The translations under genes and the position numbers were made by a program. 64,000 nt of DNA from the NCBI RefSeq assembly GCF_023703085.1, contig NZ_JAMQJY010000002.1, positions 62,001 through 126,000 on the forward strand, read 5' to 3'. The stretch is from Alkalicoccobacillus plakortidis (GTDB lineage: Bacteria; Bacillota; Bacilli; Bacillales; Bacillaceae_D). Below are positions 1 through 64,000 of the stretch, in pieces. The notes beneath the pieces are model-generated. The model searched no databases and was not told where the DNA came from. It worked only from the letters and a program-made list of their open reading frames with translations. Position 1 is the stretch's first letter; every line of letters starts with the position of its first letter.

Positions 1-729
1 ACCAATTGGAGTACAATTTTTTACTTCTTATCAATTGTAGGACTTGCTATTGTTGGTATGGTGATGTGGAAGTTAAAGGAGAGTCATCCACCTGAGCGTC
101 GAACACCAAGCTCACTCCCCTTTACGTTAAAAACCTTTGGTGAACTATTTAGAGATAAATCCTTTATTGGTTATGCCTTAACACTAGGGTTTGCTCATGG
201 TGGTAGCTTTGCTTATGTATCGGGAACACCATTTGTATACCAAGGCATTTATGGAGTATCACCACAAGCTTTTAGTATACTGTTTGGGATAAATGGACTC
301 GCTATTATCGGGGGGACGTGGCTTGTAGGGAGATTTGTAGGTAGGATTTCAGAGCAGGCGTTTTTAAGAAGTGGTGTCATTCTTGCAACCGCCGCAACCG
401 CGTTTCTATTAGTTATGACAATATTAGAGGCTCCACTTGCTCTCATTGTTATACCTATTTTCATCTACATGACGAGTATGGGGATGATCCTAACAACATC
501 TTATACGTTGGGTATTAAGAAGCAAGCTCACCGAGCAGGAAGTGCGAGTGCACTGTTAGGACTGTTTCCACTTTTAATTGGGGCAATGGTGGCACCGCTT
601 GTTGGATTAGCAGAAGCATCAGCTGTTCCAATGGGATTGATTTTATTTAGCACTTGCTTAATTGCGCTTGGTTGTTTTTACTTCATTGCGAAAAAAGGTG
701 ACCAAGAAGACTCTATTGCACAAAGATGA
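1..729 (+). CDS. MFS drug-resistance transporter, Bcr/CflA type (3' part)
   Basis: C-terminal portion of a major facilitator superfamily proton antiporter; the gene enters the window already open in frame 1, so the true start lies upstream. About 240 residues are visible with roughly six to seven hydrophobic segments. The short charged loop after the first segment (KLKESHPPERR) followed by a new helix bundle fits the central loop and C-terminal half of Bcr/CflA-type exporters. The family exports drugs or small metabolites across the cytoplasmic membrane. The substrate cannot be read from the sequence. It ends with TGA about 80 bases before the phosphatase ribosome site. Confidence 0.75.
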   Translation, partial: TNWSTIFYFLSIVGLAIVGMVMWKLKESHPPERRTPSSLPFTLKTFGELFRDKSFIGYALTLGFAHGGSFAYVSGTPFVYQGIYGVSPQAFSILFGINGLAIIGGTWLVGRFVGRISEQAFLRSGVILATAATAFLLVMTILEAPLALIVIPIFIYMTSMGMILTTSYTLGIKKQAHRAGSASALLGLFPLLIGAMVAPLVGLAEASAVPMGLILFSTCLIALGCFYFIAKKGDQEDSIAQR

Positions 730-811
730 TTTGAAAATTGCAGAGAGGTAAGTAGAGGTGTATGCTTTAAAAGAGAGAGATTTTGTTAAGAAGAATTAGG
801 AGGCGCTTCCG

Positions 812-1507
812 ATCGACACATCAAATGATATTAAACTACACCTCATTCGTCATGGTCAAACCATTTTCAACTTTCAAGATAAGGTACAAGGATGGTCTGA
901 TACGCCACTAACTGTAAAAGGGCGTACGGTAGCCGCTCGTCTAGGGCGCGGATTAAAGGCAAGAAGTATCGACGCCATCTATTCAAGTGACAGCGGTCGT
1001 GCAATTGAAACGGCAACATTGATTCGCGAACATAGCGAAAAGACAGACCTTTCCTTAAAAACAGTAAAAGGACTCCGAGAAATGTATTTTGGAACCTATG
1101 AAGGTGGACCTAACCCTGTTTTATGGAATGAAGTGAGAGAAAAAATAGTTCAGAGATACGACAAGGATGGCATCACACGTTCTGACGCTGGCATTGATGA
1201 AATATGCCAAACTGTTTCATTACTTGATCCAGAGGCCGAAGATTGGGATACCTATACAAAAAGGTTACTTGATTCCCTTCAAGCCATCGTAGATGACGCT
1301 GCAAAGAACGGTCATAAGGATGTATACATCGTTTCACACGGTCTAAGTATCCGTGTCATCCTTCATGTACTAAAATATGATAGCGGCTATCTAAAAATAG
1401 AAAACACTAGTATATCTGAGCTCATTTATAAAGCAGGAGCCTTCTCAGCATTCGGTTCTATTAACAATACTGACCTTTTAGTAGAAGAGGAAATAATAAC
1501 AGAGTAA
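812..1507 (+). CDS. Histidine phosphatase (phosphoglycerate-mutase-like), apparent ATC start
   Basis: Branch-1 histidine phosphatase. The catalytic LIRHGQT motif is encoded at about 842-862 and the second catalytic His lies in the VSHGLS segment near 1330. The reading frame opens after a TAG at 797-799 and holds no ATG, GTG or TTG until a TTG at 1019, which would remove the RHG motif. A perfect AGGAGG at 798-803 is followed after 8 bases by ATC at 812, giving a 231-residue protein of normal family length. So either a rare ATC start is used or one base is wrong (ATG read as ATC). Substrate unknown. A strong terminator follows directly. Confidence 0.8.
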   Translation: MDTSNDIKLHLIRHGQTIFNFQDKVQGWSDTPLTVKGRTVAARLGRGLKARSIDAIYSSDSGRAIETATLIREHSEKTDLSLKTVKGLREMYFGTYEGGPNPVLWNEVREKIVQRYDKDGITRSDAGIDEICQTVSLLDPEAEDWDTYTKRLLDSLQAIVDDAAKNGHKDVYIVSHGLSIRVILHVLKYDSGYLKIENTSISELIYKAGAFSAFGSINNTDLLVEEEIITE

Positions 1508-1514
1508 ACGTTAG

Positions 1515-1552
1515 AAAAAAGCCACTCAGAAATCGTTTCTGAGTGGCTTTTT
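1515..1552 (+). terminator. Rho-independent terminator, bidirectional
   Basis: Stem AAGCCACTCAGAAA / TTTCTGAGTGGCTT with a 3-base loop, A-run on the left and T-run on the right. It lies between the phosphatase and the convergent small gene and can serve both. Confidence 0.9.
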
Positions 1553-1568
1553 GAGGTTGGCTTTTGGA

Positions 1569-1856
1569 TTACAATTTCTCAATAAACTCCACCTTGAATT
1601 CTCCAACCTCACCCTCGTGATATAAATTGGTTATAGACGTTGAGTACGTGTGAATTGTCGCTTGAAATGACAGTTTTTTTGAAGGAAAGGTAATAAGAAA
1701 ATCATTTTTGTACAGCAACACGGCAATGTCATGGTATTGTTCGTGTGTCACATCAAAAATAACGCCAATGATTTTTGCGTGCCCTTTTTCATCTTCCCAA
1801 CATTGCTTCGCTATAACTTGCGTATCATTTATAGTAATAGGTATTTGCTCAGACAA
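1569..1856 (-). CDS. Small conserved protein, YkvR/DUF3219-like
   Basis: A 95-residue soluble protein. The open frame extends to 1922, but an AAGGAGG lies 7 bases before a TTG at 1856, which makes (M)SEQIPITIND the likely N-terminus. The segments TxEQYHDIAVLLY and YSTSITNLYHEGEVGEF resemble, from memory, the small Bacillus family DUF3219 (YkvR). No catalytic motif or membrane segment is visible and the function is unknown. It stands alone and converges on the phosphatase. Confidence 0.6.
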   Translation of the reverse strand: MSEQIPITINDTQVIAKQCWEDEKGHAKIIGVIFDVTHEQYHDIAVLLYKNDFLITFPSKKLSFQATIHTYSTSITNLYHEGEVGEFKVEFIEKL

Positions 1857-1950
1857 AGTAAGTGCCTCCTTTTTGTCAATCAAATAATCAAGTATAGTGA
1901 AAGAGTACCTCAAAAATACCAAGGGGGAATTAAACGACTTGTCTTAACCT

Positions 1951-2313
1951 GTATGGAAAGATGTAGATACGTATGTTGAAGACAAAATCTTATCCAAAGG
2001 ATGCCATTTTAGAAGCCAACTGAACAGAAATCGGTGTCAATTGTCCATCATGCCTGCAACTTAGCATGCAACGTACACAAGGAAAGTCTGGATATGTGAT
2101 ACGTGCGGTAAAACTTCAAAGAATGCTCACTTCCAAAGCTTAGAGGATTATTTTCTTTTAATAGAGCCCACAATCACAAATCGTAGCTTACGACATTTTT
2201 TAAAAATAGAATCTCCACAGCTTGCTCACTCCCTTTTGTCATCTAACTGTCCTTCTTTTACCGGCACCTACAAAAACCGCACCTACACCATCCCATATCC
2301 TCTTCTCCCTTAA
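1951..2313 (+). pseudogene. Relic of a NERD-domain protein (C-terminal zinc ribbon)
   Basis: Frame 1 from about 2065 to 2313 reads WICDTCGKTSKNAHF followed by LEDYFLLIEPTITNRSLR and a TGTYKNRTY tail. This is the C-terminal zinc-ribbon and tail pattern of Bacillus nuclease-related (NERD) proteins. The first CPSC half of the ribbon lies in frame 2 near 2042-2053, so a shift (2 extra or 1 missing base) occurs near 2086. An in-frame TGA at 2021 and another shift near 1998 lie upstream, and no NERD catalytic domain is left because another gene occupies that side. Several lesions plus loss of the N-terminal domain indicate true decay rather than only base-calling error. Confidence 0.7.
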
Positions 2314-2321
2314 CAAAGCAC

Positions 2322-2351
2322 AAAAAAACCGCAAGAGCTCAGCTCTCACGG
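2322..2351 (-). terminator. Rho-independent terminator for the Gly/Tyr-rich gene
   Basis: On the minus strand CCGTGAGAGC / GCTCTTGCGG closes a short loop and is followed by seven T. It overlaps the tail of the apparent open frame, which supports a true stop further upstream at 2369. Confidence 0.75.
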
Positions 2352-2368
2352 CATTTTAAACCTACTCT

Positions 2369-2645
2369 TTACCAGAAGAAAAAAGCACCTGCTAGCGCAA
2401 GGCCTGCGATTGCACCTTAAAACTGCAAATGGTACGACAGTGTTGGATCCGTAACCACCGTAGTAGCCATATCCGCCTCCATATCCGTAACCACGTCCAC
2501 CGTTACCGTTACGTCCCATGTCTACATAAACGTGTCTGTCATCTACTTCTACTACTCGTCCGTAATAGCTTTGACCATTCTTATGCTGAATGTTAACGTA
2601 TCTGCCTTTATAGTTGCAGCATTGTTGGTATAGTGATGATCCCAT
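2369..2645 (-). CDS. Small Gly/Tyr-rich protein with SH3-like N-terminus (frameshifted)
   Basis: Start ATG at 2645 with GAGGAGGGG four bases upstream. Residues about 12-40 (GRYVNIQHKNGQSYYGRVVE onward) look like a small SH3/LSm-like fold, followed by a Gly/Tyr-rich stretch and the hydrophobic VVPFAV tail. The uninterrupted frame runs on to 2346 with an unlikely Arg/Cys-rich end. Removing one A at about 2419-2421 gives a tail GAIAGLALAGAFFFW ending at TAA 2369, a small hydrophobic end that fits the VVPFAV lead-in; the interval length (277 nt) equals 92 codons plus one base. Function unknown; a surface or spore-associated role is only a guess. Confidence 0.6.
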
Positions 2646-2730
2646 ATTTCCCCTCCTCATTATCAGCGTTCATGAGTAGCATATGGGACTTATAGCTTAA
2701 TGGTATACGCACATCTCCTCCTGCATATAC

Positions 2731-3181
2731 CTATTTCTTGTCCATTTCATCTATATAGTACAACTGATCCCCACGTACACTGCAATAAGAGATCCGTTTG
2801 ATGTCTCTGTAACCGAGGTCTTTAATTTGCCTACGTAACCAAAATTCATTTTGTTTCAGTTGCTCTAGCTGTGAATATTGAATTTCACCATCCATGATAA
2901 CTGGTAAAGGCATTGGTTCAGGAGTTACGGTTTCTTTTAATTCTACAGTCGTTTGCTTTCGTATTCGTTTGATCATATATATAAAAAGTATGCTGATGAG
3001 GCTTAGTAGGATAATCAGGATACTATTTTGCTGTGTATTTAAGAGTGGGCCGGACATTAAAATGAATACAGTGAAGCTGAGGACTAACAGGGGGTGTTTT
3101 ATGGTTTCGACTTGCAATCAGTTGAAATAAGCTAAGTGTGCCAAATATAGCAATAGCTCTTGCTAGTTCATGAATCATCAT
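2731..3181 (-). pseudogene. yrbG: YrbG-like DUF421 membrane protein, frameshifted and shortened
   Basis: The minus strand starts with a good AGGAGG and ATG at 3181 (MMIHELARAIAIFGTLSLF). It then shifts frame near 3100-3115 into IKHPLLVLSFTVFILMSGP and a C-terminal block PLPVIMDGEIQYSQLEQL...FWLRRQIKDLGY. The last part is the DUF421 C-terminal domain. In B. subtilis yrbG lies beside yrzE and yajC, as here. Only about 150 residues remain, whereas family members are usually above 200, and the middle domain is missing, so the gene is probably dead even if the frameshift is a sequencing error. Confidence 0.65.
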
Positions 3182-3336
3182 AATCCGCCTCCTCTTGCTC
3201 CTAATGTCCCCCACTTTACTTAAAAGCATGTGATGAAGCATCTTCCAAAAACATATTTTACATAAAATCATTCTAAGCTTGGTCAAGCCTGAATATAGTT
3301 GTACCAATAGGCTATGTAGCAAAGGGAGGCTCTCAA

Positions 3337-3711
3337 ATGAATGATCGTCCATTTATTCCGGCGGTTTTTAGTGGGTTAGTTGTCATTATGGCAGGAGCAA
3401 TCTTGGCCAGTTTGTTGTTAGCAAGCTTTTTAAGTCTGACAAGCTATACGGAACACTCAATAAAATGGTTAATCACATTTTTAGCTTTTTTCTGCTTGTT
3501 CATTGGTGGATTTGTATCAGGAGCGAAGGCAAAAACAAAGGGCTGGCTAGCAGGAGGTTTAACCGCCATTCTATTTAGCCTTGTTGCTTATTTAATCTCA
3601 ACGTTAGGTTATGATGTTGCCTTCACAAGTTCTCAGTTTATGCTACATGGCGGCTATCTACTCACAGGCGCAGTTGGTGGGATGATCGGGGTTAACCTCA
3701 TGAAATCATAA
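3337..3711 (+). CDS. yrzE: YrzE family membrane protein
   Basis: A 124-residue protein with four hydrophobic helices (about 8-32, 43-62, 68-90, 100-122) and GGFVSGAKAKTKGWLAGG in the centre, typical of the small YrzE (TIGR04086) membrane family found next to yajC in Bacillus. A GGGAGG precedes the ATG. Function unknown. It is transcribed divergently from yrbG and converges on yajC across a shared hairpin. Confidence 0.8.
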   Translation: MNDRPFIPAVFSGLVVIMAGAILASLLLASFLSLTSYTEHSIKWLITFLAFFCLFIGGFVSGAKAKTKGWLAGGLTAILFSLVAYLISTLGYDVAFTSSQFMLHGGYLLTGAVGGMIGVNLMKS

Positions 3712-3715
3712 CTAG

Positions 3716-3755
3716 AAAAAAGCACAAACCAGATCTTATCCGGTTTGTGCTTTTT
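3716..3755 (+). terminator. Rho-independent terminator, bidirectional (yrzE/yajC)
   Basis: Stem GCACAAACC (3722-3730) / GGTTTGTGC (3742-3750) flanked by an A-run and a T-run, placed between converging yrzE and yajC. Confidence 0.9.
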
Positions 3756-3762
3756 CTTATTA

Positions 3763-4020
3763 CTAGTCTCTAACGATATCACGAACTGAAGCGCGGTCAA
3801 ATGTAAGCTTACGGTTGTCATTCACTAGAAGAATAACCGTATCCTCATCAATCGCATCAATCGTACCGTGAAGCCCTCCGATTGTCACAATCTTATCTCC
3901 ACGTTGCAATGAGCTATGCATTTCACGTACTTGTTTCTGACGTTTTTGTTGTGGTCTAATTAAAAAGAAATAGAAGACAACAATCATCAGAACTATGGAT
4001 AGTAGTGGTGCTAGTTCCAT
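3763..4020 (-). CDS. yajC: Preprotein translocase auxiliary subunit YajC
   Basis: An 85-residue single-span membrane protein with one N-terminal helix (about 5-22) and the family signature YFFLIRPQQKRQKQ, then a cytoplasmic beta domain containing GDKIVTIGGLHGTIDAID. YajC associates with SecDF/SecYEG in protein export. It is the last gene of the ruvA-ruvB-DUF2905-queA-tgt-yajC minus-strand run, about 90 bases after tgt, the usual Bacillus arrangement. Confidence 0.95.
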   Translation of the reverse strand: MELAPLLSIVLMIVVFYFFLIRPQQKRQKQVREMHSSLQRGDKIVTIGGLHGTIDAIDEDTVILLVNDNRKLTFDRASVRDIVRD

Positions 4021-4113
4021 TTATAATTCCCCCTTTCTGGTGTACCAGATTGTCAGCTTGCATCGCTCTCATCAAAAGTCGATATGGCTATCATCTGTTT
4101 CACAAATTTACAA

Positions 4114-5271
<1,158 letters not shown>

Positions 5272-6298
5272 TTACTTAATCAGCATAGCATCGCCAAAGC
5301 TGAAAAAGCGATAATTCTCTTGTACCGCATGTGCATACGCGCGTAAAATGGCTTCTCGTCCACCTAACGCACTTACTAGCATCACAAGGGTTGACTTGGG
5401 TAAATGAAAATTTGTAATTAAAGCATCAACGGCTTTGAATGTGTAACCTGGATAGATGAAAATATCTGTCCAGCCTGATGCCTCTGTAAATGTCTCTTGA
5501 GCCGTAGCAATCGTTTCAAGCGTACGCGCAGAGGTTGTTCCAACTGCAACGATTCGCCCATGACGCTCACGAGTTTCTTGCAGGATCGCTGCTGTTTCAG
5601 CACTCATTTGATAAAATTCTGAATGCATCTGGTGTGTTTCAATTGTATCAACACTCACAGGACGGAATGTACCTAACCCAACATGAAGCGTGATTGGTGC
5701 GATTTGTACACCCTTCTCTTTTAAACGAGTGAGCAATTCCTCAGTAAAATGCAACCCGGCCGTTGGCGCTGCAGCGGAGCCAACATGTTTGGAATAAACC
5801 GTTTGATAGCGTTCACGGTCATCAAGTGTCTCCTTAATATAAGGAGGCAGGGGCATTTCACCTAACTGATCAAGCACTTCATGAAAAATACCGCTATAAC
5901 TCATTTCAAAGTCGCGCCCACCTTGCTCGCCTTCCGCTACACATGTTGCTTTTAACAAACCGCCACCAAATTCAACCACCGTGCCAACCTTCACACGCTT
6001 AGCTGGTTTAGCTAAAGTCTCCCAAGCGGTCACCTTCTATTTGTTTCAAAAGTAAAAGCTCAATTGCGGCTCCCGTATCCTGCTTTTCACCGTGTAATCT
6101 CGCAGGCATCACACGAGTGTCATTAATGACCAAACAATCTCCAGCACTTAGCTCATCTTCAATCGAGGAAAAAAATCGATCTTCTGTTTCTCCCGTTTGC
6201 TTATCTAGCACAAGCAAACGAGACGCCGTTCGATCAAGAAGCGGCGTCTGCGCAATTAATTTTTCTGGTAGGTCAAAATCAAAATCTTCTACGTTCAT
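5272..6298 (-). CDS. queA: S-adenosylmethionine:tRNA ribosyltransferase-isomerase QueA (one-base frameshift)
   Basis: QueA adds the ribosyl group of SAM to preQ1 in tRNA, giving epoxyqueuosine. The N-terminal third ([29 protein letters not shown]) is in one frame and the rest ([46 protein letters not shown]) in another. They join at about 6027-6033, where CGCTTGGGAG should read CGCTGGGAG. The interval is 342 codons plus one base, matching one inserted T and a product of the usual 341 residues. Its place between DUF2905 and tgt is canonical, and the lesion is probably a sequence error. Confidence 0.93.
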
Positions 6299-6376
6299 AT
6301 CTATACGTCACCTTTTTTTGTTGTCATACGTAAGTCCTTCATAAGAATAACGGACTTATCCCTTCAAATCAAGCAC

Positions 6377-6589
6377 TCAGCGTCGAAATAATAAGAGAAG
6401 CAAACTGAGTACCACACTTACAATAATCGAAGTCATCAACGGAAAATAAAACGTCATATTTTCTCGTTTAATCACAATATCTCCGGGCAAGCGTCCAATT
6501 GGCAAAAATCTGCCGCCAAAATGCCATAACAAACCAACTACAATCAAGACCAATCCGCCGATAATCAGCAGCTTTGGAATATCGCTCAT
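6377..6589 (-). CDS. DUF2905 small membrane protein
   Basis: A 70-residue protein with two hydrophobic helices (about 5-27 and 47-67) around a conserved hydrophilic loop [19 protein letters not shown], diagnostic of DUF2905. In B. subtilis an equivalent small gene (yrzS, from memory) sits in the same place. The start overlaps the ruvB stop (ATGA, 6586-6589), so translation is probably coupled to ruvB. Function unknown. Confidence 0.85.
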
Positions 6590-7587
6590 GATTCTGGCAC
6601 CTCTAGTTTAAAGTGTTCATAACAAGCGTGTGTCACTACACGTCCTCTTGGAGTACGCTGTATAAAACCGATTTGTAAGAGATACGGCTCATATAAGTCC
6701 TCGATTGTCTCTGATTCCTCGCCAATAGTCGCCGCAATCGTATCCAACCCAACAGGACCACCACGGAATTTTTCGATCATTCCTCGTAATAGCTTGTCAT
6801 CAATATGATCAAGACCAAGTCGATCTACCTGCAATCTTTCTAAAGCACCTGCTGCTAACTTATATGTGATGACCCCTTCACCCTCTACCTGCGCAAAGTC
6901 ACGAACACGTTTTAACAATCGGTTTGCAATACGTGGTGTGCCTCTTGCTCGTCTAGACAACTCTTCCGCTGCACCCTCTTCAAGCTCTGTTACAAAAATA
7001 TCTGCTGTGCGTCTTATGATGTCTGCAAGCTCTTGCTCATTGTAGTACTCCAAACGCTCTACCACACCAAATCGATCACGGAGTGGTGCTGAGATCATTC
7101 CAGCTCTCGTTGTAGCGCCAACCAATGTAAATGGAGGTAAATCCAAACGAACGGATCGCGCTGTTGGCCCCTGACCAATGACTATATCTAAGCAAAAATC
7201 CTCCATCGCTGGATACAATACCTCTTCAACCGAGCGATTTAAACGATGTATTTCATCAATAAATAGGACATCTCCTGGCTCCAACGCAGTCAGAATTGCA
7301 GCCAAATCACCAGGTCGCTCAATAGCCGGTCCCGACGTAGTCCGCATTTGCACACCCATTTCCGAGGCAATAATTGCCGACAACGTTGTTTTTCCGAGAC
7401 CTGGAGGACCATGTAACAAGACATGATCAAGGCTTTCTTCGCGCATCTTAGCAGCTTGAATATACACTTCTAAATTACGTTTCACCTTTTCTTGCCCAAT
7501 ATATTGTGTAAAACTTAACGGGCGAATCCCACTTTCAATTGAATCCTCCATTGGCTGGCTCTCTGCTGAAACCAAACGCTCTTCCAT
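6586..7587 (-). CDS. ruvB: Holliday junction DNA helicase RuvB
   Basis: The hexameric AAA+ motor of branch migration, acting with RuvA on Holliday junctions. The 333 residues include Walker [11 protein letters not shown] (about 61-70), Walker B DEIHR (about 113), sensor GATTRAGM and arginine-finger region PLRDRFG, and the C-terminal winged helix ending near [11 protein letters not shown]. It lies 17 bases after ruvA. Confidence 0.98.
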
Positions 7588-7604
7588 GTGATAACCGCCT
7601 TTCC

Positions 7605-8216
7605 TTAACGCTTAAGCAGAAGCTGAAGCGCCTTCTTAATGTAGCCATCAATCTCAAGCGTCTCTTCTTCAAGTTTTGGACGAACTTTCTTTAATTCCTT
7701 TTCTACATAGCCAAGTGCACGTAAAGCTTCAAATGCCTCTTCTAATGCGTCCGTTTTCGGCTCTTCATAAGGAGCAAATAAAGTTGGTTCTGCTGATAGT
7801 ACGCCTTCCCCTGCAAAATCAGTCAGTTTACCCTTCAGATCCAAAATAATTTGTCGCGCTGTTTTTTTACCGACTCCAGGAAAACGAGTCAATAGTGCTT
7901 CATCCTCTTGTTCAATTGCCGCCACCACGTGTTCAGGCTGCCCAGATGCACAAATAGCAAGCGCACCTTTTGGTCCAATCCCTGAGACATTTAACAGCTT
8001 TTCAAATAAAGCTCGATCCTTACGTGTTGGAAAACCAAATAATCGGATTTGATCTTCTCTCACATAATGATGCGTAAAGATTTGAATATCCTTATGTACC
8101 TCATGCTGGTAAATATACGGATTTGGACAGAATATCTGATATCCTAACCCGTGATGGTCTACCACTACATATTGAGTATCAATGGTTTCAAGCGTTCCTT
8201 TAACATAATCTATCAA
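7605..8216 (-). CDS. ruvA: Holliday junction binding protein RuvA
   Basis: Tetrameric DNA-binding partner of RuvB. The 203 residues contain the N-terminal OB fold ([13 protein letters not shown]...[13 protein letters not shown]), two helix-hairpin-helix motifs ([15 protein letters not shown] and [20 protein letters not shown]), and the C-terminal RuvB-binding domain ([12 protein letters not shown]). It is first in the run; bofC, which precedes ruvA in B. subtilis, is absent, and accessory genes begin immediately upstream. Confidence 0.98.
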
Positions 8217-8351
8217 AAGTCTAACCTCTCTTATGCGAACATTTATTTCTATTTTAGCACATCAATCGAGCGCGGTCACACCGGAATCATGTGTAAAGCC
8301 TTCTAAATCAGGGTATGGTAGCTTATGGTTAAAAAGGAAGGAGAATGTAGT

Positions 8352-8606
8352 ATGTTCAAACGTGATCAAGCAAACGCCTTAATGACCCTTCAGCCTAAAG
8401 AACGATACTACCGCAGTCTGATTTTTGTACCTTTTGTCCTTTTGTTTATTGTTCTTATGTTTGTGATTCCCGGTGGCAATTGGCCTCTTCCAGTCAAAAT
8501 CATCATTTCCGCGCTATTCATTATCTTAGTTACTTGGCGCCTTATCATTAATTATAGGAGGGCTAGAGAGCAGATTGAACTTGAGAAAATAGATCAACAA
8601 AGATAG
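8352..8606 (+). CDS. Small two-span membrane protein of unknown function
   Basis: An 84-residue product starting MFKRDQANALM, chosen because AAGGAAGGAG ends 8 bases before the ATG at 8352; an earlier in-frame start has no such site. Two helices (about 22-42 and 50-68) are followed by a basic then mixed-charge tail. No family is recognised. It is divergent from ruvA and marks the left edge of the accessory region. Confidence 0.65.
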   Translation: MFKRDQANALMTLQPKERYYRSLIFVPFVLLFIVLMFVIPGGNWPLPVKIIISALFIILVTWRLIINYRRAREQIELEKIDQQR

Positions 8607-8666
8607 AACAATAAAAAAAGGCGTCCACACTGGGACGTCTACATACTCTTTAGCTCGTTCTTCTTT

Positions 8667-8804
8667 TTATGGTTTCCCTCTACCTGTGTCGACTTTCCCT
8701 GTTGTGGTGTATTCAATAACTGGTTTGCCTACCGCAGCCTGTGTTTGATGAGAGAATCCTGATGAAATACTGATTAACACAATGGCCACACTTAGTGTGA
8801 TCAT
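8667..8804 (-). CDS. Phr-type exported signalling peptide precursor of rap1
   Basis: A 45-residue ORF directly downstream of rap1. It has a signal-peptide-like hydrophobic core (MITLSVAIVLISISSGF), a cleavage-like TQA-A site and a short polar tail containing TTGKVDTGRGKP. Position, size and layout are those of Phr precursors, which are secreted, processed and re-imported to inhibit their Rap. The ATG at 8804 has no ribosome site. A GTG at 8826, overlapping the rap1 stop and near GGGGAG, would give a basic N-terminus (MISNKK) if one base in the AAAATCGATG stretch is extra, and this is the more natural start. The tail shares GKVD with the second Phr. Confidence 0.7.
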   Translation of the reverse strand: MITLSVAIVLISISSGFSHQTQAAVGKPVIEYTTTGKVDTGRGKP

Positions 8805-8818
8805 CGATTTTCTTATTG

Positions 8819-9895
8819 CTAATCACTCCCCAAAGTAAATTGAAGAACATTCATTTCACGAGCTATTTTCATATAATTCAACGCAAGTTTGTAATTTCCT
8901 TCTTTTTCATAAAAATTTGAAATTTCTTCGCAGACCTCTGCTGTATCAAAATACAGTTCATCATCTTTTAGCATTTGAATGCCTTGATCCACTTTCAATT
9001 GGTCAGGATTCACATGAAGATGCCTGCAAATTAAGCATCTAGCCTGATATTCAATGTTGCCACGTTCAACAGCTAACTGTTCAGCCTCAACTAGCAACGA
9101 CAGTGCCCCAGGCTCTCCAAGTCTCAGCTTGATAAAAGACAGATCTGCTTTTGTTTTTAATGCGATGACAGAGCTTTTATGTTCTGGAATCGCAAGCGCC
9201 AACTCCATATATTCTTTTGCTTCTTCTTGTAAGTTTTGTCGTAGTCTATTTAAACCGATTCCTCTAAGGATTAATGCATGAGCAAACGGAATATCTACGG
9301 ACTCTCTCCGAATGCGTTGATACCTAGTTTCAGCTTCATCAAATCGATTAATTTCCGTATCAATTGCCGCTAAAACAAGTTCAGCATACAAGACTTTCTC
9401 GCGATAGGACTCGTCCATTTTAAAGATATTTAACGCCAGTTCCAAATAAGAAACAGCAAATGTGTATTGATTAATGTGATAATACCCTTCTGCAATACGT
9501 TGATAAAACTCCGCACGTTCATAATCATCCGTTACATGCTCAAGTAAGTTTTCAGCTCTAACATAAAGTCTAATCGCAGCTTTAAATCTACTTTTGTGAA
9601 ATTCATTTTGACCGTTCATAAAATAATAAAGAAACTCTAAAAAGGGGTCGGTTTGATCCATTATCACGACTGGAGGACCTTCAACGTGATTTACTGATTC
9701 TTGTAACAGCAACTGATGTCTAAACTCAAGCAATGAATAATAGGCCAAAACCTTGTCACTCTGCTCCATGTCCGATAGTAGCATTGAAATTTCTTGCTTT
9801 ATTACAGTCGATTTCTCTATATCTCTAGCAATCATCAATTTATACCATTCTGCACATCTTGCCCCAACTTCAGCAGCTGAAATTGCTGTTCTCAA
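8819..9895 (-). CDS. Rap-family tetratricopeptide regulator (rap1)
   Basis: A 358-residue helical protein with an N-terminal three-helix bundle (CAEWYKLMIARDIE...) and about six TPR repeats from residue 95 onward, including YERAEFYQRIAEGYYHINQY. This is typical of Rap response-regulator phosphatases or transcription-factor antagonists, which control phosphorelay or competence regulators and are switched off by a Phr peptide. The paralogue at 39328-40395 matches along its length, including CAEWY and the INQYxFAxSYLE region. Spo0F-dephosphorylating activity cannot be assigned from sequence alone. Confidence 0.9.
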   Translation of the reverse strand: MRTAISAAEVGARCAEWYKLMIARDIEKSTVIKQEISMLLSDMEQSDKVLAYYSLLEFRHQLLLQESVNHVEGPPVVIMDQTDPFLEFLYYFMNGQNEFHKSRFKAAIRLYVRAENLLEHVTDDYERAEFYQRIAEGYYHINQYTFAVSYLELALNIFKMDESYREKVLYAELVLAAIDTEINRFDEAETRYQRIRRESVDIPFAHALILRGIGLNRLRQNLQEEAKEYMELALAIPEHKSSVIALKTKADLSFIKLRLGEPGALSLLVEAEQLAVERGNIEYQARCLICRHLHVNPDQLKVDQGIQMLKDDELYFDTAEVCEEISNFYEKEGNYKLALNYMKIAREMNVLQFTLGSD

Positions 9896-9990
9896 ACAAC
9901 CACCTCCCTATATCTATTATACCGGTAAAATTTTCATGCTGACAATCACTAAGAACTGGAAATGGGTTGTTTTTTTTTGAAAACTGAATA

Positions 9991-10022
9991 GAAAAATAGA
10001 GTGCCCATTCATTAAGCACTCT
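9991..10022 (-). terminator. Rho-independent terminator after gntP-like gene
   Basis: On the minus strand AGAGTGC / GCACTCT closes an 11-base loop and is followed by TATTTTTC, just downstream of the permease stop. Confidence 0.7.
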
Positions 10023-10036
10023 ACCTCTTTTTATTT

Positions 10037-11389
10037 TTAAACAAAAACACTCAAAAGCAGTACAAACACTAATCCACAAACAGATATAATCGTTTCAAGT
10101 GCCGTCCAAGTATAAAACGTTTCTTTGACGGTTAATCCAAATGACTCTTTGACAATCCAGAATCCTGTGTCATTCACATGAGAGGCAATGACACTACCTG
10201 CTCCAGTTGCAAGCACCATTAGCGCGAGATTGACATCTGATCCACCCATAAGCGGAATTACAAGGCCTGCCGTAGTAAGGGCTGCTACTGTTGCCGAGCC
10301 TTGAGCTACTCTCATTAAAGCAGCTATTAACCAAGCTAAGAACAGTGGTGAAAGAGAGCTTCCTTCAAAAATCTGCGCAACGTAATCCCCTACGCCACCA
10401 ACAATAAGCACTTCTTTTAAAGAACCACTAATCCCTAAAATTAATAGAATCATACTGATTGCTTTCACAGACGTTTCTGCAGACTTCATCAGTTGAGACA
10501 TTGTCCGTTTTTGTGAAATACCCATCGTATACAAGGCTACTAACAATGAGATAAACATAGTGGTTGTCGGTTGACCAATAAAGGCCATAAAATCAAACGC
10601 TGCATTACCGGATACACCGGTTGTTTCCTGCAGTAGATTTGTAATCGTTGCGATTCCCATTAATAGGACTGGGAACAATGCTGTTAGTGCACTTTTAAAA
10701 AATCCTGGTGTTTCTTCAATTAGCATCTGCTCTGCATCACCAATTGATGCCATTGCACTTGTATTAATTTTCTCAAATGCCTCAGGAACGAGCTTCCGTG
10801 CATATTTTGTAAATAAAGGTCCTGCGATGATAACGGTCGGAATTGAAATAATGAATCCGTATACAAGAACCATCCCAATGTCGGCACCGTATTCCCCGGC
10901 AATTACAGTTGGTCCTGGATGTGGTGGCAAAAAGGCATGTGTTACTGATAAAGCCGTTGCCATCGGTAATCCTAAATATAGAAAGGAGACATTCACCTGT
11001 TTTGCGATTTGATACACAATTGGAATTAAGAGAACAAGTCCCACTTCAAAAAATAACGCAATCCCTAATATAAAGGCAGTAAGAACTACAGCCCATTGAA
11101 TCTTCTTCTCTCCAAAAATATCAATTAGCGTAACAGAAATACGTTGGGCTCCCCCACCGTCAGCAATTAATTTACCCAAAATAGCTCCGAAACCAAAAAT
11201 CAGTCCGACACTACCAAGCGTACCTCCCATACCCGTTTCAATCGCGGCAACGATCTCAGTTAACGGAATTCCTAATGCCACTGCGAGTAAAAACGATACA
11301 ATAGCCAACGAAAGAAACGTATTGATTTTTAATTTCATGATCAATAATAGTAATAATGCTACTCCTAATGCCGTAATGATTAAAGGCAT
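10037..11389 (-). CDS. GntP-family gluconate/organic-acid permease
   Basis: A 450-residue inner-membrane protein with about 12-14 helices. The signature regions FGFGAILGKLIADGGGAQRIS, HAFLPPHPGPTVIAGEYGAD and GSVIASHVNDTGFWIVKE define the GntP gluconate:H+ symporter family, which also imports related sugar acids. ATG 11389 is preferred over the upstream GTG because AAGGGAG lies 8 bases before it. The neighbouring zinc dehydrogenase has the same orientation 35 bases upstream, so a polyol or aldonate import-and-oxidation pair is likely; no gluconate kinase is present. Confidence 0.9.
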   Translation of the reverse strand: MPLIITALGVALLLLLIMKLKINTFLSLAIVSFLLAVALGIPLTEIVAAIETGMGGTLGSVGLIFGFGAILGKLIADGGGAQRISVTLIDIFGEKKIQWAVVLTAFILGIALFFEVGLVLLIPIVYQIAKQVNVSFLYLGLPMATALSVTHAFLPPHPGPTVIAGEYGADIGMVLVYGFIISIPTVIIAGPLFTKYARKLVPEAFEKINTSAMASIGDAEQMLIEETPGFFKSALTALFPVLLMGIATITNLLQETTGVSGNAAFDFMAFIGQPTTTMFISLLVALYTMGISQKRTMSQLMKSAETSVKAISMILLILGISGSLKEVLIVGGVGDYVAQIFEGSSLSPLFLAWLIAALMRVAQGSATVAALTTAGLVIPLMGGSDVNLALMVLATGAGSVIASHVNDTGFWIVKESFGLTVKETFYTWTALETIISVCGLVFVLLLSVFV

Positions 11390-11423
11390 TTCCTCCACTC
11401 CCTTTTAACACCCAAAATTATTT

Positions 11424-12465
11424 CTATCTTTCTGGATATACAATCACTTTGATACTCTTATCCTTTTGACTCAAAGCATGGTGAAATGCTTCTTGCACTT
11501 CACTCATTGCATAAAAATCAGTTAATAGTTTACTAGCTGAATCTTGATCTTGACTTAATAACTCTATAGCCTGTTCAAATGTGTTTCGATATCGATAAAT
11601 GGGTAGGTAACTGACTTCTTTTTGAATCATTTTTAATAAAGGCATAGCTGAACTAGACTTTGCCTGGAAACCCAATTCCACCTATCTTTCCCCCACGCTT
11701 CAAAAGCCTTACAGCCCACTCTAGCGCTTCATCTTTTCCTGTCGTATCTATCACACAGTCATAGCCTCCGAGCATTTCAGCATGATAATCTAACGAGTGA
11801 ACCGCTTGATCCTCCCTAATTTGGATTCCATGAGTTGATCCTATTTGCTTAGCAATTTCCAAACGAAAAGGTTCAACGTCTGTAACCGAAATCGTTTTAG
11901 CTCCAAACCACTTTGCTGCTAGAATCATACATAATCCAACTGGCCCGATTCCCATGATAACGACGTGACTATTTGGTGCTAGCTGTAATTTTTGAGCAGC
12001 GTAGATCCCAACTGATAATGGTTCTGCAAGCGTTGCCACTTCATTTGATACGTGATCAGGTATTTTATATGTAAAGTGAGCAGGATGAGCAAGGTATTCC
12101 TTTAACACACCATCATTAGGTGGGGTAGAAAGAAATAACACGTCATTACACAAATTATACGTTCCTTTTTTACATGTGGGACACAATCCACAAGGAAGAC
12201 CAGGCTCGATAACTACTCGGTCGTTTGGTTTAAGATTTTTAACGTTTTCGCCTACTTGTACAACCATACCAGCACACTCATGTCCCTGCACAAGTGGCTT
12301 ACGAACAACTCGATCTCCAATCCTGCCATGTTCATAATAATGAAGATCTGATCCGCATATCCCAACTGCTTTCACCTTAATAAGTACGTCTTCAGGTCCA
12401 ATTATAGGCTTGTCTCTCTCATTCAATTTAATCGAGCGAGGTGCCATCAAAACAGCTGCTTTCAA
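11424..12465 (-). CDS. Zinc-dependent polyol (sorbitol/xylitol-type) dehydrogenase, one-base frameshift
   Basis: Medium-chain NAD-dependent dehydrogenase. It starts with TTG at 12465, 8 bases after GGGAGG. Catalytic zinc ligands CGSDLHYYEHG and GHECAG, the structural zinc cluster CGLCPTCKKGTYNLC, and the Rossmann motif VIMGIGPVGLCMI are present, as in L-iditol/sorbitol and xylitol dehydrogenases. The frame breaks at about 11671: GGIGFP ends one frame and AKSSSAMPLLKMIQKEV continues in another, and one G too many in CCAGGCAAAG explains this. The interval is 347 codons plus one base. Probably co-transcribed with the GntP permease; the exact substrate is uncertain. Confidence 0.88.
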
Positions 12466-12521
12466 ATATAGGTCCTCCCTTCCATTTGATTTCGCTTACA
12501 TCTTTTTTAAAGCTATACCCC

Positions 12522-12560
12522 AAAAAACGAGAACAATAACGTCTAGTATTGTTCTCGTTT
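12522..12560 (-). terminator. Rho-independent terminator after the poly-gamma-glutamate hydrolase gene
   Basis: A 14-bp perfect stem (12525-12538 with 12547-12560; arms AAACGAGAACAATA and its complement), 8-base loop, minus-strand T-run. Confidence 0.85.
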
Positions 12561-12620
12561 ACATTTAGGCTAATATAAAATTCTTTACTTGAAAAGGTAT
12601 GACCACAAACTATCACATCT

Positions 12621-13238
12621 TTACACAAAGCGATCTACTGCTCGCAAAACGGCAGCTACATACTTTGAGAACAGCTCATTTTTTGTTTCGCGCCTTCCAG
12701 GTGCCGTGAAGCGCTCAAACAACAATAGCCTTTGTTGGTAGCTTATCTCTAGCTGCACACCTTTTCCTCTTTGATTTTTATTCACAATATTTTCTGGATG
12801 AGATCCACCTATCTGGTGAGCAGCAATAGCCTCTTCCGCTTGGAATCCAGCAGCTAAGAGCTCTTCGGCAATAGCTGCACGAAGCTTATAGTCGAGTCCT
12901 CCTACGATCGTGTTCATCTCAGACCCACCTGAATAGCCATGATAAGAGATTGTATAAGAAGACGCCGCTACCAAGTCTAAACACTGTGGCTCATCAAAAT
13001 GTACTGAAGTTATATGCAAATTAGCATTCCCAGAAGAACGAATGCCTTCGAAACAATAAAAAGAATCACGATCAGCAGCAGAATATTCAGCCAGTTCACT
13101 CGTTCCAGGTTCAATGCCGCCTCCATGAATCGCTTTGAACAGAATAGTAGACTGCTTAGTTTGATAGCGAATTTGATAATCTCTTCCTATCTCATTATCT
13201 CGTTTAAGTTCTTCAATATTTTGATAAAGGTCGTTCAT
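12621..13238 (-). CDS. Poly-gamma-glutamate hydrolase family zinc peptidase
   Basis: A 205-residue protein of the PghP/YjqB/YmaC group (old label phage-related replication protein). The zinc site segment AIHGGGIEPGTSELA (about 37-51) is diagnostic, with SVHFDEPQCLDLV and a second conserved block TIVGGLDYKLRAAI. These enzymes cut gamma-linked polyglutamate, a capsule polymer of Bacilli and a barrier to phage. No secretion signal is visible. It stands alone between a terminator and the next membrane protein gene. Confidence 0.85.
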   Translation of the reverse strand: MNDLYQNIEELKRDNEIGRDYQIRYQTKQSTILFKAIHGGGIEPGTSELAEYSAADRDSFYCFEGIRSSGNANLHITSVHFDEPQCLDLVAASSYTISYHGYSGGSEMNTIVGGLDYKLRAAIAEELLAAGFQAEEAIAAHQIGGSHPENIVNKNQRGKGVQLEISYQQRLLLFERFTAPGRRETKNELFSKYVAAVLRAVDRFV

Positions 13239-13325
13239 CTAGATCCACTCCTTTATAGGAATCAATTACCCGTTCTCATACTGAATTATGATTTCTTTTA
13301 TAGAAAGGAGGTTGGGATATTTTTG

Positions 13326-13712
13326 CTAGCCATTAAAACGAACAACATAATATCTAAGAATTTTAGAGAGTAAACAGAATAATGGCGTTACCAAGAAAAA
13401 AGGAGAAACCATTTCAACTAAACTCAAATCAAATGGAATAAATCTACCAACAATTGTTGCAACCATTATTAAAATAACAGGCCAAGCCCATTCTCCTAAT
13501 GTAAGAGAAAGATAATGAAGAGGGCCAATAATCATGACTAATGGCAAATAAGAAAAAAGAAAAAACCAAATCATCGTTAAATTAAACTCCATACCTAAAG
13601 GTAAGTGTCCCTTTGATAAATAAGGATAAATAAGGACTGCTATAAGTGAAAACAATATACTCGTCAGAATTGTGGTAAGCCCCATATCAAACAGAAATCG
13701 ATTCTCTTTCAT
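13326..13712 (-). CDS. Four-span membrane protein of unknown function
   Basis: A 128-residue protein with hydrophobic helices at about 10-30, 45-66, 73-89 and 98-118. Weak GAGG upstream of ATG 13712. No family recognised. It lies between the poly-gamma-glutamate hydrolase and a divergent phosphoesterase gene. Confidence 0.6.
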   Translation of the reverse strand: MKENRFLFDMGLTTILTSILFSLIAVLIYPYLSKGHLPLGMEFNLTMIWFFLFSYLPLVMIIGPLHYLSLTLGEWAWPVILIMVATIVGRFIPFDLSLVEMVSPFFLVTPLFCLLSKILRYYVVRFNG

Positions 13713-13820
13713 CTAGTACCTCAAATGTATGGATTTTTTTAGTTCTGCGTATCTTCAATAAGAATTGTTCGTTATAATAGTAGAAATGAGCGTAGATTTA
13801 TTAATGTCAGGAGAATTGTC

Positions 13821-14912
13821 ATGAATACAACATTTGGTTTAGTGATTTTTTTAACAATTTATGCAGTAATCTCGTTTTACATAGGTTACAATGGTTGGAA
13901 ATGGGGAAAGGCTGCACTAGCTCTAAAATGGAAAAAAACATATATTCTTGTTATCCTACTTTTATCTTCCGCATACATCCTCTCCATGTTTTTGTCGTCT
14001 AGAATCCTCCAATTAGTTGGTGGCTATTGGTTGGTCATCTTCGGATACTGTTGTATAATACTTCCAATTATAAATCTAGTATACTTTATCTCAAAGAGAA
14101 ATGTGAAGTGGAAAATACGAAGTGGTTATGTCACCCTAGCTTTTTTTGCCTTTGTTTTAATTTATGGCTCTTATAATGCTTGGACTCCAACTGTACGAGA
14201 CTATTCAATCGAAATAAATAACCCTGATAAAGAAATGCAAGGTGAGCAGATTAAGCTTCTAATTGCAGCGGATTTACACCTAGGCGAAGTAATTGGTGAA
14301 CGTCACTTACAACGATTTGTAGAGGTGGTACAACAAGAGGAACCAGATTTAGTGTTGCTCTCAGGAGATATTATTGATAATAGCATCTCTCCTTATTTCG
14401 CAAATAATTTATCGGACACAATGAGTCAATTAGATGCTCCACTTGGCGTCTACGCCGTGCCAGGCAACCATGATTATTATGGAGGAGATCTCTATTTATT
14501 ACGCGATGAATTCAAGGAGATCGGATTTAACTTTTTAATGGATGAAATCGAAACCGTTAACGATCAACTTACCATCATCGGACGAAACGACTACACAGAC
14601 AAAGACAGACAATCAATTGAACAGTTAATGGACCAAGCCGACAACAATTTACCGGTGATCATGCTTGATCACCAACCAAGAGAAATTACTGAAGCCCAGC
14701 AAAGTGGAGTCGACCTCATCATCTCAGGACACACACACCGCGGGCAAGTTTTCCAAGCCAACCTCATTACTAGCGCACTGTATGAAAACGACTGGGGACA
14801 CTTACAAAAAGACCAACTCCACTCCTTTACAACATCAGGTTTCGGATTCTGGGGACCCGCCCTACGCATCGGCAGCCGCTCCGAAGTCATGACCGTCACA
14901 CTAAATTATTAA
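13821..14912 (+). CDS. Membrane-anchored metallophosphoesterase, YkuE/YaeI-like
   Basis: A 363-residue protein with four N-terminal helices (to about residue 115) and a calcineurin-like phosphoesterase domain. Metal-binding motifs are AADLHLGE (about 151), LLSGDIIDN (about 179), VPGNHDYYGG (about 212), DHQP and SGHTHRGQ (about 303). Related enzymes act on phospholipid-linked substrates outside the membrane, but the substrate is unknown. It is followed by a strong terminator. Confidence 0.88.
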   Translation: MNTTFGLVIFLTIYAVISFYIGYNGWKWGKAALALKWKKTYILVILLLSSAYILSMFLSSRILQLVGGYWLVIFGYCCIILPIINLVYFISKRNVKWKIRSGYVTLAFFAFVLIYGSYNAWTPTVRDYSIEINNPDKEMQGEQIKLLIAADLHLGEVIGERHLQRFVEVVQQEEPDLVLLSGDIIDNSISPYFANNLSDTMSQLDAPLGVYAVPGNHDYYGGDLYLLRDEFKEIGFNFLMDEIETVNDQLTIIGRNDYTDKDRQSIEQLMDQADNNLPVIMLDHQPREITEAQQSGVDLIISGHTHRGQVFQANLITSALYENDWGHLQKDQLHSFTTSGFGFWGPALRIGSRSEVMTVTLNY

Positions 14913-14957
14913 AAAAACGCATCTAGCACACGAGCTGTGTGAGAGATGCGTTTTTTT
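14911..14957 (+). terminator. Rho-independent terminator
   Basis: Stem AAAAACGCATCT plus CACAC / GTGTG plus AGATGCGTTTTT with one internal mismatch region, overlapping the phosphoesterase stop codon. Confidence 0.9.
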
Positions 14958-14978
14958 GCGGGTATGATGCGCACGTGG

Positions 14979-15390
14979 TGCTTGTTAGGTTTTGGTTTTG
15001 GCCTGTTAGGTGGATCCTTGGCCTGTTAGATCTTTGTTTTGGCTCGTTAGGTCGATCCTTGGCCTTTTAATTCCCTGCTTTGGCTCGTTAGGTGGTTTCT
15101 TGGCCTGCTAGTTCTCCGCTTTGGCTTATTAGGATGGCTCTTGGCCTGTTAGTTCCCTACTTTGGCTCGTTAGGTCGATCCTTGGCCTTTTAGTTTTCAT
15201 TTTGGCTCGTTAGACTTGTTCTTGGCTTGTTAGATCTCCGATTTGGCTTGTTAGACTCGTTCTTGGCCTGTTAGTTCCCCGCTTTGGCTTGTTAGACTTC
15301 CTCTTGGCCTGTTAGGTCCCCGCTTTGGCTCGTTAGACAGCCTCTTGGCCTATTACTTCCCCGCTTTGACTTGTTACACTCGCTCTTGCC
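14979..15390. repeat. Phased intergenic array A: 20 units of 20-21 bp (41-bp double unit)
   Basis: Twenty imperfect units whose TTAG core recurs every 21 then 20 bases, first at 14985 and last at 15374 (mean 20.5). Odd units read TTTGGCTCGTTAG and even units TTGGCCTGTTAG, each followed by 8 or so variable bases, so the true repeat is 41 bp. On the minus strand the cores are CTAACGAGCCAAA and CTAACAGGCCAA. It fills the space between two converging genes, right after a terminator. The period is not a multiple of three, so it is not coding. There are no identical repeats and no cas genes, so it is not CRISPR. Confidence 0.9.
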
Positions 15391-15405
15391 CCGCATCTAA
15401 GCCCT

Positions 15406-15873
15406 TCAATCCTCCGCCTTCAATAAAATTGACCAAAATAAAACATACACAGGATATATCAAAGTTACAGTAAGCATCGCCCCTGCCAAGGTTAATGCCA
15501 TTACAGTACTTTGATTTAATGCTGCTAGAAGAAACGCCTGATTCGCTAAAATCAACATCATAAATGAACAATTCTTCAGCACAATACTTAATGTTCTACC
15601 TTTTTCATACATCAAGTGTTTGTTTGCTTCTGTTAAATTTATATAATTAAGATTCTCTGGTTTTCGAGTAATTAAATGAATAACTAACCAGAGAACAATC
15701 GCTCCTCCAGGCATAAGAAGTAATAATGCCTTACTCCCCCACTGTGTTGCTTCGTTGAGATGATTATATTGGATAGCTATTTCTGCTGGGAGCGTTGGCC
15801 AAAAATAAATGAGATAGCCTACATGAATAACAAACACAATGAAACCTAGACTTAACATTAACTTCCCCATCAT
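15406..15873 (-). CDS. DUF1648-type membrane protein
   Basis: A 155-residue protein with four to five hydrophobic segments. After the first helix comes LPAEIAIQYNHLNEATQWGSKALLLLMP, the DUF1648 signature (P..I..HYN..G....WGSK). Members are small membrane proteins, some tied to SdpI-like immunity, but this copy has only the core domain. Function unknown. It converges on array A. Confidence 0.75.
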   Translation of the reverse strand: MMGKLMLSLGFIVFVIHVGYLIYFWPTLPAEIAIQYNHLNEATQWGSKALLLLMPGGAIVLWLVIHLITRKPENLNYINLTEANKHLMYEKGRTLSIVLKNCSFMMLILANQAFLLAALNQSTVMALTLAGAMLTVTLIYPVYVLFWSILLKAED

Positions 15874-15901
15874 CTATTGCACCTTCACCATCGTTCCGAC
15901 T

Positions 15902-16882
15902 TTATTTACTACTAATCTCTTGAGAAAACGCTAAGACTTTTTTATACGTCTCGCTTTCTTCATATTGATCAAATATGCCACTCTCTTCACACCATTTATA
16001 TGCTTTTTCCAAACCCTCTTTTAAAAGAATCTTCGGTAATGGCAAACCATATTCAAGAAGTTTACTGTTGTCCATTACATACGTTATGTCTCTAAAAGGA
16101 AAAAACTCTCCTACCGTGACATTCAATTCAGACATCCCTTTTTCAGTTATTCCACTAACAGGTACTTTTGTCCCTGCCACTTCATTTATTGTTTGAACAA
16201 GGGTTAGCCAATCCACCTGTTCTGCGTCCGTTAAGTTAAATGCTTCACCCACAACTAATTTGTTATCCATTGATTCAAGTAAAATCTGTACAACATCTTT
16301 AATATGAATAAATTGTACCTTTGCCTCACCTGAAACTGGGATCACAATGGGCAGAGATTTTACAGCTCTACTAAAAAGAAAGGATTCCCGCTTTAAGTTA
16401 TTTCCTTCACCATAGATATAGGAAGGTCTAAAAGTCACATACGGAAATGCTGTCTCTTTATATAGATTCATAAGATAATCTTCAGCCAGCTTTTTATTAA
16501 AGCCATACTCTTTCCAGTTCTCGTTTCTACCTCTCTCATCAGATTCCTTCATGAGCTCGGTAGTTGGTTTATAAACAGCGCCAGAACTCACAAAGATATA
16601 TCTCTTTAATGAGCTAGTATCTAGAGAATCCACCAGAATCTCAACATCTTCTTTTGTATAAGCAGATACATCAAATATGTAGTCATAATTCTTATTTTTA
16701 AAGATTGCTTTCATTTGCTCTTTGTTTTTTCGATCTGCAATAAGATGCTTGTGGTAACCGTCAAAATCGATCTCTCTTTGCCCTCTTGTGACAAAGTCTA
16801 CTTCATATCCTTTTTTGATAAGTTCCAATAAAATAGCCCGACTTATAAATTCCGTTCCACCCATTACTAATACTTTATTCAT
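15902..16882 (-). CDS. NAD-dependent epimerase/dehydratase family protein
   Basis: A 326-residue extended short-chain dehydrogenase. The N-terminal nucleotide motif VLVMGGTEFISRAI (GGTxFIG-like, with Ser in place of the usual third Gly) and the FVSSGAVYKPT region are followed by YGFNKKLAEDYL, containing the catalytic YxxxK, and a sugar-nucleotide-like C-terminal domain. It resembles stand-alone nucleoside-diphosphate-sugar epimerases. The substrate is not evident and there are no polysaccharide genes nearby. Confidence 0.82.
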   Translation of the reverse strand: MNKVLVMGGTEFISRAILLELIKKGYEVDFVTRGQREIDFDGYHKHLIADRKNKEQMKAIFKNKNYDYIFDVSAYTKEDVEILVDSLDTSSLKRYIFVSSGAVYKPTTELMKESDERGRNENWKEYGFNKKLAEDYLMNLYKETAFPYVTFRPSYIYGEGNNLKRESFLFSRAVKSLPIVIPVSGEAKVQFIHIKDVVQILLESMDNKLVVGEAFNLTDAEQVDWLTLVQTINEVAGTKVPVSGITEKGMSELNVTVGEFFPFRDITYVMDNSKLLEYGLPLPKILLKEGLEKAYKWCEESGIFDQYEESETYKKVLAFSQEISSK

Positions 16883-16965
16883 AAAAATCCCCTGTCTACA
16901 ATATCGTTTTTTTCAACTATAGTTCATCTTACCACTTCCCTACCTCACCACTCTATAGCAAGTAC

Positions 16966-17298
16966 ATGACTTCTATAGTAATATATATTTGGAAACAAAA
17001 AGACTGGGGTGTATGGAAAGTTAACAGCTATTATGAAGTGAATCATGGGGAGACGCAAAGCGATCTTCCATCAAGAGTTAAAACAGCTCAATTAAAACAA
17101 CATAAAAAACGAAACAAAGCGTTAAATTTCATTAGATTTTTCCTTTTATTCTGCGTTGCAGTTGCCGTCAGTTATTATTCAAGTAAATTTTTCCCTCGCG
17201 AAAGCGGCACAGGTATCTACTTAATAGGTGTGTTTATAAGTTCAATTGTTACGATGGGATTTTGGTTTTTAGTCTTTTCATCCTTCCAAAAAAAATAA
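16966..17298 (+). CDS. Small membrane protein of unknown function
   Basis: A 110-residue ORF with a basic hydrophilic N-terminal half (NHGETQSDLPSRVKTAQLKQ) and two C-terminal helices (about 57-75 and 84-104). The ATG at 16966 has no convincing ribosome site and no better in-frame start exists, so the 5' end may contain a sequence error. Followed by a long hairpin. Confidence 0.5.
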   Translation: MTSIVIYIWKQKDWGVWKVNSYYEVNHGETQSDLPSRVKTAQLKQHKKRNKALNFIRFFLLFCVAVAVSYYSSKFFPRESGTGIYLIGVFISSIVTMGFWFLVFSSFQKK

Positions 17299-17332
17299 CA
17301 AAGTGAACATGCTACATGTCCACTTTGTTATT
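17294..17332 (+). terminator. Long hairpin, likely bidirectional terminator
   Basis: Arms of 18 bases (17294-17311 and 17315-17332) pair with one or two mismatches around a 3-base loop, between two converging genes. The T-run is weak. Confidence 0.6.
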
Positions 17333-17343
17333 CATTCCTTGCC

Positions 17344-18421
17344 TTACCAGCCTCGCTCGTACTGCGGTGGTGTATCCAGGTGATCTGTTTGATGGATAGC
17401 TTGTGCGGCACGTAGTGGCCAATAAGGATCGCGCAGTAATTCACGAGCTAACAGGATGATATCTGCGCGTCCATTACGAATATGATCATCTGCCTGCATG
17501 CCTTCAGTAATTAGCCCTACCGCTGCCGTAGCAATTCCTGCTTCACGACGAATTCTCTCTGCAAACTGAACCTGATAACCAGGCCCAACATCAATGGATG
17601 GATTCGGTGTGTTTCCACCAGAGCTGCAGTCAATTAAATCAACGCCCTCATCCTTCAATCGCTTAGAAAGCTCAACAGAATCTTCTATCGTCCATCCACC
17701 TTCTGCCCAATCCGTGCTTGAGATACGTACAGTAAATGGTAGATTCTCTGGCCACTCCTTACGCATAACACGAACCGTTTCCAAGCACAAAACGAATTCG
17801 ATTTTCAAAACTACCACCATACTCATCTGTGCGAGTATTACTTAACGGCGAATAAAAGCTATGAGCCAAGTACCCATGAGCTGCATGAAATTCCATCCAT
17901 TCAAAGCCTGCCTCTAAGCTACGAATTGTCGCCTGCCGGAATGCCTCCTGTACCTCATGAATGTCTTCAATAGGTAGCTCTTTCGGTGTACGATATGCTT
18001 CAGAAAAACCGATTGCACTAGGACCAACAACATCCAAGCCACCTTCTTGATCTGATACATCTACCCCATGATCAGGCTGCTTCCATGGTGCATAAGATGA
18101 TGCTTTACGCCCAGCATGGGCTAGTTGGATGCCAGGCACAGCGCCTTGATCTTTAATAAATCGAGTAATAGGTTTAAATGCCTGCGTATGTTCATCCGTA
18201 TATATGCCAAGATCCTCAGGAGAAATTCGGCCTTCTGGAACAACCGCACTTGCTTCAGCAATCACAAGACCCGCGCCACCTACTGCACGAGAACCTAAGT
18301 GAACCAAATGCCAGTCATTAGGTATGCCATCTACTGCACTATATTGACACATTGGGGATACCCCAATTCGATTTCGCAACGTGATTCCTTTAATTGTGAA
18401 TGGTGAAAATAAATTAGCCAT
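17344..18421 (-). CDS. Old yellow enzyme (XenA/YqjM class NADPH dehydrogenase), one-base frameshift
   Basis: FMN-dependent ene-reductase. N-terminal NRIGVSPMCQYSAVDG (Cys and Tyr of this OYE class), WHLVHLGSRAVGGAGL, the flavin and substrate residues FHAAHGYLAHSFYSPLSN, and the C-terminal GRADIILLARELLRDPYWP with a closing YERGW are present. The frame breaks at about 17790, where CTTGGAAACGG should be CTTGAAACGG; the interval is 359 codons plus one base. GGGAGG precedes ATG 18421. It likely reduces electrophilic enones or nitro compounds in stress defence. Confidence 0.9.
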
Positions 18422-18564
18422 ACGTTCCTCCCATATTTTATGATTACACGTATTTTACACTCGTAATCTAGCAAGTGTCGAAGATTCTGCTTGGTACTGA
18501 CTCCATATTGGTTAGACAGTTAGAACGAAAATCATTCTGACCTGCACGTACCGTACCTTTCACC

Positions 18565-19119
18565 TTATTTCTCACCTACAATTATATATACTGGTTGATT
18601 TGCTATCTTCTTCTCAGGAAAAAACATCTCTTTTATTGTGAAGCCTGCTTTTATCATTTCAGTTTTCATCTCTATAGATTTCACTCTAGGTGCTTGGATT
18701 CCTTCTACATGTTCTAGTTCAATACAAACAAATAAACCATTGTTTTTTAGTACCTTATAGATTTCACTTAATGCTGTAGGGAGAGGTTGAACCTCGTGTA
18801 ATGAAATTGAAGCTACTGCTTTATCAAAACTCTCACTCTCTAACGGAATATCTTTGAAGTCACCTACTCTTGTTTCTATGTTCTTGATATTTTTTTGATT
18901 GGCAACCTTTTCAAGATAGTGAAGAACATCTGAGTCAAAATCAAAAGCAACCACTGACTTCACGCGCTCGGCAATAGCAAGTGACATATAACCCGTTCCG
19001 GCTCCTACATCTAATACACGATCTTCTCGATTAAGCGATAAGTATGTACATACTTCATTAGCCTTTACCCTTTCAATGTTTTCTAAGTTATTAATTTTTC
19101 TTTCAAGTCTTTGGTTCAT
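18565..19119 (-). CDS. Class I SAM-dependent methyltransferase
   Basis: A 184-residue Rossmann methyltransferase: motif I VLDVGAGTGYMSLAIAE (about 36-52), acidic VVAFDFDSDVLHYLE, DFKDIPLESESFDKAVASISLHEV (motif IV) and a UbiE/ArsM-like C-terminus. Substrate unknown. Monocistronic by spacing. Confidence 0.88.
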   Translation of the reverse strand: MNQRLERKINNLENIERVKANEVCTYLSLNREDRVLDVGAGTGYMSLAIAERVKSVVAFDFDSDVLHYLEKVANQKNIKNIETRVGDFKDIPLESESFDKAVASISLHEVQPLPTALSEIYKVLKNNGLFVCIELEHVEGIQAPRVKSIEMKTEMIKAGFTIKEMFFPEKKIANQPVYIIVGEK

Positions 19120-19214
19120 AATTATAACCCCCTATTAAAGATATAACGAGTCTATAATAACTATAATATATCCAACACGTATTGTAAAAGTTTTTAATTT
19201 CATTTAAATTGACC

Positions 19215-19259
19215 GAATACTAAAAACCAATATCAAGTTCGACATTGGTTTTAGTATTC
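19215..19259 (-). terminator. Hairpin at the end of the DJ-1 gene
   Basis: Arms 19215-19231 and 19244-19259 (GAATACTAAAAACCAAT with ATTGGTTTTAGTATTC) overlap the stop codon of the DJ-1/PfpI gene. Confidence 0.6.
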
Positions 19260-19874
19260 TTCTATTAAATATTCAATTGTTTCGGCTGTTCTCTTTGATG
19301 CTTCTTCTCCTACTAGTTTTTGAACAATATAAAGAGCCATATTTATCCCTGATGAAACGCCTGCAGAAGTGATAACCTTGCCTTCATCAACATATTTTAC
19401 GTCCTTTACAACTTCTGTATAAGGATAAGCTCTAGTCAATATACCTAACGCAGCACGATTGGTTGTAGCTCTTTTTCCTTTTAGCAAACCAGACTCTGCT
19501 AAAATGATAGCTCCTGTGCACACAGAAGCTATCATTGCATCATTATTTCGAGCAACCCACTCTACCACTTCTTTGATTTTAAGAACCGTTTGAATCGTTT
19601 TTAATGTCCCTCCAGGAACCAAGATCAGATCAAAGATGGGAGCCTTTTGAAAACAATAATCAGGTGTAATCATTAACCCGTGATTAGCTTTAATCGGCTT
19701 ACCCTCTTGAGAGACCGTATACACTTTAAACGGTTTATTATCTAAGTAATTCGTCAATAGCTCCTTAACATCCTTTTTATGAAACGTTGTCATATTAAAC
19801 ACTTCATAAGGACCAACAAAATCTAATGCATCAACACCATCAAAAAGAAGAATACCTACGTGGTACGTTTTCAT
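19251..19874 (-). CDS. DJ-1/PfpI family protein (isonitrile hydratase-like)
   Basis: A 207-residue single-domain member. It contains GILLFDGVDALDFVGPYEVF at the N-terminus and the nucleophile elbow SVCTGAIILAESGLLKGKRATTNR (Cys near 115), the pattern of the GATase1-like group that includes isonitrile hydratase and the N-terminal domain of FtrA regulators. No HTH domain is attached. AGGAGG precedes the ATG. Specific activity unknown. Confidence 0.85.
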   Translation of the reverse strand: MKTYHVGILLFDGVDALDFVGPYEVFNMTTFHKKDVKELLTNYLDNKPFKVYTVSQEGKPIKANHGLMITPDYCFQKAPIFDLILVPGGTLKTIQTVLKIKEVVEWVARNNDAMIASVCTGAIILAESGLLKGKRATTNRAALGILTRAYPYTEVVKDVKYVDEGKVITSAGVSSGINMALYIVQKLVGEEASKRTAETIEYLIEEY

Positions 19875-19925
19875 TTTATCAGCCTCCTAGTAGTTCCCAT
19901 TATACCCGACCTGGGTATTAGAAAC

Positions 19926-19958
19926 AGCAAAAAACCAATATCTAATCTGATATTGGTT
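19926..19958 (-). terminator. Rho-independent terminator after GNAT gene
   Basis: AACCAATATC / GATATTGGTT stem with 6-base loop and a minus-strand T-run. Confidence 0.8.
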
Positions 19959-19990
19959 AAATAGTAAGGTGTATAAACGAAGACATCAAA

Positions 19991-20488
19991 TCACTCCTCA
20001 TTCAGCTCTAAAGAATACCCCTTATAAATCTTACCCCAATCAATCGGTCTTTCCATTCTTCGTTCTGGCTCTTTTAGTGCAGAAAACCCGTACTGTTCAT
20101 ACAATGTGTGAGCATCATTTGTGCCGAGATTAAATCGAGTTCCACTTAACTGTGGATGCTCTGTTATAACCTCAAGCAACCACTTACTTAACCCTCGCCC
20201 CCGATAATCAGGCAAGATAAACACATCACATAACCAAGAAAAACGCACAAGATCAGAAATAACACGCGCGAATCCAACTAGCTTCGCCTCATTATTCGTT
20301 GGATCTTGATCATACACACCATAACAAAGAATCGAGTTATCTATTGCAGCTATCACAAGCTCCTTAGGCGTATCCTCTGCCCACCAGTAAGAATCTTTGG
20401 TTAGGAAGTTGTGAATGGCATCAATATCTAGATACTGTTTATCTGTGCTAATAGTGAAAGTTTTGTGAGTGTAGGTTAGGTTTTTCAA
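19991..20488 (-). CDS. GNAT family N-acetyltransferase
   Basis: A 165-residue acetyltransferase with the acetyl-CoA loop LPDYRGRGLSKWLLE (about 112-126) and the C-terminal YEQYGFSAL. TTG start at 20488, 8 bases after GGAG. The first 45 residues resemble YjaB/YvbK-type stand-alone GNATs. Acceptor substrate unknown. Confidence 0.85.
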   Translation of the reverse strand: MKNLTYTHKTFTISTDKQYLDIDAIHNFLTKDSYWWAEDTPKELVIAAIDNSILCYGVYDQDPTNNEAKLVGFARVISDLVRFSWLCDVFILPDYRGRGLSKWLLEVITEHPQLSGTRFNLGTNDAHTLYEQYGFSALKEPERRMERPIDWGKIYKGYSLELNEE

Positions 20489-20641
20489 AGTAACTTACTC
20501 CGTTTCTAATCGTTTTTTTATTCTGTAGTTGATATTTCATTTATTTTAGCATAATTACCCAGTACTATTGGTGGTCAATGTACAAAAAAGAGAGAAAGCA
20601 CTCTTCTCTCTTAATCATCAATTTTTATTTCAGAAAGCTTT

Positions 20642-21094
20642 TTATTCATTCCCCAATTCCTCCGCCAACCCAATCAAAATTCCTTCTGGCCCACGAATGT
20701 AGCAGAGTCGATATGAGTCCTGGTACTGAACTACTTCTCCAACGAGTTCGGCACCGTTTTTAGTGAGTCTGGATACCATTTCGTTAATGTCTTCAACAGT
20801 GAACATGGCGCGTAGATAACCGAGGGCGTTTACGGGGGCAGTCCGGTGATCTGAAATCGTTGGTGGGTTTAGAAATCGCGAAAGTTCAATTCGGCTGTGG
20901 CCATCTGGGGTAACCATCATTGCAATTTCTACTTGTTGAGATTCCAATCCGGTAACACGACCAGCCCAATCACCTTCGACAGTGGCTCGTCCTTCGAGGT
21001 TCAAGCCAACTTCCTCGAAGAACGAGATTGCCTCATCAAGCGATTCTACAACGATGCCGATATTGTCCATTCTTAATAATTTGTTTTTTGGCAT
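20642..21094 (-). CDS. VOC family protein (glyoxalase/bleomycin-resistance fold)
   Basis: A 150-residue protein with two beta-alpha-beta-beta-beta modules. It starts at RMDNIGIVVESLDEAISFFEEVGL; GHSRIELSRFLNP and the ending CYIRGPEGILIGLAEELG are metal-site-like regions typical of the vicinal oxygen chelate fold. Such proteins are glyoxalases, dioxygenases or drug-binding proteins; this one cannot be narrowed. AAGGAG precedes ATG 21094. Confidence 0.85.
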   Translation of the reverse strand: MPKNKLLRMDNIGIVVESLDEAISFFEEVGLNLEGRATVEGDWAGRVTGLESQQVEIAMMVTPDGHSRIELSRFLNPPTISDHRTAPVNALGYLRAMFTVEDINEMVSRLTKNGAELVGEVVQYQDSYRLCYIRGPEGILIGLAEELGNE

Positions 21095-21139
21095 CGATTG
21101 ATCTCCTTATGAGTTTCTTCTTCGTTTTTTACAGTCATT

Positions 21140-22617
21140 TCATGTCCCACAAAACGTCCGATAATCTTTGCCTTCATCTCCTGGTCCGTGCTTATACGCT
21201 TCTTGCTCAGTGCTGTAAGCATAAGGATCCTGCATCACTTGAAGTAATTGCTGCAAGACGCTGTAATCCCCTTCCTCAACTGCTGCATCGAGCGCTTCTT
21301 CCACACGATGGTTACGGGGAATGATCGCTGGGTTGTGGGTTTTCATCAGTTGATGTACTTCCTCTGTTGATTGTGATTGACGTGTGAGTCTTGCCTTCCA
21401 TTGATCGTGCCAATCTGAGAATTCTTTTGAGCAGCTTAGTGCGGGTTCTTCGGAAAGATCTGCAAGTGTAAGAGCTCTGAATGTATTGGTAAAGTCAGCT
21501 TCAGTTGATTTCATGATGCTAAACAAGTTATCAATTAGCTCTTGATCTTGTTCTTCTATTGTAAAAAGTCCAAGCTTTTTACTCATGCCACCATACCAGC
21601 TATTCAGATAAATGGTTTTGAAGGTCGCTAACTCATCTTGTACAAGTTTGATGGCTTCATCCTTATCCTGATGAATAAGTGGGACAAGTGTTTCGGCAAA
21701 GCGAGCAAGATTCCAGTTTGCGATATAGGGTTGGTTACCATATGCATATCGTGCTTGGACATCAATCGAGCTGAATACAGTTTCTGGATTATACGTATTC
21801 ATAAAGGCACATGGTCCGTAGTCAATCGTTTCGCCACTTATTGCCATGTTATCGGTGTTCATCACGCCATGGATAAAACCTACTAGCTGCCATTCTGCGA
21901 TAAGCTCGGCCTGTCTCTTGAGCACTAGTTGATAAAAAGTGAGATACGGGTTTTCAGTGGATGCAGCTTCTGGATAGTGACGGTTGATCGCATAATCCGC
22001 AGCTTTTTTAGTTCTTCGGTATTTCCTTTTGCGGCAGCATATTGGAATGTGCCAACACGAAGATGACTTGATGCAACTCTAGTCATAATCGCTCCTGGTA
22101 AACCAATCTCACGTAGAACTAGCTCTCCTGTTGTCACCACTGCGAGGCTTCTTGTTGTCGGAATACCTAGACTATGCATCGATTCACTAATAATATATTC
22201 ACGTAACATTGGACCAAGTGCAGCTCGACCGTCTCCACCTCTTGAAAAAGCCGTACGTCCAGAGCCTTTGAGCTGAATATCAAAGCGCTTTTGATCTGGA
22301 GTGATCTGTTCTCCTACTAACAGTGCACGTCCATCTCCAAGCATTGTAAAATTACCAAACTGATGCCCTGCATAAGCCTGTGCGAGTGCATGCCCGCCTT
22401 CAGGAATGTTGTTTCCAGCCAGTATATTTACTTCGTTTTGTTCACGTAAACGTGCAGAATTAAGCCCAAGTTTTGCTGCAAGAGATTCATTTAATAATAC
22501 AAGTTCAGGTGACTTCACAATATTTGGTTCAAACAGGCTGTAAAAATCCTTTGGTAGCTTCTCATAGCTATTATCAAAATTCCAGCCCACTTTATGTTGA
22601 AGGTCTTGATGAGACAT
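21140..22617 (-). CDS. selO: Protein adenylyltransferase SelO/YdiU (one-base frameshift)
   Basis: Pseudokinase-fold AMPylase that modifies proteins during redox stress. Key segments are [64 protein letters not shown] and, in the second frame, [23 protein letters not shown] (catalytic NTDN region). The frame is lost at about 22009, where a run of six A should be seven, giving [14 protein letters not shown]. The interval is 493 codons minus one base, in line with the usual roughly 490 residues. Likely intact in the organism. Confidence 0.92.
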
Positions 22618-22689
22618 AATATCCCCTTCTTTGCTTAGTATTTATCGGATTCTTCCTAATTTTAGCATAGAACAGATTGTGATTAAAAT

Positions 22690-22937
22690 TTAGTAAAACC
22701 AGATGATACCTGCGAACATAATCAGACCGCAAATACTATTTACCCAGCCTGCTTTTTTTCTTTAAACAGAAAGGCAATTACACCAGAAATGATAAAGGAA
22801 CTTGCCAAACAAATGAAAAAGAGGTTCAAGAGGTATACTGTATTCATCTCATTACTTAGTGCAAGAGCGGCCACTATGACTAAAACAACTACAAAACCAA
22901 GCCTAATAAAGATATCAACTTTACGCCATGTGCTCAT
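22690..22937 (-). CDS. Small membrane protein, tandem paralogue 1 (frameshifted end)
   Basis: Starts MSTWRKVDIFIRLGFVVV and has two to three helices. The open frame stops at 22740 after KEKKQAG. Restoring one A in an A7 run continues as AGWVNSICGLIMFAGIIWFY to TAA at 22690, which aligns with the C-terminus of the next gene (KINFVCGGVLLVFILWFQF). The interval is 83 codons minus one base. It and its neighbour are a tandem duplication; possibly DUF3953-like. Function unknown. Confidence 0.6.
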
Positions 22938-22955
22938 TCCGCCTCACTATCCTTA

Positions 22956-23207
22956 TTAAAATTGAAACCAAAGAATAAATACTAACAAAACGCCTCCGCA
23001 AACAAAGTTAATTTTTGCATCTTTTCGTTTATCAAATCTCCAAGAGTTTACTCCTAAAGCCAACATCATAACGGCTAAGCCACATGCTGAGATGTAAACT
23101 GGGTTAATCACATCTATACGAAACAACGAAAAATATAACATTAATAAAATAAGCGGAACAACAAATAACGTTCGAATTAAAAGATCAGCTTTGCGCCACT
23201 TACTCAT
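22956..23207 (-). CDS. Small membrane protein, tandem paralogue 2
   Basis: An 83-residue protein starting MSKWRKADLLIRTLFVVPL with three helices (about 10-26, 35-51, 66-82). It is 18 bases upstream of its paralogue, which begins with nearly the same MSxWRKxDxxIR. Probably DUF3953-like; function unknown. Confidence 0.65.
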   Translation of the reverse strand: MSKWRKADLLIRTLFVVPLILLMLYFSLFRIDVINPVYISACGLAVMMLALGVNSWRFDKRKDAKINFVCGGVLLVFILWFQF

Positions 23208-23280
23208 TGCTCATCACCGCCCTTATTTAACAGCTACCCACTTATGTACAAAAGCAAAAGTGGTTTTTGATATTCGTTTT

Positions 23281-23440
23281 GATTTTTGAGCACTTTGTTT
23301 ATATTTTTGCGCATATTGAACTTTTTTGAACGTATTCATTTACTTTTTGAGCACCAAGCCTTCCCTTTTTGAGCATTTTTAAAATTTTTGCCCCTTCGTA
23401 TCTTGTTATTGAGCATCTGGATCTTTTTTTTGCCCATGTA
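23281..23440. repeat. Phased intergenic array B1: 8 units of TTTTTGAGCA, about 20.6 bp apart
   Basis: Core G positions at 23288, 23309, 23328, 23349, 23371, 23390, 23411 and 23432 (steps 21,19,21,22,19,21,21). The consensus is TTTTTGAGCA(C/T) plus about 10 variable bases; three units are worn (GCGCA, GAACG, GCCCC). It occupies the divergent intergenic region between the tandem membrane paralogues and the Sm-multidrug gene. The same core forms array B2 at 30.5 kb. Confidence 0.85.
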
Positions 23441-23519
23441 ATTGAAGCGATTCTAATCATATTTATGCTGAGATTCCAATACAGTTTTAAAGGACAAACT
23501 TTCGGAGGGAGGCTCGGCC

Positions 23520-23981
23520 TTGGAATTTCTACATTACATGACTTTGTTTTTGTTAAGCTCCATTCCTTTTGTTGAGATTTTTATTACGATTCCTTTGGGT
23601 CTGTTCCTATATAAATTCGACCCTACGGTTGTTGCAATCGTATGCTTTTTAGGCAATGCGACCGGCATCATTAGTTTCCTATTGCTGTACTCCTTATTTG
23701 AAGGTCGTATATCTTTTCATTCTGTAAATTCAACTTATCCAGAGAAAAAGCACGGTTCCCAAAAACGAAATGCGCTCATCGAAAAAACCTTTAAAAGGTT
23801 TGGTGTTTTTGGTGCAGCAATCATCATTCCAATGGTGTTAAGCTCTCACCTAGGTGTTTTTTTCTATCGAACCATCGGGGTCGGTAAGATTTATTTATTG
23901 CATTGGATATTAGCTGGTTTAGCATTCTGGACGATTGTACTAACAACTGCCTGTGTAATTTTCCCTTCGCTGATTAGATAA
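23520..23981 (+). CDS. Small multidrug-export-like membrane protein (PF06695/COG2426)
   Basis: A 153-residue protein with four helices and a central loop. The pattern SSIPFVEIFITIPLGLFLYK...FLGNATG and the C-terminal RFGVFGAAIIIPMV fits the family labelled putative small multidrug export protein. The start is TTG at 23520, chosen because GGAGGGAGG lies just upstream. Transport function in this family is not well established. Confidence 0.75.
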   Translation: MEFLHYMTLFLLSSIPFVEIFITIPLGLFLYKFDPTVVAIVCFLGNATGIISFLLLYSLFEGRISFHSVNSTYPEKKHGSQKRNALIEKTFKRFGVFGAAIIIPMVLSSHLGVFFYRTIGVGKIYLLHWILAGLAFWTIVLTTACVIFPSLIR

Positions 23982-24065
23982 CCCGGTTTAGGTTTATTCA
24001 GCATAACTCAGGGTAAGGAAGGATATGTAAGTAAAGGCAATTAAAAATAGAGAGGAGATGTTCGA

Positions 24066-24380
24066 TTGTCACTTGGTCGTTTGTTCCTTATTAGTGTTGG
24101 TTTAGCTCTTCTATCTGTTTTTATCACTCCCCCGCATCGATTCGTAATGGAGCATGGCATGACGATCTCTTATGGATTCCCTGTAAAATTCATGGAATAT
24201 TACAGCTCAAATGGCGAGGAACCCGCCAGATGGGAATTGTTCACTTTTATCCAAACCTCTCTGCAAATAGGTGAATTATTAATTTGTGCCGCCTATTATT
24301 TTTTTGTTTTTCTTATCATTAAGCTATTCAGGGATAAGTTTAAAAAAGATCGTGAGGAGGAGTTAGGGCATGAGCAGTGA
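24066..24380 (+). CDS. Two-span membrane protein of unknown function
   Basis: A 104-residue ORF starting with TTG (24066) behind GAGGAG. One helix lies at about 4-20, a hydrophilic outer loop with EYYSSNGEEPARWE in the middle, a second helix at about 72-92, then a charged tail KKDREEELGHEQ. It overlaps the next gene by 11 bases, so both are translated as a pair. Family not recognised. Confidence 0.65.
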   Translation: MSLGRLFLISVGLALLSVFITPPHRFVMEHGMTISYGFPVKFMEYYSSNGEEPARWELFTFIQTSLQIGELLICAAYYFFVFLIIKLFRDKFKKDREEELGHEQ

Positions 24381-24612
24381 AAAAGATGGGATTCTTTTAG
24401 ACAAAACCACTATGATAGGAATTGTCTCTATTTTTATAGGCATTGCATTTTTTCTTGCAGTAGTTCTGATCTATCCGCTTGGGAATGAGAGCTCATGGGG
24501 TGGCATGGGTATTTTGGTTATAAGTGCTATCTTCGGTATAGGCGGGTTGCTTTTAATCATCATGAAAATTCTCTTTACTCTAATTACTCATTTTAAACAT
24601 CGTCAACATTAA
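24370..24612 (+). CDS. Two-span membrane protein of unknown function
   Basis: An 80-residue ORF with helices at about 15-36 and 46-68 and a basic C-terminus. GAGGAG lies inside the end of the preceding gene, showing translational coupling. Unknown family; likely partner of the preceding protein. Confidence 0.65.
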   Translation: MSSEKDGILLDKTTMIGIVSIFIGIAFFLAVVLIYPLGNESSWGGMGILVISAIFGIGGLLLIIMKILFTLITHFKHRQH

Positions 24613-24657
24613 AACCATAGAAAGTGTAACCTAAAAATCTCAAAGGAGATCATTCAC

Positions 24658-24996
24658 GTGATTAACCAAAAAAGATCTCACATCTTCTATATCATTATTT
24701 CTTCCATGGCTATCATTGTTTTAGCAATCCTTTACACCATAGAAACAAACAAAACAATAACAACTCCAGAATTAATAGAGTCACTACTTATTGAGAATGA
24801 CCTAGAGAATGTGAATAGTGAAGCTTCCATAGAATCACTTTCAGCCTTACAAGATTTTATCCGATCAGAAAACTTCGAAAGCTCATCCAATTACTTAGAG
24901 TTAAAGGGAAACGACACAAACTATGTTGTACAATTCCGATATGAAGAAAACCGCGAGATACGAATCTTAGGGATTAAAGAGGTTGCGGGATCATAA
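24658..24996 (+). CDS. Single-span surface protein of unknown function
   Basis: A 112-residue product starting with GTG at 24658, with AAAGGAG upstream. An N-terminal basic stretch and helix (about 10-28) act as signal anchor. The remaining 80 residues are acidic and soluble, with no Cys and no lipobox. The last bases overlap the convergent gene. Function unknown. Confidence 0.6.
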   Translation: MINQKRSHIFYIIISSMAIIVLAILYTIETNKTITTPELIESLLIENDLENVNSEASIESLSALQDFIRSENFESSSNYLELKGNDTNYVVQFRYEENREIRILGIKEVAGS

Positions 24997-25377
24997 GTTT
25001 TTATGCCTTTTTTCTTCAATAAGCTTTAACCACTTTTTATTATCCGTGAAGCCAGTGTAAAAACTCCAGTTAATCATTAGATAGATTTTTCTATTTGAAT
25101 GAGTAATGATAAGCGGTTCTCCCTTTAAGAAGAATCCCGGCCTAGAGTCAACATTGGTGGTAAATCTACTAAAGTTTTCATCAAACTCACACGATATAGA
25201 CTGAATCTCATTTAATTTGATCTCGCACCAATTTTCCAATACCAATTTATCATGATTTAATTCAACTTGGCCACCAAACTCAAATCTATATTTCGGATGA
25301 ATCATGCCTGATATTTTTTCTGAAAAAGTGGCGTTATTTAAACTCAAAGCAGTGCTACCAAAATACGTTGCGTTCAT
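24991..25377 (-). CDS. Soluble beta-rich protein of unknown function (PH-like?)
   Basis: 128 residues from MNATYFGSTAL (ATG 25377, GGGAG 9 bases upstream; an earlier in-frame start lacks a site). Alternating hydrophobic strands and an ending helix KKWLKLIEEKRHK suggest a pleckstrin-like fold, but this is inference from pattern only. It converges on the preceding gene with a few bases overlap. Confidence 0.5.
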   Translation of the reverse strand: MNATYFGSTALSLNNATFSEKISGMIHPKYRFEFGGQVELNHDKLVLENWCEIKLNEIQSISCEFDENFSRFTTNVDSRPGFFLKGEPLIITHSNRKIYLMINWSFYTGFTDNKKWLKLIEEKRHKNL

Positions 25378-25454
25378 ACGATCAACTCCCGAGATACGTC
25401 TCATTTATAAGTTATCTACGTATTTATAACTTATGGGTTTCAAGATAGTAGAAA

Positions 25455-26021
25455 TTAGTTAGATCCATATCTATTGCTTCCGGGCAGCTGCTTAATCTTA
25501 TTCCAGGTCTTAATTGCTTCTTTTCGACCCTTCCCTTTATTATTAGGATCAGCAAAAAAATCACGAATAAATTGGTTGTATTCAAATTGTGGTGCAATCT
25601 TAGTTTTGTATGTAGGATCTTTTTTACGCTTTTCTTCCTCATTCCAATTATCAATTACATCTCGATAGGTTTTCCCCACATTATGTTTAAAGTAGTTTTG
25701 GATATGCGTTGAAAAGTGAAAATTCGGGATAACTGACTTGAAAAATGCTCGAACATGTTGACTACAACGATGATTTTCAGTAATGACCGTATTAAGGCTT
25801 AATTCAAGTTGTGGAGTGGGCTTTGTACTCTTTTTCTGTTGTCTAGAAGGCTTTTTAATTTCTCCAGTGCGCAAAAATAATTCAATACGCTCCGAAAGCT
25901 CTATTTTTGAACCTGAAGTACTGATGCCATTCTCTCGACAAAAAGAATGTAACTCTTCCTTTAACCAATAAAAATCCTTAAATTCTTCTACATGAGTATC
26001 TTTAGTCAAACTAGGTCTCAT
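25455..26021 (-). CDS. SAP-domain protein with DUF6434-like C-terminus
   Basis: A 188-residue protein. Residues about 12-50 (EFKDFYWLKEELHSFCRENG, STSGSKIELSERIELFL) form a SAP helix-extension-helix motif known to bind DNA or RNA. After a basic linker, residues 75-185 hold HRCSQHVRAFFKSVIPNFHF, GKTYRDVIDNWNE and FIRDFFADPNNKGKGRKEAI, as in the conserved Bacillus cytoplasmic SAP proteins. A chromatin-like role is possible but untested. The gene is the upstream neighbour of the PH-like gene. Confidence 0.8.
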   Translation of the reverse strand: MRPSLTKDTHVEEFKDFYWLKEELHSFCRENGISTSGSKIELSERIELFLRTGEIKKPSRQQKKSTKPTPQLELSLNTVITENHRCSQHVRAFFKSVIPNFHFSTHIQNYFKHNVGKTYRDVIDNWNEEEKRKKDPTYKTKIAPQFEYNQFIRDFFADPNNKGKGRKEAIKTWNKIKQLPGSNRYGSN

Positions 26022-26037
26022 ACCTTACCTCCATCTA

Positions 26038-26577
26038 TTAATCCATTGGAATAACCGCAATTAGACTGAGTAAATAAATTTCTTCTAAAGATAGTCTTTC
26101 TTCTACATACATTTTTATATAAAAGGTTCTTCCTATTATCAAATGATTAAAATATGTATTCGCTATTTTCGTTCCATTTTCAGTCTTAATCATTGTATTC
26201 TTATCAAGAAAGTCATTCGTTAAATAAAAAGTCTCATGTTCCTTATAATACGCAAACGTTGGATTCGTTGTAATCTTTGATTCATTAACAAGCAACCCTA
26301 CTTGTTGTTGTTCATGATTAAATAGAGTCCATCTTAATTTAAACAATGTATCTTTTATACTGTGGGCATGCACTTCAAATCCTTGCTCAGAATTAGAGTA
26401 GTTAAATCTGTAATTCGTTTTATTATAGATTGTCAGGTATCTGCTCACTACCTCATCCATTTTTGAAGAATAAAACGGCTGAATGCTTCCAATCTCCCTT
26501 TCATCAGCATCCAAGATATGAATTGCTTTCATAGATCTCTTCCAAGCAGGGAGTTTAAAAGTGTAGTCATAGGTCAT
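26038..26577 (-). CDS. Tubby-C-terminal-like/LURP-type protein, tentative
   Basis: A 179-residue beta-rich protein. It opens with YDYTFKLPAWKRSMKAIHILDADEREIGSIQPFY and has repeated strand patterns (FEVHAHSIKDTLFKLRWTLFN). This matches the general look of small Bacillus proteins annotated as tubby C-terminal-like. No catalytic motif. Lies 17 bases after the SAP gene. Confidence 0.5.
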   Translation of the reverse strand: MTYDYTFKLPAWKRSMKAIHILDADEREIGSIQPFYSSKMDEVVSRYLTIYNKTNYRFNYSNSEQGFEVHAHSIKDTLFKLRWTLFNHEQQQVGLLVNESKITTNPTFAYYKEHETFYLTNDFLDKNTMIKTENGTKIANTYFNHLIIGRTFYIKMYVEERLSLEEIYLLSLIAVIPMD

Positions 26578-26607
26578 TTTTTAGCTCCTTCTTATTTTGA
26601 AGTGGCT

Positions 26608-27280
26608 CTATTTCATTTGTTCTCCAACTGGTACTAGGTATATCGTTTTAAAATTGATTAGAGGTATACGTTCATTAGCTGCATCATCAATAAAACCGCC
26701 TATTGGGGCGATACCCAAGTTTAGTGAACTAGCTACTAGGTTCATATTTTGCATAATGTGACCTGCTTCTAACAAACTAAAACGGTAACCTCTCTCACCA
26801 TAATGTTGATTCACTTCATCAAAGTTTGTCCCTAAAATGAAACACAGATTAAAATCAATTCCGTCTTGTACAAATGCATTCAGAAATTCCCTGTATTCGC
26901 TTAGCCATACAATAGAATGATTTCCAAGCATTATATTCATAGATGCCTGTTTTCACTCTCTCCACATTTTTAATAACAACCAAAATTTTAAGTTTATACA
27001 AGGCACCTGCTGAGGGATACATTCTTTTCTCATTTCTTTTCCCCACGGACCACTTTAAAAGTGTCCCCAATTTAAGTTTGTCTACTGCCTTGCCTATAAA
27101 TACTTGTTTGGAAGATGTTCTTAACTCCAATGACTCCATCAAGCTTTTGTCTATATCTTCGTATTCTAAATGAATTGCGTTCGCCGAATGTGTATTATTA
27201 ATATCATTAAGGTTAATCTCCGGTTTTGACATTGGTGGCCAATTGGATTGTGAATGATATTCCTCGTAATGATTGGTCAT
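26608..27280 (-). CDS. SagB-type nitroreductase-like oxidoreductase, frameshifted
   Basis: The N-terminal part reads ELRTSSKQVF, LLKWSVGKR and RMYPSAGALYKLKI, then GIYEYN, the conserved opening of SagB/ThcOx FMN oxidoreductases. A shift at about 26920-26930 then leads to GERGYRFSLLEAGHIMQNMNLVAS, LGIAPIGGFIDD and a closing IYLVPVGEQ, the rest of the same fold. The interval is 224 codons plus one base. SagB enzymes make azoles in modified peptides, but no precursor peptide or YcaO gene is nearby, so the role is open. Confidence 0.75.
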
Positions 27281-27306
27281 AATATCCCCCCTGAACTATT
27301 AATGAT

Positions 27307-28158
27307 TCATCCAAAAGCCTGCGCTGCAACTGCAACTAGGTGGCCATTTCTTTTTCGTGTATTTGTGTGGTTTAGTGCCATAACAGGTGGTTCGGTCACT
27401 TTATTAAATCCTCTTTCTTCTAGGAAACGAGTCATCGTTGGATCAGTTTGAACTAAATCAATTCTCACTTTACCTGTAAAGTCTTTTAGTAATTCTTCGA
27501 TAAGTGAAATAGCGTTATCACTGCACTCACTGATTATTGGTCCTAAAATGACATTTTGAGGTGTACGTATACTTAAAGCATAGCCAGTTATCTCGCCAGA
27601 TGTATTCCTAATGACTACACGTTTTTCAGATTGCTTTAGTCTTTGTGTTAGAAAGCGTTCTCGTTTATCACCAAAAGCCTGCTCATCTATTTTGACTACT
27701 GAGTTAAAATCCTGCTCTTTGTAAACATGGACGGAACTATTATTCACTTCACATTGATTTGTGTGCTTAATTGCGGCAGTATATTTTTCAATGTGACTTA
27801 TGATTGTAAAACTCATTTTTTCATATAGCCTTTTTCCCTCTTCCGTAGCAATCAACATGATTAAACATTGATTAGAATTAACCGCTTGAATACAATCTTC
27901 TGTTACTTCTCTTCCTAATCCCCTACCTCTAAAATCAGGATGAACAATGACCATACCTATTGAAGCCACCTTCTGAAAATCATATTGAATAATGGCAGCA
28001 CAAGCTACTACTCTATCTTCAGAGTCTACGCAACCAAAGATTTGTCCTGATTTAAGAATTGTATGTATTTCATTTTCGTTATAATCCCATCCTACTTCTG
28101 ATGATAGACTAATGAGCTTCGAACAATCCAGCTGCGATAGTTGTCTTACTTTAATCAT
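27307..28158 (-). CDS. Double-domain GNAT acetyltransferase
   Basis: A 283-residue protein with an N-terminal GNAT domain (VIVHPDFRGRGLGREVTEDCIQ, about 72-94; YEKMSFTIISHIEKY) and a degenerate C-terminal GNAT-like domain (ITGYALSIRTPQNVILGPI), the YitH/YjdJ-like layout with DUF5613-type second half. Substrate unknown. It starts 90 bases from the divergent HAD gene. Confidence 0.82.
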   Translation of the reverse strand: MIKVRQLSQLDCSKLISLSSEVGWDYNENEIHTILKSGQIFGCVDSEDRVVACAAIIQYDFQKVASIGMVIVHPDFRGRGLGREVTEDCIQAVNSNQCLIMLIATEEGKRLYEKMSFTIISHIEKYTAAIKHTNQCEVNNSSVHVYKEQDFNSVVKIDEQAFGDKRERFLTQRLKQSEKRVVIRNTSGEITGYALSIRTPQNVILGPIISECSDNAISLIEELLKDFTGKVRIDLVQTDPTMTRFLEERGFNKVTEPPVMALNHTNTRKRNGHLVAVAAQAFG

Positions 28159-28247
28159 TTAGAAACCCCTTCTCACACAGTATCTATTTCCTTATTTTAT
28201 CACAAGTGGTATATATAGAGTGAAGCCGATCACAAAAGGAGTCTACT

Positions 28248-29018
28248 ATGTATAAAATTGTTTTCTTTGATGTAGATGGAACATTAACAGATCATCGAGA
28301 TGGCAGCATCTCCATCTCAACTAAGCGCTCAGTTAGAACTCTTATTAACAATGGAGTTCAGGTGGTTGCTGCAACAGGTCGTCCCCTATCTATGTGTACA
28401 GAGCTAATAGAGTTAGGTATTCAAACTTTTATTACGGCAAATGGAGCATACGTTAAGTACAAAGATGAGGTTATACATAAAAATGTGCTAGACCAGGATG
28501 TTCTGATCGATGTGATACACTATGCAAAAACCAACGATTCTGGCCTTTCTTTTTTTACAGAGTCCTTAAGTATGAATGGTGTTAGGAATACGAAGATCAA
28601 ATCTGCATTACTAGAGACTTTATTATTAAATGACTACCCCATTACTGATGAGCAGATTCACTTAAAAGAGATCTATCTACTATGTTTGTATGCAGATCAT
28701 AAAACTGTGCAGCACTATGAATCTCGTTTTCCAGAGCTGACGTTTAGTAGATGGCACCCATATATTTGTAATGTTCTACAAGAAGAAGTGGACAAATCAA
28801 TTGCAGTTAAAAAAGTTCTTACTTTTTTTGACCTAGATGAATCTGAAGCCATTGCTTTTGGCGACGGTTATAATGATATGCAGATGCTCGAGATGGCGGG
28901 GCTTGGAATTGCGATGGGAAATGGGAACGAACATCTAAAATCTATAGCTAATTTTGTCACAAGAAACTCCAGTGATGATGGTATTGAATATGCATTAAGG
29001 AAGTATGGGGTGATATAA
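28248..29018 (+). CDS. HAD hydrolase, Cof/YkrA type
   Basis: A 256-residue Cof-type phosphatase. Motif I FFDVDGTLT (about 6-14), motif II VAATGRPLS (about 46), a C2-type cap and motif IV AFGDGYNDMQMLEMAGLGIAMGNG (about 207-230) are complete. AAAGGAG precedes the ATG. Such enzymes dephosphorylate sugar phosphates, FMN or PLP; substrate not predictable. Confidence 0.9.
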   Translation: MYKIVFFDVDGTLTDHRDGSISISTKRSVRTLINNGVQVVAATGRPLSMCTELIELGIQTFITANGAYVKYKDEVIHKNVLDQDVLIDVIHYAKTNDSGLSFFTESLSMNGVRNTKIKSALLETLLLNDYPITDEQIHLKEIYLLCLYADHKTVQHYESRFPELTFSRWHPYICNVLQEEVDKSIAVKKVLTFFDLDESEAIAFGDGYNDMQMLEMAGLGIAMGNGNEHLKSIANFVTRNSSDDGIEYALRKYGVI

Positions 29019-29033
29019 TTTAATCTTAGATTT

Positions 29034-29504
29034 TCAATCCCAAATAACAGGTCTAGGCACTTCCATTGTTCTTAAATAGTCTAATAATTGTCCTGTATGT
29101 ACAGATTCGTGGTAAGCAATACGCAACAGCATATCCCCAAGTTCTCTAATATACCCTTGTTTAGAACGATCGACTTTGATTAATTCTAGGTCAACATCTG
29201 AGTATGTTCGGATTGTACTTAAGAAATCATTACGATACTTTTTAGCAAACTCTAATTCATCTTGAACCGAATGATAAGGTCTCTCTGAAAAAGGAGAATC
29301 AAAAGATACGAGATCTCCTCTATTTAGAATAGCAAGATGATAATAATGCTCACTTTCAAGTACATGACGAATCATGTGTATACAACATAAAGCGTGTTCA
29401 TCTGGTTTCCAATAAAGCTTACTTTCAGGAATAGACGTCCAAACTTTAATACTTCTTCTTCTTACTTCTTCAAAATTAAGAACGATTAGTTCAGTACTTT
29501 TCAT
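29034..29504 (-). CDS. DinB-family (YfiT-like) putative metal-dependent enzyme
   Basis: A 156-residue four-helix-bundle protein. It has HMIRHVLESEHYYHLAIL (first metal His region, about 43-60) and the C-terminal LLRIAYHESVHTGQLLDYLR, which supplies the HxxxH pair typical of DinB proteins. The family includes bacillithiol-dependent transferases; the specific role is unknown. Confidence 0.88.
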   Translation of the reverse strand: MKSTELIVLNFEEVRRRSIKVWTSIPESKLYWKPDEHALCCIHMIRHVLESEHYYHLAILNRGDLVSFDSPFSERPYHSVQDELEFAKKYRNDFLSTIRTYSDVDLELIKVDRSKQGYIRELGDMLLRIAYHESVHTGQLLDYLRTMEVPRPVIWD

Positions 29505-29578
29505 ACGATCACTCCTGTTTTCATTTTATTATACACGAACAAACGTTCTGTAACAATACATTAAAGAAGGTGAAAATA

Positions 29579-30133
29579 ATGCACATAACACTTACAAAGC
29601 TCTTAAAAGAGTTAGAGAATAAAAATCTCACCTGGGCTATTGGTGGCTCTCTTATGCTTTCAATTCGCGGATTAAAAACGACACCAAATGATATTGATCT
29701 ATTGGTTACACAAAAAGACGCTCAAACCATTAGTGGCATTTTGGATTCAATGGGTACACGTTTAGATCCTATCTCTAGTCATCCAGTATTCACTTCTAGT
29801 TATTTTGCAAAGTATGAAGTAGATGGAGTAGGAATTGATGTGATGGCTGACTTTGGTGTGAAGCATAAAGCTGGTTTGTATGTTTGTCCTTTTGCTACTG
29901 ATTCAGTGACGACTATTCATGTTGTAGATGAATCACCGTGTCCGCTAAGTTCAATTGAAGATTGGTATGTTCTGTATTCGCTTATGCCTAATCGAGAGGG
30001 TAAAGTCGAGCTCATTGAGCATTATTTTAAGGAACATGGTGTATCGCAGCCTTTGTTGTTGGAACGCGCATTAGATCAGCCTCTTCCTTTAGAGATAAAA
30101 GATAAAATTAATCGTTTGCTTACGGATTTTTGA
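29579..30133 (+). CDS. Nucleotidyltransferase-fold protein
   Basis: 184 residues from ATG 29579, 8 bases after AAGAAGG; a GTG three codons upstream overlaps that site. WAIGGSLMLSIRG and TPNDIDLLV are the GGS and DxD motifs of the minimal nucleotidyltransferase fold, as in AbiEii and MNT proteins. No partner antitoxin or HEPN gene is adjacent, so a toxin-antitoxin role is not supported here. Confidence 0.75.
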   Translation: MHITLTKLLKELENKNLTWAIGGSLMLSIRGLKTTPNDIDLLVTQKDAQTISGILDSMGTRLDPISSHPVFTSSYFAKYEVDGVGIDVMADFGVKHKAGLYVCPFATDSVTTIHVVDESPCPLSSIEDWYVLYSLMPNREGKVELIEHYFKEHGVSQPLLLERALDQPLPLEIKDKINRLLTDF

Positions 30134-30486
30134 CTGTACTAAGATGTTCGTGAATTAATTTCCATTCACCGTCTAATAACACAAAAACATTCGTTGCTCT
30201 TCCGCTACCAGAAATGAATTCTCCATCTACATACCCAGAGTATTGATAGGTATACATGCAAGAAGCACTGTTATTATCTTTAGTAAGCCAAGTCACATCC
30301 TTTGCAGCGTAGACTTCATCATTAATATAATTCCAGCTTCCATTAAAATACTGTTCGATTTTTTCCAAGGTGTCACAAGTTTGGTCACTAAAGAAATAAA
30401 TTGCGTTTGGGTGCAGTAGCTTGGCGACTTCCTTAAAGTCATGTTGTGTTTGTTGCGTAAATATATTCATCTAATATAGAATCCAT
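30120..30486 (-). CDS. NTF2/SnoaL-like (DUF4440-type) protein, frameshifted near start
   Basis: The frame read without correction starts at 30470, but a better start is ATG 30486 behind AAGGAGAGG. It gives MDSILDEYIYATNT, then one extra A at about 30440 shifts to HDFKEVAKLLHPNAIYFF, so the interval is 122 codons plus one base. The remainder (MYTYQYSGYVDGEF...SGRATNVFVLLDGEWKLIHEHLS) is the DUF4440/SnoaL calcium-calmodulin-association-like fold. Enzymatic role unknown. Confidence 0.75.
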
Positions 30487-30510
30487 TGTGTCCTCTCCTT
30501 GTCTGTCTTC

Positions 30511-30668
30511 ATTTTTGAGCAACTCATGTCTGTTTTCGAGCATTTTTCAAAATTTTGAGCATTCCTCGTTTGTTTTGAGCATATACGATGTTTTTTTGAG
30601 CATTATTGTTATCTTTGAGCACCGTCTTTCATTTTTTGAGCACTTATCCTTTATTTTTGAGCATTTGC
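30511..30668. repeat. Phased intergenic array B2: 8 units of TTTTTGAGCA, about 20.3 bp apart
   Basis: Core G at 30517, 30538, 30557, 30577, 30598, 30617, 30638 and 30659 (steps 21,19,20,21,19,21,21). The consensus TTTTTGAGCA(T/C) equals that of array B1. It fills the whole gap between the stop of the nucleotidyltransferase gene (30671) and the start of the NTF2-like gene (30486), both on the minus strand, with GAGC on the plus strand. Confidence 0.88.
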
Positions 30669-30670
30669 AT

Positions 30671-31440
30671 TTAGCATTCAAGCCATTTTAAGCTGCGGTC
30701 TAGTCCGCTAAGTAATATTTGATTTGAACACTGACCATTTGAATGAAATAGTGTTTCTAACTCGCAAAAAAGAGTCTCATCAGGGAAATATCGTTTTAGA
30801 ATTTCTACATTTTCAAGATTTTTTGTGGACCAAGCTTTTGTCTTGCACATTAATCGTTAGATACAATCCTCTTATGATTCGTTTAATCATTGTTCTTTTT
30901 CTTAAAGATGAGATGTCAGGTGTAGTCAGAAGTTCTTTTTTATATCGGATCATCACGCCTCTAAAATCTCCATTTAGTGCTAAGCTGACTTGTTCATTAG
31001 GTTTCATGCGTGGCAATTGCTTGGCTCAAATCGATTCCAATTAAACATGTACACATATGTTTGAGCCAGAACCCCCATTCATATTTATTTTCTAGAGCTA
31101 CTACTTGCTTTAAAAAGCCAATATCATAGTCCACTTTTGTGATGATGTATTGAGTCTCTGCAAGAAGTGACTCCGTTCTAGACATTATCAACTCTTTCTC
31201 AGAACTATTTAAAACTGAGTAAACAATAACAGTCAAATCCAAATCTGATGATTCAACTTTCGCCTCTCCCCTACCAATACTTCCGTAAAGGTACACACTG
31301 TGCAGTTTGTTTTTCAGAAGCTCTTGCACCATCTCAGTAAAAGACTGGACAACAGGTCGAAAAGAGTCTTGGATATACGTTTTAGAGGTTGGATTAATGA
31401 TGTATCCATCTGAATCAGTACCAATTTTTGTTGGTAGCAT
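30671..31440 (-). CDS. Nucleotidyltransferase domain protein (two frameshifts)
   Basis: Start ATG 31440, 8 bases after AAAGGAG. Residues about 50-72 read SVYLYGSIGRGEAK...SDLDLTV, the GSxxxG and DxD signature of polymerase-beta-type nucleotidyltransferases (kanamycin/streptomycin adenylyltransferase-like). Two extra bases, at about 31018-31024 and 30838-30843 (an AAAA run), split the C-terminal half. Corrected, the protein runs on through MKPNEQVSLALNGDFRG and WSTKNLENVEILKRYFPDE to TAA at 30671, about 255 residues; the interval is 256 codons plus two bases. Antibiotic-modifying activity is possible but unproven. Confidence 0.75.
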
Positions 31441-31462
31441 ATCACGCACTCCTTTTAACTAT

Positions 31463-33196
31463 CTAAGGTAACCATAACTTCCTAAAATCCACATGACCAT
31501 ATGAGTGATGTGTGGCATTTTGAATAATGGGATCAATCGTTCTTGTAATAGTAGGATGGTAGAGAAAAACTAGATGTTTCTCATCTCTTAAAATCCTCTC
31601 CGTTTCAATGATAATCTGCTCTCTGTCGTTAAAGTTGTGCGCACCTTCAAATGCGTTTAATTGTTGTTTAATAAACTCTACTGTCTCTGTTTGCAAAAAT
31701 TGCATAATAGATAAGTGTTCGTTTCTAAATATACTCATAAAGGAGAGATGCCTATCTATTGAAAAAATCATCTTCATAAATAAAAGATCAACTTCATTCA
31801 TGATTGTTTGATCATAAAAATCTGTGTGTGAGATCGGCATTAATTTCAGATTGATTCCAACGTTTCCTGCTTCCTCAATAATCCATTTGGCCTCCACAGC
31901 TGTGAGTTCATTGTCTAGATACCCTAGCTTCATTTCCTCACCTGCATAATTTGCTTTAATTAACAATGTTGAGATGAGTTTTTGGTTTTTTTCTAAGTGT
32001 TTTGAACGCATCTCACTGAAACTGCTAGCTTCACATACATTTAACTGTAAGTCTTTAATCATTTTAGGTAGGTCCATTAAATGATAAATCGCTGTTCTAA
32101 GTAACGAATTTTTTAAAATAGTGTTCCTGTTTTGGTTAAATAATAGAAACACAACACATAAATCTTGCAGTGTTTGTTCTTCAATTTTTGTCTTGGATTT
32201 CTCAGGGTTGGACTGCAAGTACAGTACATTTGCAGCATCTTTTGAAACGGTATAAAAGTGAACCTCATCAATTAAAGCACGTTCTTTAAAATAGTGTTCA
32301 AAGGCTTGAAGAATAATTTTTGATTTTGAACGCTCTTTTAATAAAAACGGCCCCGTGCCAATCCATTCTTGTTCATTAAAAGGTGTGTTTGAAGGAAGAA
32401 TACAAAAAGTAGCAGTGGATAACATCTGTAGAAATAGTGAATTTCTCTTTTTTAAATGGATACTAACTTTGTAAGGAGTCTCACATTCTACTTTTTTGAT
32501 TGATTCTACTAACCATGCATATGCCTTGCTTTTTGTTTTAAGCCGTTCAACTGTGAATGCAACATCAAGGCTACTGAGCTTATCCATGTTATGAAAGTGA
32601 ACGTCTTTTCTTAGATAAAATGTGTAGATCAACTCTGATTGGTCTACTATGAAGTGATGTGCTAAGTGAGGAATAATACGATTTCGTTCTGAATCGTAGC
32701 AAACAAGTGTATCACCAAGTTGCTGTGTTAGATGCACTTCTAGGGCAATTGATACGTTTACTGGATCAAGCGTGGACACTTCGCGAGACTTAAACATATA
32801 AAGAATGTCTTTTGATATTGAATGACGCTTAAAACCAAATAATTTCTGAAACTCAGAAGCAGAAGATAACTGAATTAGCCATGACCTAGGTATAGGAAGT
32901 CTTAAAATAAAAGCAACCATATCTAAGTTACCAAGCTCCACATATTTCTTTATATATGCTTCAATTTCTTCTTTAAATGACTGGTTAAAAAGTAGAACTG
33001 AATAATTGCCACGGCCTCTTCCTGGAATGTAACGAAAATAACCATCTGCTTCTAGCTTGTTGAGTACTCTCTTCACATTTCTTCTTGTACAAAACCAGAG
33101 CTGTTCGAGGTCTTCATGCTTAAACGAGACTTTAAAATCCTTTTCTCTACTATGAATATAAGATCTTAAAACTAGATATTTCTCTTCCAACTCCAT
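31463..33196 (-). CDS. SgrR-like transcriptional regulator with solute-binding domain
   Basis: 577 residues from ATG 33196; an upstream open stretch to 33304 has no ribosome site. The N-terminal SgrR-type winged helix (about 1-85) contains HEDLEQLWFCTRRNVKRVLNKLE, and is followed by an SBP_bac_5 peptide/sugar-binding-like domain (STLDPVNVSIALEVHLTQQL, DVHFHNMDKLSSLDVAFTVERL, GTGPFLL). In E. coli SgrR activates an RNA/export response to sugar-phosphate stress beside setA. Here it faces an MFS exporter, a layout common in Bacilli. The ligand is unknown. Confidence 0.85.
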   Translation of the reverse strand: MELEEKYLVLRSYIHSREKDFKVSFKHEDLEQLWFCTRRNVKRVLNKLEADGYFRYIPGRGRGNYSVLLFNQSFKEEIEAYIKKYVELGNLDMVAFILRLPIPRSWLIQLSSASEFQKLFGFKRHSISKDILYMFKSREVSTLDPVNVSIALEVHLTQQLGDTLVCYDSERNRIIPHLAHHFIVDQSELIYTFYLRKDVHFHNMDKLSSLDVAFTVERLKTKSKAYAWLVESIKKVECETPYKVSIHLKKRNSLFLQMLSTATFCILPSNTPFNEQEWIGTGPFLLKERSKSKIILQAFEHYFKERALIDEVHFYTVSKDAANVLYLQSNPEKSKTKIEEQTLQDLCVVFLLFNQNRNTILKNSLLRTAIYHLMDLPKMIKDLQLNVCEASSFSEMRSKHLEKNQKLISTLLIKANYAGEEMKLGYLDNELTAVEAKWIIEEAGNVGINLKLMPISHTDFYDQTIMNEVDLLFMKMIFSIDRHLSFMSIFRNEHLSIMQFLQTETVEFIKQQLNAFEGAHNFNDREQIIIETERILRDEKHLVFLYHPTITRTIDPIIQNATHHSYGHVDFRKLWLP

Positions 33197-33263
33197 CACC
33201 TCTCTAAAAGGGGACATTAATAGCTTAATTCTACCCTTTTTACCTCTTTTTAGAAAGAAGATA

Positions 33264-33285
33264 ATAGTGATAGATCCATCACTAT
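33264..33285. promoter_or_regulatory. Inverted repeat, candidate operator between sgrR-like and MFS genes
   Basis: A perfect 8-bp inverted repeat ATAGTGAT-n6-ATCACTAT in the roughly 110-base divergent intergenic region. Position suggests binding by the SgrR-like regulator; this is inference. Confidence 0.5.
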
Positions 33286-33305
33286 ATCGAATGGGGAGCT
33301 GCAAA

Positions 33306-34517
33306 ATGGTTCACACAAAACTCAATCATATTTATAATTACATTGCCTATTTTCTAGGCACAATTCTGTTCAAGCTTGGGGATAAAATCTATTTGATTGC
33401 TATTCCATGGCTTGTCTATGACCTAACAAAATCTTCAGCTAACATGGGGATGATGTTCCTGGTACAAACACTACCTCTCATTTTCATCTCACCAATCGCT
33501 TGGATGCTCGCTGATCGCTTCTCTCGTAAAAAAATGATGATATTCTGTGCAGTGATTCAAGGGTGCTTAGTTCTAGTGATTCCTCTCTTGCAGCACATGG
33601 ACTTATTAAAAATTGGGTTTATCTATGTTTTAGGTTTTTTCATTGCAAGTGCTGGTGCATGCTTTAATGTAACCAATGGTACAATCATTCCACAGTTATT
33701 TTCAAAACATCAGTTAATGCGCGTTAACTCAATTTTTCAATTCATTGATACAAGCTCTGTTTTATTTGGCAGCGTGTTAGCCGGAGTTCTGATTAGCCTA
33801 ATTGGAATTCAGCCTCTGTTTGTCATTGTTGGAGTGTCCTACTTTCCAATCATCTTGTCCTTACTTATGCTAACTCTACGACATTCCTCTGATCACCCTA
33901 TCAAAACAACTGGATGGCAATCATTAAAAGAAGGCGCTCATTATCTCTGGAATCATTCCGTTTTACGCTCATTAACATGGCTCATTTTTATTGTAAATAT
34001 GGCAAATGGAGCTTTAGTTAGTATGTTGGTTTTTTTCTCACGTGATGAACTTGCGATTACTTCAACGGAAATGGGTTGGGTATATGCTGGTGCAGCAATT
34101 GCTCAAGTAGCAGGTATCCTGTTGTTGAATCTAATGAATAAGAAGAATCATCCATTAAATTTGATGGTTACTACACTTATTATTAGTGCTTTAGGCATTG
34201 TAGGTACAGCTTTGAGTTGGAATTGGATTAGTTTGATGATCTGCATCGCTATTCAAAGTGCACCAGTTATCATGTTTAACGTATTAAATAAGACCTTTAG
34301 ACAACAAATTGTCCCTTCCTTTATCCTAGGTAGAGTGAACGGAATAATCATGATGATTAGCCTCGCTTCTCTACCATTAGCGGGATTTGTTACTGGCATT
34401 CTCTCTGAGTTAATAAATATTCGATGGATCTTTTTAACATTAGGTATTATTTCAATGTTAACAGTTATTCGATTTAGATCATTAGGTACTCAAAAAGCTA
34501 ACGTCATTGCTTCTTAA
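33306..34517 (+). CDS. MFS exporter
   Basis: 403 residues from ATG 33306 (MVHTKLNHIYNYIAYFLG), chosen for GGGGAG 7-8 bases upstream. About 12 helices with the MFS motif-A-like loop WMLADRFSRKKMMIFC (about 70-85). It resembles the MFS_3/enterobactin-exporter-like group (EntS type) of efflux carriers. Divergent from the SgrR-like regulator, which probably controls it. Confidence 0.85.
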   Translation: MVHTKLNHIYNYIAYFLGTILFKLGDKIYLIAIPWLVYDLTKSSANMGMMFLVQTLPLIFISPIAWMLADRFSRKKMMIFCAVIQGCLVLVIPLLQHMDLLKIGFIYVLGFFIASAGACFNVTNGTIIPQLFSKHQLMRVNSIFQFIDTSSVLFGSVLAGVLISLIGIQPLFVIVGVSYFPIILSLLMLTLRHSSDHPIKTTGWQSLKEGAHYLWNHSVLRSLTWLIFIVNMANGALVSMLVFFSRDELAITSTEMGWVYAGAAIAQVAGILLLNLMNKKNHPLNLMVTTLIISALGIVGTALSWNWISLMICIAIQSAPVIMFNVLNKTFRQQIVPSFILGRVNGIIMMISLASLPLAGFVTGILSELINIRWIFLTLGIISMLTVIRFRSLGTQKANVIAS

Positions 34518-34590
34518 TAACAAGTAACATGCAACCTCTTGAACATAAATGACGTAGATGAGTTTATACATATGTAGGGAGGCGCTTAAA

Positions 34591-35379
34591 ATGGAGACAG
34601 TTCGTAAGCCTTGGCGTTCTTTTTTATTCTTTATGTTTTTAGGTGTTCTTGCCGTATTAACGTTGCTGCCGATGTATATAGAGATTATTCCTGAGCAATT
34701 GGCTGAGTTTGGAATTCCATTAACGATTCCGGTTCACGTTATCGCGTTGCTCTCTTTGATTAATCCACTGCTTTTTATTATCGTTGGTTTAGTTGTGGGG
34801 CATTTACTCGCTAGTCGAACTGGTCTTGTTTCTTTTGTTTATGAGACGGATCGATTTAGACGACCTTTTTGGAGTCGATTGGTTAAAGTGCTCAAACCAT
34901 CGATTCTCCTTGGAGTTCTGGGCGGTATCATTGTCATGAGTGTTGAGTTTCTTATTCAACCTCTACTCCCGTCAGAGTTACAAATGGTTGGTGCTAGCGG
35001 CTCTCTAAGTCTGATTGATTTTGCCTCAAGAATGCTCTATGGCGGGGTTGCAGAAGAACTGATGCTCCGATGGGGAGTTATGACATTGCTTGCTTTTCTT
35101 TTGTGGAAAATTTTCAGTCGTAAGAAGCTGCAGCCATCGCCTCTTTTGATGTGGATCAGTATCGTTCTTTCCGCATTGCTTTTTGCCATTGGTCATTTTG
35201 GTGCGACTGCGGCCATAACAGAGATAACTGGAATTGTGCTCTTCCGAATGCTATTTTTAAATGGGTTTCTTGGGTTAATCTATGGGTTGCTTTTTTGGAA
35301 AAAAGGACTTGAAGCCGCAATGATTGCACATCTGGTTACCCATATCACTTTAATTGTGATTACTTTCATATTTTTATAA
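34591..35379 (+). CDS. CPBP family intramembrane protease (Abi/CAAX type)
   Basis: 262 residues from ATG 34591 behind AGGGAGGC. About eight helices. Catalytic motifs are GGVAEELMLRWG (EExxxR, about 151-162), ALLFAIGHFG (FxxxH) and the last HLVTHITLI. The family includes self-immunity proteins of bacteriocin systems and regulated proteases, but no bacteriocin is evident nearby. Terminator follows. Confidence 0.88.
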   Translation: METVRKPWRSFLFFMFLGVLAVLTLLPMYIEIIPEQLAEFGIPLTIPVHVIALLSLINPLLFIIVGLVVGHLLASRTGLVSFVYETDRFRRPFWSRLVKVLKPSILLGVLGGIIVMSVEFLIQPLLPSELQMVGASGSLSLIDFASRMLYGGVAEELMLRWGVMTLLAFLLWKIFSRKKLQPSPLLMWISIVLSALLFAIGHFGATAAITEITGIVLFRMLFLNGFLGLIYGLLFWKKGLEAAMIAHLVTHITLIVITFIFL

Positions 35380-35433
35380 CTAACTCATCCCTACAACCAA
35401 TATCGTTAGTAGGGATGAGTTAGTTATTTTTTT
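35378..35433 (+). terminator. Rho-independent terminator, bidirectional
   Basis: 17-bp stem AACTAACTCATCCCTAC / GTAGGGATGAGTTAGTT then ATTTTTTT, between the CPBP gene and the convergent small gene. Confidence 0.9.
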
Positions 35434-35651
35434 ATGTGAGTGTCATAAAAATCGATTGATTTATATAGAAGAAAACCTGATATAGCTATAGAGACAAAGA
35501 TTAAAACAAAAAGTCCCACGCTAAGTGCACTTCGGTCGATGATCGTATTCATAACTATTGGCTCACCATATTTAAAATAAGCAACAAAACTCATTCCTAT
35601 TTGTAGCATAAGGGTAAACAATATACTTGCAACAAATGATAAAACAATCAC
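35424..35651 (-). CDS. Two-span membrane protein of unknown function
   Basis: A 75-residue ORF with helices at about 4-26 and 45-66 and a charged C-terminus; its end overlaps the terminator. No family recognised. Confidence 0.5.
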   Translation of the reverse strand: MIVLSFVASILFTLMLQIGMSFVAYFKYGEPIVMNTIIDRSALSVGLFVLIFVSIAISGFLLYKSIDFYDTHIKK

Positions 35652-35692
35652 AAGTAAAAATTGAATTAAAAATCTAAAGATATGTAAACCTC

Positions 35693-36172
35693 CTAAATAG
35701 ACGATAAGTGCTTCATAAACTGAACACGGTCTTGCCCATCTCCATCATAGTTTGAGGTGACCGCTATTCCATCTATCCATTTATCACCTTCACACATTTC
35801 AAATCCCATTTTTTGATGATAGGCAATTGAGTTAGTGTTTTGTGGCGAGGTGATACATCTTACCGTGTTACGTCCTTCTTTTTGAACCACGTCATAAAAC
35901 TGCTAATAGAGTCTTTGACCAATCTTCTGCTTACGATGATCTGGATGGACACCAACAAAATGAATATAGGCCTCATTGTCATTTGTTTGTGAGAGGAATC
36001 CAATCAGAAACCCTACCATCTTCTCATTATTTTCTATTATAAAACTCGTTTCATTAAAATGATGGAAAAATAGTCTTGGCAGCATGTGAGACATCTCTCG
36101 TCCTCCCCACCATTCATTAACAACTGGTAGAATTTGCTCTTGATCATAACTATCTATTGTTCGAATTAACAT
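35693..36172 (-). pseudogene. GNAT acetyltransferase with in-frame amber codon
   Basis: Both halves are in one frame. The first reads from MLIRTIDSYDQEQILP to VGVHPDHRKQKIGQRLY, the acetyl-CoA loop; a TAG at 35903-35905 follows. The second continues QFYDVVQKEGRNTVRCITSPQNTNSIAYHQKMGFEM, the normal C-terminus. Unlike the other broken genes here this is a substitution, so it may be a true nonsense mutation. Otherwise a 159-residue GNAT of unknown substrate. Confidence 0.8.
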
Positions 36173-36185
36173 GTGTTACCCCCCT

Positions 36186-37127
36186 CTACTTTAAGCACAC
36201 TTCATATTCTTTTAACATGGACTCAAGTTCGGTTGCAAAAGTGCTTGCCTGATCTGTTTGGGTCATTTCATCTCCGTTGATAAGAGGTAGCCTATGATAG
36301 ATTTTCCCTTTAGGCACAACGTATCCAGTCCCCGTTATCGTTTCTGAGACGTGTATACGATTCGGCTCAAATAAAAGCGCCTGGATAATGGAACGAGCCT
36401 TTGCATTAGGTGACTGAATTAACTGGGCTGTCACTTGGGCATCAATTAAAAAAGAGAAATCCTGTTTCACAGAAAACCAGTGAAGGTGAACTGCTTCTGC
36501 AAGTAACCGGTCAGCAGCTTTTAACATCGGTGCGTGCATATACGTATGGTCTTTTACAATAATGGATAAAAGCCACTCTGCTGTCTGCTGATCTGTTGAG
36601 ATGCCTTTCTCCGTACAACTGAGATTTGTCAGTATTTCGCTTGGATCTCTATTTAGATCACTCATCATATATGTATCTCTTATGAAGCTGTCTAGATGAT
36701 CCAGTCCTAGTACTAAGTCCGTACCTGTTAATGGCGACTGATTTGTTAACAAATGACAGACATCATCCGTTGAGATACCTGCTTTTTTTAAGCGACTACT
36801 AATATCGTTGCTTTGTATGTATTTGAGAGTCAGTTGATGGTGATTGTAGCCTAATGTTCTCTCAACAGCGTGGGAAAATGGGAGATGGCCAATATCGTGC
36901 AAAAGTGCCGAAGCTCTCAATAAATGATGTTCAGGGAAAAAATATGCAGCCAGCTTCCAAACCCCAATTGTATGTTCAAATCGTGAATGAGTTACTGGTG
37001 AAACAAATGACCCTGCACCGTAATGAGCTAGGTGCTTTAAACGTCTAAGGTATGAAGATTGAATTAAGTCTAGTTCCAGAGGGGTAGGTTGTATACCAGG
37101 GTATAGCGGTTCGTTTCTAACATTCAT
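36186..37127 (-). CDS. HD-domain phosphohydrolase
   Basis: About 313 residues from MNVRNEPLYPG (ATG 37127, with AAGGAG 8 bases upstream; ATG 37130 also possible). HD motifs are HSRFEHTIGVWKLA (about 47-60), ASALLHDIGHLPFSHAVE (about 72-89) and GLDHLDSFIRDTY, as in dNTPase/YwfO-like HD proteins. The N-terminus LRRLKHL...GAGSFVSPVTHSRFEHTIGV is typical of dGTPase relatives. The start overlaps the end of the GNAT gene upstream, so the two are coupled. Confidence 0.85.
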   Translation of the reverse strand: MNVRNEPLYPGIQPTPLELDLIQSSYLRRLKHLAHYGAGSFVSPVTHSRFEHTIGVWKLAAYFFPEHHLLRASALLHDIGHLPFSHAVERTLGYNHHQLTLKYIQSNDISSRLKKAGISTDDVCHLLTNQSPLTGTDLVLGLDHLDSFIRDTYMMSDLNRDPSEILTNLSCTEKGISTDQQTAEWLLSIIVKDHTYMHAPMLKAADRLLAEAVHLHWFSVKQDFSFLIDAQVTAQLIQSPNAKARSIIQALLFEPNRIHVSETITGTGYVVPKGKIYHRLPLINGDEMTQTDQASTFATELESMLKEYEVCLK

Positions 37128-37584
37128 CATATTTTCTCCTTTGAGAGAGTAATTTTTCAAAATAGATACAGTTATGCTTTCGTTGAACTTCATGATACCC
37201 ACACGTTTTATAAAGGTGGATCGCACTGTGCCAATGATCACTCGTTTCCACAATCAGTTTAGAATAACTTTGCTTGTGGGCTTCATTTTCCAAATGACTG
37301 ATCATGCGTTTAGCAAAACCTTGATTGCGCCATTGTATGTCTACTGATACCCGTTCAATTCCTACTACATGGTTTGAGCGCTTTGTTAAAGCCCCAGTGC
37401 ACACTACTTCACCTTGTTTTTCTCCGATAAATAGTTTTCTATCTTCACCATTATAGCTCATTAATAGATCTTGCAAGTCTGTATTATAAGTAGTATCGAA
37501 CACAGAGAAACGCTCTTTTAATCCATCTAAAATAATAGATTTAGCCTTTTCGACTGTTTGAAGAGAGACCAGCTTGATTCTCAT
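37117..37584 (-). CDS. GNAT family acetyltransferase
   Basis: A 155-residue GNAT: RVSVDIQWRNQGFAKRMISHLENEA (acetyl-CoA loop, about 78-102; Gln/Gly replaces the usual second Arg/Gly pair) and IHLYKTCGYHEVQR at the C-terminus. Its last codons contain the ribosome site and start of the HD-domain gene. Substrate unknown. Confidence 0.82.
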   Translation of the reverse strand: MRIKLVSLQTVEKAKSIILDGLKERFSVFDTTYNTDLQDLLMSYNGEDRKLFIGEKQGEVVCTGALTKRSNHVVGIERVSVDIQWRNQGFAKRMISHLENEAHKQSYSKLIVETSDHWHSAIHLYKTCGYHEVQRKHNCIYFEKLLSQRRKYDEC

Positions 37585-37635
37585 AAAAGCATCGCCCCTT
37601 TTCCATGATAAGTACCAGAAAACCTACCAATCAGT

Positions 37636-37667
37636 AAAAAATGCAGTGAGCTTAGGTCCACTGCATT
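37636..37667 (-). terminator. Rho-independent terminator after the GrpB-like gene
   Basis: AATGCAGTG / CACTGCATT stem with 10-base loop, then TTTTT on the minus strand, placed a few bases after TAA 37674. Confidence 0.8.
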
Positions 37668-37673
37668 GTTCTT

Positions 37674-38179
37674 TTATAAACGGTTTATGAAGTCTTTAAA
37701 ATGTTTAGACTGTAATACCGTCTCTATAAATAATGATTTTCTCTCTCGATACTTATCCATTAATCTACCTTCATACTCAAGCTTTAACTTATTATATTTT
37801 GCTTGAATATCAGGGTTTTGCTTTAGATATTCTGTTAGTTGCCAAAAATGATCAACCTCTGAATCAATTACAGTTAATTGAATCCCTATATCAAGCTCAT
37901 CCTGACATTCAAAAGCTGAAAAAAGGACGTTTGTGAGCTCCCTGTATTTAATTGATAAAGGTTCAATAAAGCTCGTTTTGCTGATTGAAAGTGCTCCTGT
38001 TTTACTCTAACTTGTAAGTCGATATCACCTTTTGTGATGGCATGATCTATAGCTGTGCTTCCAACGTGATAGATGTCTGCAGCAGGAACAGCTTCTTGTA
38101 TCTGTACTGTATACTTTGTGAGCATTCTTTTTAAAATGGTTTGATCGACTTTTTTCAGATAAAAGATCTCTTGATTCAT
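37674..38179 (-). CDS. GrpB/UPF0157 nucleotidyltransferase-like protein (one-base frameshift)
   Basis: Start ATG 38179 behind GAGGGA. The first frame carries IYHVGSTAIDHAITKGDIDLQVRV, the GrpB/UPF0157 signature (GSTA...K..IDI). After SFF at about 37918 a missing T in a T6 run shifts the frame; the continuation SAFECQDELDIGIQLTV...YRERKSLFIETVL ends at 37674. The interval is 169 codons minus one base, a normal family length. Biochemical role unknown. Confidence 0.82.
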
Positions 38180-38223
38180 ACCATCCCTCACTTATCGGTA
38201 ACTAAACAAATAGACATTAATTA

Positions 38224-38237
38224 CGGTACGTGAAATT
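38224..38237. repeat. 14-base element shared by two lipoprotein gene ends (copy 1)
   Basis: CGGTACGTGAAATT, 9 bases after the stop of the acidic lipoprotein gene; the identical element is at 42437-42450, 11 bases after the stop of another lipoprotein gene. Its role is unknown. Confidence 0.5.
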
Positions 38238-38245
38238 TACTATTC

Positions 38246-39175
38246 TTACGCTCCACTAAATGAAAAATTAAAGTTAACAGGCTCTCCGACCTTTGCTCCA
38301 GTATTTTGGTTCACTGGTGCATCTGTCACTCCATATATAGAGTAAATATCTTTGAGATTCATGCTATCTATCATATAAAAGAGTGTGATGTGATGCTCTG
38401 TATTAGGTGGGAGATCACCATAACCTCTTCCTGCTCCACTAAACATTTCATGCGCATAAAACGTCTGTCCACCTGAATCAAAGCGAGTATTATCGACATG
38501 GAATGTGATTGGATCGCTGCTTGTGTTTGTAACAACCGCATCCAGCTGAATGTATTCCACATAATCACCAGCTACTCCTGCCAGGCTTTCTTCTGTCACA
38601 TCCCCACTGACTTTGCTAACACTTTTAAGCTGTATCGTAACAGGACCTGTGCTGAGTGTTTGGATGTTTTTGAGTGATGATTCAATTGTAAAATTTCCTG
38701 AAGCATTTTGCACATTGGCTCCAGTTGATCCATCCACAGCAAACGCACCTCTGTTATGGTAAATCGATTCGTAGGTTTGCTCTGGTTCGGGTTCAGACTC
38801 TTCCTGCTTTTCTTCTTTCTCCTCTTTCTCCTCTTTCTCCTCTTTTTCATCCTTTACTTTATCTTGCTCTTCTGTAGATTCCGAGCTCTCATTGTTTTCT
38901 TCCGTTTCCTTAGCTGTAACACTTTCTTCTTCTACTACTTCATCATTGTTTTCTTTTTCTTGCTCTTCTGCTTCTTCTTCTTCTTCTTCTGCTAATGCGT
39001 CTTCATCTTCCGTCTCTTCTTCCTCATCCATAAGGACCAGCATTTCTTTCTCTCTATCCTGAGCTGCTTCTTTGTGTGAATGACTTCCACTCAAGCGTTC
39101 CTCTGATTCTTGCTGATTACAGCCTGTTAAAGCCAGTACAGTGACAGCAAATGAAGTGATTAGTAGTTTCTTCAA
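38246..39175 (-). CDS. Acidic lipoprotein with DUF4352-like domain
   Basis: A 309-residue lipoprotein. TTG start behind AAAAGGAGG; signal peptide with lipobox LALTGC (Cys19). Residues about 45-135 are a Glu-rich linker (EEEEE runs and EKEEKEEK repeats), then a beta domain (VTIQLKSVSKVSGDV...YVEYIQLDAVVTNTSSDPITF...DLPPNTEHHITLFYMID) like the DUF4352/telomeric-repeat-like immunoprotective fold. Long acidic linkers are common in surface proteins of alkaliphiles. Function unknown. Confidence 0.82.
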   Translation of the reverse strand: MKKLLITSFAVTVLALTGCNQQESEERLSGSHSHKEAAQDREKEMLVLMDEEEETEDEDALAEEEEEEAEEQEKENNDEVVEEESVTAKETEENNESSESTEEQDKVKDEKEEKEEKEEKEEKQEESEPEPEQTYESIYHNRGAFAVDGSTGANVQNASGNFTIESSLKNIQTLSTGPVTIQLKSVSKVSGDVTEESLAGVAGDYVEYIQLDAVVTNTSSDPITFHVDNTRFDSGGQTFYAHEMFSGAGRGYGDLPPNTEHHITLFYMIDSMNLKDIYSIYGVTDAPVNQNTGAKVGEPVNFNFSFSGA

Positions 39176-39327
39176 CTTTCTTCCTCCTTTTAATCTCTTT
39201 ATAAAGGGTAACAGACTTTAAAACTAGTTCTCAAGCAGGAATTTATGACTAAATCTAATACATCCTGTGATATAGTGTTAAAGCAATTATTCATAAGCCG
39301 ATAAATGAATTAAGGGGAGGTGTAGAA

Positions 39328-40395
39328 ATGACAACCGTTATGTTACCTGGGATTATTGTTGGTTCAAAGTGTGCAGAATGGTATAGCAGTATGATTGCCA
39401 GTGACTCAAGTCGTGCAACCATCCTTAAATATGAAGTGGACGATATGATCAAAGTGATGGAACCCGATGACAAAGTAATTGCCTATTATTCGCTACTCCA
39501 GTTTCGCTACAACGTATTACTTGAAGAACCTACTACTCAATTTACCCACACAAATGACACCATAGAACCTTACTTAACATATATGTACTACTTTATGAAT
39601 GGACAAAGCGATTTTTATGCAGCAAGATACACGTCTGCTATCAGAAAATATGAAATGGCAGAGGAATATCTAGAACAGGTTTCTGATCCATATGAACAGG
39701 CGGAGTTTTACCTTCGATTAGCCGAGGGCTACTATAGAATTAATCAGTACGTATTTGCAATCTCTTATATGGAAAAGGCAATGGCTATCTTTAAAACGGA
39801 AAAAGTCTACAAAAATAAAGTGTTAAATGGGTACCTACTTCTTGCAGGAATTAATACTGAATTAGGAGAATTTACTAAAGCAGAGGATAACTATCAAACA
39901 GCTTTAGCAGATTCTACTGACTTTCCAAGAATCCGTGCCCTACTTTTAAGAGGACTTGGCCTTAATCGCCTTAAGCAAAACAAACAAAAAGAAGCGATGT
40001 TCTATTTTGAAGAAGCATTAGCAACAGGCGATCATGCAGACACAATCGTAGGCATGAAATCAAAGGGTGATCTGGCTTTTATCCACCTACGTTTTGGTGA
40101 CATCCAAACTGCCATCCCACTACTAGAGGAAGTGGAGACTCGCTCTTTGGAAGTGAATGATATTGAGTACATAGCTAGATGTAGAGTGTACAGAAATCTC
40201 TATGTTCACTATCATCGTGACCTTGTTGAAAGTGGATTGAATCTATTAATAGAACATGAACTTTATTTTGATGCTTGGGAGATTGCCGAAGACCTATCCA
40301 CTTATTATGAAGCAAATGATGACTTTATCTCTGCTCTGAAGTACATGAAATTAGTTACGCAAATGAACACCAAACAGAATACATTAGGAGGGTGA
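39328..40395 (+). CDS. Rap-family tetratricopeptide regulator (rap2)
   Basis: A 355-residue paralogue of rap1: VGSKCAEWYSSMIASDSSRAT in the N-terminal helical bundle, then TPR repeats (YEQAEFYLRLAEGYYRINQYVFAISYMEKAMAIF, about 126-160). GGGGAGGTG precedes the ATG. Its stop TGA overlaps the GTG of the phr2 ORF. As in Bacillus Rap systems it is expected to bind a regulator or response regulator and be inhibited by its own peptide; the target is unknown. Confidence 0.9.
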   Translation: MTTVMLPGIIVGSKCAEWYSSMIASDSSRATILKYEVDDMIKVMEPDDKVIAYYSLLQFRYNVLLEEPTTQFTHTNDTIEPYLTYMYYFMNGQSDFYAARYTSAIRKYEMAEEYLEQVSDPYEQAEFYLRLAEGYYRINQYVFAISYMEKAMAIFKTEKVYKNKVLNGYLLLAGINTELGEFTKAEDNYQTALADSTDFPRIRALLLRGLGLNRLKQNKQKEAMFYFEEALATGDHADTIVGMKSKGDLAFIHLRFGDIQTAIPLLEEVETRSLEVNDIEYIARCRVYRNLYVHYHRDLVESGLNLLIEHELYFDAWEIAEDLSTYYEANDDFISALKYMKLVTQMNTKQNTLGG

Positions 40396-40529
40396 ATGAA
40401 CTGAAGATTTTTCGAAGTCTTTTAGTCATTTCTGTTATTTTGCTGATTTTTTCATATCAACCTGAGATAGTAAACCAAACATCTGAAGAAGAAAGTTCGT
40501 GGAGAGGCAAAGTGGATTTAGAGAGGTAG
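40392..40529 (+). CDS. Phr-type signalling peptide precursor of rap2
   Basis: A 45-residue ORF overlapping the end of rap2: GTG 40392 lies directly after AGGAGG, or an in-frame CTG at 40401 with better spacing is used. Basic start KIFRS, hydrophobic core LLVISVILLIFSY, then a polar acidic tail ending ESSWRGKVDLER. This is the classic Phr layout. The tail shares GKVD with the rap1 peptide, which may mark the mature signal. A terminator about 90 bases downstream closes the cassette. Confidence 0.78.
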   Translation: MNELKIFRSLLVISVILLIFSYQPEIVNQTSEEESSWRGKVDLER

Positions 40530-40620
40530 AACTTTGGGCGTGCACAGAGCTGTTCTGGCTAAACTGAAGAATTAAGTGGCAGGCATAGAAACAGATTGCC
40601 TTATTATATTAATGATGAGA

Positions 40621-40654
40621 ACCGTCCTAAGTATAATTCTAGGACGGTCTTTTT
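40621..40654 (+). terminator. Rho-independent terminator of rap2-phr2
   Basis: ACCGTCCTA / TAGGACGGT stem with 10-base loop followed by CTTTTT. The remaining bases 40530-40620 hold no gene. Confidence 0.9.
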
Positions 40655-40659
40655 GCACA

Positions 40660-40712
40660 TGATAGCTCTTCTTTCCAATGTATCGGCTCTTCTTCCTATG
40701 ACCTATCGATTT
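40660..40712. repeat. Short phased repeat D (2-3 units)
   Basis: GATAGCTCTTCTTTCC and ATCGGCTCTTCTTCC have their GCTC cores at 40665 and 40686, 21 bases apart; a worn third copy (TATCGATTTT) follows at the next step and a single TTTTGAGCA lies at about 40750. The minus-strand core again contains GAGC. It may be a seed or remnant of the larger arrays. Confidence 0.5.
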
Positions 40713-40774
40713 TCGCGCGGGCTTCAATTTTTTTACACATTATGATTGCGTTTTGAGCATTCAGCTTTCCACCC

Positions 40775-41785
40775 TTATTCCTCTATTAGCTCAATGTTGA
40801 ATGAGTCAAACTCTAAATCCTTACCTGGTGCCTTGATGATCGGTACTATCGTCATTTGATCTGACATTTCAACTTCTTCTAGATCTACTCGAATTCTGCT
40901 ATTAAAGTGGAGCCATTGATTGCTATAATCTCCACTTCCATCACCCGATAGTATGGTTGTTTTTCCTGTGTTTGGATCGATTAATTTAATACTAATGGAT
41001 GGAGATAGATAGCTCTCATCCTTTTTTAGTGGTTCTTTTAATGTAATAGGAATGATGAGCTCGTTTTCGGTTTGAGTGATACTATCAATGTTAAGAGTAA
41101 TGCCTTCAAGTACTTGGTTATTATAAACAGGGATCATCGGCAGGCCCTCGACTTCTTTTATTAAAAAAGTAAAGTCCCATACCTCATCCTGATCTGCAGT
41201 TAGAGTCATTCCGAGCGTAAACTCATTAGGTAAATCATCTCGTAAATCCAATTCATTGTATCCTGTTAGCTCAGTGGGGCTAATCACTTGTTCAGATGTA
41301 AACTCACCGTAGGCGTTCAGTTCTTTCTCATCTACCCTGTGACTAAAAACAGAATCAATAGCACTTTCCTCAAAATTTTCCGTTTCAGATTCGATACTGT
41401 AGTTAATGGTTAGTACGCTTTGATCATATAGAGCGTCTTCGATTGTAACAGTTTGCCCATCTATTGTTTGTGAGCCACCCTCAAATCTGCGTAATTCTAA
41501 ATTTTTTGGTTGCTCATCGATTACTTCTGAATCTTCATCTTCCAAAAGTGCACTTAAAAAAGGGATATTCGAAAAACCACCTGTATTTGATTGAGAAAGG
41601 ATGGTTGCACCAATGAGCAAAGCACAGCCAACCGCAACACTACTTGAGAGAAACACAAACAAGTTTCTTGGTCTCGCCATCGATGACGTTTCTTGAGTTA
41701 ATTGTTGCTCTGCTTGAGAAATGCCTTTTTGAATCGCTTGACGTACTTCGTGTTTTGGGAACTCTGATTCAGATGATTTTCTCAA
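40775..41785 (-). CDS. DUF4179-type anti-sigma factor
   Basis: About 336 residues. TTG 41785 is 8 bases after GAGGAG; a GTG at 41794 overlaps that site. A cytoplasmic N-terminus of about 45 residues is followed by one helix (LFVFLSSSVAVGCALLIGATIL) and a large external domain with EGGSQTIDGQTVTIEDALYDQSVLTINYSIE, as in DUF4179 membrane anti-sigma factors. It overlaps the sigma gene, so the two products are made together. It should hold the sigma factor inactive until an envelope signal. Confidence 0.88.
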   Translation of the reverse strand: MRKSSESEFPKHEVRQAIQKGISQAEQQLTQETSSMARPRNLFVFLSSSVAVGCALLIGATILSQSNTGGFSNIPFLSALLEDEDSEVIDEQPKNLELRRFEGGSQTIDGQTVTIEDALYDQSVLTINYSIESETENFEESAIDSVFSHRVDEKELNAYGEFTSEQVISPTELTGYNELDLRDDLPNEFTLGMTLTADQDEVWDFTFLIKEVEGLPMIPVYNNQVLEGITLNIDSITQTENELIIPITLKEPLKKDESYLSPSISIKLIDPNTGKTTILSGDGSGDYSNQWLHFNSRIRVDLEEVEMSDQMTIVPIIKAPGKDLEFDSFNIELIEE

Positions 41786-42305
41786 AATATTCACTCCTCT
41801 CCAGCTGCTTTTTTAATTGTTTTTTTCCACGTCTCAAATGTGTTTTTACCGTATTCACTGGTATATTCATCGTTTCAGAGATTTGTTTAATTGGTAAATC
41901 ATGATAATAAAAAAGAATAAGAACAGATTGGTAAGGTTCTTCAAGCTGATAAACAAGCTCTTTTAATGTTTGAGTTGATTGGGTAGGAACCGTTTTATAG
42001 TCTACACGTTTTAAAAGCTCCTTTTCATCAAAAGGAATCATGCGTTGTTTTTTCTTTACTATTTTGTAGCATTCGCGAATTAGAATTTTTGTCAGCCATG
42101 TTGAAAAATATTCAGGGTGTTTAAGCTGATGGATAGAAAGGTATGCTTGGCAAACCGCTTCCTGTATAGCATCCAGGGCATCATCTTTATTTTTCACATA
42201 GGAAAGTGCGGTGTAATACAATGTCTCTTCTACAGAGAAAAGAAGCGTCTCAAATGCTTGCTTATCTCCTGAAATTGCTCGTTTCACATCATCGATTGTA
42301 TGCAT
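41769..42305 (-). CDS. ECF-type RNA polymerase sigma factor
   Basis: A 178-residue sigma-70 family member. Region 2 has LYYTALSYVKNKDDALDAIQEAVCQAYLSI (about 31-60), region 4 has LEEPYQSVLILFYYHDLPIKQISETMNIPVNTVKTHLRRGKKQLKK (about 121-165). Layout and partner are those of SigV/SigM-like ECF factors with DUF4179 anti-sigma proteins. AAGGGAGG precedes the ATG. Likely autoregulated (see promoter). Confidence 0.95.
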   Translation of the reverse strand: MHTIDDVKRAISGDKQAFETLLFSVEETLYYTALSYVKNKDDALDAIQEAVCQAYLSIHQLKHPEYFSTWLTKILIRECYKIVKKKQRMIPFDEKELLKRVDYKTVPTQSTQTLKELVYQLEEPYQSVLILFYYHDLPIKQISETMNIPVNTVKTHLRRGKKQLKKQLERSEYFEKII

Positions 42306-42325
42306 CTCTTACCTCCCTTCATACA

Positions 42326-42355
42326 TTAGAGAACACTGACGCTAAAAAAGTTTCA
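42326..42355 (-). promoter_or_regulatory. Candidate ECF autoregulatory promoter
   Basis: On the minus strand TGAAAC followed by TTTTTT, 17-18 bases before TCTCTAA, about 20 bases upstream of the sigma start codon. The TGAAAC-T-run -35 is typical of ECF promoters in Bacillus; the -10 resembles but does not equal CGTCTAA. Confidence 0.5.
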
Positions 42356-42436
42356 ACAAAATAAAAATAGACAGTGAACACCATTCGATGTCCACTGCAT
42401 TGTTTAGTTTAGGTTTGTATATCCAACATCTAAATC

Positions 42437-42450
42437 CGGTACGTGAAATT
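42437..42450. repeat. 14-base element shared by two lipoprotein gene ends (copy 2)
   Basis: Exact copy of the element at 38224-38237 (CGGTACGTGAAATT), again just 3' of a lipoprotein gene on the minus strand. A weak hairpin (CAGTG...CACTG, about 42370-42395) lies further downstream. Confidence 0.5.
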
Positions 42451-42460
42451 ACCAAATATC

Positions 42461-43033
42461 CTACTCCAATCCTTCTCTCACAATAAACGAGATCTCAGAA
42501 GAAATTTCATAAGACTTAGATGGTTCTTGGTCTATGATAAAATCAGCAATTCCTGTCACTGAATATTCACCTACTGGCAAGCCCTCATTCTCGTTAAACT
42601 CTTTAAGAAATGACTGATAGTCGGCATCTGCTTCAGTTGACCCAGACGCACCTGAATACTGCTCTTGTAGAGGTTGATCTCGCACTAGATCTGTCGTTAC
42701 ATATGGTTCTGGCATTGGATAATCAACGGTGTATCCACGAAGATGTTCATAAAAAAGAAAGAAAAACGGTGAATAGGCGTGACCGATCGTTATGCTCTCT
42801 TCATCTCCTTCATACACAAGCTCTGCATAGATCTCAATAGGTTCCCCTACTTGATACTCTTCTTTTGTACTAACAAGACGATAACTAAAATCATCCTGCT
42901 GCTCTTCGCCAATTGGTTGTGCACCTGGGTATGGGCGATCTGGATCTGCCGGTTCATCACCTAATGTTACATCCGTTTGATTGCTACACCCTGCTACGCT
43001 AAAAATAAAAATAAGCATCAAAGACCTTTTCAT
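42461..43033 (-). CDS. Lipoprotein of unknown function
   Basis: 190 residues from ATG 43033 (AAGGGAG 9 bases upstream); signal peptide MKRSLMLIFIFSVAGC with lipid-modified Cys16. The soluble part has an immunoglobulin-like pattern, YRLVSTKEEYQVGEPIEIYAELVYEG, and ends GEYSVTGIADFIID. Acidic overall. Not recognised beyond this. Confidence 0.72.
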   Translation of the reverse strand: MKRSLMLIFIFSVAGCSNQTDVTLGDEPADPDRPYPGAQPIGEEQQDDFSYRLVSTKEEYQVGEPIEIYAELVYEGDEESITIGHAYSPFFFLFYEHLRGYTVDYPMPEPYVTTDLVRDQPLQEQYSGASGSTEADADYQSFLKEFNENEGLPVGEYSVTGIADFIIDQEPSKSYEISSEISFIVREGLE

Positions 43034-43182
43034 CAGCATCCACTCCCTTGTAGAGATATGTAATCCCACCATACCATATTAAGGATAAAGCTAAAAACAG
43101 CCCTTAATATGCGGGCTGTTCTTAACATTACTTATTTAAGGTTTTGTCCATTTTGCTCGATGACTTCTTTGCCCGAGAAAAA

Positions 43183-44592
43183 TTATCGTCTAGAATGAAA
43201 AGAATTGGCTGGAGATTCATCTTTCAATTCAAACTGATAGTGATCCGCGTCTACAAAATCGGGATCATCATAAATAGATTGTTCATCACTGCCCGTCAAA
43301 TCCTGAAAAGCTTCTAGTGAGCTAACTTGCTCTCCTTGCCATATCCAAATTGGCTTTTTATTTGTTTCCTTATGGTATACGTTTTGAGTCAATGTGTTAT
43401 CTATACTCTCTTCGTATTCGTTATTCACAAAGATTCCAGAGTCGCTCGTAGTCATGATATTGTTTTTTATGACATTGTCTACTGCATTGTATTGAAACAA
43501 AAGCTGCCCGCCATCCATATCTTTTGTATCATTTTTATATAAGATATTCTCAGCTATCAGAGAGTCTGATGTACCACCCCGCTGATCATCGTATCCTCCA
43601 ATAGAAATTCCTGTGTAGTAGTTTTCATACACAGTGTTGCGAATTATTTCAATTCCACTTGCATTTTTGCCACCATGTTCAGAGGTTGCTTCAATGCCAA
43701 TGTCATTTTGATAAACCGTATTTCCTTCAATTAAAAGGTCACTGCCTCCATCTACATAAATGCCGCCTGCACTATAATTATTTCCGTAGCTCGGATTACC
43801 ATAGCTTGAGTTATGACGAACCGTATTGTTGCTAATGACCCCATTACGAGTAAAATCAGATGAAGCATCATGGGCCGTTCCTTCATATCCAATCAAGTCA
43901 ATGCCAATGTTGTTGTTGTGCTGAATGACATTCTCGGTGATTAAAAAGTCGCTTACATCTCCGTTTAATACAAGCGCTTCACTCCAACCAAGTTTTAAAT
44001 CCTCTAGCGTGTTCTCTTGGATAACAATATTTGATATAGGCTCATCACCATAAACTGCAATCCCGTGTGCATTACCTTCATCTGCATGTGTTTCAATATG
44101 ATGAATATGGTTTTTCAGCAATTGAATATGTTGACTATCCCCAGTCACTAGAATACCCATGACTGTTTTCTCATCACGATCTGTCTTTAAGTCACTTACC
44201 TCTAACCCTTTTATGGTTACGTAGCTTTTGTCTACAATGTTAATAAGTTCAATGTCTTCTTCATTATCTTGAAGTTCTCCCCCACTAATGTGAACCGGCT
44301 CATTTTGGTAAGCCTGAAAAACAATTGGTTCTGATTGGCTTCCACTGTGTTGGACGATTAAAGGCTCGTAATAGGTACCTTCTCTAATAAATACTTTCGT
44401 ACCTTTTATTGCTCGCTCTGATGCTTCTTCTAGTGTCAGCAATGGCTCTTCAATTGTCCCTGAATTTTCATTATCTCCATTGGTCGCTACATAAAGCTCA
44501 TTAAAATGAATCTCTTCTGAGCTGCTCTGAACGCAACCGGCTACTATCAAGCTTACAAAAATACTACTTATTACAAAACATTTTTTTATCAC
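43183..44592 (-). CDS. Lipoprotein with right-handed parallel beta-helix (pectate-lyase-like)
   Basis: 469 residues from a GTG at 44592 (lipobox SLIVAGC, Cys20); the open frame to 44658 has no ribosome site. ELYVATNGDNENSGTIEEPL followed by TLEEASERAIKGTKVFIREGTYYEP is the DUF1565 opening of the single-stranded beta-helix superfamily, followed by many NxI/NxV turns such as IVIQENTLEDL and LLIEGNTVYQND. Related proteins are polysaccharide lyases (PL9-like) or epimerases. Whether catalytic residues are kept cannot be judged here. It is divergent from the S66 peptidase 90 bases away. Confidence 0.82.
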   Translation of the reverse strand: MIKKCFVISSIFVSLIVAGCVQSSSEEIHFNELYVATNGDNENSGTIEEPLLTLEEASERAIKGTKVFIREGTYYEPLIVQHSGSQSEPIVFQAYQNEPVHISGGELQDNEEDIELINIVDKSYVTIKGLEVSDLKTDRDEKTVMGILVTGDSQHIQLLKNHIHHIETHADEGNAHGIAVYGDEPISNIVIQENTLEDLKLGWSEALVLNGDVSDFLITENVIQHNNNIGIDLIGYEGTAHDASSDFTRNGVISNNTVRHNSSYGNPSYGNNYSAGGIYVDGGSDLLIEGNTVYQNDIGIEATSEHGGKNASGIEIIRNTVYENYYTGISIGGYDDQRGGTSDSLIAENILYKNDTKDMDGGQLLFQYNAVDNVIKNNIMTTSDSGIFVNNEYEESIDNTLTQNVYHKETNKKPIWIWQGEQVSSLEAFQDLTGSDEQSIYDDPDFVDADHYQFELKDESPANSFHSRR

Positions 44593-44681
44593 GTAACTCG
44601 TTCCTCTCACCTTAAGAAAACATGGTTTTTCCTGATTATCGTTGCATATACATTTCAAATAAATGAAAAAGGAGGTCTTGA

Positions 44682-45602
44682 ATGGCTAACAAACCACCCG
44701 CATTACAGCAGGGAGATACAATTGGTATCGTCACACTTGGCAGTCCACTTGATCCAACCGTCATTAATGCTCGTGCCGATTACCTGCGGTCGCTAGGATA
44801 TAATGTCATTTTTGGCGAACATGTCTTTGATCAAGATGGATTTCTTGCAGGTACAGCAGAAGATCGAGCTGCTGACCTGATGAGTATGTTTACTAACGAT
44901 TCAGTAAAAATGATCCTTCCCTCACGTGGAGGTGTAGGTGTCGCTGGTATTCTGCCTTTTCTCGATTTTGATGTGATTAAGCAGAACCCCAAAATTTTAA
45001 CTGGATATAGTGATATCACCGTTTTGCAGAATGTATTGTTTCAATATGCTGACTTACTTAGTTTTCAAAGTCTATTACTTATTGATTTTCGTCCCACAAC
45101 TCCAGATTATAATTTTGACCAGTTTTACTCAGCTGTGTCAGCACCCATCCAAACAAAACCACTGACTAATCCACCTGAATTTCCGTTAATTAGTCTTGTC
45201 CCAGGAAATGTGTCTGGTACATTAATTGGTGGGAATCTGACATCCTTTGTCGACACGCTTGGTACAGACTTTGAGATTGATACAAGTGGAAAAATTCTCG
45301 TCATAGAAGAAACACATGAACCAATAAATACGGTCTATCGTTATTTAAGCCATTTAAAAGAAGCCGGCGTCTTTGATGAAGTGGCCGGTATCATTATGGG
45401 TGAGTGTACAAATTGTGAAGAAGCATATGGTGTTTCTTATAATGACCTCATAGAGAGCTTCATCGTCCCGCTAGGCAAACCCTTAATAACCAATCTCAAA
45501 ACAGCCCATGGCGAGTATAAAGCCGCTGTGCCCATTGGCGCCCGTGTGAATTTAGATGCTGTGAACTCCATCATTACCATCCTTGAACCAACTGTAAGCT
45601 AG
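44682..45602 (+). CDS. S66 family LD-carboxypeptidase (LdcA/MccF-like)
   Basis: A 306-residue serine peptidase. The N-terminal GDTIGIVTLGSPLD, MILPSRGGVGVAGILPFLDF and LTGYSDITVLQN (nucleophile Ser), VIEETHEP (Glu) and LKTAHGEYKAAVPIGA (His) build the Ser-Glu-His triad. The family removes D-Ala from tetrapeptides in peptidoglycan recycling, or cleaves microcin-C-like toxins and confers immunity. Which applies is unclear. AAGGAGG precedes the ATG. Confidence 0.92.
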   Translation: MANKPPALQQGDTIGIVTLGSPLDPTVINARADYLRSLGYNVIFGEHVFDQDGFLAGTAEDRAADLMSMFTNDSVKMILPSRGGVGVAGILPFLDFDVIKQNPKILTGYSDITVLQNVLFQYADLLSFQSLLLIDFRPTTPDYNFDQFYSAVSAPIQTKPLTNPPEFPLISLVPGNVSGTLIGGNLTSFVDTLGTDFEIDTSGKILVIEETHEPINTVYRYLSHLKEAGVFDEVAGIIMGECTNCEEAYGVSYNDLIESFIVPLGKPLITNLKTAHGEYKAAVPIGARVNLDAVNSIITILEPTVS

Positions 45603-45630
45603 GATTAGCTAGATTACAGTTGGTTTTTTC
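45586..45630 (+). terminator. Bidirectional terminator (S66 peptidase/GNAT)
   Basis: AACCAACTGTAA pairs with TTACAGTTGGTT across an inner CTAG repeat, followed by TTTTTT; it overlaps the stop codons of both converging genes. Confidence 0.85.
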
Positions 45631-46163
45631 CATTCATCAGCAAGTATTCCGTACACGATATGGTCTACGTAGAGATCATACAGTTTTTCAGCTTGTCGAA
45701 TTCGACCTTCCTCTACAAAACCTAATCGTTTTGGTATCTGCCTACTTTTATGATTTTGCTCCGCTACACGTATCTCTACTCTATTTAGCTTTAACTCGTA
45801 AAATGCGTAATCGATTAGAGCTTTCGCAACAGCCGTCATAATCCCTTTACCTTGATGAACATCCGCCAACCAGTATCCTATCTTTGCTATGTCACTTTTC
45901 CAATCAAGCTCATTAAACCCAGCAATCCCAACCATTTTCTCGTTATATCTAATCGCAACATTTATACTCTTATTGTCCGCATAGCTTTTTAAGGAAAAAT
46001 CAATAAATCTTCTAGTATCCTCAACGCTTTTTATTTGATCTAACCACGGGAGCCACTGCCGAAGATAATTTCGCGATTGATCGGTTAGTATAAAAAGCTC
46101 ATCTGCATCAAGCGTATTTAGTAAGGTTAAGTCTATCTCTTTTTGATTTATATGTAATTGCAT
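45609..46163 (-). CDS. RimJ/RimL-type GNAT acetyltransferase
   Basis: A 184-residue member of the ribosomal-protein-serine acetyltransferase group (YdaF-like): YLRQWLPWLDQIKSVEDTRRF, IGYWLADVHQGKGIMTAVAKALIDYAF (acetyl-CoA loop, about 88-115) and NHKSRQIPKRLGFVEEG. Such proteins acetylate N-termini or small amines; the target is unknown. Confidence 0.88.
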   Translation of the reverse strand: MQLHINQKEIDLTLLNTLDADELFILTDQSRNYLRQWLPWLDQIKSVEDTRRFIDFSLKSYADNKSINVAIRYNEKMVGIAGFNELDWKSDIAKIGYWLADVHQGKGIMTAVAKALIDYAFYELKLNRVEIRVAEQNHKSRQIPKRLGFVEEGRIRQAEKLYDLYVDHIVYGILADEWKKPTVI

Positions 46164-46281
46164 TACATTTGCCCCAATTGCATGATTATAGATTTTAGTA
46201 TACCATTCAAAGACTTACTTGGAGTATTTTTAGACGAAAAGCATTTGTTGCAATTAGAGGTGGGCTCTATTGCATTGATAA

Positions 46282-46680
46282 TTGCTCGATCGTTTGGGTT
46301 TTTTGGTCCATCGTTTTGAATTTTGGTTTCTATCGTTTTGATTCGGGCTTCCATCGTTTCAATCTTATCTCTATCGCTCCATTTCCGGCTTCTATTGCTC
46401 CAATCTGTACTCTATCGCTCCATTTCAGGCTCCCATTGCTCCAATCTGTACTCTATCGCTCCATTTCAGACTCCCATTGCTCCAATCTTTACTCCATCGC
46501 TCCATTTCCAGCATCCATCGCTCCACTCGACCTTCCATCGCTCCATTTCCAGCATCCATCGCTCCACTCGACCTTCCATCGCTCCATTTCCAGCATCCAT
46601 TGCTCCACTCGACCTTCCATCGCTCCATTTCCAGCATCCATTGCTCGACTCGACCTCCCATCGCTCCAAATCCACACCAA
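46282..46680. repeat. Phased intergenic array C: 19 units of 20-22 bp (41-bp double unit)
   Basis: AT(C/T)G cores recur from 46289 to 46660 with steps of 21,22,21,20,21,20,21,... (mean 20.6). Mature units alternate CATCGCTCCATTTCCAGC and CATCGCTCCACTCGACC (21 and 20 bp); the first four units at the left edge are worn (ATCGTTTT). On the minus strand the core is GGAGCGATGG. It sits between two minus-strand genes and just before a terminator. Spurious Ser/Pro-rich frames arise on both strands because 3 x 41 nt gives an open periodic pattern; none is a gene. Confidence 0.92.
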
Positions 46681-46682
46681 AT

Positions 46683-46706
46683 ACCCGTGAAAATCCTTTC
46701 ACGGGT
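46683..46706 (-). terminator. Hairpin after the Gfo/Idh/MocA gene
   Basis: ACCCGTGAAA / TTTCACGGGT perfect 10-bp stem with 4-base loop; on the minus strand followed by ATTTGG, a weak T-run. Confidence 0.65.
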
Positions 46707-46724
46707 CCTAATACATTTCAACTA

Positions 46725-47717
46725 TTATCCTAATGAAATTCGTTTCCCTTGCTCTGATGATTCTTTTGCTGCTTCGTTTATTCTAGTAAGGTCAAGCATA
46801 TCCTTTTGTGTAATGCGTGGTGTTTGGCTGTGCAGGATTTCGTTCAGCCATTGCTGCATGGCACTTTCCGCTTGTTCTGGGAGCTCTGGTGTTTGCCATT
46901 CTCCGTCTCCAAGTTCAATCGAACGAATTTTAAGTGTTCGATCTTCTACTAGGATACTGCCCTTTGTGCCATGTAATTCAAGGATAAAGGGGCTGCCGTT
47001 TGCCACAAATCCAGCCTCAATGACACCTATTACGCCTGATTGATGTCGTGTGATCACCGTTGTATGATCATCCACTTCTCTTCCCGTATAACGGCCCATC
47101 TCACAAAGAACTGCTTCTACATCACCTGCTAGACGGTTTGTTAAATAAATCGGATGTGCACCTAAATCAATGAGTGCGCCTCCTCCACATTGCTCCGCGT
47201 GATAAAAATGCTCAGGAAGCCAACCATTTGGATTGGCATCGCTTGGAACGGCTCCTCCATGCTCGAGGCGGCAGCGAATCGAGGTTAATTCACCTAATAA
47301 GCCATCATCTAATGCTTTCTGTGAATAAAGATAAGTAGGGTCATTTAATCTCGGTAATGAGAGCATCAGCGAAACTTCATTGCTTTTAACTTCTTTAAAA
47401 ATCTCTTCGCATTCTGAGGCCGTAAACGCTAAGACTTTTTCCGTGAATATATGTTTTCGTGCTTGAGCGGCTGCAACAATGACTTCTCTATGCAGATTTG
47501 TTGGGGTATCAACAATAACCGCTTCAATATCCTCTCTTGCAAGTAGTGTAGTTAAATCAGATTCAAAATCAACTTGAAGCTCTTCGGCCCAGTTTTGACC
47601 GCGCGAGGAATCCTCATCCCATACCGCAACAATTTCTATATCTTTATTTTCAATTGCTTCTTTCGCATAATCATTTGCATGGACATGCCACCGACTTAGC
47701 ATTGCTACCTTTACCAT
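46725..47717 (-). CDS. Gfo/Idh/MocA family oxidoreductase (first copy)
   Basis: A 330-residue NAD(P)-dependent sugar dehydrogenase. The N-terminal Rossmann part has VAMLSRWHVHANDYAKEA in place of the usual GxGxxG, an unusual opening; VIVDTPTNLHREVIVAAAQARKHIFTEKVLA (EKP variant EKV) and GGGALIDLGAHPIYLTNRL (catalytic GGxxxDxxxH) follow. It is next to, and in the same direction as, the AraC regulator, and likely part of the same sugar locus as the ABC importer. Confidence 0.88.
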   Translation of the reverse strand: MVKVAMLSRWHVHANDYAKEAIENKDIEIVAVWDEDSSRGQNWAEELQVDFESDLTTLLAREDIEAVIVDTPTNLHREVIVAAAQARKHIFTEKVLAFTASECEEIFKEVKSNEVSLMLSLPRLNDPTYLYSQKALDDGLLGELTSIRCRLEHGGAVPSDANPNGWLPEHFYHAEQCGGGALIDLGAHPIYLTNRLAGDVEAVLCEMGRYTGREVDDHTTVITRHQSGVIGVIEAGFVANGSPFILELHGTKGSILVEDRTLKIRSIELGDGEWQTPELPEQAESAMQQWLNEILHSQTPRITQKDMLDLTRINEAAKESSEQGKRISLG

Positions 47718-47799
47718 TTTATCATCCCCTGTAAAGTAATCGCTTTCAATTTATATCCTAGACAAGTCCGGCTGAATCGTCAAGACAAAATAGTGATAT

Positions 47800-48708
47800 T
47801 TATTTCAGATCGTTAGCGGCTAACTTTTTTCTGAATTGATATGGGGATGTTTGCTTAAACCCTCTAAACTGTTGAATAAAATAACTTGTACTAGAATAAC
47901 CAACTGTAACAGCAATTTCTGTAACGGTTAAATTCGTTGTGGATAAAAGCTTTTCTGCCTCTGTTACACGTACATAGTTTAAGAGCTCAGTAAAAGAACG
48001 TCCGGTTATCATTTTGATCTTGCGCGAGAAATAACTATAGCTCAACTTACAGTGCTTTGCCGCATCCCTAGCAGTAATTGCTGTAGAAAATTGTTTCTCA
48101 ATTAAATCAAACACTTCTCGCATTAAGTTAAGTTCCACCTCATTGTATGGCTCTGTTTCTCGTATAGCGACACCATGATTCCTCCAGTATCTAAGCACCT
48201 CTAAAAAGATCGAGCAAATTTGAATTCGGATGGCAAAATCATATCCATACTCTTTCAAATAAAACTCTTTCATGATTTGATCGATAATGGTTGAAATAGC
48301 TGTATGACTCGTTTCTTTTTTTGTTAATAGTGTCTGCGGACTTGTTTTAGCCATCGTAAAAGGTAGAACATACTTTGATTCAAAGATTGATCGTGATGTT
48401 GAATATAACACCTCTGGCTCAAGCTTAATGACGAGGTATCGCGTATCTTCACCTTCTTCAGCAAATATGGAGTGAACTTCATTTGAGTTGATGATAACTA
48501 AATCACCTTCTTCCATAACAAACGTTTCTCCTCCTACAAACATTTTTGCTTTGCCTGAGAAAGAAAACAATAATTCAATTGCTTCATGGAAGTGAGGATT
48601 TGCAATTTGATTGGATGGGGAGCTGTGCTCCATATGACACTGGATGGGTTGTTTTAATGCATTTTCTTTTAACACATGTTCATGCTGTACGTCTGAATAA
48701 GCAACCAT
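47800..48708 (-). CDS. AraC-family transcriptional regulator
   Basis: A 302-residue protein with an N-terminal cupin (HFHEAIELLFSFSGKAKMFVGGE and DLVIINSNEVHSI, about 37-77) and two C-terminal helix-turn-helix motifs (AITARDAAKHCKLSYSYFSRKIKMITG; TVTEIAVTVGYSSTSYFIQQFRGF, ending SPYQFRK). It is divergent from the epimerase-dehydrogenase-ABC genes and is their probable activator in response to the sugar. Confidence 0.93.
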   Translation of the reverse strand: MVAYSDVQHEHVLKENALKQPIQCHMEHSSPSNQIANPHFHEAIELLFSFSGKAKMFVGGETFVMEEGDLVIINSNEVHSIFAEEGEDTRYLVIKLEPEVLYSTSRSIFESKYVLPFTMAKTSPQTLLTKKETSHTAISTIIDQIMKEFYLKEYGYDFAIRIQICSIFLEVLRYWRNHGVAIRETEPYNEVELNLMREVFDLIEKQFSTAITARDAAKHCKLSYSYFSRKIKMITGRSFTELLNYVRVTEAEKLLSTTNLTVTEIAVTVGYSSTSYFIQQFRGFKQTSPYQFRKKLAANDLK

Positions 48709-48834
48709 ATTCTCTCCTCGCTTTCTTCGATGACAAATATCTGTTACTTTATAATACTTTAACTATATCACCTTCTCCATCTTCATGTTACATTTTTACT
48801 GAGTTTAAGCTTCTAACAGAGAGGTGTGTCTATC

Positions 48835-49581
48835 ATGAAAAAAATTGGGTTACAGCTGTATTCAGTAAAAGAACGTTGTTCTGAGAACTTTTTTGGGACA
48901 CTTGATGCTGTTGCAAAAGCCGGCTATGATGGTGTTGAATTTGCAGGATATCACGGAAAAACGAGTAAAGAATTAAATAACCATCTTAAAAACAATCAAT
49001 TAAAAGCCGCAGGAAGTCATGTTGGCATCCAAGAGCTTGAATCTAATCTTGAAGGCGTTATTGAGTATTCGCTTGAAATTGAAAACCCTTTCATTGTTTG
49101 TCCTGGTCTTCCCGATCATTATCGAGATAGTACAGATGCGTATAAACGGACTGCTGAACTTTTCTCACGTATTGGTGAAACGGTCTCAGCCGCTGGCCTA
49201 ACATTCGGCTACCATAATCATGATATTGAATTACAGACGTTTGATGGAGAGTATGGGCTTGATTTATTGTTCGCTCACAGTGATGCACGCCATGTCTTTA
49301 TGGAGCTTGATACATATTGGCTTGAGGCAACTGGCTTAAAATCTGTTGACTGGATTCATCGCTATAAAGACCGAATTAAAGCACTGCATATTAAAGACAT
49401 GAACAACCTGACAGAGAAACGAAATGTTGAGGTTGGCTCAGGAGTAATGGATTTCAAGAAGATTGTTACAGCAGCAAGTGCACAAAATATAGATTGGTAC
49501 ATTGTTGAACAAGAAGAATTTAGTATGGATGAATTTAAATCAATTGCGATAAGTTCTGCGTATTTAAAAACAATTTTATAA
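48835..49581 (+). CDS. Sugar phosphate isomerase/epimerase (xylose-isomerase-like TIM barrel)
   Basis: 248 residues from ATG 48835 behind GAGAGGTG. GLQLYSVKERCSENFFGTLD at the N-terminus, FGYHNHDIELQ, VFMELDTYWLEATG, KALHIKDMN and EVGSGVMDFKKIV supply the Glu/Asp/His metal site of this IolE/YcjR-like family. It is first in a five-gene run with a dehydrogenase and an ABC importer. By analogy to E. coli ycjR it may epimerise or cleave a 3-keto sugar; this is inference. Confidence 0.88.
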   Translation: MKKIGLQLYSVKERCSENFFGTLDAVAKAGYDGVEFAGYHGKTSKELNNHLKNNQLKAAGSHVGIQELESNLEGVIEYSLEIENPFIVCPGLPDHYRDSTDAYKRTAELFSRIGETVSAAGLTFGYHNHDIELQTFDGEYGLDLLFAHSDARHVFMELDTYWLEATGLKSVDWIHRYKDRIKALHIKDMNNLTEKRNVEVGSGVMDFKKIVTAASAQNIDWYIVEQEEFSMDEFKSIAISSAYLKTIL

Positions 49582-49597
49582 TGAAGGAGTGTTAGAC

Positions 49598-50707
49598 ATG
49601 GAAAAGGTCGTACGAGTAGGAATCATTGGTTGCGGGGGAATTGCGAATGGCAAACAAATGCCAAGCCTAGCAAAAGTTAAAGAGGTACAGATGGTTGCGT
49701 TCTGTGACATCGTTCAGGAACGTGCAGAAAAGGCTGCAGCTGATTATGGGACTGAGGAAGCAAAGGTCTACACAGACTTCACTGAGCTTTTAAGTGATAC
49801 ATCGATTGATGTAGTCCATGTATGCACACCGAACAAATCGCATTCAACAATCAGTATTGCTGCAATGGAAGCTGATAAACATGTTCTTTGTGAAAAACCA
49901 ATGGCAAAAACAGCCCAAGAAGCACGTGAAATGGTAGAAGTAGCCAAACGCACTGGGAAAAAGCTGACGATTGGATATGACAATCGTTATCGTAATGACT
50001 CTCTTTACTTAAAAGAACTAGTTGAACAGGATGAGCTTGGTGAAGTTTATTATGCAAAAGCTCATGCCGTACGTCGCAGAGCTGTTCCTACTTGGGGAGT
50101 TTTCTTAAATGAAGAAGAACAAGGTGGCGGACCGTTAATTGATATCGGTACACATGCCATTGATTTAACACTTTGGACAATGGATAATTACAAGGTCAAA
50201 AGTGTTGTTGGAAATGTTTATTACAAACTTTCCAATACCGAAAATGCTGCAAATGCATTTGGCCCATGGGATCCAAAAGAATTTACAGTAGAAGATTCGG
50301 CCTTTGCTTTTATTACGATGGAAAATGGTGCAACTGTCTCACTTGAAGCGAGCTGGGCACTCAATACACTTGACGTCGATGAAGCCAAAACAACCCTTTG
50401 TGGAACAAAAGCCGGGGCAGATATGAGAGATGGCCTGCGCATTAATGGTGAGAAATTAAGTCGATTATATGTAACAAAGCCTGATCTTAACGCCGGTGGT
50501 GTTGCTTATTATGATGGTGGCACAGAGAGTCAAGCTGACCGCGAAGCAAGACTTTGGATTGAAAGCATCTTAAATGATACAGAACCATTTGTAAAACCTG
50601 AGCAAGCTTTAGTTGTTAGTGAAATACTTGAAGCGATTTATGAATCGTCTAAAACGGGTAAAACCATTTATTTTGATCAGAAAGAACAGTTCTCTACTTC
50701 AAGTTAA
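49598..50707 (+). CDS. Gfo/Idh/MocA family oxidoreductase (second copy)
   Basis: 369 residues from ATG 49598 behind AAGGAG. Standard Rossmann start VRVGIIGCGGIANGKQMP, VHVCTPNKSHSTISIAAMEADKH followed by the VLCEKPMAKT (EKP) motif, and GGGPLIDIGTHAIDLTLWTMDN with catalytic DxxxH. It follows the epimerase by 16 bases and precedes the binding-protein gene, so it acts in the same pathway, probably oxidising the imported glycoside. Confidence 0.92.
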   Translation: MEKVVRVGIIGCGGIANGKQMPSLAKVKEVQMVAFCDIVQERAEKAAADYGTEEAKVYTDFTELLSDTSIDVVHVCTPNKSHSTISIAAMEADKHVLCEKPMAKTAQEAREMVEVAKRTGKKLTIGYDNRYRNDSLYLKELVEQDELGEVYYAKAHAVRRRAVPTWGVFLNEEEQGGGPLIDIGTHAIDLTLWTMDNYKVKSVVGNVYYKLSNTENAANAFGPWDPKEFTVEDSAFAFITMENGATVSLEASWALNTLDVDEAKTTLCGTKAGADMRDGLRINGEKLSRLYVTKPDLNAGGVAYYDGGTESQADREARLWIESILNDTEPFVKPEQALVVSEILEAIYESSKTGKTIYFDQKEQFSTSS

Positions 50708-50726
50708 TGAAAGGGTGTCATTAGCT

Positions 50727-52019
50727 ATGGCGAGGTCTTCTGACTACAAACGTTATCTATTAATAGGGATCAGCACAATCTTTGTGACTGCAGGCTGTCA
50801 GGCCACAGAAACTTCAGAAGAAATAGAAGAACCTATCTCTGTAGAAGGTAAAACAACGGTCTCATACTGGCATAATCATACTGGTAGAGGTCAGGAAGCA
50901 CTCGAACAGGTTGTAGAGGATTTTAATAGAAGTCAGGAAGATATTTTTGTTCAAGCCATTTATAGTGCCTCATCTGAGGGAGACGATCAACGGTTACTAA
51001 CGGCTATTGCCGGTGGTAACCCCCCTGATCTTGCCCACTTTGACCGCTTTAAAGTGGCTCAATATGCTGCTGAGGATTCGTTGGAATCTCTTACACCATT
51101 TATTGAGAGAGATAGCTTTGATATGGGTAAGTATTATGACTATGCAGCAATGGAAACAATGTACAATGATGAATACTACGCAATCCCGCTGACTACTGAT
51201 TCAAGGCTTTTATTCTATAACAAAGATCGTTTTGAAGAAGTTGGTCTTGATCCAGATAATCCACCTTCTACGATTGAGGAATTAGATGAGGCTATTGATC
51301 GCTTATCTGTTTTTGAAAGCGGTAACATTAAACAATTAGGTATGGTGCCGTGGACGGCTCAAGGCTGGTTTTATACGTGGGGCTGGTCATTTGGTGGAGA
51401 GTTTTATGATGAAAATACTGGTGAAGTCACATTGACTGACCCGAAAAATATCGAAGCACTTGAATGGCTTGTAAGCTTTGCAGAAAAATATGATGCGGCA
51501 ACCATTACTAGTTTTGATACGGCTCAGGGAAGTAATGAGATGGATCCATTTAACCTTGAGTTATATAGTATGAAAGTTGATGGTCCGTTTGCGATATCAA
51601 ATATTGAACAGTACAACCCTGACTTAAACTTTGGTGTAACACCTATCCCAACACCAACCGGAGATAACTTCACTACATGGTCGGGCGGAATGTCGCTTAT
51701 TATGCCTAAAGGAGCAAAACATCCTGACGAGGCATGGGAATTCATGAAATACTACGGGAGCGAGGAAGCTCAACGTACCTTTAGTGAGATCGATAACCAA
51801 ATGTCAGTCATTGATACCGTAAATGAAGAGCTGTATAGTGATGATCCGATTATGAGCGAATTTATCGACATTCTCCCAAACTCAAATGCACGTCCTCCTA
51901 TTGCTAATGGTCAGCTACTTTGGAACAAGCTCGATAAAATGGTTGAGTATGCGATTCATGGTCGAGGAGAGCCTGAAGAATTATTAGAAAAGGTAAACAA
52001 ACGTGTAAATGAGCAGTAG
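50727..52019 (+). CDS. ABC transporter sugar-binding lipoprotein
   Basis: 430 residues from ATG 50727 (an open stretch from 50613 overlaps the preceding gene and is not used). Signal peptide with lipobox FVTAGC (Cys24), then an SBP family 1 fold: TTVSYWHNHTGRGQEALEQVVEDFNRS, IAGGNPPDLAHFDRF, TDSRLLFYNKDRFEEVGLDPDNPPSTIEEL, and SGGMSLIMPKGAKHPDEAWEFMKYY. It delivers an oligosaccharide or glycoside to the two permeases encoded next. Confidence 0.95.
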   Translation: MARSSDYKRYLLIGISTIFVTAGCQATETSEEIEEPISVEGKTTVSYWHNHTGRGQEALEQVVEDFNRSQEDIFVQAIYSASSEGDDQRLLTAIAGGNPPDLAHFDRFKVAQYAAEDSLESLTPFIERDSFDMGKYYDYAAMETMYNDEYYAIPLTTDSRLLFYNKDRFEEVGLDPDNPPSTIEELDEAIDRLSVFESGNIKQLGMVPWTAQGWFYTWGWSFGGEFYDENTGEVTLTDPKNIEALEWLVSFAEKYDAATITSFDTAQGSNEMDPFNLELYSMKVDGPFAISNIEQYNPDLNFGVTPIPTPTGDNFTTWSGGMSLIMPKGAKHPDEAWEFMKYYGSEEAQRTFSEIDNQMSVIDTVNEELYSDDPIMSEFIDILPNSNARPPIANGQLLWNKLDKMVEYAIHGRGEPEELLEKVNKRVNEQ

Positions 52020-52055
52020 TAACTTCCGAACAACTTTGATGGGAGGGTATGATTG

Positions 52056-52991
52056 ATGAAATCCAGTACAGAGCTTTCTAAAAAAACAACACCCATTCAG
52101 ACACACAAGTCAAAACGATCTAATGAGACTTTAACCGGTTGGTTATTTGCTTCTCCTTGGGTTATTGGATTACTGTTATTTTTCGCGTATCCGTTGCTTT
52201 CTTCTATCTATTACAGCTTTACTGATTATAGTATTTTTCAAGCTGGTGAATTTATTGGATTAAGTAATTATCAAGAACTATTCACCGATGAATTATTTTG
52301 GATCTCAATTGGCAATACGATTTACTTTGCTCTACTCTTTGTACCTCTTAGTATCATTTTTGGTGTTGCCTTAGCTATGGTATTAAATATGAAAATCAAA
52401 GGCATGTCCGTTTACCGAACCATTTTTTTCTTACCAACACTCGTTCCACATGTTGCCCTTGCCATTCTGTGGATTTGGCTTTTGAATCCTGAGTTTGGCC
52501 TCATCAATGCGGCACTCGGAACCATTGGAATTGACGGACCTCCTTGGCTTGGAAGTACATTTTGGTCTAAACCCTCTCTAATCCTTATGTCGTTATGGGG
52601 AATGGGGCAAGCTGTCATTATTTATCTTGCCGGTTTAGGAGATATCTCTCAAGAATATTATGAGGCGGCAGATGTTGATGGAGCAAGCTTCTTACAAAAA
52701 ACATTTAAGATTACACTTCCGCTATTAACTCCTGTTATCTTTTTTAACCTAGTCATGGGCTTCATTGGTGCATTCCAACAATTTACACTCCCTTATACGA
52801 TGACAGACGGTTCTGGTAGCCCTGCTGATTCGTTAACGTTCTATGTTATGTACCTTTATGATAACGCTTTCAGTTATTTTAGAATGGGTTATGCTTCTGC
52901 CATGGCATGGATTCTCTTTATTATCATCATGGGTTTAACTGCTTTTGTATTTTGGACCTCAAAGAGATGGGTTCATTATCAAGGAGATTAA
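52056..52991 (+). CDS. ABC sugar transporter permease, MalF type
   Basis: 311 residues from ATG 52056 behind GGGAGGG. Six helices (first at about 28-48) and the EAA loop EAADVDGASFLQKTFKITLPLLTP, which contacts the ATPase. It forms a heterodimer with the next product. No ATP-binding subunit is encoded in the locus; Bacilli often use a shared MsmX-type ATPase. Confidence 0.95.
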   Translation: MKSSTELSKKTTPIQTHKSKRSNETLTGWLFASPWVIGLLLFFAYPLLSSIYYSFTDYSIFQAGEFIGLSNYQELFTDELFWISIGNTIYFALLFVPLSIIFGVALAMVLNMKIKGMSVYRTIFFLPTLVPHVALAILWIWLLNPEFGLINAALGTIGIDGPPWLGSTFWSKPSLILMSLWGMGQAVIIYLAGLGDISQEYYEAADVDGASFLQKTFKITLPLLTPVIFFNLVMGFIGAFQQFTLPYTMTDGSGSPADSLTFYVMYLYDNAFSYFRMGYASAMAWILFIIIMGLTAFVFWTSKRWVHYQGD

Positions 52992-53006
52992 GGAGGGAAG
53001 ACAATC

Positions 53007-53844
53007 ATGAGTGCATTAGCAAAAAAACGAATGCAAAGTGTATATGCTCATACAGTTCTAATTCTTGCATCCATTCTGTTCTTAGTTCCGTTTGTATGGA
53101 TGGTTTCAACCTCTTTAAAGCCACTCACTCAGGTATTTAGTTTTCCACCTGAATTCATTCCAAGTCCGTTTCAATGGGAGAATTATATTGAAGCAACAAA
53201 ATACATTCCGTTTTGGCGATATACTTTAAATACTGCGGTTATCACCATTGCTAGTACGATTGGGGTTATCATCAGCTGCCCACTTGTTGCGTACAGTTTC
53301 GCTAAGCTAAAATGGCGCGGACGTAACACATTATTTGTGATTACAATTGGCGTGATGATGATTCCAAGCTCAAGTAACAATGATCCCACTTTTTCTGCTT
53401 TTTAATCAGCTAGGCTGGGTTGGAACCAATCTTCCGTTAATTGTACCTGCATTTTTTGGGGTCCCCTTCTCTATCTTTTTGCTCAGACAATTTTTTAAAG
53501 GACTTCCCGACACTTTACGAGAAGCAGCCAAAATTGACGGCGCTAGCGAATGGAGAATTTACTGGCAGATCATGTTTCCTCTTGCCAAACCAGCAGTGTT
53601 AGCAATTGCTTTGTTTCAATTTATGGCATCATGGACCGACTTTCTTGGACCACTCATCTATTTGACCAATGAAGCCTCATACACTCTTTCACTTGGTCTA
53701 CAGCAATTTCAAAATCAACAGGGTTCTCAGTGGCACATGATGATGGCTGTCTCCACTCTCATGACTTTACCAATTATCATTCTCTTTTTCTTCATGCAAA
53801 AAACATTTATAAAAGGTATTACCTTCACAGGAATTAAAGGATAA
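53007..53844 (+). CDS. ABC sugar transporter permease, MalG type (one-base frameshift)
   Basis: The first part (HTVLILASILFLVPFVWMVSTSLKP) and the second (MIPLFLLFNQLGWVGTNLPL; EAA loop EAAKIDGASEWRIYWQIMFPLAKP; ending KTFIKGITFTGIKG) are in different frames. At about 53367 the sequence CCAAGCTCAAG should be CCAAGCCAAG; removing one T gives IPSQVTMIPLFLLFN. The interval is 279 codons plus one base, the usual 278 residues. Last gene of the importer run. Confidence 0.93.
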
Positions 53845-53892
53845 TGACTAACAGCCCACGCTAAGTTTAGACTTAAAGTGGGTTGTTATATT

Positions 53893-54684
53893 TTACATAC
53901 TTTCTTTCTGTTCCAACAACTTCGAATAAGCCATATATAACACATTGATCGCACTTTGCATCACAATCTCTTCAATAATCGGTGATTTATACTGACTAAT
54001 CTTTTTCTTACTTACAGGAATCACATAATCAGCTTGAGACGCAAGATACGCATCGGTAGTGCCTGTGATTGCGATGATCTTGTTCCCCTGCTCCTTTAAG
54101 ACTTTAATAAGTCTGGTAATAAAACGTGTTTCTCCCGAGAATGAGATGACTATCGCTACATCTTCATGATCTAATGATATAGCATCATTTAATTGATTCT
54201 CATGATTCCCATAAGCGGATGTATATTTGCCTAGTCTCATAAATTTAATCTGCGCATTTCGTGCGAGAACATGCGAAAAGGTAACGCCAAAAAAAGCGAT
54301 CTTTTTTCCTTGATGTAGGGTGTTCACAACTTGTTTCAGATTATCTGCTTTCATCATTTTTTCGGTTTCATATAAAGCTTCATGTAATTCCTCGAAATAA
54401 AAATCCATGCTTAATGATTGATCTTGATTAACTTCTGTTGTATTAAAATCATTAAACTCCCGCGCAAATTCCTTTAATTCCTTATAGGATACATTGTCAA
54501 ACTTCCGGCAAAAACGAGTCACCGTTGCTGGTGAAGTGTGACAGGCCTCTGCTAACTCATAGATCGATAACTCAGGAATGGTACGAACATGCTTAAGAAT
54601 ATACGTTGCAATGACTACTTCTGAGTTGCTTTGATCAGTTGATGCTTCAATAAAATTCTGTAGTTTGGCAAAAAAGTTATACAT
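53893..54684 (-). CDS. malR: RpiR/MurR-family regulator, MalR (GlvR)-like
   Basis: 263 residues from ATG 54684 behind GAGGGAA. The N-terminal HTH_6 domain includes LSIYELAEACHTSPATVTRFCRKF (about 38-61) and a C-terminal SIS phosphosugar domain has KIAFFGVTFSHVLARNAQIK, VAIVISFSGETRFITRL. In B. subtilis the RpiR protein MalR (GlvR) activates malA-malR-malP; here the gene is divergent from malA and malP. Ligand probably maltose-6-phosphate or a related sugar phosphate. Confidence 0.85.
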   Translation of the reverse strand: MYNFFAKLQNFIEASTDQSNSEVVIATYILKHVRTIPELSIYELAEACHTSPATVTRFCRKFDNVSYKELKEFAREFNDFNTTEVNQDQSLSMDFYFEELHEALYETEKMMKADNLKQVVNTLHQGKKIAFFGVTFSHVLARNAQIKFMRLGKYTSAYGNHENQLNDAISLDHEDVAIVISFSGETRFITRLIKVLKEQGNKIIAITGTTDAYLASQADYVIPVSKKKISQYKSPIIEEIVMQSAINVLYMAYSKLLEQKESM

Positions 54685-54760
54685 AACTGGTTCCCTCAAT
54701 TTCTTCTTCCATTAGAGCCTATTCTACTCCTCCGCACATTAATTGAAAAGTACCTGCTTT

Positions 54761-54777
54761 GTTTCATAAAATGAAAC
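54761..54777. promoter_or_regulatory. Palindromic operator candidate between malR and malA
   Basis: GTTTCAT-AAA-ATGAAAC, a perfect 7-bp inverted repeat with 3-base centre, 77 bases upstream of malR and 78 bases before malA. TTTCAT/ATGAAA half-sites are a plausible target for an RpiR-type dimer. A looser outer repeat (ATTGAAAAG ... CTTTTCATCAAT) surrounds it. Confidence 0.6.
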
Positions 54778-54854
54778 TTTTCATCAATTACGTTGATTGG
54801 CTGTTAACGTTGGTTCTAGAAAGTAACGTATACACAAACAGTTGGAGTGATTTG

Positions 54855-56180
54855 ATGAAGAAATTTAATATCTTAGTTGTCGGTGGAGGAAGTACATGGA
54901 CACCAGGTTTACTTAAAAGCATGTGTGTCAGACAAGAGTCTTTTCCAATTAATCAATTAACCATGCTTGATACAAATGCAGATCGTCAAAAGGTTATTGG
55001 TGACTTTGCAAACGTTCTATTTAATGAAGAGTATCCCGATATCAAGTTTCAATATACAACAGATAAAGAAGTAGCGTTTAATCAAGAGCTTGATTTTGTT
55101 TTTGTCCAAATGCGCACTGGTGGTTTCAAAATGCGTGAGCAGGATGAAAAGATCCCACTAAGCCTTGGTGTCATTGGTCAGGAGACATGTGGACCAGGTG
55201 GATTTGCGTATGGAATGCGTTCCATTAAAGATATGATTGAGCTTGTTCATGACGTGCGCAAGTATAATAAAGAAGCGTGGATTTTAAACTATACAAACCC
55301 TGCCGCTATTGTAGCGGATGCCTTAAAGCGGGTATTTCCTGATGACAATCACATCTTAAATATTTGTGATCAGCCTGAGAACCTTCTTCGCTCATATGGA
55401 CGTCTCCTAGATCGTGACCCTCGTAGCTTTGACCCTGTATATTTTGGGTTAAACCACTTTGGTTGGTTTACGCACTTATATGATGAGACTGGGTACGACC
55501 TCCTTCCAGAACTTCGTGATAAGATCTTAGATGGTGGCTTTAGACCAGTTGACTTTGAACAACGTGACAAGTCATGGCTTGAAACGTACGCGATGGTTGA
55601 ACAAATGGTCAAAGATTTCCCTGAGTATTTGCCTAATACGTATCTTCAGTATTATTTATATCCAGATAAAGTATTAAACAAGCTTGATCCTGACTTCACT
55701 CGTAGCAATGAAGTAATGGCAGGACGTGAGAAACGAGTATTTACTGAATGTAAACGAGTTGCGGAAGTTGGAACGGCCCAAGATTCATCCGTTGTGCACA
55801 ACGACGCACATGGGGAGTTTATCATTATTGTCGCAGAATCGATTGCCTATAATCGTGGAGATCACTTTGTTGTCATTCTTGAAAACAATGGCATAGTTGA
55901 AAACCTGCCAAATGACGCCATGATTGAAGTAGCCGCTAGTTTAACAAAACAAGGTCCTCGTCCATACGCGGTTGGTGAGATTCCTACTTTCTATAAAGGA
56001 TTAATTGAGGGACAGTTTGCTTACGAAAAACTGACAGTAGAAGCGTTCCTTGAGGGTTCATATCAAAAAGCGCTACAAGCCTTAACACTTAATCGTACAA
56101 TCGTTTCAGCAGGCAAAGCAAGAGAAGTTCTTGATGCGTTAATTGAAGCAAACAAAGACTATTGGCCAACATTAACTTAA
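54855..56180 (+). CDS. malA: 6-phospho-alpha-glucosidase, GH4 (MalA/GlvA-like)
   Basis: 441 residues from ATG 54855 behind GGAGTGA. NAD- and Mn-dependent glycosidase family 4: VVGGGSTWTPGLLKSM (nucleotide motif, about 8-23), IGQETCGPGGFAYGMRSI (metal/substrate), LNYTNPAAIVADAL, the metal Cys in ICDQP and FGLNHFGWFTHLYDE. The set of motifs matches maltose-6-phosphate glucosidases rather than beta-specific CelF. It hydrolyses the phosphorylated sugar made by the PTS protein encoded next. Confidence 0.9.
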   Translation: MKKFNILVVGGGSTWTPGLLKSMCVRQESFPINQLTMLDTNADRQKVIGDFANVLFNEEYPDIKFQYTTDKEVAFNQELDFVFVQMRTGGFKMREQDEKIPLSLGVIGQETCGPGGFAYGMRSIKDMIELVHDVRKYNKEAWILNYTNPAAIVADALKRVFPDDNHILNICDQPENLLRSYGRLLDRDPRSFDPVYFGLNHFGWFTHLYDETGYDLLPELRDKILDGGFRPVDFEQRDKSWLETYAMVEQMVKDFPEYLPNTYLQYYLYPDKVLNKLDPDFTRSNEVMAGREKRVFTECKRVAEVGTAQDSSVVHNDAHGEFIIIVAESIAYNRGDHFVVILENNGIVENLPNDAMIEVAASLTKQGPRPYAVGEIPTFYKGLIEGQFAYEKLTVEAFLEGSYQKALQALTLNRTIVSAGKAREVLDALIEANKDYWPTLT

Positions 56181-56185
56181 TGGTT

Positions 56186-56215
56186 AAAAAGGCAAGGGTA
56201 TTTCCCTTGCTTTTT
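56186..56215 (+). terminator. Hairpin between malA and malP
   Basis: AAAAAGGCAAGGG / CCCTTGCTTTTT with a short loop. It can stop or reduce transcription between the two genes, so malP may also have its own promoter in 56216-56255. Confidence 0.75.
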
Positions 56216-56269
56216 AACTCACATACAAGTATCCGCTTTCACTATTACACAAGAAACAGGTGATCTAGA

Positions 56270-57838
56270 ATGAGCAACATCTTTAACTTTGAGTTTTTCC
56301 AACGAATTGGTAAAACCTTTATGGTAGTGATTTCCCTTTTACCGGCTGCAGGTTTACTTCTTGGAATTGGGACCACTCTGCAATCTCAATATTTTATCGA
56401 ATATTTTCCCTTCTTAGCAGGTGACGGTTGGCAAACGGTCGGCTCGTTAATGAGAGCAGCAGGTAGTGCCATATTCTCCAACCTTGGAATTTTGTTTGCT
56501 ATCGGGATAGCAGGTAGCTGGACTGGCGGCAAGGCAGCAGCTGGATTATCTGCGTTTGTTGGCTACTTAATCATGCACACGGTCATTGGTGTTCTTGTTG
56601 GGGCCACTCCTGATAATGTCTCAAATCCTGGATTTACAACTGAACTTGGCATCCCTACTCTTCAAGTTGGTGTATTTGGTGGAATCATCATGGGCTTTGT
56701 GGCAGCAGCTTTATACCAAAAATTCCATGACTTCCAACTACCCGAAGTACTTTCGTTTTTTGGAGGATCACGTTTTGTGCCAATTGTTACAGCAGGAGCT
56801 TCCATTTTATTAGGTGTATTCTTCAGTTTTGTATGGCCGTTTGTCCAAGATTCTATTTTCTGGGTGGGTAATCAGTTAGTTGGTGAAAATACGCCCCCGT
56901 TTTACTTATTTATTTATGGTTTAGTGGAAAGAGCATTAATTCCTTTTGGTCTACATCATATCTTTTATATTCCGATTCGTTTTTCAGAAATTGGCGGTAC
57001 GTATACGACTCTCGCCGGTCAGCTTGTTTCAGGTGACACTGCGATGTATATGGCTCAGCTAGCAGATCGTCAAATGGACTCATCTGTTGAAATAACAGCC
57101 GGTCGCTTTATGACTGGTAAATATCCATTTGTCTTATTTGGTATCCAAGCGATTGCTCTTGCTATGTACCATGCTGCGAAACCAGAAAACAAAAAAGCGG
57201 TAGGTGGCCTTCTTTTTACAGCCGCAGCAACTGCCTTTTTAACTGGAATCACCGAACCACTTGAATTTACCTTTTTGTTTGCTGCACCATTTTTATATGT
57301 CTTTCATTGCTTGATGGCAGGGCTCTCATTCATGTTAATGTATATGTTTGATGTTCACGTTGGTTATGCGGGAGGCGCAGGTTTTATAGACTTCACCCTC
57401 TTTGGTATCCTCCCTGGTGTTGGTGAACCTTGGTGGCTTGTCATAATTGTAGGATTAATCATGGCAGTTGTGTATTATGTTGTGTTCCGTTTCGCCATTG
57501 CCAAATGGAATCTTATGACTCCTGGACGCGGTGATTCAAGTTCAAATAAATTAACTTCTAAAGATGAATACAAAAACAGAAATAATCAAAGCACCGGTGA
57601 ACAGACGCAGGCTGAAGGTGTGTTGGCTGCACTAGGTGGAGAGCAAAACATCAAACATATTGATGCTTGCATTACCCGACTACGAGTAAGTGTTCATGAT
57701 AAATCAGCTGTGAATCATGACAGCTTAAAAGACCTAGGTGCTCGTGGGGTCCTTGAAGTTGGAAATGGGATCCAAGCCATTTATGGACCTAAAGCAGAAA
57801 TTCTTAAGAATCAAATTAATGATATTATTGAAAAGTAA
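56270..57838 (+). CDS. malP: PTS EIICB, maltose/alpha-glucoside type
   Basis: A 522-residue glucose-family PTS transporter. The EIIC domain (about 1-425) has FFQRIGKTFMVVISLLPAAGLLLGIG, ALIPFGLHHIFYIPI and GITEPLEFTFLFAAPFLYV; the C-terminal EIIB domain has HIDACITRLRV with phospho-Cys467. There is no EIIA domain, so it depends on a separate EIIA-Glc-like protein. Pairing with a GH4 alpha-glucosidase and an RpiR regulator identifies a maltose or related alpha-glucoside uptake locus (glvC/malP type). Confidence 0.92.
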   Translation: MSNIFNFEFFQRIGKTFMVVISLLPAAGLLLGIGTTLQSQYFIEYFPFLAGDGWQTVGSLMRAAGSAIFSNLGILFAIGIAGSWTGGKAAAGLSAFVGYLIMHTVIGVLVGATPDNVSNPGFTTELGIPTLQVGVFGGIIMGFVAAALYQKFHDFQLPEVLSFFGGSRFVPIVTAGASILLGVFFSFVWPFVQDSIFWVGNQLVGENTPPFYLFIYGLVERALIPFGLHHIFYIPIRFSEIGGTYTTLAGQLVSGDTAMYMAQLADRQMDSSVEITAGRFMTGKYPFVLFGIQAIALAMYHAAKPENKKAVGGLLFTAAATAFLTGITEPLEFTFLFAAPFLYVFHCLMAGLSFMLMYMFDVHVGYAGGAGFIDFTLFGILPGVGEPWWLVIIVGLIMAVVYYVVFRFAIAKWNLMTPGRGDSSSNKLTSKDEYKNRNNQSTGEQTQAEGVLAALGGEQNIKHIDACITRLRVSVHDKSAVNHDSLKDLGARGVLEVGNGIQAIYGPKAEILKNQINDIIEK

Positions 57839-57876
57839 CAAAAAAAATCGATGAGTTTCCTCATCGATTTTTTTTG
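57837..57876 (+). terminator. Bidirectional terminator (malP/coxA)
   Basis: AAATCGATGAG / CTCATCGATTT with TTTC loop, flanked by eight A and eight T, at the right edge of the accessory region. Confidence 0.92.
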
Positions 57877-58728
57877 TTATCTACGCATTCCTTCAAAAGG
57901 ACGTTTAGCTGCATCGCCTAAATCCTTCATCATGTCGTTGACAGTATCACGTACGTTATCAAAAGCTTCGCCGTTTCGCAGTTTATCATCTGCTTCTTGT
58001 ACACGGTTAAATGCTTCTGAATCCGTTAAGACACGGATATCTTTTCCGTTAGTCAGATCTTTGACTCCGTTTTCGATATCCTGAGTAAGATCGCCCTTAT
58101 GATTGTCATCATGCATGACTGCAATAACAACTTGGTTATCATAAGACATTACTCGTGCATCTTTGACGCCATCCATCCCCGCTACATGAGAACGAACTTT
58201 TTCGACGGTCTCGCCATCGTAGTCATCCGCATAATTCATTTGAGATTGAGCGCCATGTTTTTTCATACCATCACGACTCTCGACACCAAAACGGCTATCT
58301 CTAGGCAGTTTTTTGCCATTGCCTGTTTCCATACGAGTAGCACCACGGTAAATCATCCCGTTTTCGTCAATCATTCCGACACGGTCATTACCAGTTACAC
58401 CACGAGATAGGCCTGTCATGTGGTTTTTGTTCTCATAGCTTGAACGTTTGACACTTGTGCCATCCATTTTTAAGCCTTGATTCATTGAGTTATTTTGACC
58501 ACGAGTGCCACCTCGATAGCTCGTCCCATAATTGTTACCACGCATTCCGGCATAACCATCATCCGGAGTCATCATGTCAGTTACAGGTCCCTCTGAATTC
58601 ATATGAGTGCGGTTTGTACGGTTCATGTTTTGTGTGTTCACACCTGAATCGTCAGTATTTCCACACGCACCCAATAATCCAGTTGATAAAAGAACAGCAG
58701 TCGTAACAGTGAGTGTTAGTTTTTTCAT
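57877..58728 (-). CDS. coxA: Spore lipoprotein CoxA (YhcN/YlaJ family)
   Basis: A 283-residue lipoprotein with lipobox GLLGAC (Cys22), a long Asn/Gly/Met/Arg-rich low-complexity region (about 25-160) and the YhcN/YlaJ domain at the end (VEKVRSHVAGMDGVKDARVMSYDNQVVIAV...IRVLTDSEAFNRVQEAD). In B. subtilis coxA, a spore-cortex-associated protein gene, lies next to safA as here. Its ribosome site is in a hairpin (see next entry). Confidence 0.88.
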   Translation of the reverse strand: MKKLTLTVTTAVLLSTGLLGACGNTDDSGVNTQNMNRTNRTHMNSEGPVTDMMTPDDGYAGMRGNNYGTSYRGGTRGQNNSMNQGLKMDGTSVKRSSYENKNHMTGLSRGVTGNDRVGMIDENGMIYRGATRMETGNGKKLPRDSRFGVESRDGMKKHGAQSQMNYADDYDGETVEKVRSHVAGMDGVKDARVMSYDNQVVIAVMHDDNHKGDLTQDIENGVKDLTNGKDIRVLTDSEAFNRVQEADDKLRNGEAFDNVRDTVNDMMKDLGDAAKRPFEGMRR

Positions 58729-58736
58729 ATTTGTTT

Positions 58737-58772
58737 AGCCTCCTTTCGACTTTATTTTGTCTAAAGGAGGCT
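58737..58772 (-). promoter_or_regulatory. Hairpin that pairs the coxA ribosome binding site
   Basis: Perfect 10-bp inverted repeat AGCCTCCTTT (58737-58746) / AAAGGAGGCT (58763-58772), 16-base loop. In the minus-strand transcript the coxA-proximal arm is the Shine-Dalgarno AAAGGAGG, 9 bases before ATG 58728, and the distal arm is its complement. No T-run follows, so it is unlikely to be a terminator of safA; it could lower coxA translation. Confidence 0.6.
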
Positions 58773-58814
58773 CATTCTACTCTGTTAGTTCTTGGGCAGT
58801 GTGAGGATTAATTG

Positions 58815-60218
58815 TCAATCCTCGTAATCATCTTGCTCACTATATTGATTGATGTGTTCTGGCTGTTGATACCTTGGCATCGGAATCATTTGACCTTGCT
58901 GATTCATCATCATTGGTTCAGTTGGTGCATATGCGTATTCTTGTGGTTGTTGATATTCTTGATAACCATTTCCATTTGAATAAGGCTGCGGCTGCCCTCC
59001 ATACATCGGCCATTGTGGTCCCCAATGTCCTTGATGTCCATGATGATGATGTTGTTGATGCGGTCTCGGTGGTGGACACGGTGCACAGCCAGGCATCATT
59101 GGACTAACTGGCATGTAACAAGGCTGACCCCACTGATGATTTGTTCCTTGTTCTGCTGTTGGCCATCCTTGATTTGGATAATTTGCTCCTTGTTCCGCGG
59201 TTGGCCATCCTTGATTTGGATAATTTGCTCCTTGTTCCGCGGTTGGCCACCCTTGATTTGGATAATTTGCTCCTTGTTCCGCGGTTGGCCACCCTTGATT
59301 TGGATAATTTGCTCCTTGTTCCGCGGTTGGCCACCCTTGATTTGGACTCATTGCTCCTTGTTGCGCTGTTGGCCACCCTTGGTTCGGACTCATCGCTCCC
59401 TGTTGTGCTGTTGGCCACCCTTGGTTCGGACTCATCGCTCCCTGTTGTGCTGTTGGCCACCCTTGGTTTGGACTCATTGCTCCCTGTTGTGCTGTTGGCC
59501 ACCCTTGGTTTGGACTCATCGCTCCTTGTTGCGCTGTTGGCCACCCTTGGTTCGGACTCATCGCTCCCTGTTGTGCTGTTGGCCACCCTTGGTTCGGACT
59601 CATCGCTCCCTGTTGTGCTGTTGGCCATGCTTGATTTGGTGCATTTGCTCCTTTTTGTGCGGTTGGCTTTGATTGGTTTGGTTGATTCGCCGCTTGTTGC
59701 GTCGCTTGTTTAGATTGATTTGGCTTCATTGCACCTTGCTCGGCAGTAGGCTTAGGTTGATTAGGTTTTTTTGCTGGTGCTTGAGCCTGTTCTGTAGCTG
59801 TAGGTGTTTTTTTAGGTGGTGGCGGTGCATTTGTTGGTTTTTGTTGCATGTAAACATTCATGTTTGCTTGATAATTATTCTTTTGTGCTTCTTTTGTAGG
59901 CTTATGTGGCATCATCACTGGTGGTGCTTTTGGTGCTGCTGTTGGTTTAATCGCTTCTTTTTTCGGCTTCATCTCTGTTTTAACTTGCTCTTTTTTGCTT
60001 TCCTTAGGTTTTACCGTTTCTTTTGAATAATCCTTCGCTTGACCTTCTTCTTTTTTTACAGCCACACTACCTGATGGAATTTTGATTTTCATTCCGGGCA
60101 TAATCATATCAGGATTCGCTAGTTGAGAATTGGCTTTTATTAACTCATTAAAATCAACACCATAGGCTTTAGATAATTTCCAAAGTGTATCTCCTTTTTG
60201 GACAATATGAATTTTCAC
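58815..60218 (-). CDS. safA: Spore coat assembly protein SafA, with long tandem repeat
   Basis: 467 residues from a GTG behind AAGGGG. Residues 1-50 are a LysM domain (HIVQKGDTLWKLSKAYGVDF...PGMKIKIPSG) that targets the spore cortex/coat border, followed by a Lys/Glu/Pro-rich linker, three worn and twelve regular 14-residue repeats (about 153-362), and a His/Gln/Pro-rich tail (PHQQHHHHGHQGHW). B. subtilis SafA has the LysM but not this repeat block. SafA directs inner coat assembly and is a transglutaminase (Tgl) substrate; the many Gln and few Lys of the repeats fit cross-linking. It precedes coxA. Confidence 0.93.
   Translation of the reverse strand: MKIHIVQKGDTLWKLSKAYGVDFNELIKANSQLANPDMIMPGMKIKIPSGSVAVKKEEGQAKDYSKETVKPKESKKEQVKTEMKPKKEAIKPTAAPKAPPVMMPHKPTKEAQKNNYQANMNVYMQQKPTNAPPPPKKTPTATEQAQAPAKKPNQPKPTAEQGAMKPNQSKQATQQAANQPNQSKPTAQKGANAPNQAWPTAQQGAMSPNQGWPTAQQGAMSPNQGWPTAQQGAMSPNQGWPTAQQGAMSPNQGWPTAQQGAMSPNQGWPTAQQGAMSPNQGWPTAQQGAMSPNQGWPTAEQGANYPNQGWPTAEQGANYPNQGWPTAEQGANYPNQGWPTAEQGANYPNQGWPTAEQGTNHQWGQPCYMPVSPMMPGCAPCPPPRPHQQHHHHGHQGHWGPQWPMYGGQPQPYSNGNGYQEYQQPQEYAYAPTEPMMMNQQGQMIPMPRYQQPEHINQYSEQDDYED
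59133..59636 (-). repeat. Twelve in-frame 42-nt repeats inside safA
   Basis: Unit NQGWPTAQQGAMSP (seven copies, the first with Ala for Gly) followed by NQGWPTAEQGANYP (four copies) and a final EQGTNHQ copy. Three degenerate copies precede them (to about 59762). The DNA is strongly conserved within each block, indicating recent expansion of two sub-types. Confidence 0.95.
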
Positions 60219-60367
60219 TTTATCAACCCCTTCTTAGTCATCCGTTTATAGTATGCGGGACTTGGGCATTATGACACTTCTGCTCATTTAACTACCTCAA
60301 GTAGTGTATGTAAGCCATTACTTAAATAGACCTACGTGTTATACTTAATAAAAATGGAGGGTGTGTT

Positions 60368-60913
60368 GTGACAATGACAAAAGGCGATAAATTAGTTGGC
60401 GATCAACGTCGGGCAGCCATTTTAGACTGGCTAACTGAACAAGCTGCTCCAATTACAGGAAGTGAATTAGCTCGGCGATCTAATGTTAGCAGACAGATCA
60501 TCGTTCAGGATATCTCCATCTTAAAAGCAAAAAACCACGAAATTTTTGCTACTTCACAAGGCTATATGTTATTACCAAAGCCTAAAACTTCAAAAATCAC
60601 TCAACTATTAGCTTGCAAACATGATCTTACTCAAACAAAAAATGAACTTTATATAATGGTTGATAATGGATTAGTGGTACGTGATGTTATCGTAGAACAC
60701 TCCTTGTATGGAGAACTAACAGCTTCACTTATGATCAAAACTCGCGCGGATGCAGACTTATTTTATAATCAAATTAGCCAATCTGGGGCACAGCTTTTAT
60801 CAACCCTTACAGAAGGTGTTCATTTACATACAGTTGAAGCGGACCAACTAAGCCAAATTCAGAAGGTATCTGAGTTATTAAGAAATGAAGGGATATTGCT
60901 TGAAGAAAGTTAA
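60368..60913 (+). CDS. niaR: NAD biosynthesis repressor NiaR (YrxA)
   Basis: A 181-residue nicotinic-acid-responsive repressor: N-terminal HTH (RAAILDWLTEQAAPITGSELARRSNVSRQIIVQDI, about 15-49) and the 3H domain with conserved His residues (EHSLYGEL, EGVHLHTVEA). GTG 60368 is 7 bases after GGAGG; an ATG two codons later is possible. A TATACT -10 lies at 60340-60345. In B. subtilis it sits with nifS-nadBCA and represses them; those genes are not in this window, so its targets lie elsewhere. Confidence 0.93.
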   Translation: MTMTKGDKLVGDQRRAAILDWLTEQAAPITGSELARRSNVSRQIIVQDISILKAKNHEIFATSQGYMLLPKPKTSKITQLLACKHDLTQTKNELYIMVDNGLVVRDVIVEHSLYGELTASLMIKTRADADLFYNQISQSGAQLLSTLTEGVHLHTVEADQLSQIQKVSELLRNEGILLEES

Positions 60914-61039
60914 TGCACCACAGGAGGCAGAGACAGAAGTATATCTGTAGTTTCTTCGCTAAAGGATGAGAGGCATGTCTCACCACAGGTGCGCAGTGTA
61001 TGTCCGGAGCGTTAGCCTTACTCTATGATCTTGATTCAC

Positions 61040-61090
61040 AAAAAAAACCTAACCATTGTGTGAGATAAACATCACAATGGTTAGGTTTTT
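61040..61090 (+). terminator. Bidirectional terminator (niaR/pheA)
   Basis: AACCTAACCATTGTG pairs with CACAATGGTTAGGTT, flanked by A-run and T-run. The stretch 60914-61039 between niaR and this hairpin holds no recognisable gene. Confidence 0.92.
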
Positions 61091-61112
61091 CTTTGAATTT
61101 ATACGTTTCTGC

Positions 61113-61982
61113 TCAGCTTTTTTTCGTGAGATCCGTTAAGGAATAACAGGTATAACTACCGAGCAGTTCTACTTTACAGCCTAATACTTCAAGCTCTGAG
61201 ATGGCTCCTGGGATTAAGGTGTCGTCCATTTTTTGATCAATATCAATAACAAAATAATAATTGCCTAAGCCAGTTTTGGTGGGTCTGGACTCAATTTTTG
61301 ATAAATTAAGCTTACGCCATGCAAAAGCTGATAAGACTTGGTGAAGTGCCCCTGTATAATCCTCTGGTAAAGTAATCATAAGTGTTGTTCGATCACTGAT
61401 TATGTATGGAGCTGTGACGGTATGCTGTTCACCTTGGCGTCCGAGCACTAAAAATCGTGTACGGTTACTACTATAATCTTGGATATCCTTATGGACAACT
61501 GTTAGTCCATACTCCTTTGCAGCAAGTTCATTTGCAATACAGGCCACAGGCTCAGCAGGATTCGTCGCAAGCCACTCTGCAGCAGAAGCCGTTGAGTTTG
61601 TATACTCAACTGGTGCATTCTCATACGTCTCTTTTAAGAAATCATGACATTGAGCTAATGCTTGCGGATGTGAGAGCACTCGTTCAGGCTGATTCCCCTT
61701 TTCAATCTGTATGGGGTGCATGAGGAACTGCTGAGCAATCGTAACCGTTACCCCTGCAATAATTGGTAATCGCTGTTTATGGATTAAATAATCTAACGTA
61801 ATATTTACAGAACCTTCTATTGTATTTTCGATTGGAACAACAGTTAGATCTAGCTCATTTGATGAAACCTTGTCCATACTTAGTGGAATCGTTTGACAAG
61901 GAACTAGTTCTTCATCTGGAAATAATGCTCTTGCAGCCATTTCTGTAAATGTTCCTTTTGGCCCTAAAAACCCGACTTTCAT
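61113..61982 (-). CDS. pheA: Prephenate dehydratase PheA
   Basis: Converts prephenate to phenylpyruvate in phenylalanine synthesis. 289 residues: VGFLGPKGTFTEMAARALF at the start, PIENTIEGSVNITLDYL, SSNRTRFLVLGRQ (catalytic TRF) and a C-terminal ACT domain with LNLSKIESRPTKTGLGNYYF, the Phe-binding feedback site. It lies 17 bases after pheB, as in B. subtilis. Confidence 0.97.
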   Translation of the reverse strand: MKVGFLGPKGTFTEMAARALFPDEELVPCQTIPLSMDKVSSNELDLTVVPIENTIEGSVNITLDYLIHKQRLPIIAGVTVTIAQQFLMHPIQIEKGNQPERVLSHPQALAQCHDFLKETYENAPVEYTNSTASAAEWLATNPAEPVACIANELAAKEYGLTVVHKDIQDYSSNRTRFLVLGRQGEQHTVTAPYIISDRTTLMITLPEDYTGALHQVLSAFAWRKLNLSKIESRPTKTGLGNYYFVIDIDQKMDDTLIPGAISELEVLGCKVELLGSYTCYSLTDLTKKS

Positions 61983-61999
61983 TCAAAACTCTTCCTTTC

Positions 62000-62440
62000 T
62001 CAACCCGATCCAGCAAGTTCTACTTTTTCAACTGCCTTGAGCTTTTTCATTTGTTCAAATAGTTCATCTAACTGCATAGTAATTGGCGCCGTATCAATTG
62101 ATAGCGTGATATGAGCTCTTCCTTGAAGGGGAATGGTTTGATTAATTGTTAAAATATTCGCCCCTGTACCCGAAACAATCGTTAATAATTCAGACAGTGT
62201 CCCTGCTCTATCTAATAAATTGATCGACAACGTCACAATCTTTTCTTTAGCCATGGCGTGAAAAGGAAATATGCCGTCTTTATATTTATAAAACGCACTC
62301 CGGCTTAGACCAACCTTCTGAGCTGCTTCGTTGATCTTTTTTGCTTCGCCTGATTGCAGCATAGACTTTGCTTCTAACGTTTTGATCATTGCATCTGTTA
62401 ATATATCTTCTCTAATAAGGAAGAACCGTCTCGCTGACAT
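62000..62440 (-). CDS. pheB: ACT-domain protein PheB
   Basis: A 146-residue protein with an N-terminal helical HTH-like part (EAAQKVGLSRSAFYKYKDGIFPFH) and an ACT domain (LDRAGTLSELLTIVSGTGANILTINQTIP). Labelled chorismate-mutase-related in B. subtilis but its role is regulatory or unknown. AGGGAG precedes the ATG. Part of the spo0B-obg-pheB-pheA order. Confidence 0.95.
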   Translation of the reverse strand: MSARRFFLIREDILTDAMIKTLEAKSMLQSGEAKKINEAAQKVGLSRSAFYKYKDGIFPFHAMAKEKIVTLSINLLDRAGTLSELLTIVSGTGANILTINQTIPLQGRAHITLSIDTAPITMQLDELFEQMKKLKAVEKVELAGSG

Positions 62441-62536
62441 ATATCTCTTTCATCTCCCTAGCTTATACACTGTTCACAGTGAGTGTACATAAGTACTCTT
62501 ACCTATTATAGGAGGATCGGCACTATTTGACAACCG

Positions 62537-62566
62537 AAAAAAGGAGATGCGAGCACCTCCCCTTTG
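62537..62566 (-). terminator. Terminator after obg
   Basis: GGAGGTGC / GCATCTCC (one G-U pair) hairpin followed by TTTTTT on the minus strand, between obg and pheB. Confidence 0.75.
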
Positions 62567-62567
62567 C

Positions 62568-63850
62568 TTATTCTACAAATTCAAATTCATAATTTAAGAT
62601 ACGGACAAGATCACCGTTCTCGGCACCTCGTTCACGTAAGGCTGCATCCACACCCATTTTACGTAACTGACGGGCAAACCGACGAACAGACTCATCCCGT
62701 TGAAAATCAGTCATTTTAAAGACACGCTCAAGCTCCACACCAACAACATCGTACACACCATCATCTGCACGAGTGATGATAAATGGCTCTTTTCGTTTTT
62801 CATGCTTGTACAGTACTCGAGTATCCTCATCCGTTTCCTCATAAAGTGGAAACTCTGGAGCATTTTCTAACTCATCAGCAATTTGTTGCAACAAGATCTT
62901 TAATCCATTTTTCGTTAATGCGGAAACTGGAAAAATCGCTGTCTCTTCATTTAGCTGTTCTTTAAATTGGGTAAGGTTCTCTTCAGCATCTGGCATGTCC
63001 ATTTTGTTAGCTACAATCATTTTTGGACGCTCAGTTAAACGAAGATTATATTGTTTAAGCTCATCTTGAATACTTAGGTAATCCTGATATGGATCACGGC
63101 CTTCAATTGATGCCATGTCAATCACATGTACGATGACTCTTGTCCGTTCAATATGGCGCAAGAATTGGTGACCAAGACCTGTGCCTTCATGTGCTCCTTC
63201 AATTAAACCTGGAAGGTCTGCCATCACAAAGCTACGATGGTCAGCCGTTTCGACCACTCCTAAGTTAGGAGAGAGCGTTGTAAAATGATAATCACCAATT
63301 TTGGGTTTTGCTGCAGAGACTACAGACAAAAGCGTTGACTTTCCTACACTTGGGAAACCAACTAAACCAACATCAGCTAATAACTTAAGCTCTAAGACAA
63401 CTTCACGTTCTTGTCCGGGTTCTCCGTTTTCAGCTGTATCAGGTGCAGGATTGGCAGGTGTGGCAAATCGTGAGTTGCCGCGTCCTCCTCTGCCGCCTTT
63501 TGCGATGACAGCCTTTTGACCAGCATCTGTTAAATCGGCGATAATTTGACCAGTTAGTTCATCCACTACAGTTGTACCTGGTGGGACTTTAACAATCATA
63601 TCATCGGCATTTGCACCGTGTTGGTTTTTTGGACGTCCATTCTCCCCTTTTGGTGCTTTAAAGTGACGGTTATAACGGAAATCCATTAAAGTACGCAGAC
63701 CTTCTTCTACAATAAAAACAACACTTGCTCCGCGTCCACCATCTCCACCAACTTGGCCCGCCATCTGGTACATATTTCTCTTCGGTAGGAGACCTGACCG
63801 TTTCCGCCATCTCCTCCTTTAGCATAAATCTTTACCTTATCTACAAACAT
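62568..63850 (-). CDS. obg: GTPase Obg/CgtA (two compensating-type indels near the start)
   Basis: Essential ribosome-assembly and stress GTPase. The true start is ATG 63850 behind GAGGTG ([25 protein letters not shown]). Two A seem to be missing at about 63782 and one T extra near 63760, so the frame resumes as [12 protein letters not shown]. The interval is 428 codons minus one base, equal to the family length of about 428. G-motifs: [48 protein letters not shown] domain at the end. Because obg is essential the indels are almost surely sequence errors. Confidence 0.95.
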
Positions 63851-63907
63851 CTACTTTCACCTCTAGTACGTATTCAACAGCTTGATTAAAACTAATCTGC
63901 CATGTCC

Positions 63908-64000
63908 TCACGCTTCTTTTATTAATATAGTAAATACACACTCATACCGATCCTGATGTAGCAATGAACCTTTCAAACCAGAATCCGTTGTTCGGTTGAT
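63908..64000 (-). CDS. spo0B: Spo0B, C-terminal end (partial)
   Basis: The last 30 codons of a gene entering from the right edge: LKGSLLHQDRYECVFTILIKEA and stop at 63908. Position directly upstream of obg is that of spo0B, the sporulation phosphotransferase, in Bacillus. The short visible part has the expected C-terminal strand but is too short for a motif-based call. Confidence 0.65.
   Translation of the reverse strand: MNRTTDSGLKGSLLHQDRYECVFTILIKEA

What the first reader, a model, noticed from the sequence alone, without database searches (positions are those of the whole stretch)
14979..46680. One hidden rule for four intergenic arrays: a GAGC-containing core every 20-21 bp
Arrays at 14979-15390, 23281-23440, 30511-30668 and 46282-46680 look unrelated in sequence, yet share a spacing of 20.5, 20.6, 20.3 and 20.6 bp (measured core to core) and a core with GAGC on one strand (CTAACGAGCC, TTTTTGAGCA, GGAGCGAT). 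Spacing is kept while the bases between cores vary, so phase seems to be what is selected. Twenty to twenty-one bp is two helical turns, which would put every core on the same face of the DNA, as expected for a cooperative protein array, a nucleoid or terminator-insulator element, or an intrinsically bent region. They occur between converging, diverging and tandem genes, so they are not tied to one promoter type. I know of no named element with these properties.
Basis: partly seen in the sequence, partly recalled or inferred. Interest (0 to 1): 0.78.

Follow-up and report, generated by a model that had tools for sequence, protein, structure and literature searches.

The report
Helically spaced repeat arrays between genes
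Dozens of gaps between genes in this alkaliphilic Bacillus relative hold tandem arrays with different core sequences but nearly the same spacing of about 20 base pairs (two turns of the DNA helix), which points to an undescribed class of chromosome element of unknown function.

Summary
The four arrays exist, and the 464 kb of contiguous chromosome around them holds 26 such non-coding arrays; 3 Markov-resampled controls gave none. Cores differ, yet a period-agnostic tandem-repeat search finds 19-22 or 39-41 bp periods in 28 of 31 non-coding arrays here and 10 of 10 in a congener, against 3 of 11 in other genera. Mean core spacing is 20.3 bp.

GAGC is only part of the rule: strongly over-represented, but filling at least half the units in 8 of 19 core families. 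GMGCA cores at this spacing recur in distant Bacillales genera.

New properties: the pyrimidine-rich strand is the C-skewed, presumably lagging, strand in 62 of 67 arrays. In three arrays shared by two species, cores change less than spacers. Arrays and cores turn over between species.

Best reading: phased multi-site DNA platforms, probably bound cooperatively by protein, spread and lost like satellites. The protein is unknown and no function is shown. The main rival is non-functional satellite DNA.

The parts
14983..15388 (+). Array 1: 20 units in the best chain, 41-bp dimers (core TTTGGCTYGTTAG / TTGGCCTGTTAG), mean spacing 20.47 bp, pyrimidine-rich on +; between convergent genes
   Evidence: orthologous short array with the TGTTAG core in G002 (L091:180-268); none seen in G001, G003 or A. 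porphyridii L036
23264..23440 (+). Array 2: 9 units, core TTTTTGAGCA with TTTTTGCGCA-like variants, mean spacing 20.12 bp
   Evidence: not seen at the orthologous place in G002
30513..30664 (+). Array 3: 8 units, core TTTTTGAGCA, spacings 19-21 (mean 20.29 bp), spacers differ from unit to unit
   Evidence: not seen at the orthologous place in G002
46282..46680 (+). Array 4: 19 units, core TCCATCGCTCCA / CTATCGTTTC, 41-bp dimers, mean spacing 20.61 bp
   Evidence: at the same place G004 has a CCAAGA array (L094:6009-6324) and G002 what looks like a single remnant unit; none seen in G001, G003
14911..14957 (.). Bidirectional terminator-like hairpin (A7 ... T7) between the metallophosphoesterase gene and array 1; the DUF1648 gene on the other side would be read through the array to reach it
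   Evidence: read by eye; missed by the simple scan
46683..46706 (.). Hairpin (ACCCGTGAAA / TTTCACGGGT) between the oxidoreductase stop codon and array 4; weak T-tail
   Evidence: read by eye; a similar hairpin is seen in G002; not found by the scan
13821..14912 (+). Gene left of array 1: calcineurin-like metallophosphoesterase
   Evidence: Pfam PF00149
15406..15873 (-). Gene right of array 1: DUF1648 protein; its stop codon is 18 bp from the array
   Evidence: Pfam PF07853; gap
30120..30470 (-). Gene left of array 3: SnoaL-like / DUF4440 protein
45609..46163 (-). Gene left of array 4: GNAT acetyltransferase
46725..47717 (-). Gene right of array 4: GFO/IDH/MocA oxidoreductase; its stop codon is 45 bp from the array

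Best explanation
These are members of a genus-wide class of intergenic, helically phased direct-repeat arrays that act as DNA. A unit is a core of about 10-12 bp plus a spacer of about 8-11 bp; two units make a 40-41 bp dimer; arrays run from about 5 to some tens of units. The 20-20.6 bp period puts the cores on the same face of the helix. Shown: the period rule, the many core dialects (GAGC among the commonest words), the intergenic position, polarity following replication-strand skew, slower change of cores than spacers in one family, and turnover between species. Inferred: the cores are binding sites for one or more cooperatively binding proteins that coat the array as a nucleoprotein filament and so separate neighbouring transcription units or organise the nucleoid. 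The arrays spread and are lost like satellites or REPINs, each species amplifying its own dialects.
For: Period: 28 of 31 (G000, 864 kb) and 10 of 10 (G003, 820 kb) non-coding tandem arrays include 19-22 or 39-41 bp periods by period-agnostic TRF; 3 of 11 in 780 kb of other genera. Mean of 311 spacings is 20.30 bp, range 19-23. Core as a site: in 124 GMGCA units with the core on the C-skewed strand, the five bases before GMGCA (TTTYY) carry 0.9-1.6 bits and the spacer near zero; GMGCA itself is fixed by the choice of units. In three arrays shared with G002, spacings are largely kept and cores change less than spacers: 28/239 against 67/240 sites (p 1.1e-5, G000 as reference), 18/220 against 67/236 (p 1.8e-8, G002 as reference). 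In the two closest arrays spacers align each to its own counterpart, so unit-to-unit copying does not explain it. Recurrence: GMGCA triplets at this spacing number 128, 75, 174, 139 and 89 in G000-G004 with 0 in the reversed control; 198 in G076 (control 0); 111, 58, 57, 31, 7, 6, 3, 0 in eight genomes of another family (controls 0 to 35). DNA level: RNA folding is unremarkable on both strands. Polarity follows skew in 62 of 67, also between two lagging-strand genes (6 of 7). Nine of 26 arrays lie beyond a scanned terminator of each gene that reads toward them (my reading).
Against: No protein is identified; the many dialects would need several proteins or a loosely specific one. Core conservation was tested in one family, three arrays and one species pair; cores do not change less than flanks with G000 as reference (28/239 against 58/416, p 0.47; G002 as reference p 0.009). 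Only 11 of 28 core changes are between the letters allowed by TTTYYGMGCA. The 44 units with GMGCA on the other strand show a weaker, different profile. Terminators do not place all arrays in silent DNA: by my reading, 4 of 26 arrays are beyond one gene's terminator but before the other's, 2 lie before a terminator, 2 have no gene reading in, and 9 have none found. Arrays are gained and lost at given sites, so none looks individually essential. Dialects expand per species (CCAAGA triplets 349 in G004, 5 in G003), as neutral satellites do. All data are sequence only.
Confidence: 0.4

Rival explanations
1. Non-functional or selfish satellite DNA: a replication-linked amplification process with a two-turn ruler makes and spreads 40-41 bp dimers into intergenic DNA that tolerates them; orientation and pyrimidine bias come from the replication machinery.
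For: 41, 82, 123 and 163 bp higher-order periods; dialect expansions differ by species (ATCGYTY triplets G000 149, G002 62, G004 50, G001 and G003 0; reversed controls G000 5, G002 0, G004 15, G001 1, G003 0. CCAAGA 349 in G004, 5 in G003, controls 0); site-by-site gain, loss and core replacement; polarity follows skew even between lagging-strand genes (6 of 7 arrays, about 4 independent sites by my reading).
Against: Cores change less than spacers with each spacer staying at its place; bounded information around the core; the same GMGCA core recurs at the same spacing in distant families. I know of no process with a 20-bp ruler (recalled).
Confidence: 0.33
2. Transcription insulators at the RNA level: the pyrimidine-rich strand, when transcribed in the lagging-strand direction, acts as a Rho-loading site and stops antisense or read-through RNA at the ends of leading-strand genes.
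For: C above G and T above A on the C-skewed strand (C 0.296, G 0.173, T 0.357, A 0.173); arrays favour convergent gaps; at least six of 26 arrays lie before a scanned terminator of some gene reading in (my reading), so some are probably transcribed; a roughly 10 bp half-period resembles the spacing of Rho contacts (recalled).
Against: RNA from arrays is not unusually unstructured (mean z 0.07 lagging, -0.38 leading, 67 arrays); the TTTTTGAGCA core has no YC dinucleotide; the pyrimidine bias also holds in divergent gaps (9 of 10); nine of 26 lie beyond the scanned terminators.
Confidence: 0.12
3. Phased-bend or gyrase-type supercoil sites, comparable to BIME-2: periodic DNA at gene ends wraps a topoisomerase or architectural protein.
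For: T-tract arrays have high predicted curvature (17 arrays, mean 0.131 against 0.030 shuffled, 16 of 17 above); the gyrase motif has 10.75-bp periodic arms and BIME-2 are intergenic gyrase sites in E. coli (PMC6379681, passages).
Against: The other 34 arrays have little curvature (0.042 against 0.023, 21 of 34 above their shuffles). The half-period is 10.15, not 10.75 bp. Sequence-specific cores are not needed for bending.
Confidence: 0.08
4. Guide-RNA arrays of the TIGR or CRISPR kind.
For: TIGR arrays also alternate 8-12 nt repeats with about 9-nt spacers, and repeats differ between loci (PMC12045711, passages).
Against: Edge and loop repeats differ in TIGR, whereas here both half-units share one core; spacers are themselves repeated in many arrays; 26 arrays in 464 kb; no Nop-domain or cas-like gene among the 13 window proteins scanned with Pfam, 8 of which flank arrays.
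Confidence: 0.02

Closest known systems
Bacterial intergenic minisatellites / tandem repeats (VNTR-type)
   Same: Head-to-tail units, 41-bp and higher-order periods, turnover between species
   Different: One period shared by unrelated cores over the genome, core-spacer anatomy, polarity with replication skew, slower change of cores than spacers in the family tested
REP / BIME / REPIN sequence populations (REPIN: PMC8049555, abstract and outline seen)
   Same: Many dispersed intergenic copies kept as a population in a genome
   Different: REPs are short palindromes with stem-loops (recalled); these are direct, phased repeats without unusual RNA folding; no RAYT link was looked for
Plasmid iterons (recalled)
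   Same: Direct repeats of about 20-22 bp with a conserved core, one per two helical turns, bound by a protein on one face
   Different: Chromosomal, dozens of loci, several dialects, no rep gene among the scanned flanking proteins of the window arrays
TIGR arrays of TIGR-Tas systems (PMC12045711, passages seen)
   Same: Short conserved repeats alternating with about 9-nt variable stretches, sequences differing between loci
   Different: Both half-units share one core, period 40-41 not about 36, no tas gene among the scanned proteins, spacers often repeated

Membership tests
Bacterial minisatellite | Head-to-tail copies of a 10-100 bp unit | tested here: met
   TRF
Bacterial minisatellite | Copy number differs between strains | not testable with these tools
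   One genome per species held; between species arrays differ or are absent
REP / BIME / REPIN | Palindromic units that fold into stem-loops | tested here: not met
   Mean fold z-scores near 0 on both strands over 67 arrays; repeats are direct
REP / BIME / REPIN | Dispersed intergenic population in one genome | tested here: met
   26 non-coding in 464 kb; 40 of 45 detected in the G000 sample non-coding
REP / BIME / REPIN | Associated RAYT transposase | not tested
   No search for RAYT was made
Plasmid iterons | Direct repeats with a core, one per two helical turns | tested here: met
Plasmid iterons | Next to a replication-initiator gene at an origin | tested here: not met
   8 flanking proteins of the four window arrays scanned, none a replication initiator; the 83-aa ORF left of array 2 was not scanned
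TIGR arrays | Two distinct alternating repeats (edge and loop) with unique 9-nt spacers, about 36-nt unit | tested here: not met
   Half-units share one core; dimers are 40-41 bp; spacers repeat in many arrays
TIGR arrays | Nop-domain Tas gene beside the array | tested here: not met
   13 window proteins scanned, 8 of them flanking the four arrays, none with Nop; other loci not checked
Rho utilisation sites | C-rich, G-poor, unstructured RNA | tested here: inconclusive
   C above G met, unusual lack of structure not met
Intrinsically bent DNA | Phased A/T-tracts giving curvature | tested here: inconclusive

The most novel reading that the evidence does not exclude
A categorically new chromosome element of Bacillales: a period-defined, core-interchangeable array, in which a family of DNA-binding proteins with drifting specificities (GMGCA one widespread dialect) builds phased filaments between transcription units, oriented by replication. 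Sites persist while the core dialect may be swapped, as at site 4 (ATCGCTCCA in G000, CCAAGA in G004), so spacing rather than sequence would be the heritable signal.
Probability: 0.3. Interest if true: 0.9.

Novelty: new variant of a known kind. Interest (0 to 1): 0.7.

Why it matters
If functional, this is a genome-wide DNA element defined by helical phase rather than by one sequence, present at dozens of loci in a little-studied genus, and it would point to an unknown class of cooperative DNA-binding proteins acting between transcription units. If not functional, it shows that a bacterial genome can carry satellite-like DNA made with a strict two-turn ruler and replication polarity, which is a mutational process worth knowing. 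Either way the next experiment, a pull-down with an array against a scrambled one, is simple.

Tried and rejected
Protein-coding repeats: periods of 20, 40 and 41 bp shift the frame, and orthologous arrays differ by single-base indels; the ORFs across array 4 I take as artefacts of few stops. The 42-bp array at 59141-59667 is in a LysM protein and was excluded, as was C2:493274 (39-bp period); five of 45 G000 arrays were flagged coding, one of which (L056:10459, GCTCCA, lag 41) may be a false flag.

Known RNA families: none in the window at gathering scores. tRNA: none. Structured RNA: mean fold z near 0.

Mobile element or phage: no match of array 4 in plasmids or array 3 in phages. Seven viral contigs carry a TTTTTGMGCA-type triplet; core-agnostic detection found arrays of only 4 units in 2 of the 7; nothing points to a phage vehicle.

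Universal GAGC: rejected as universal. Caveat: the clustering there is single-linkage and its largest family (34 of 70 arrays) joins several dialects.

Universal bending: rejected.

All arrays beyond terminators: I first read as 17 of 26 arrays with a terminator in a flanking gap. Taking gene direction into account, only 9 are beyond the scanned terminators of each gene reading in, 4 are mixed, 2 lie before one, 2 have no gene reading in, 9 have none found. I lowered the best explanation from 0.42 to 0.40 and raised the RNA rival from 0.10 to 0.12 for this.

Outside the order: 1 of 299 genomes in the class scan matched, G000 itself (27 of the 299, G000 included, are of the same order). In the order scan 11 of 299 matched; the reversed control matched in 5 of 299, with up to 14.

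Other-word control: GACGM at the same spacing gave 0, 25, 0, 7, 0, 3, 1, 0, 0, 1 in G000-G004, G076, G172, G114, G196, G246; most G001 and G003 hits look like another array family, and its reversed control gave up to 58 (G246). The reversed control of GMGCA was not zero everywhere (G196 8+27, G268 1+3, G246 0+2, G145 2+0).

Biases: the detector only sees 19-22 bp, so the period claim rests on TRF. Stretches L046, L059, L060 (G000), L061-L066 (G002), L068 (G003) and L071 (G004) were chosen because they hold such cores; the G002 density is therefore too high. Arrays of one family are not independent.

Literature: 10 searches, listings read; no paper on such arrays appeared, but subscription journals are mostly not held.
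Full report
What was given. I checked this in the window, in 864 kb of the same genome including the window (G000, 4.37 Mb), in four congeners and in other Bacillales. The closest named relative found with the metallophosphoesterase beside array 1 is Alkalicoccobacillus porphyridii at 77% identity; its contig has the length of G004 contig C449 (199,806 bases), so G004 is probably that species (inference).

The four arrays. All are present. Anchored on their best 9-mer, spacings are 20.47 (20 units), 20.12 (9), 20.29 (8) and 20.61 bp (19). Exact GAGC or GCTC chains at 19-22 bp are long only in arrays 3 and 4 (8 and 15); 48 of 50 first-order resamplings had no chain of 3 and 2 had one of 3. Arrays 2 and 3 share the core TTTTTGAGCA. 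Arrays 1 and 4 are built of 41-bp dimers of two half-units with a like core and different spacers.

It is genome-wide. A detector for any 6-mer repeating at 19-22 bp found 28 arrays in the contiguous 464 kb of contig C2 and none in 3 third-order Markov controls; two lie in coding repeats, leaving 26. In the whole G000 sample 40 of 45 detected arrays are non-coding by an ORF test, in G003 14 of 16, in 780 kb of other genera 1 of 8. Because that detector fixes the spacing, the period claim rests on Tandem Repeats Finder, which accepts any period up to 500: of non-coding arrays scoring 60 or more, 28 of 31 (G000) and 10 of 10 (G003) include 19-22 or 39-41 bp periods, against 3 of 11 in the other genera; the three exceptions in G000 are 25, 191 and 61/122 bp. 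Over 26 arrays, 311 spacings are 19 (25), 20 (174), 21 (107), 22 (4), 23 (1), mean 20.30.

Many dialects. Cores include TTTTTGAGCA and TTTCCGCGCA, CCATCGCTCCA and CTATCGTTTC, TTGGCYTGTTAG, CTCTTTACCGATATC, TTTACCCG, CTCGATTCC, TTATCGGTAAT, CCAAGA and ATACATCG in congeners. Some occur in both orientations: the CAAGA-type array at C2:452655 has at its place in G002 an array with the core reversed (CTCTTG), by eye.

Is GAGC the rule? GCTC and GAGC are the first and third most over-represented tetranucleotides on the C-skewed strand against dinucleotide shuffles (283 against 112, z 16; 151 against 46, z 14; 67 arrays). Yet in only 8 of 19 clustered families do at least half of the units hold GAGC on either strand; AAGA reaches 9. 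So it is one of the commonest words, not a universal one. The GMGCA form at 19-22 bp gives 128, 75, 174, 139 and 89 triplets in G000, G001, G002, G003 and G004, 4 to 12 in the four genomes of genus g6, and 0 to 5 in the other 32 genomes of the family (41 in all; reversed control 0 in the genus, up to 3 elsewhere). With a leading T-tract it occurs in 11 of 299 genomes of the order, including G076, G172 and G114 of two other families; the reversed control occurs in 5 of 299. In the class scan it occurs in 1 of 299, G000 itself. Without the T-tract: G076 198, and 111, 58, 57, 31, 7, 6, 3, 0 in the eight genomes of the G172 genus. At 29-32 bp the same word gives 0-7 in ten genomes, so the spacing is specific. 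A shuffled word, GACGM, gives 0-25.

Polarity. On the strand with negative GC skew arrays are pyrimidine-rich: 62 of 67 arrays, 54 of 56 strongly asymmetric ones. Intergenic DNA without arrays has Y = 0.52 there, 1.7% of 355 pieces above 0.62; arrays average 0.64 with 67.5% of 40 above 0.62. This holds for arrays between two leading-strand genes (22 of 22), convergent (22 of 25), divergent (9 of 10) and between two lagging-strand genes (6 of 7, about 4 independent sites by my reading) (3 of the 67 lay too near an end). So it tracks replication strand better than gene direction. Core orientation is also biased in some families: TTTTTGAGCA pairs 28 to 1, ATCGYTY triplets 135 to 14 with 11 of the 14 at C1:64720-65156, between two samples with positive skew. 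CCAAGA is less strict (75 to 13).

Position. The 26 arrays lie in convergent (10), tandem (12) and divergent (4) gaps; gaps over 60 bp in general are 46, 180 and 72 of 298. A simple terminator scan, read with gene direction, puts 9 of 26 arrays beyond the terminators of each gene that reads toward them, 4 beyond one and before the other, 2 before a terminator, 2 where no gene reads in, and finds none at 9. By eye array 1 is of the mixed kind and array 4 lies beyond a hairpin. Beside distant arrays hairpins are seen by eye in L175, L176, L177, L178 and L180, not in L179. So some arrays are outside mRNAs and some are probably transcribed; this does not settle DNA against RNA.

Evolution. In a 90.8%-identical stretch of G002 two TTTTTGAGCA arrays are kept nearly unit for unit; a third is kept at C2:374648. 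Cores change less than spacers: 28/239 against 67/240 (p 1.1e-5), or 18/220 against 67/236 (p 1.8e-8) with G002 as reference; against the flanks, which include terminators and coding DNA, the difference is absent (p 0.47) or weak (p 0.009). Eleven of 28 core changes are between letters allowed by TTTYYGMGCA. Elsewhere turnover is plain: array 1 has a short counterpart with the TGTTAG core in G002 and none seen in G001, G003 or A. porphyridii; array 4 is CCAAGA in G004 and what looks like one remnant unit in G002; arrays 2 and 3 were not seen in G002; C2:463534 is empty and C2:388389 lacks its array in G002; two ATCGYTY arrays are shared with G002.

Structure. Transcripts of arrays fold about as shuffled ones do (mean z 0.07 and -0.38). 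Predicted curvature is high for 17 T-tract arrays (0.131 against 0.030 shuffled) and low for 34 others (0.042 against 0.023) (the 12 highest are all of the T-tract kind).

Mechanism. The anatomy (bounded core, free spacer, fixed two-turn period, constraint on cores) is what arrays of protein sites look like, and the intergenic position suggests a role between transcription units. No protein is known and several dialects must be explained. I give this 0.40 and non-functional or selfish satellite DNA 0.33. RNA-level insulation (0.12), gyrase-type sites (0.08) and guide-RNA arrays (0.02) are less likely.

Novelty. As tandem direct repeats they belong to a known kind; as a class defined by period with interchangeable cores and replication polarity I found no description in the searches (listings only; passages read of PMC4666352, PMC6379681, PMC12045711; abstract and outline of PMC8049555).

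Noticed in passing
window 59141-59667 (minus-strand ORF 58815-60218): A 42-bp array of 12.5 copies at 93% matches inside an ORF with an N-terminal LysM domain (PF01476), so 14-residue protein repeats. Its period is a multiple of three, unlike the intergenic arrays.
   Followed up: partly
window 21140-22617: Two adjoining minus-strand ORFs match the first (profile 6-201) and second (228-465) part of SelO (PF02696), so this gene appears split into two frames here.
   Followed up: partly
G000:C1:1-350000 (samples L041-L044): Four 20-kb samples with positive GC skew held no array passing as non-coding (one coding-flagged, L042), although a pattern search shows one at C1:64720-65156; array density may differ along the chromosome.
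   Followed up: no
L154:18638-20000 and L154:6210-7352 (G008): Long repeats of other periods (21/81/102 and 75 bp) in another genus; parts were flagged coding.
   Followed up: no
G246:C14:31955-32274: A long 21-bp array (unit GCGCATCYRTCGCTTACCCGA) in a distant genus combines words that resemble three dialects of the home genus (GCGCA, ATCG, TTACCCG).
   Followed up: no
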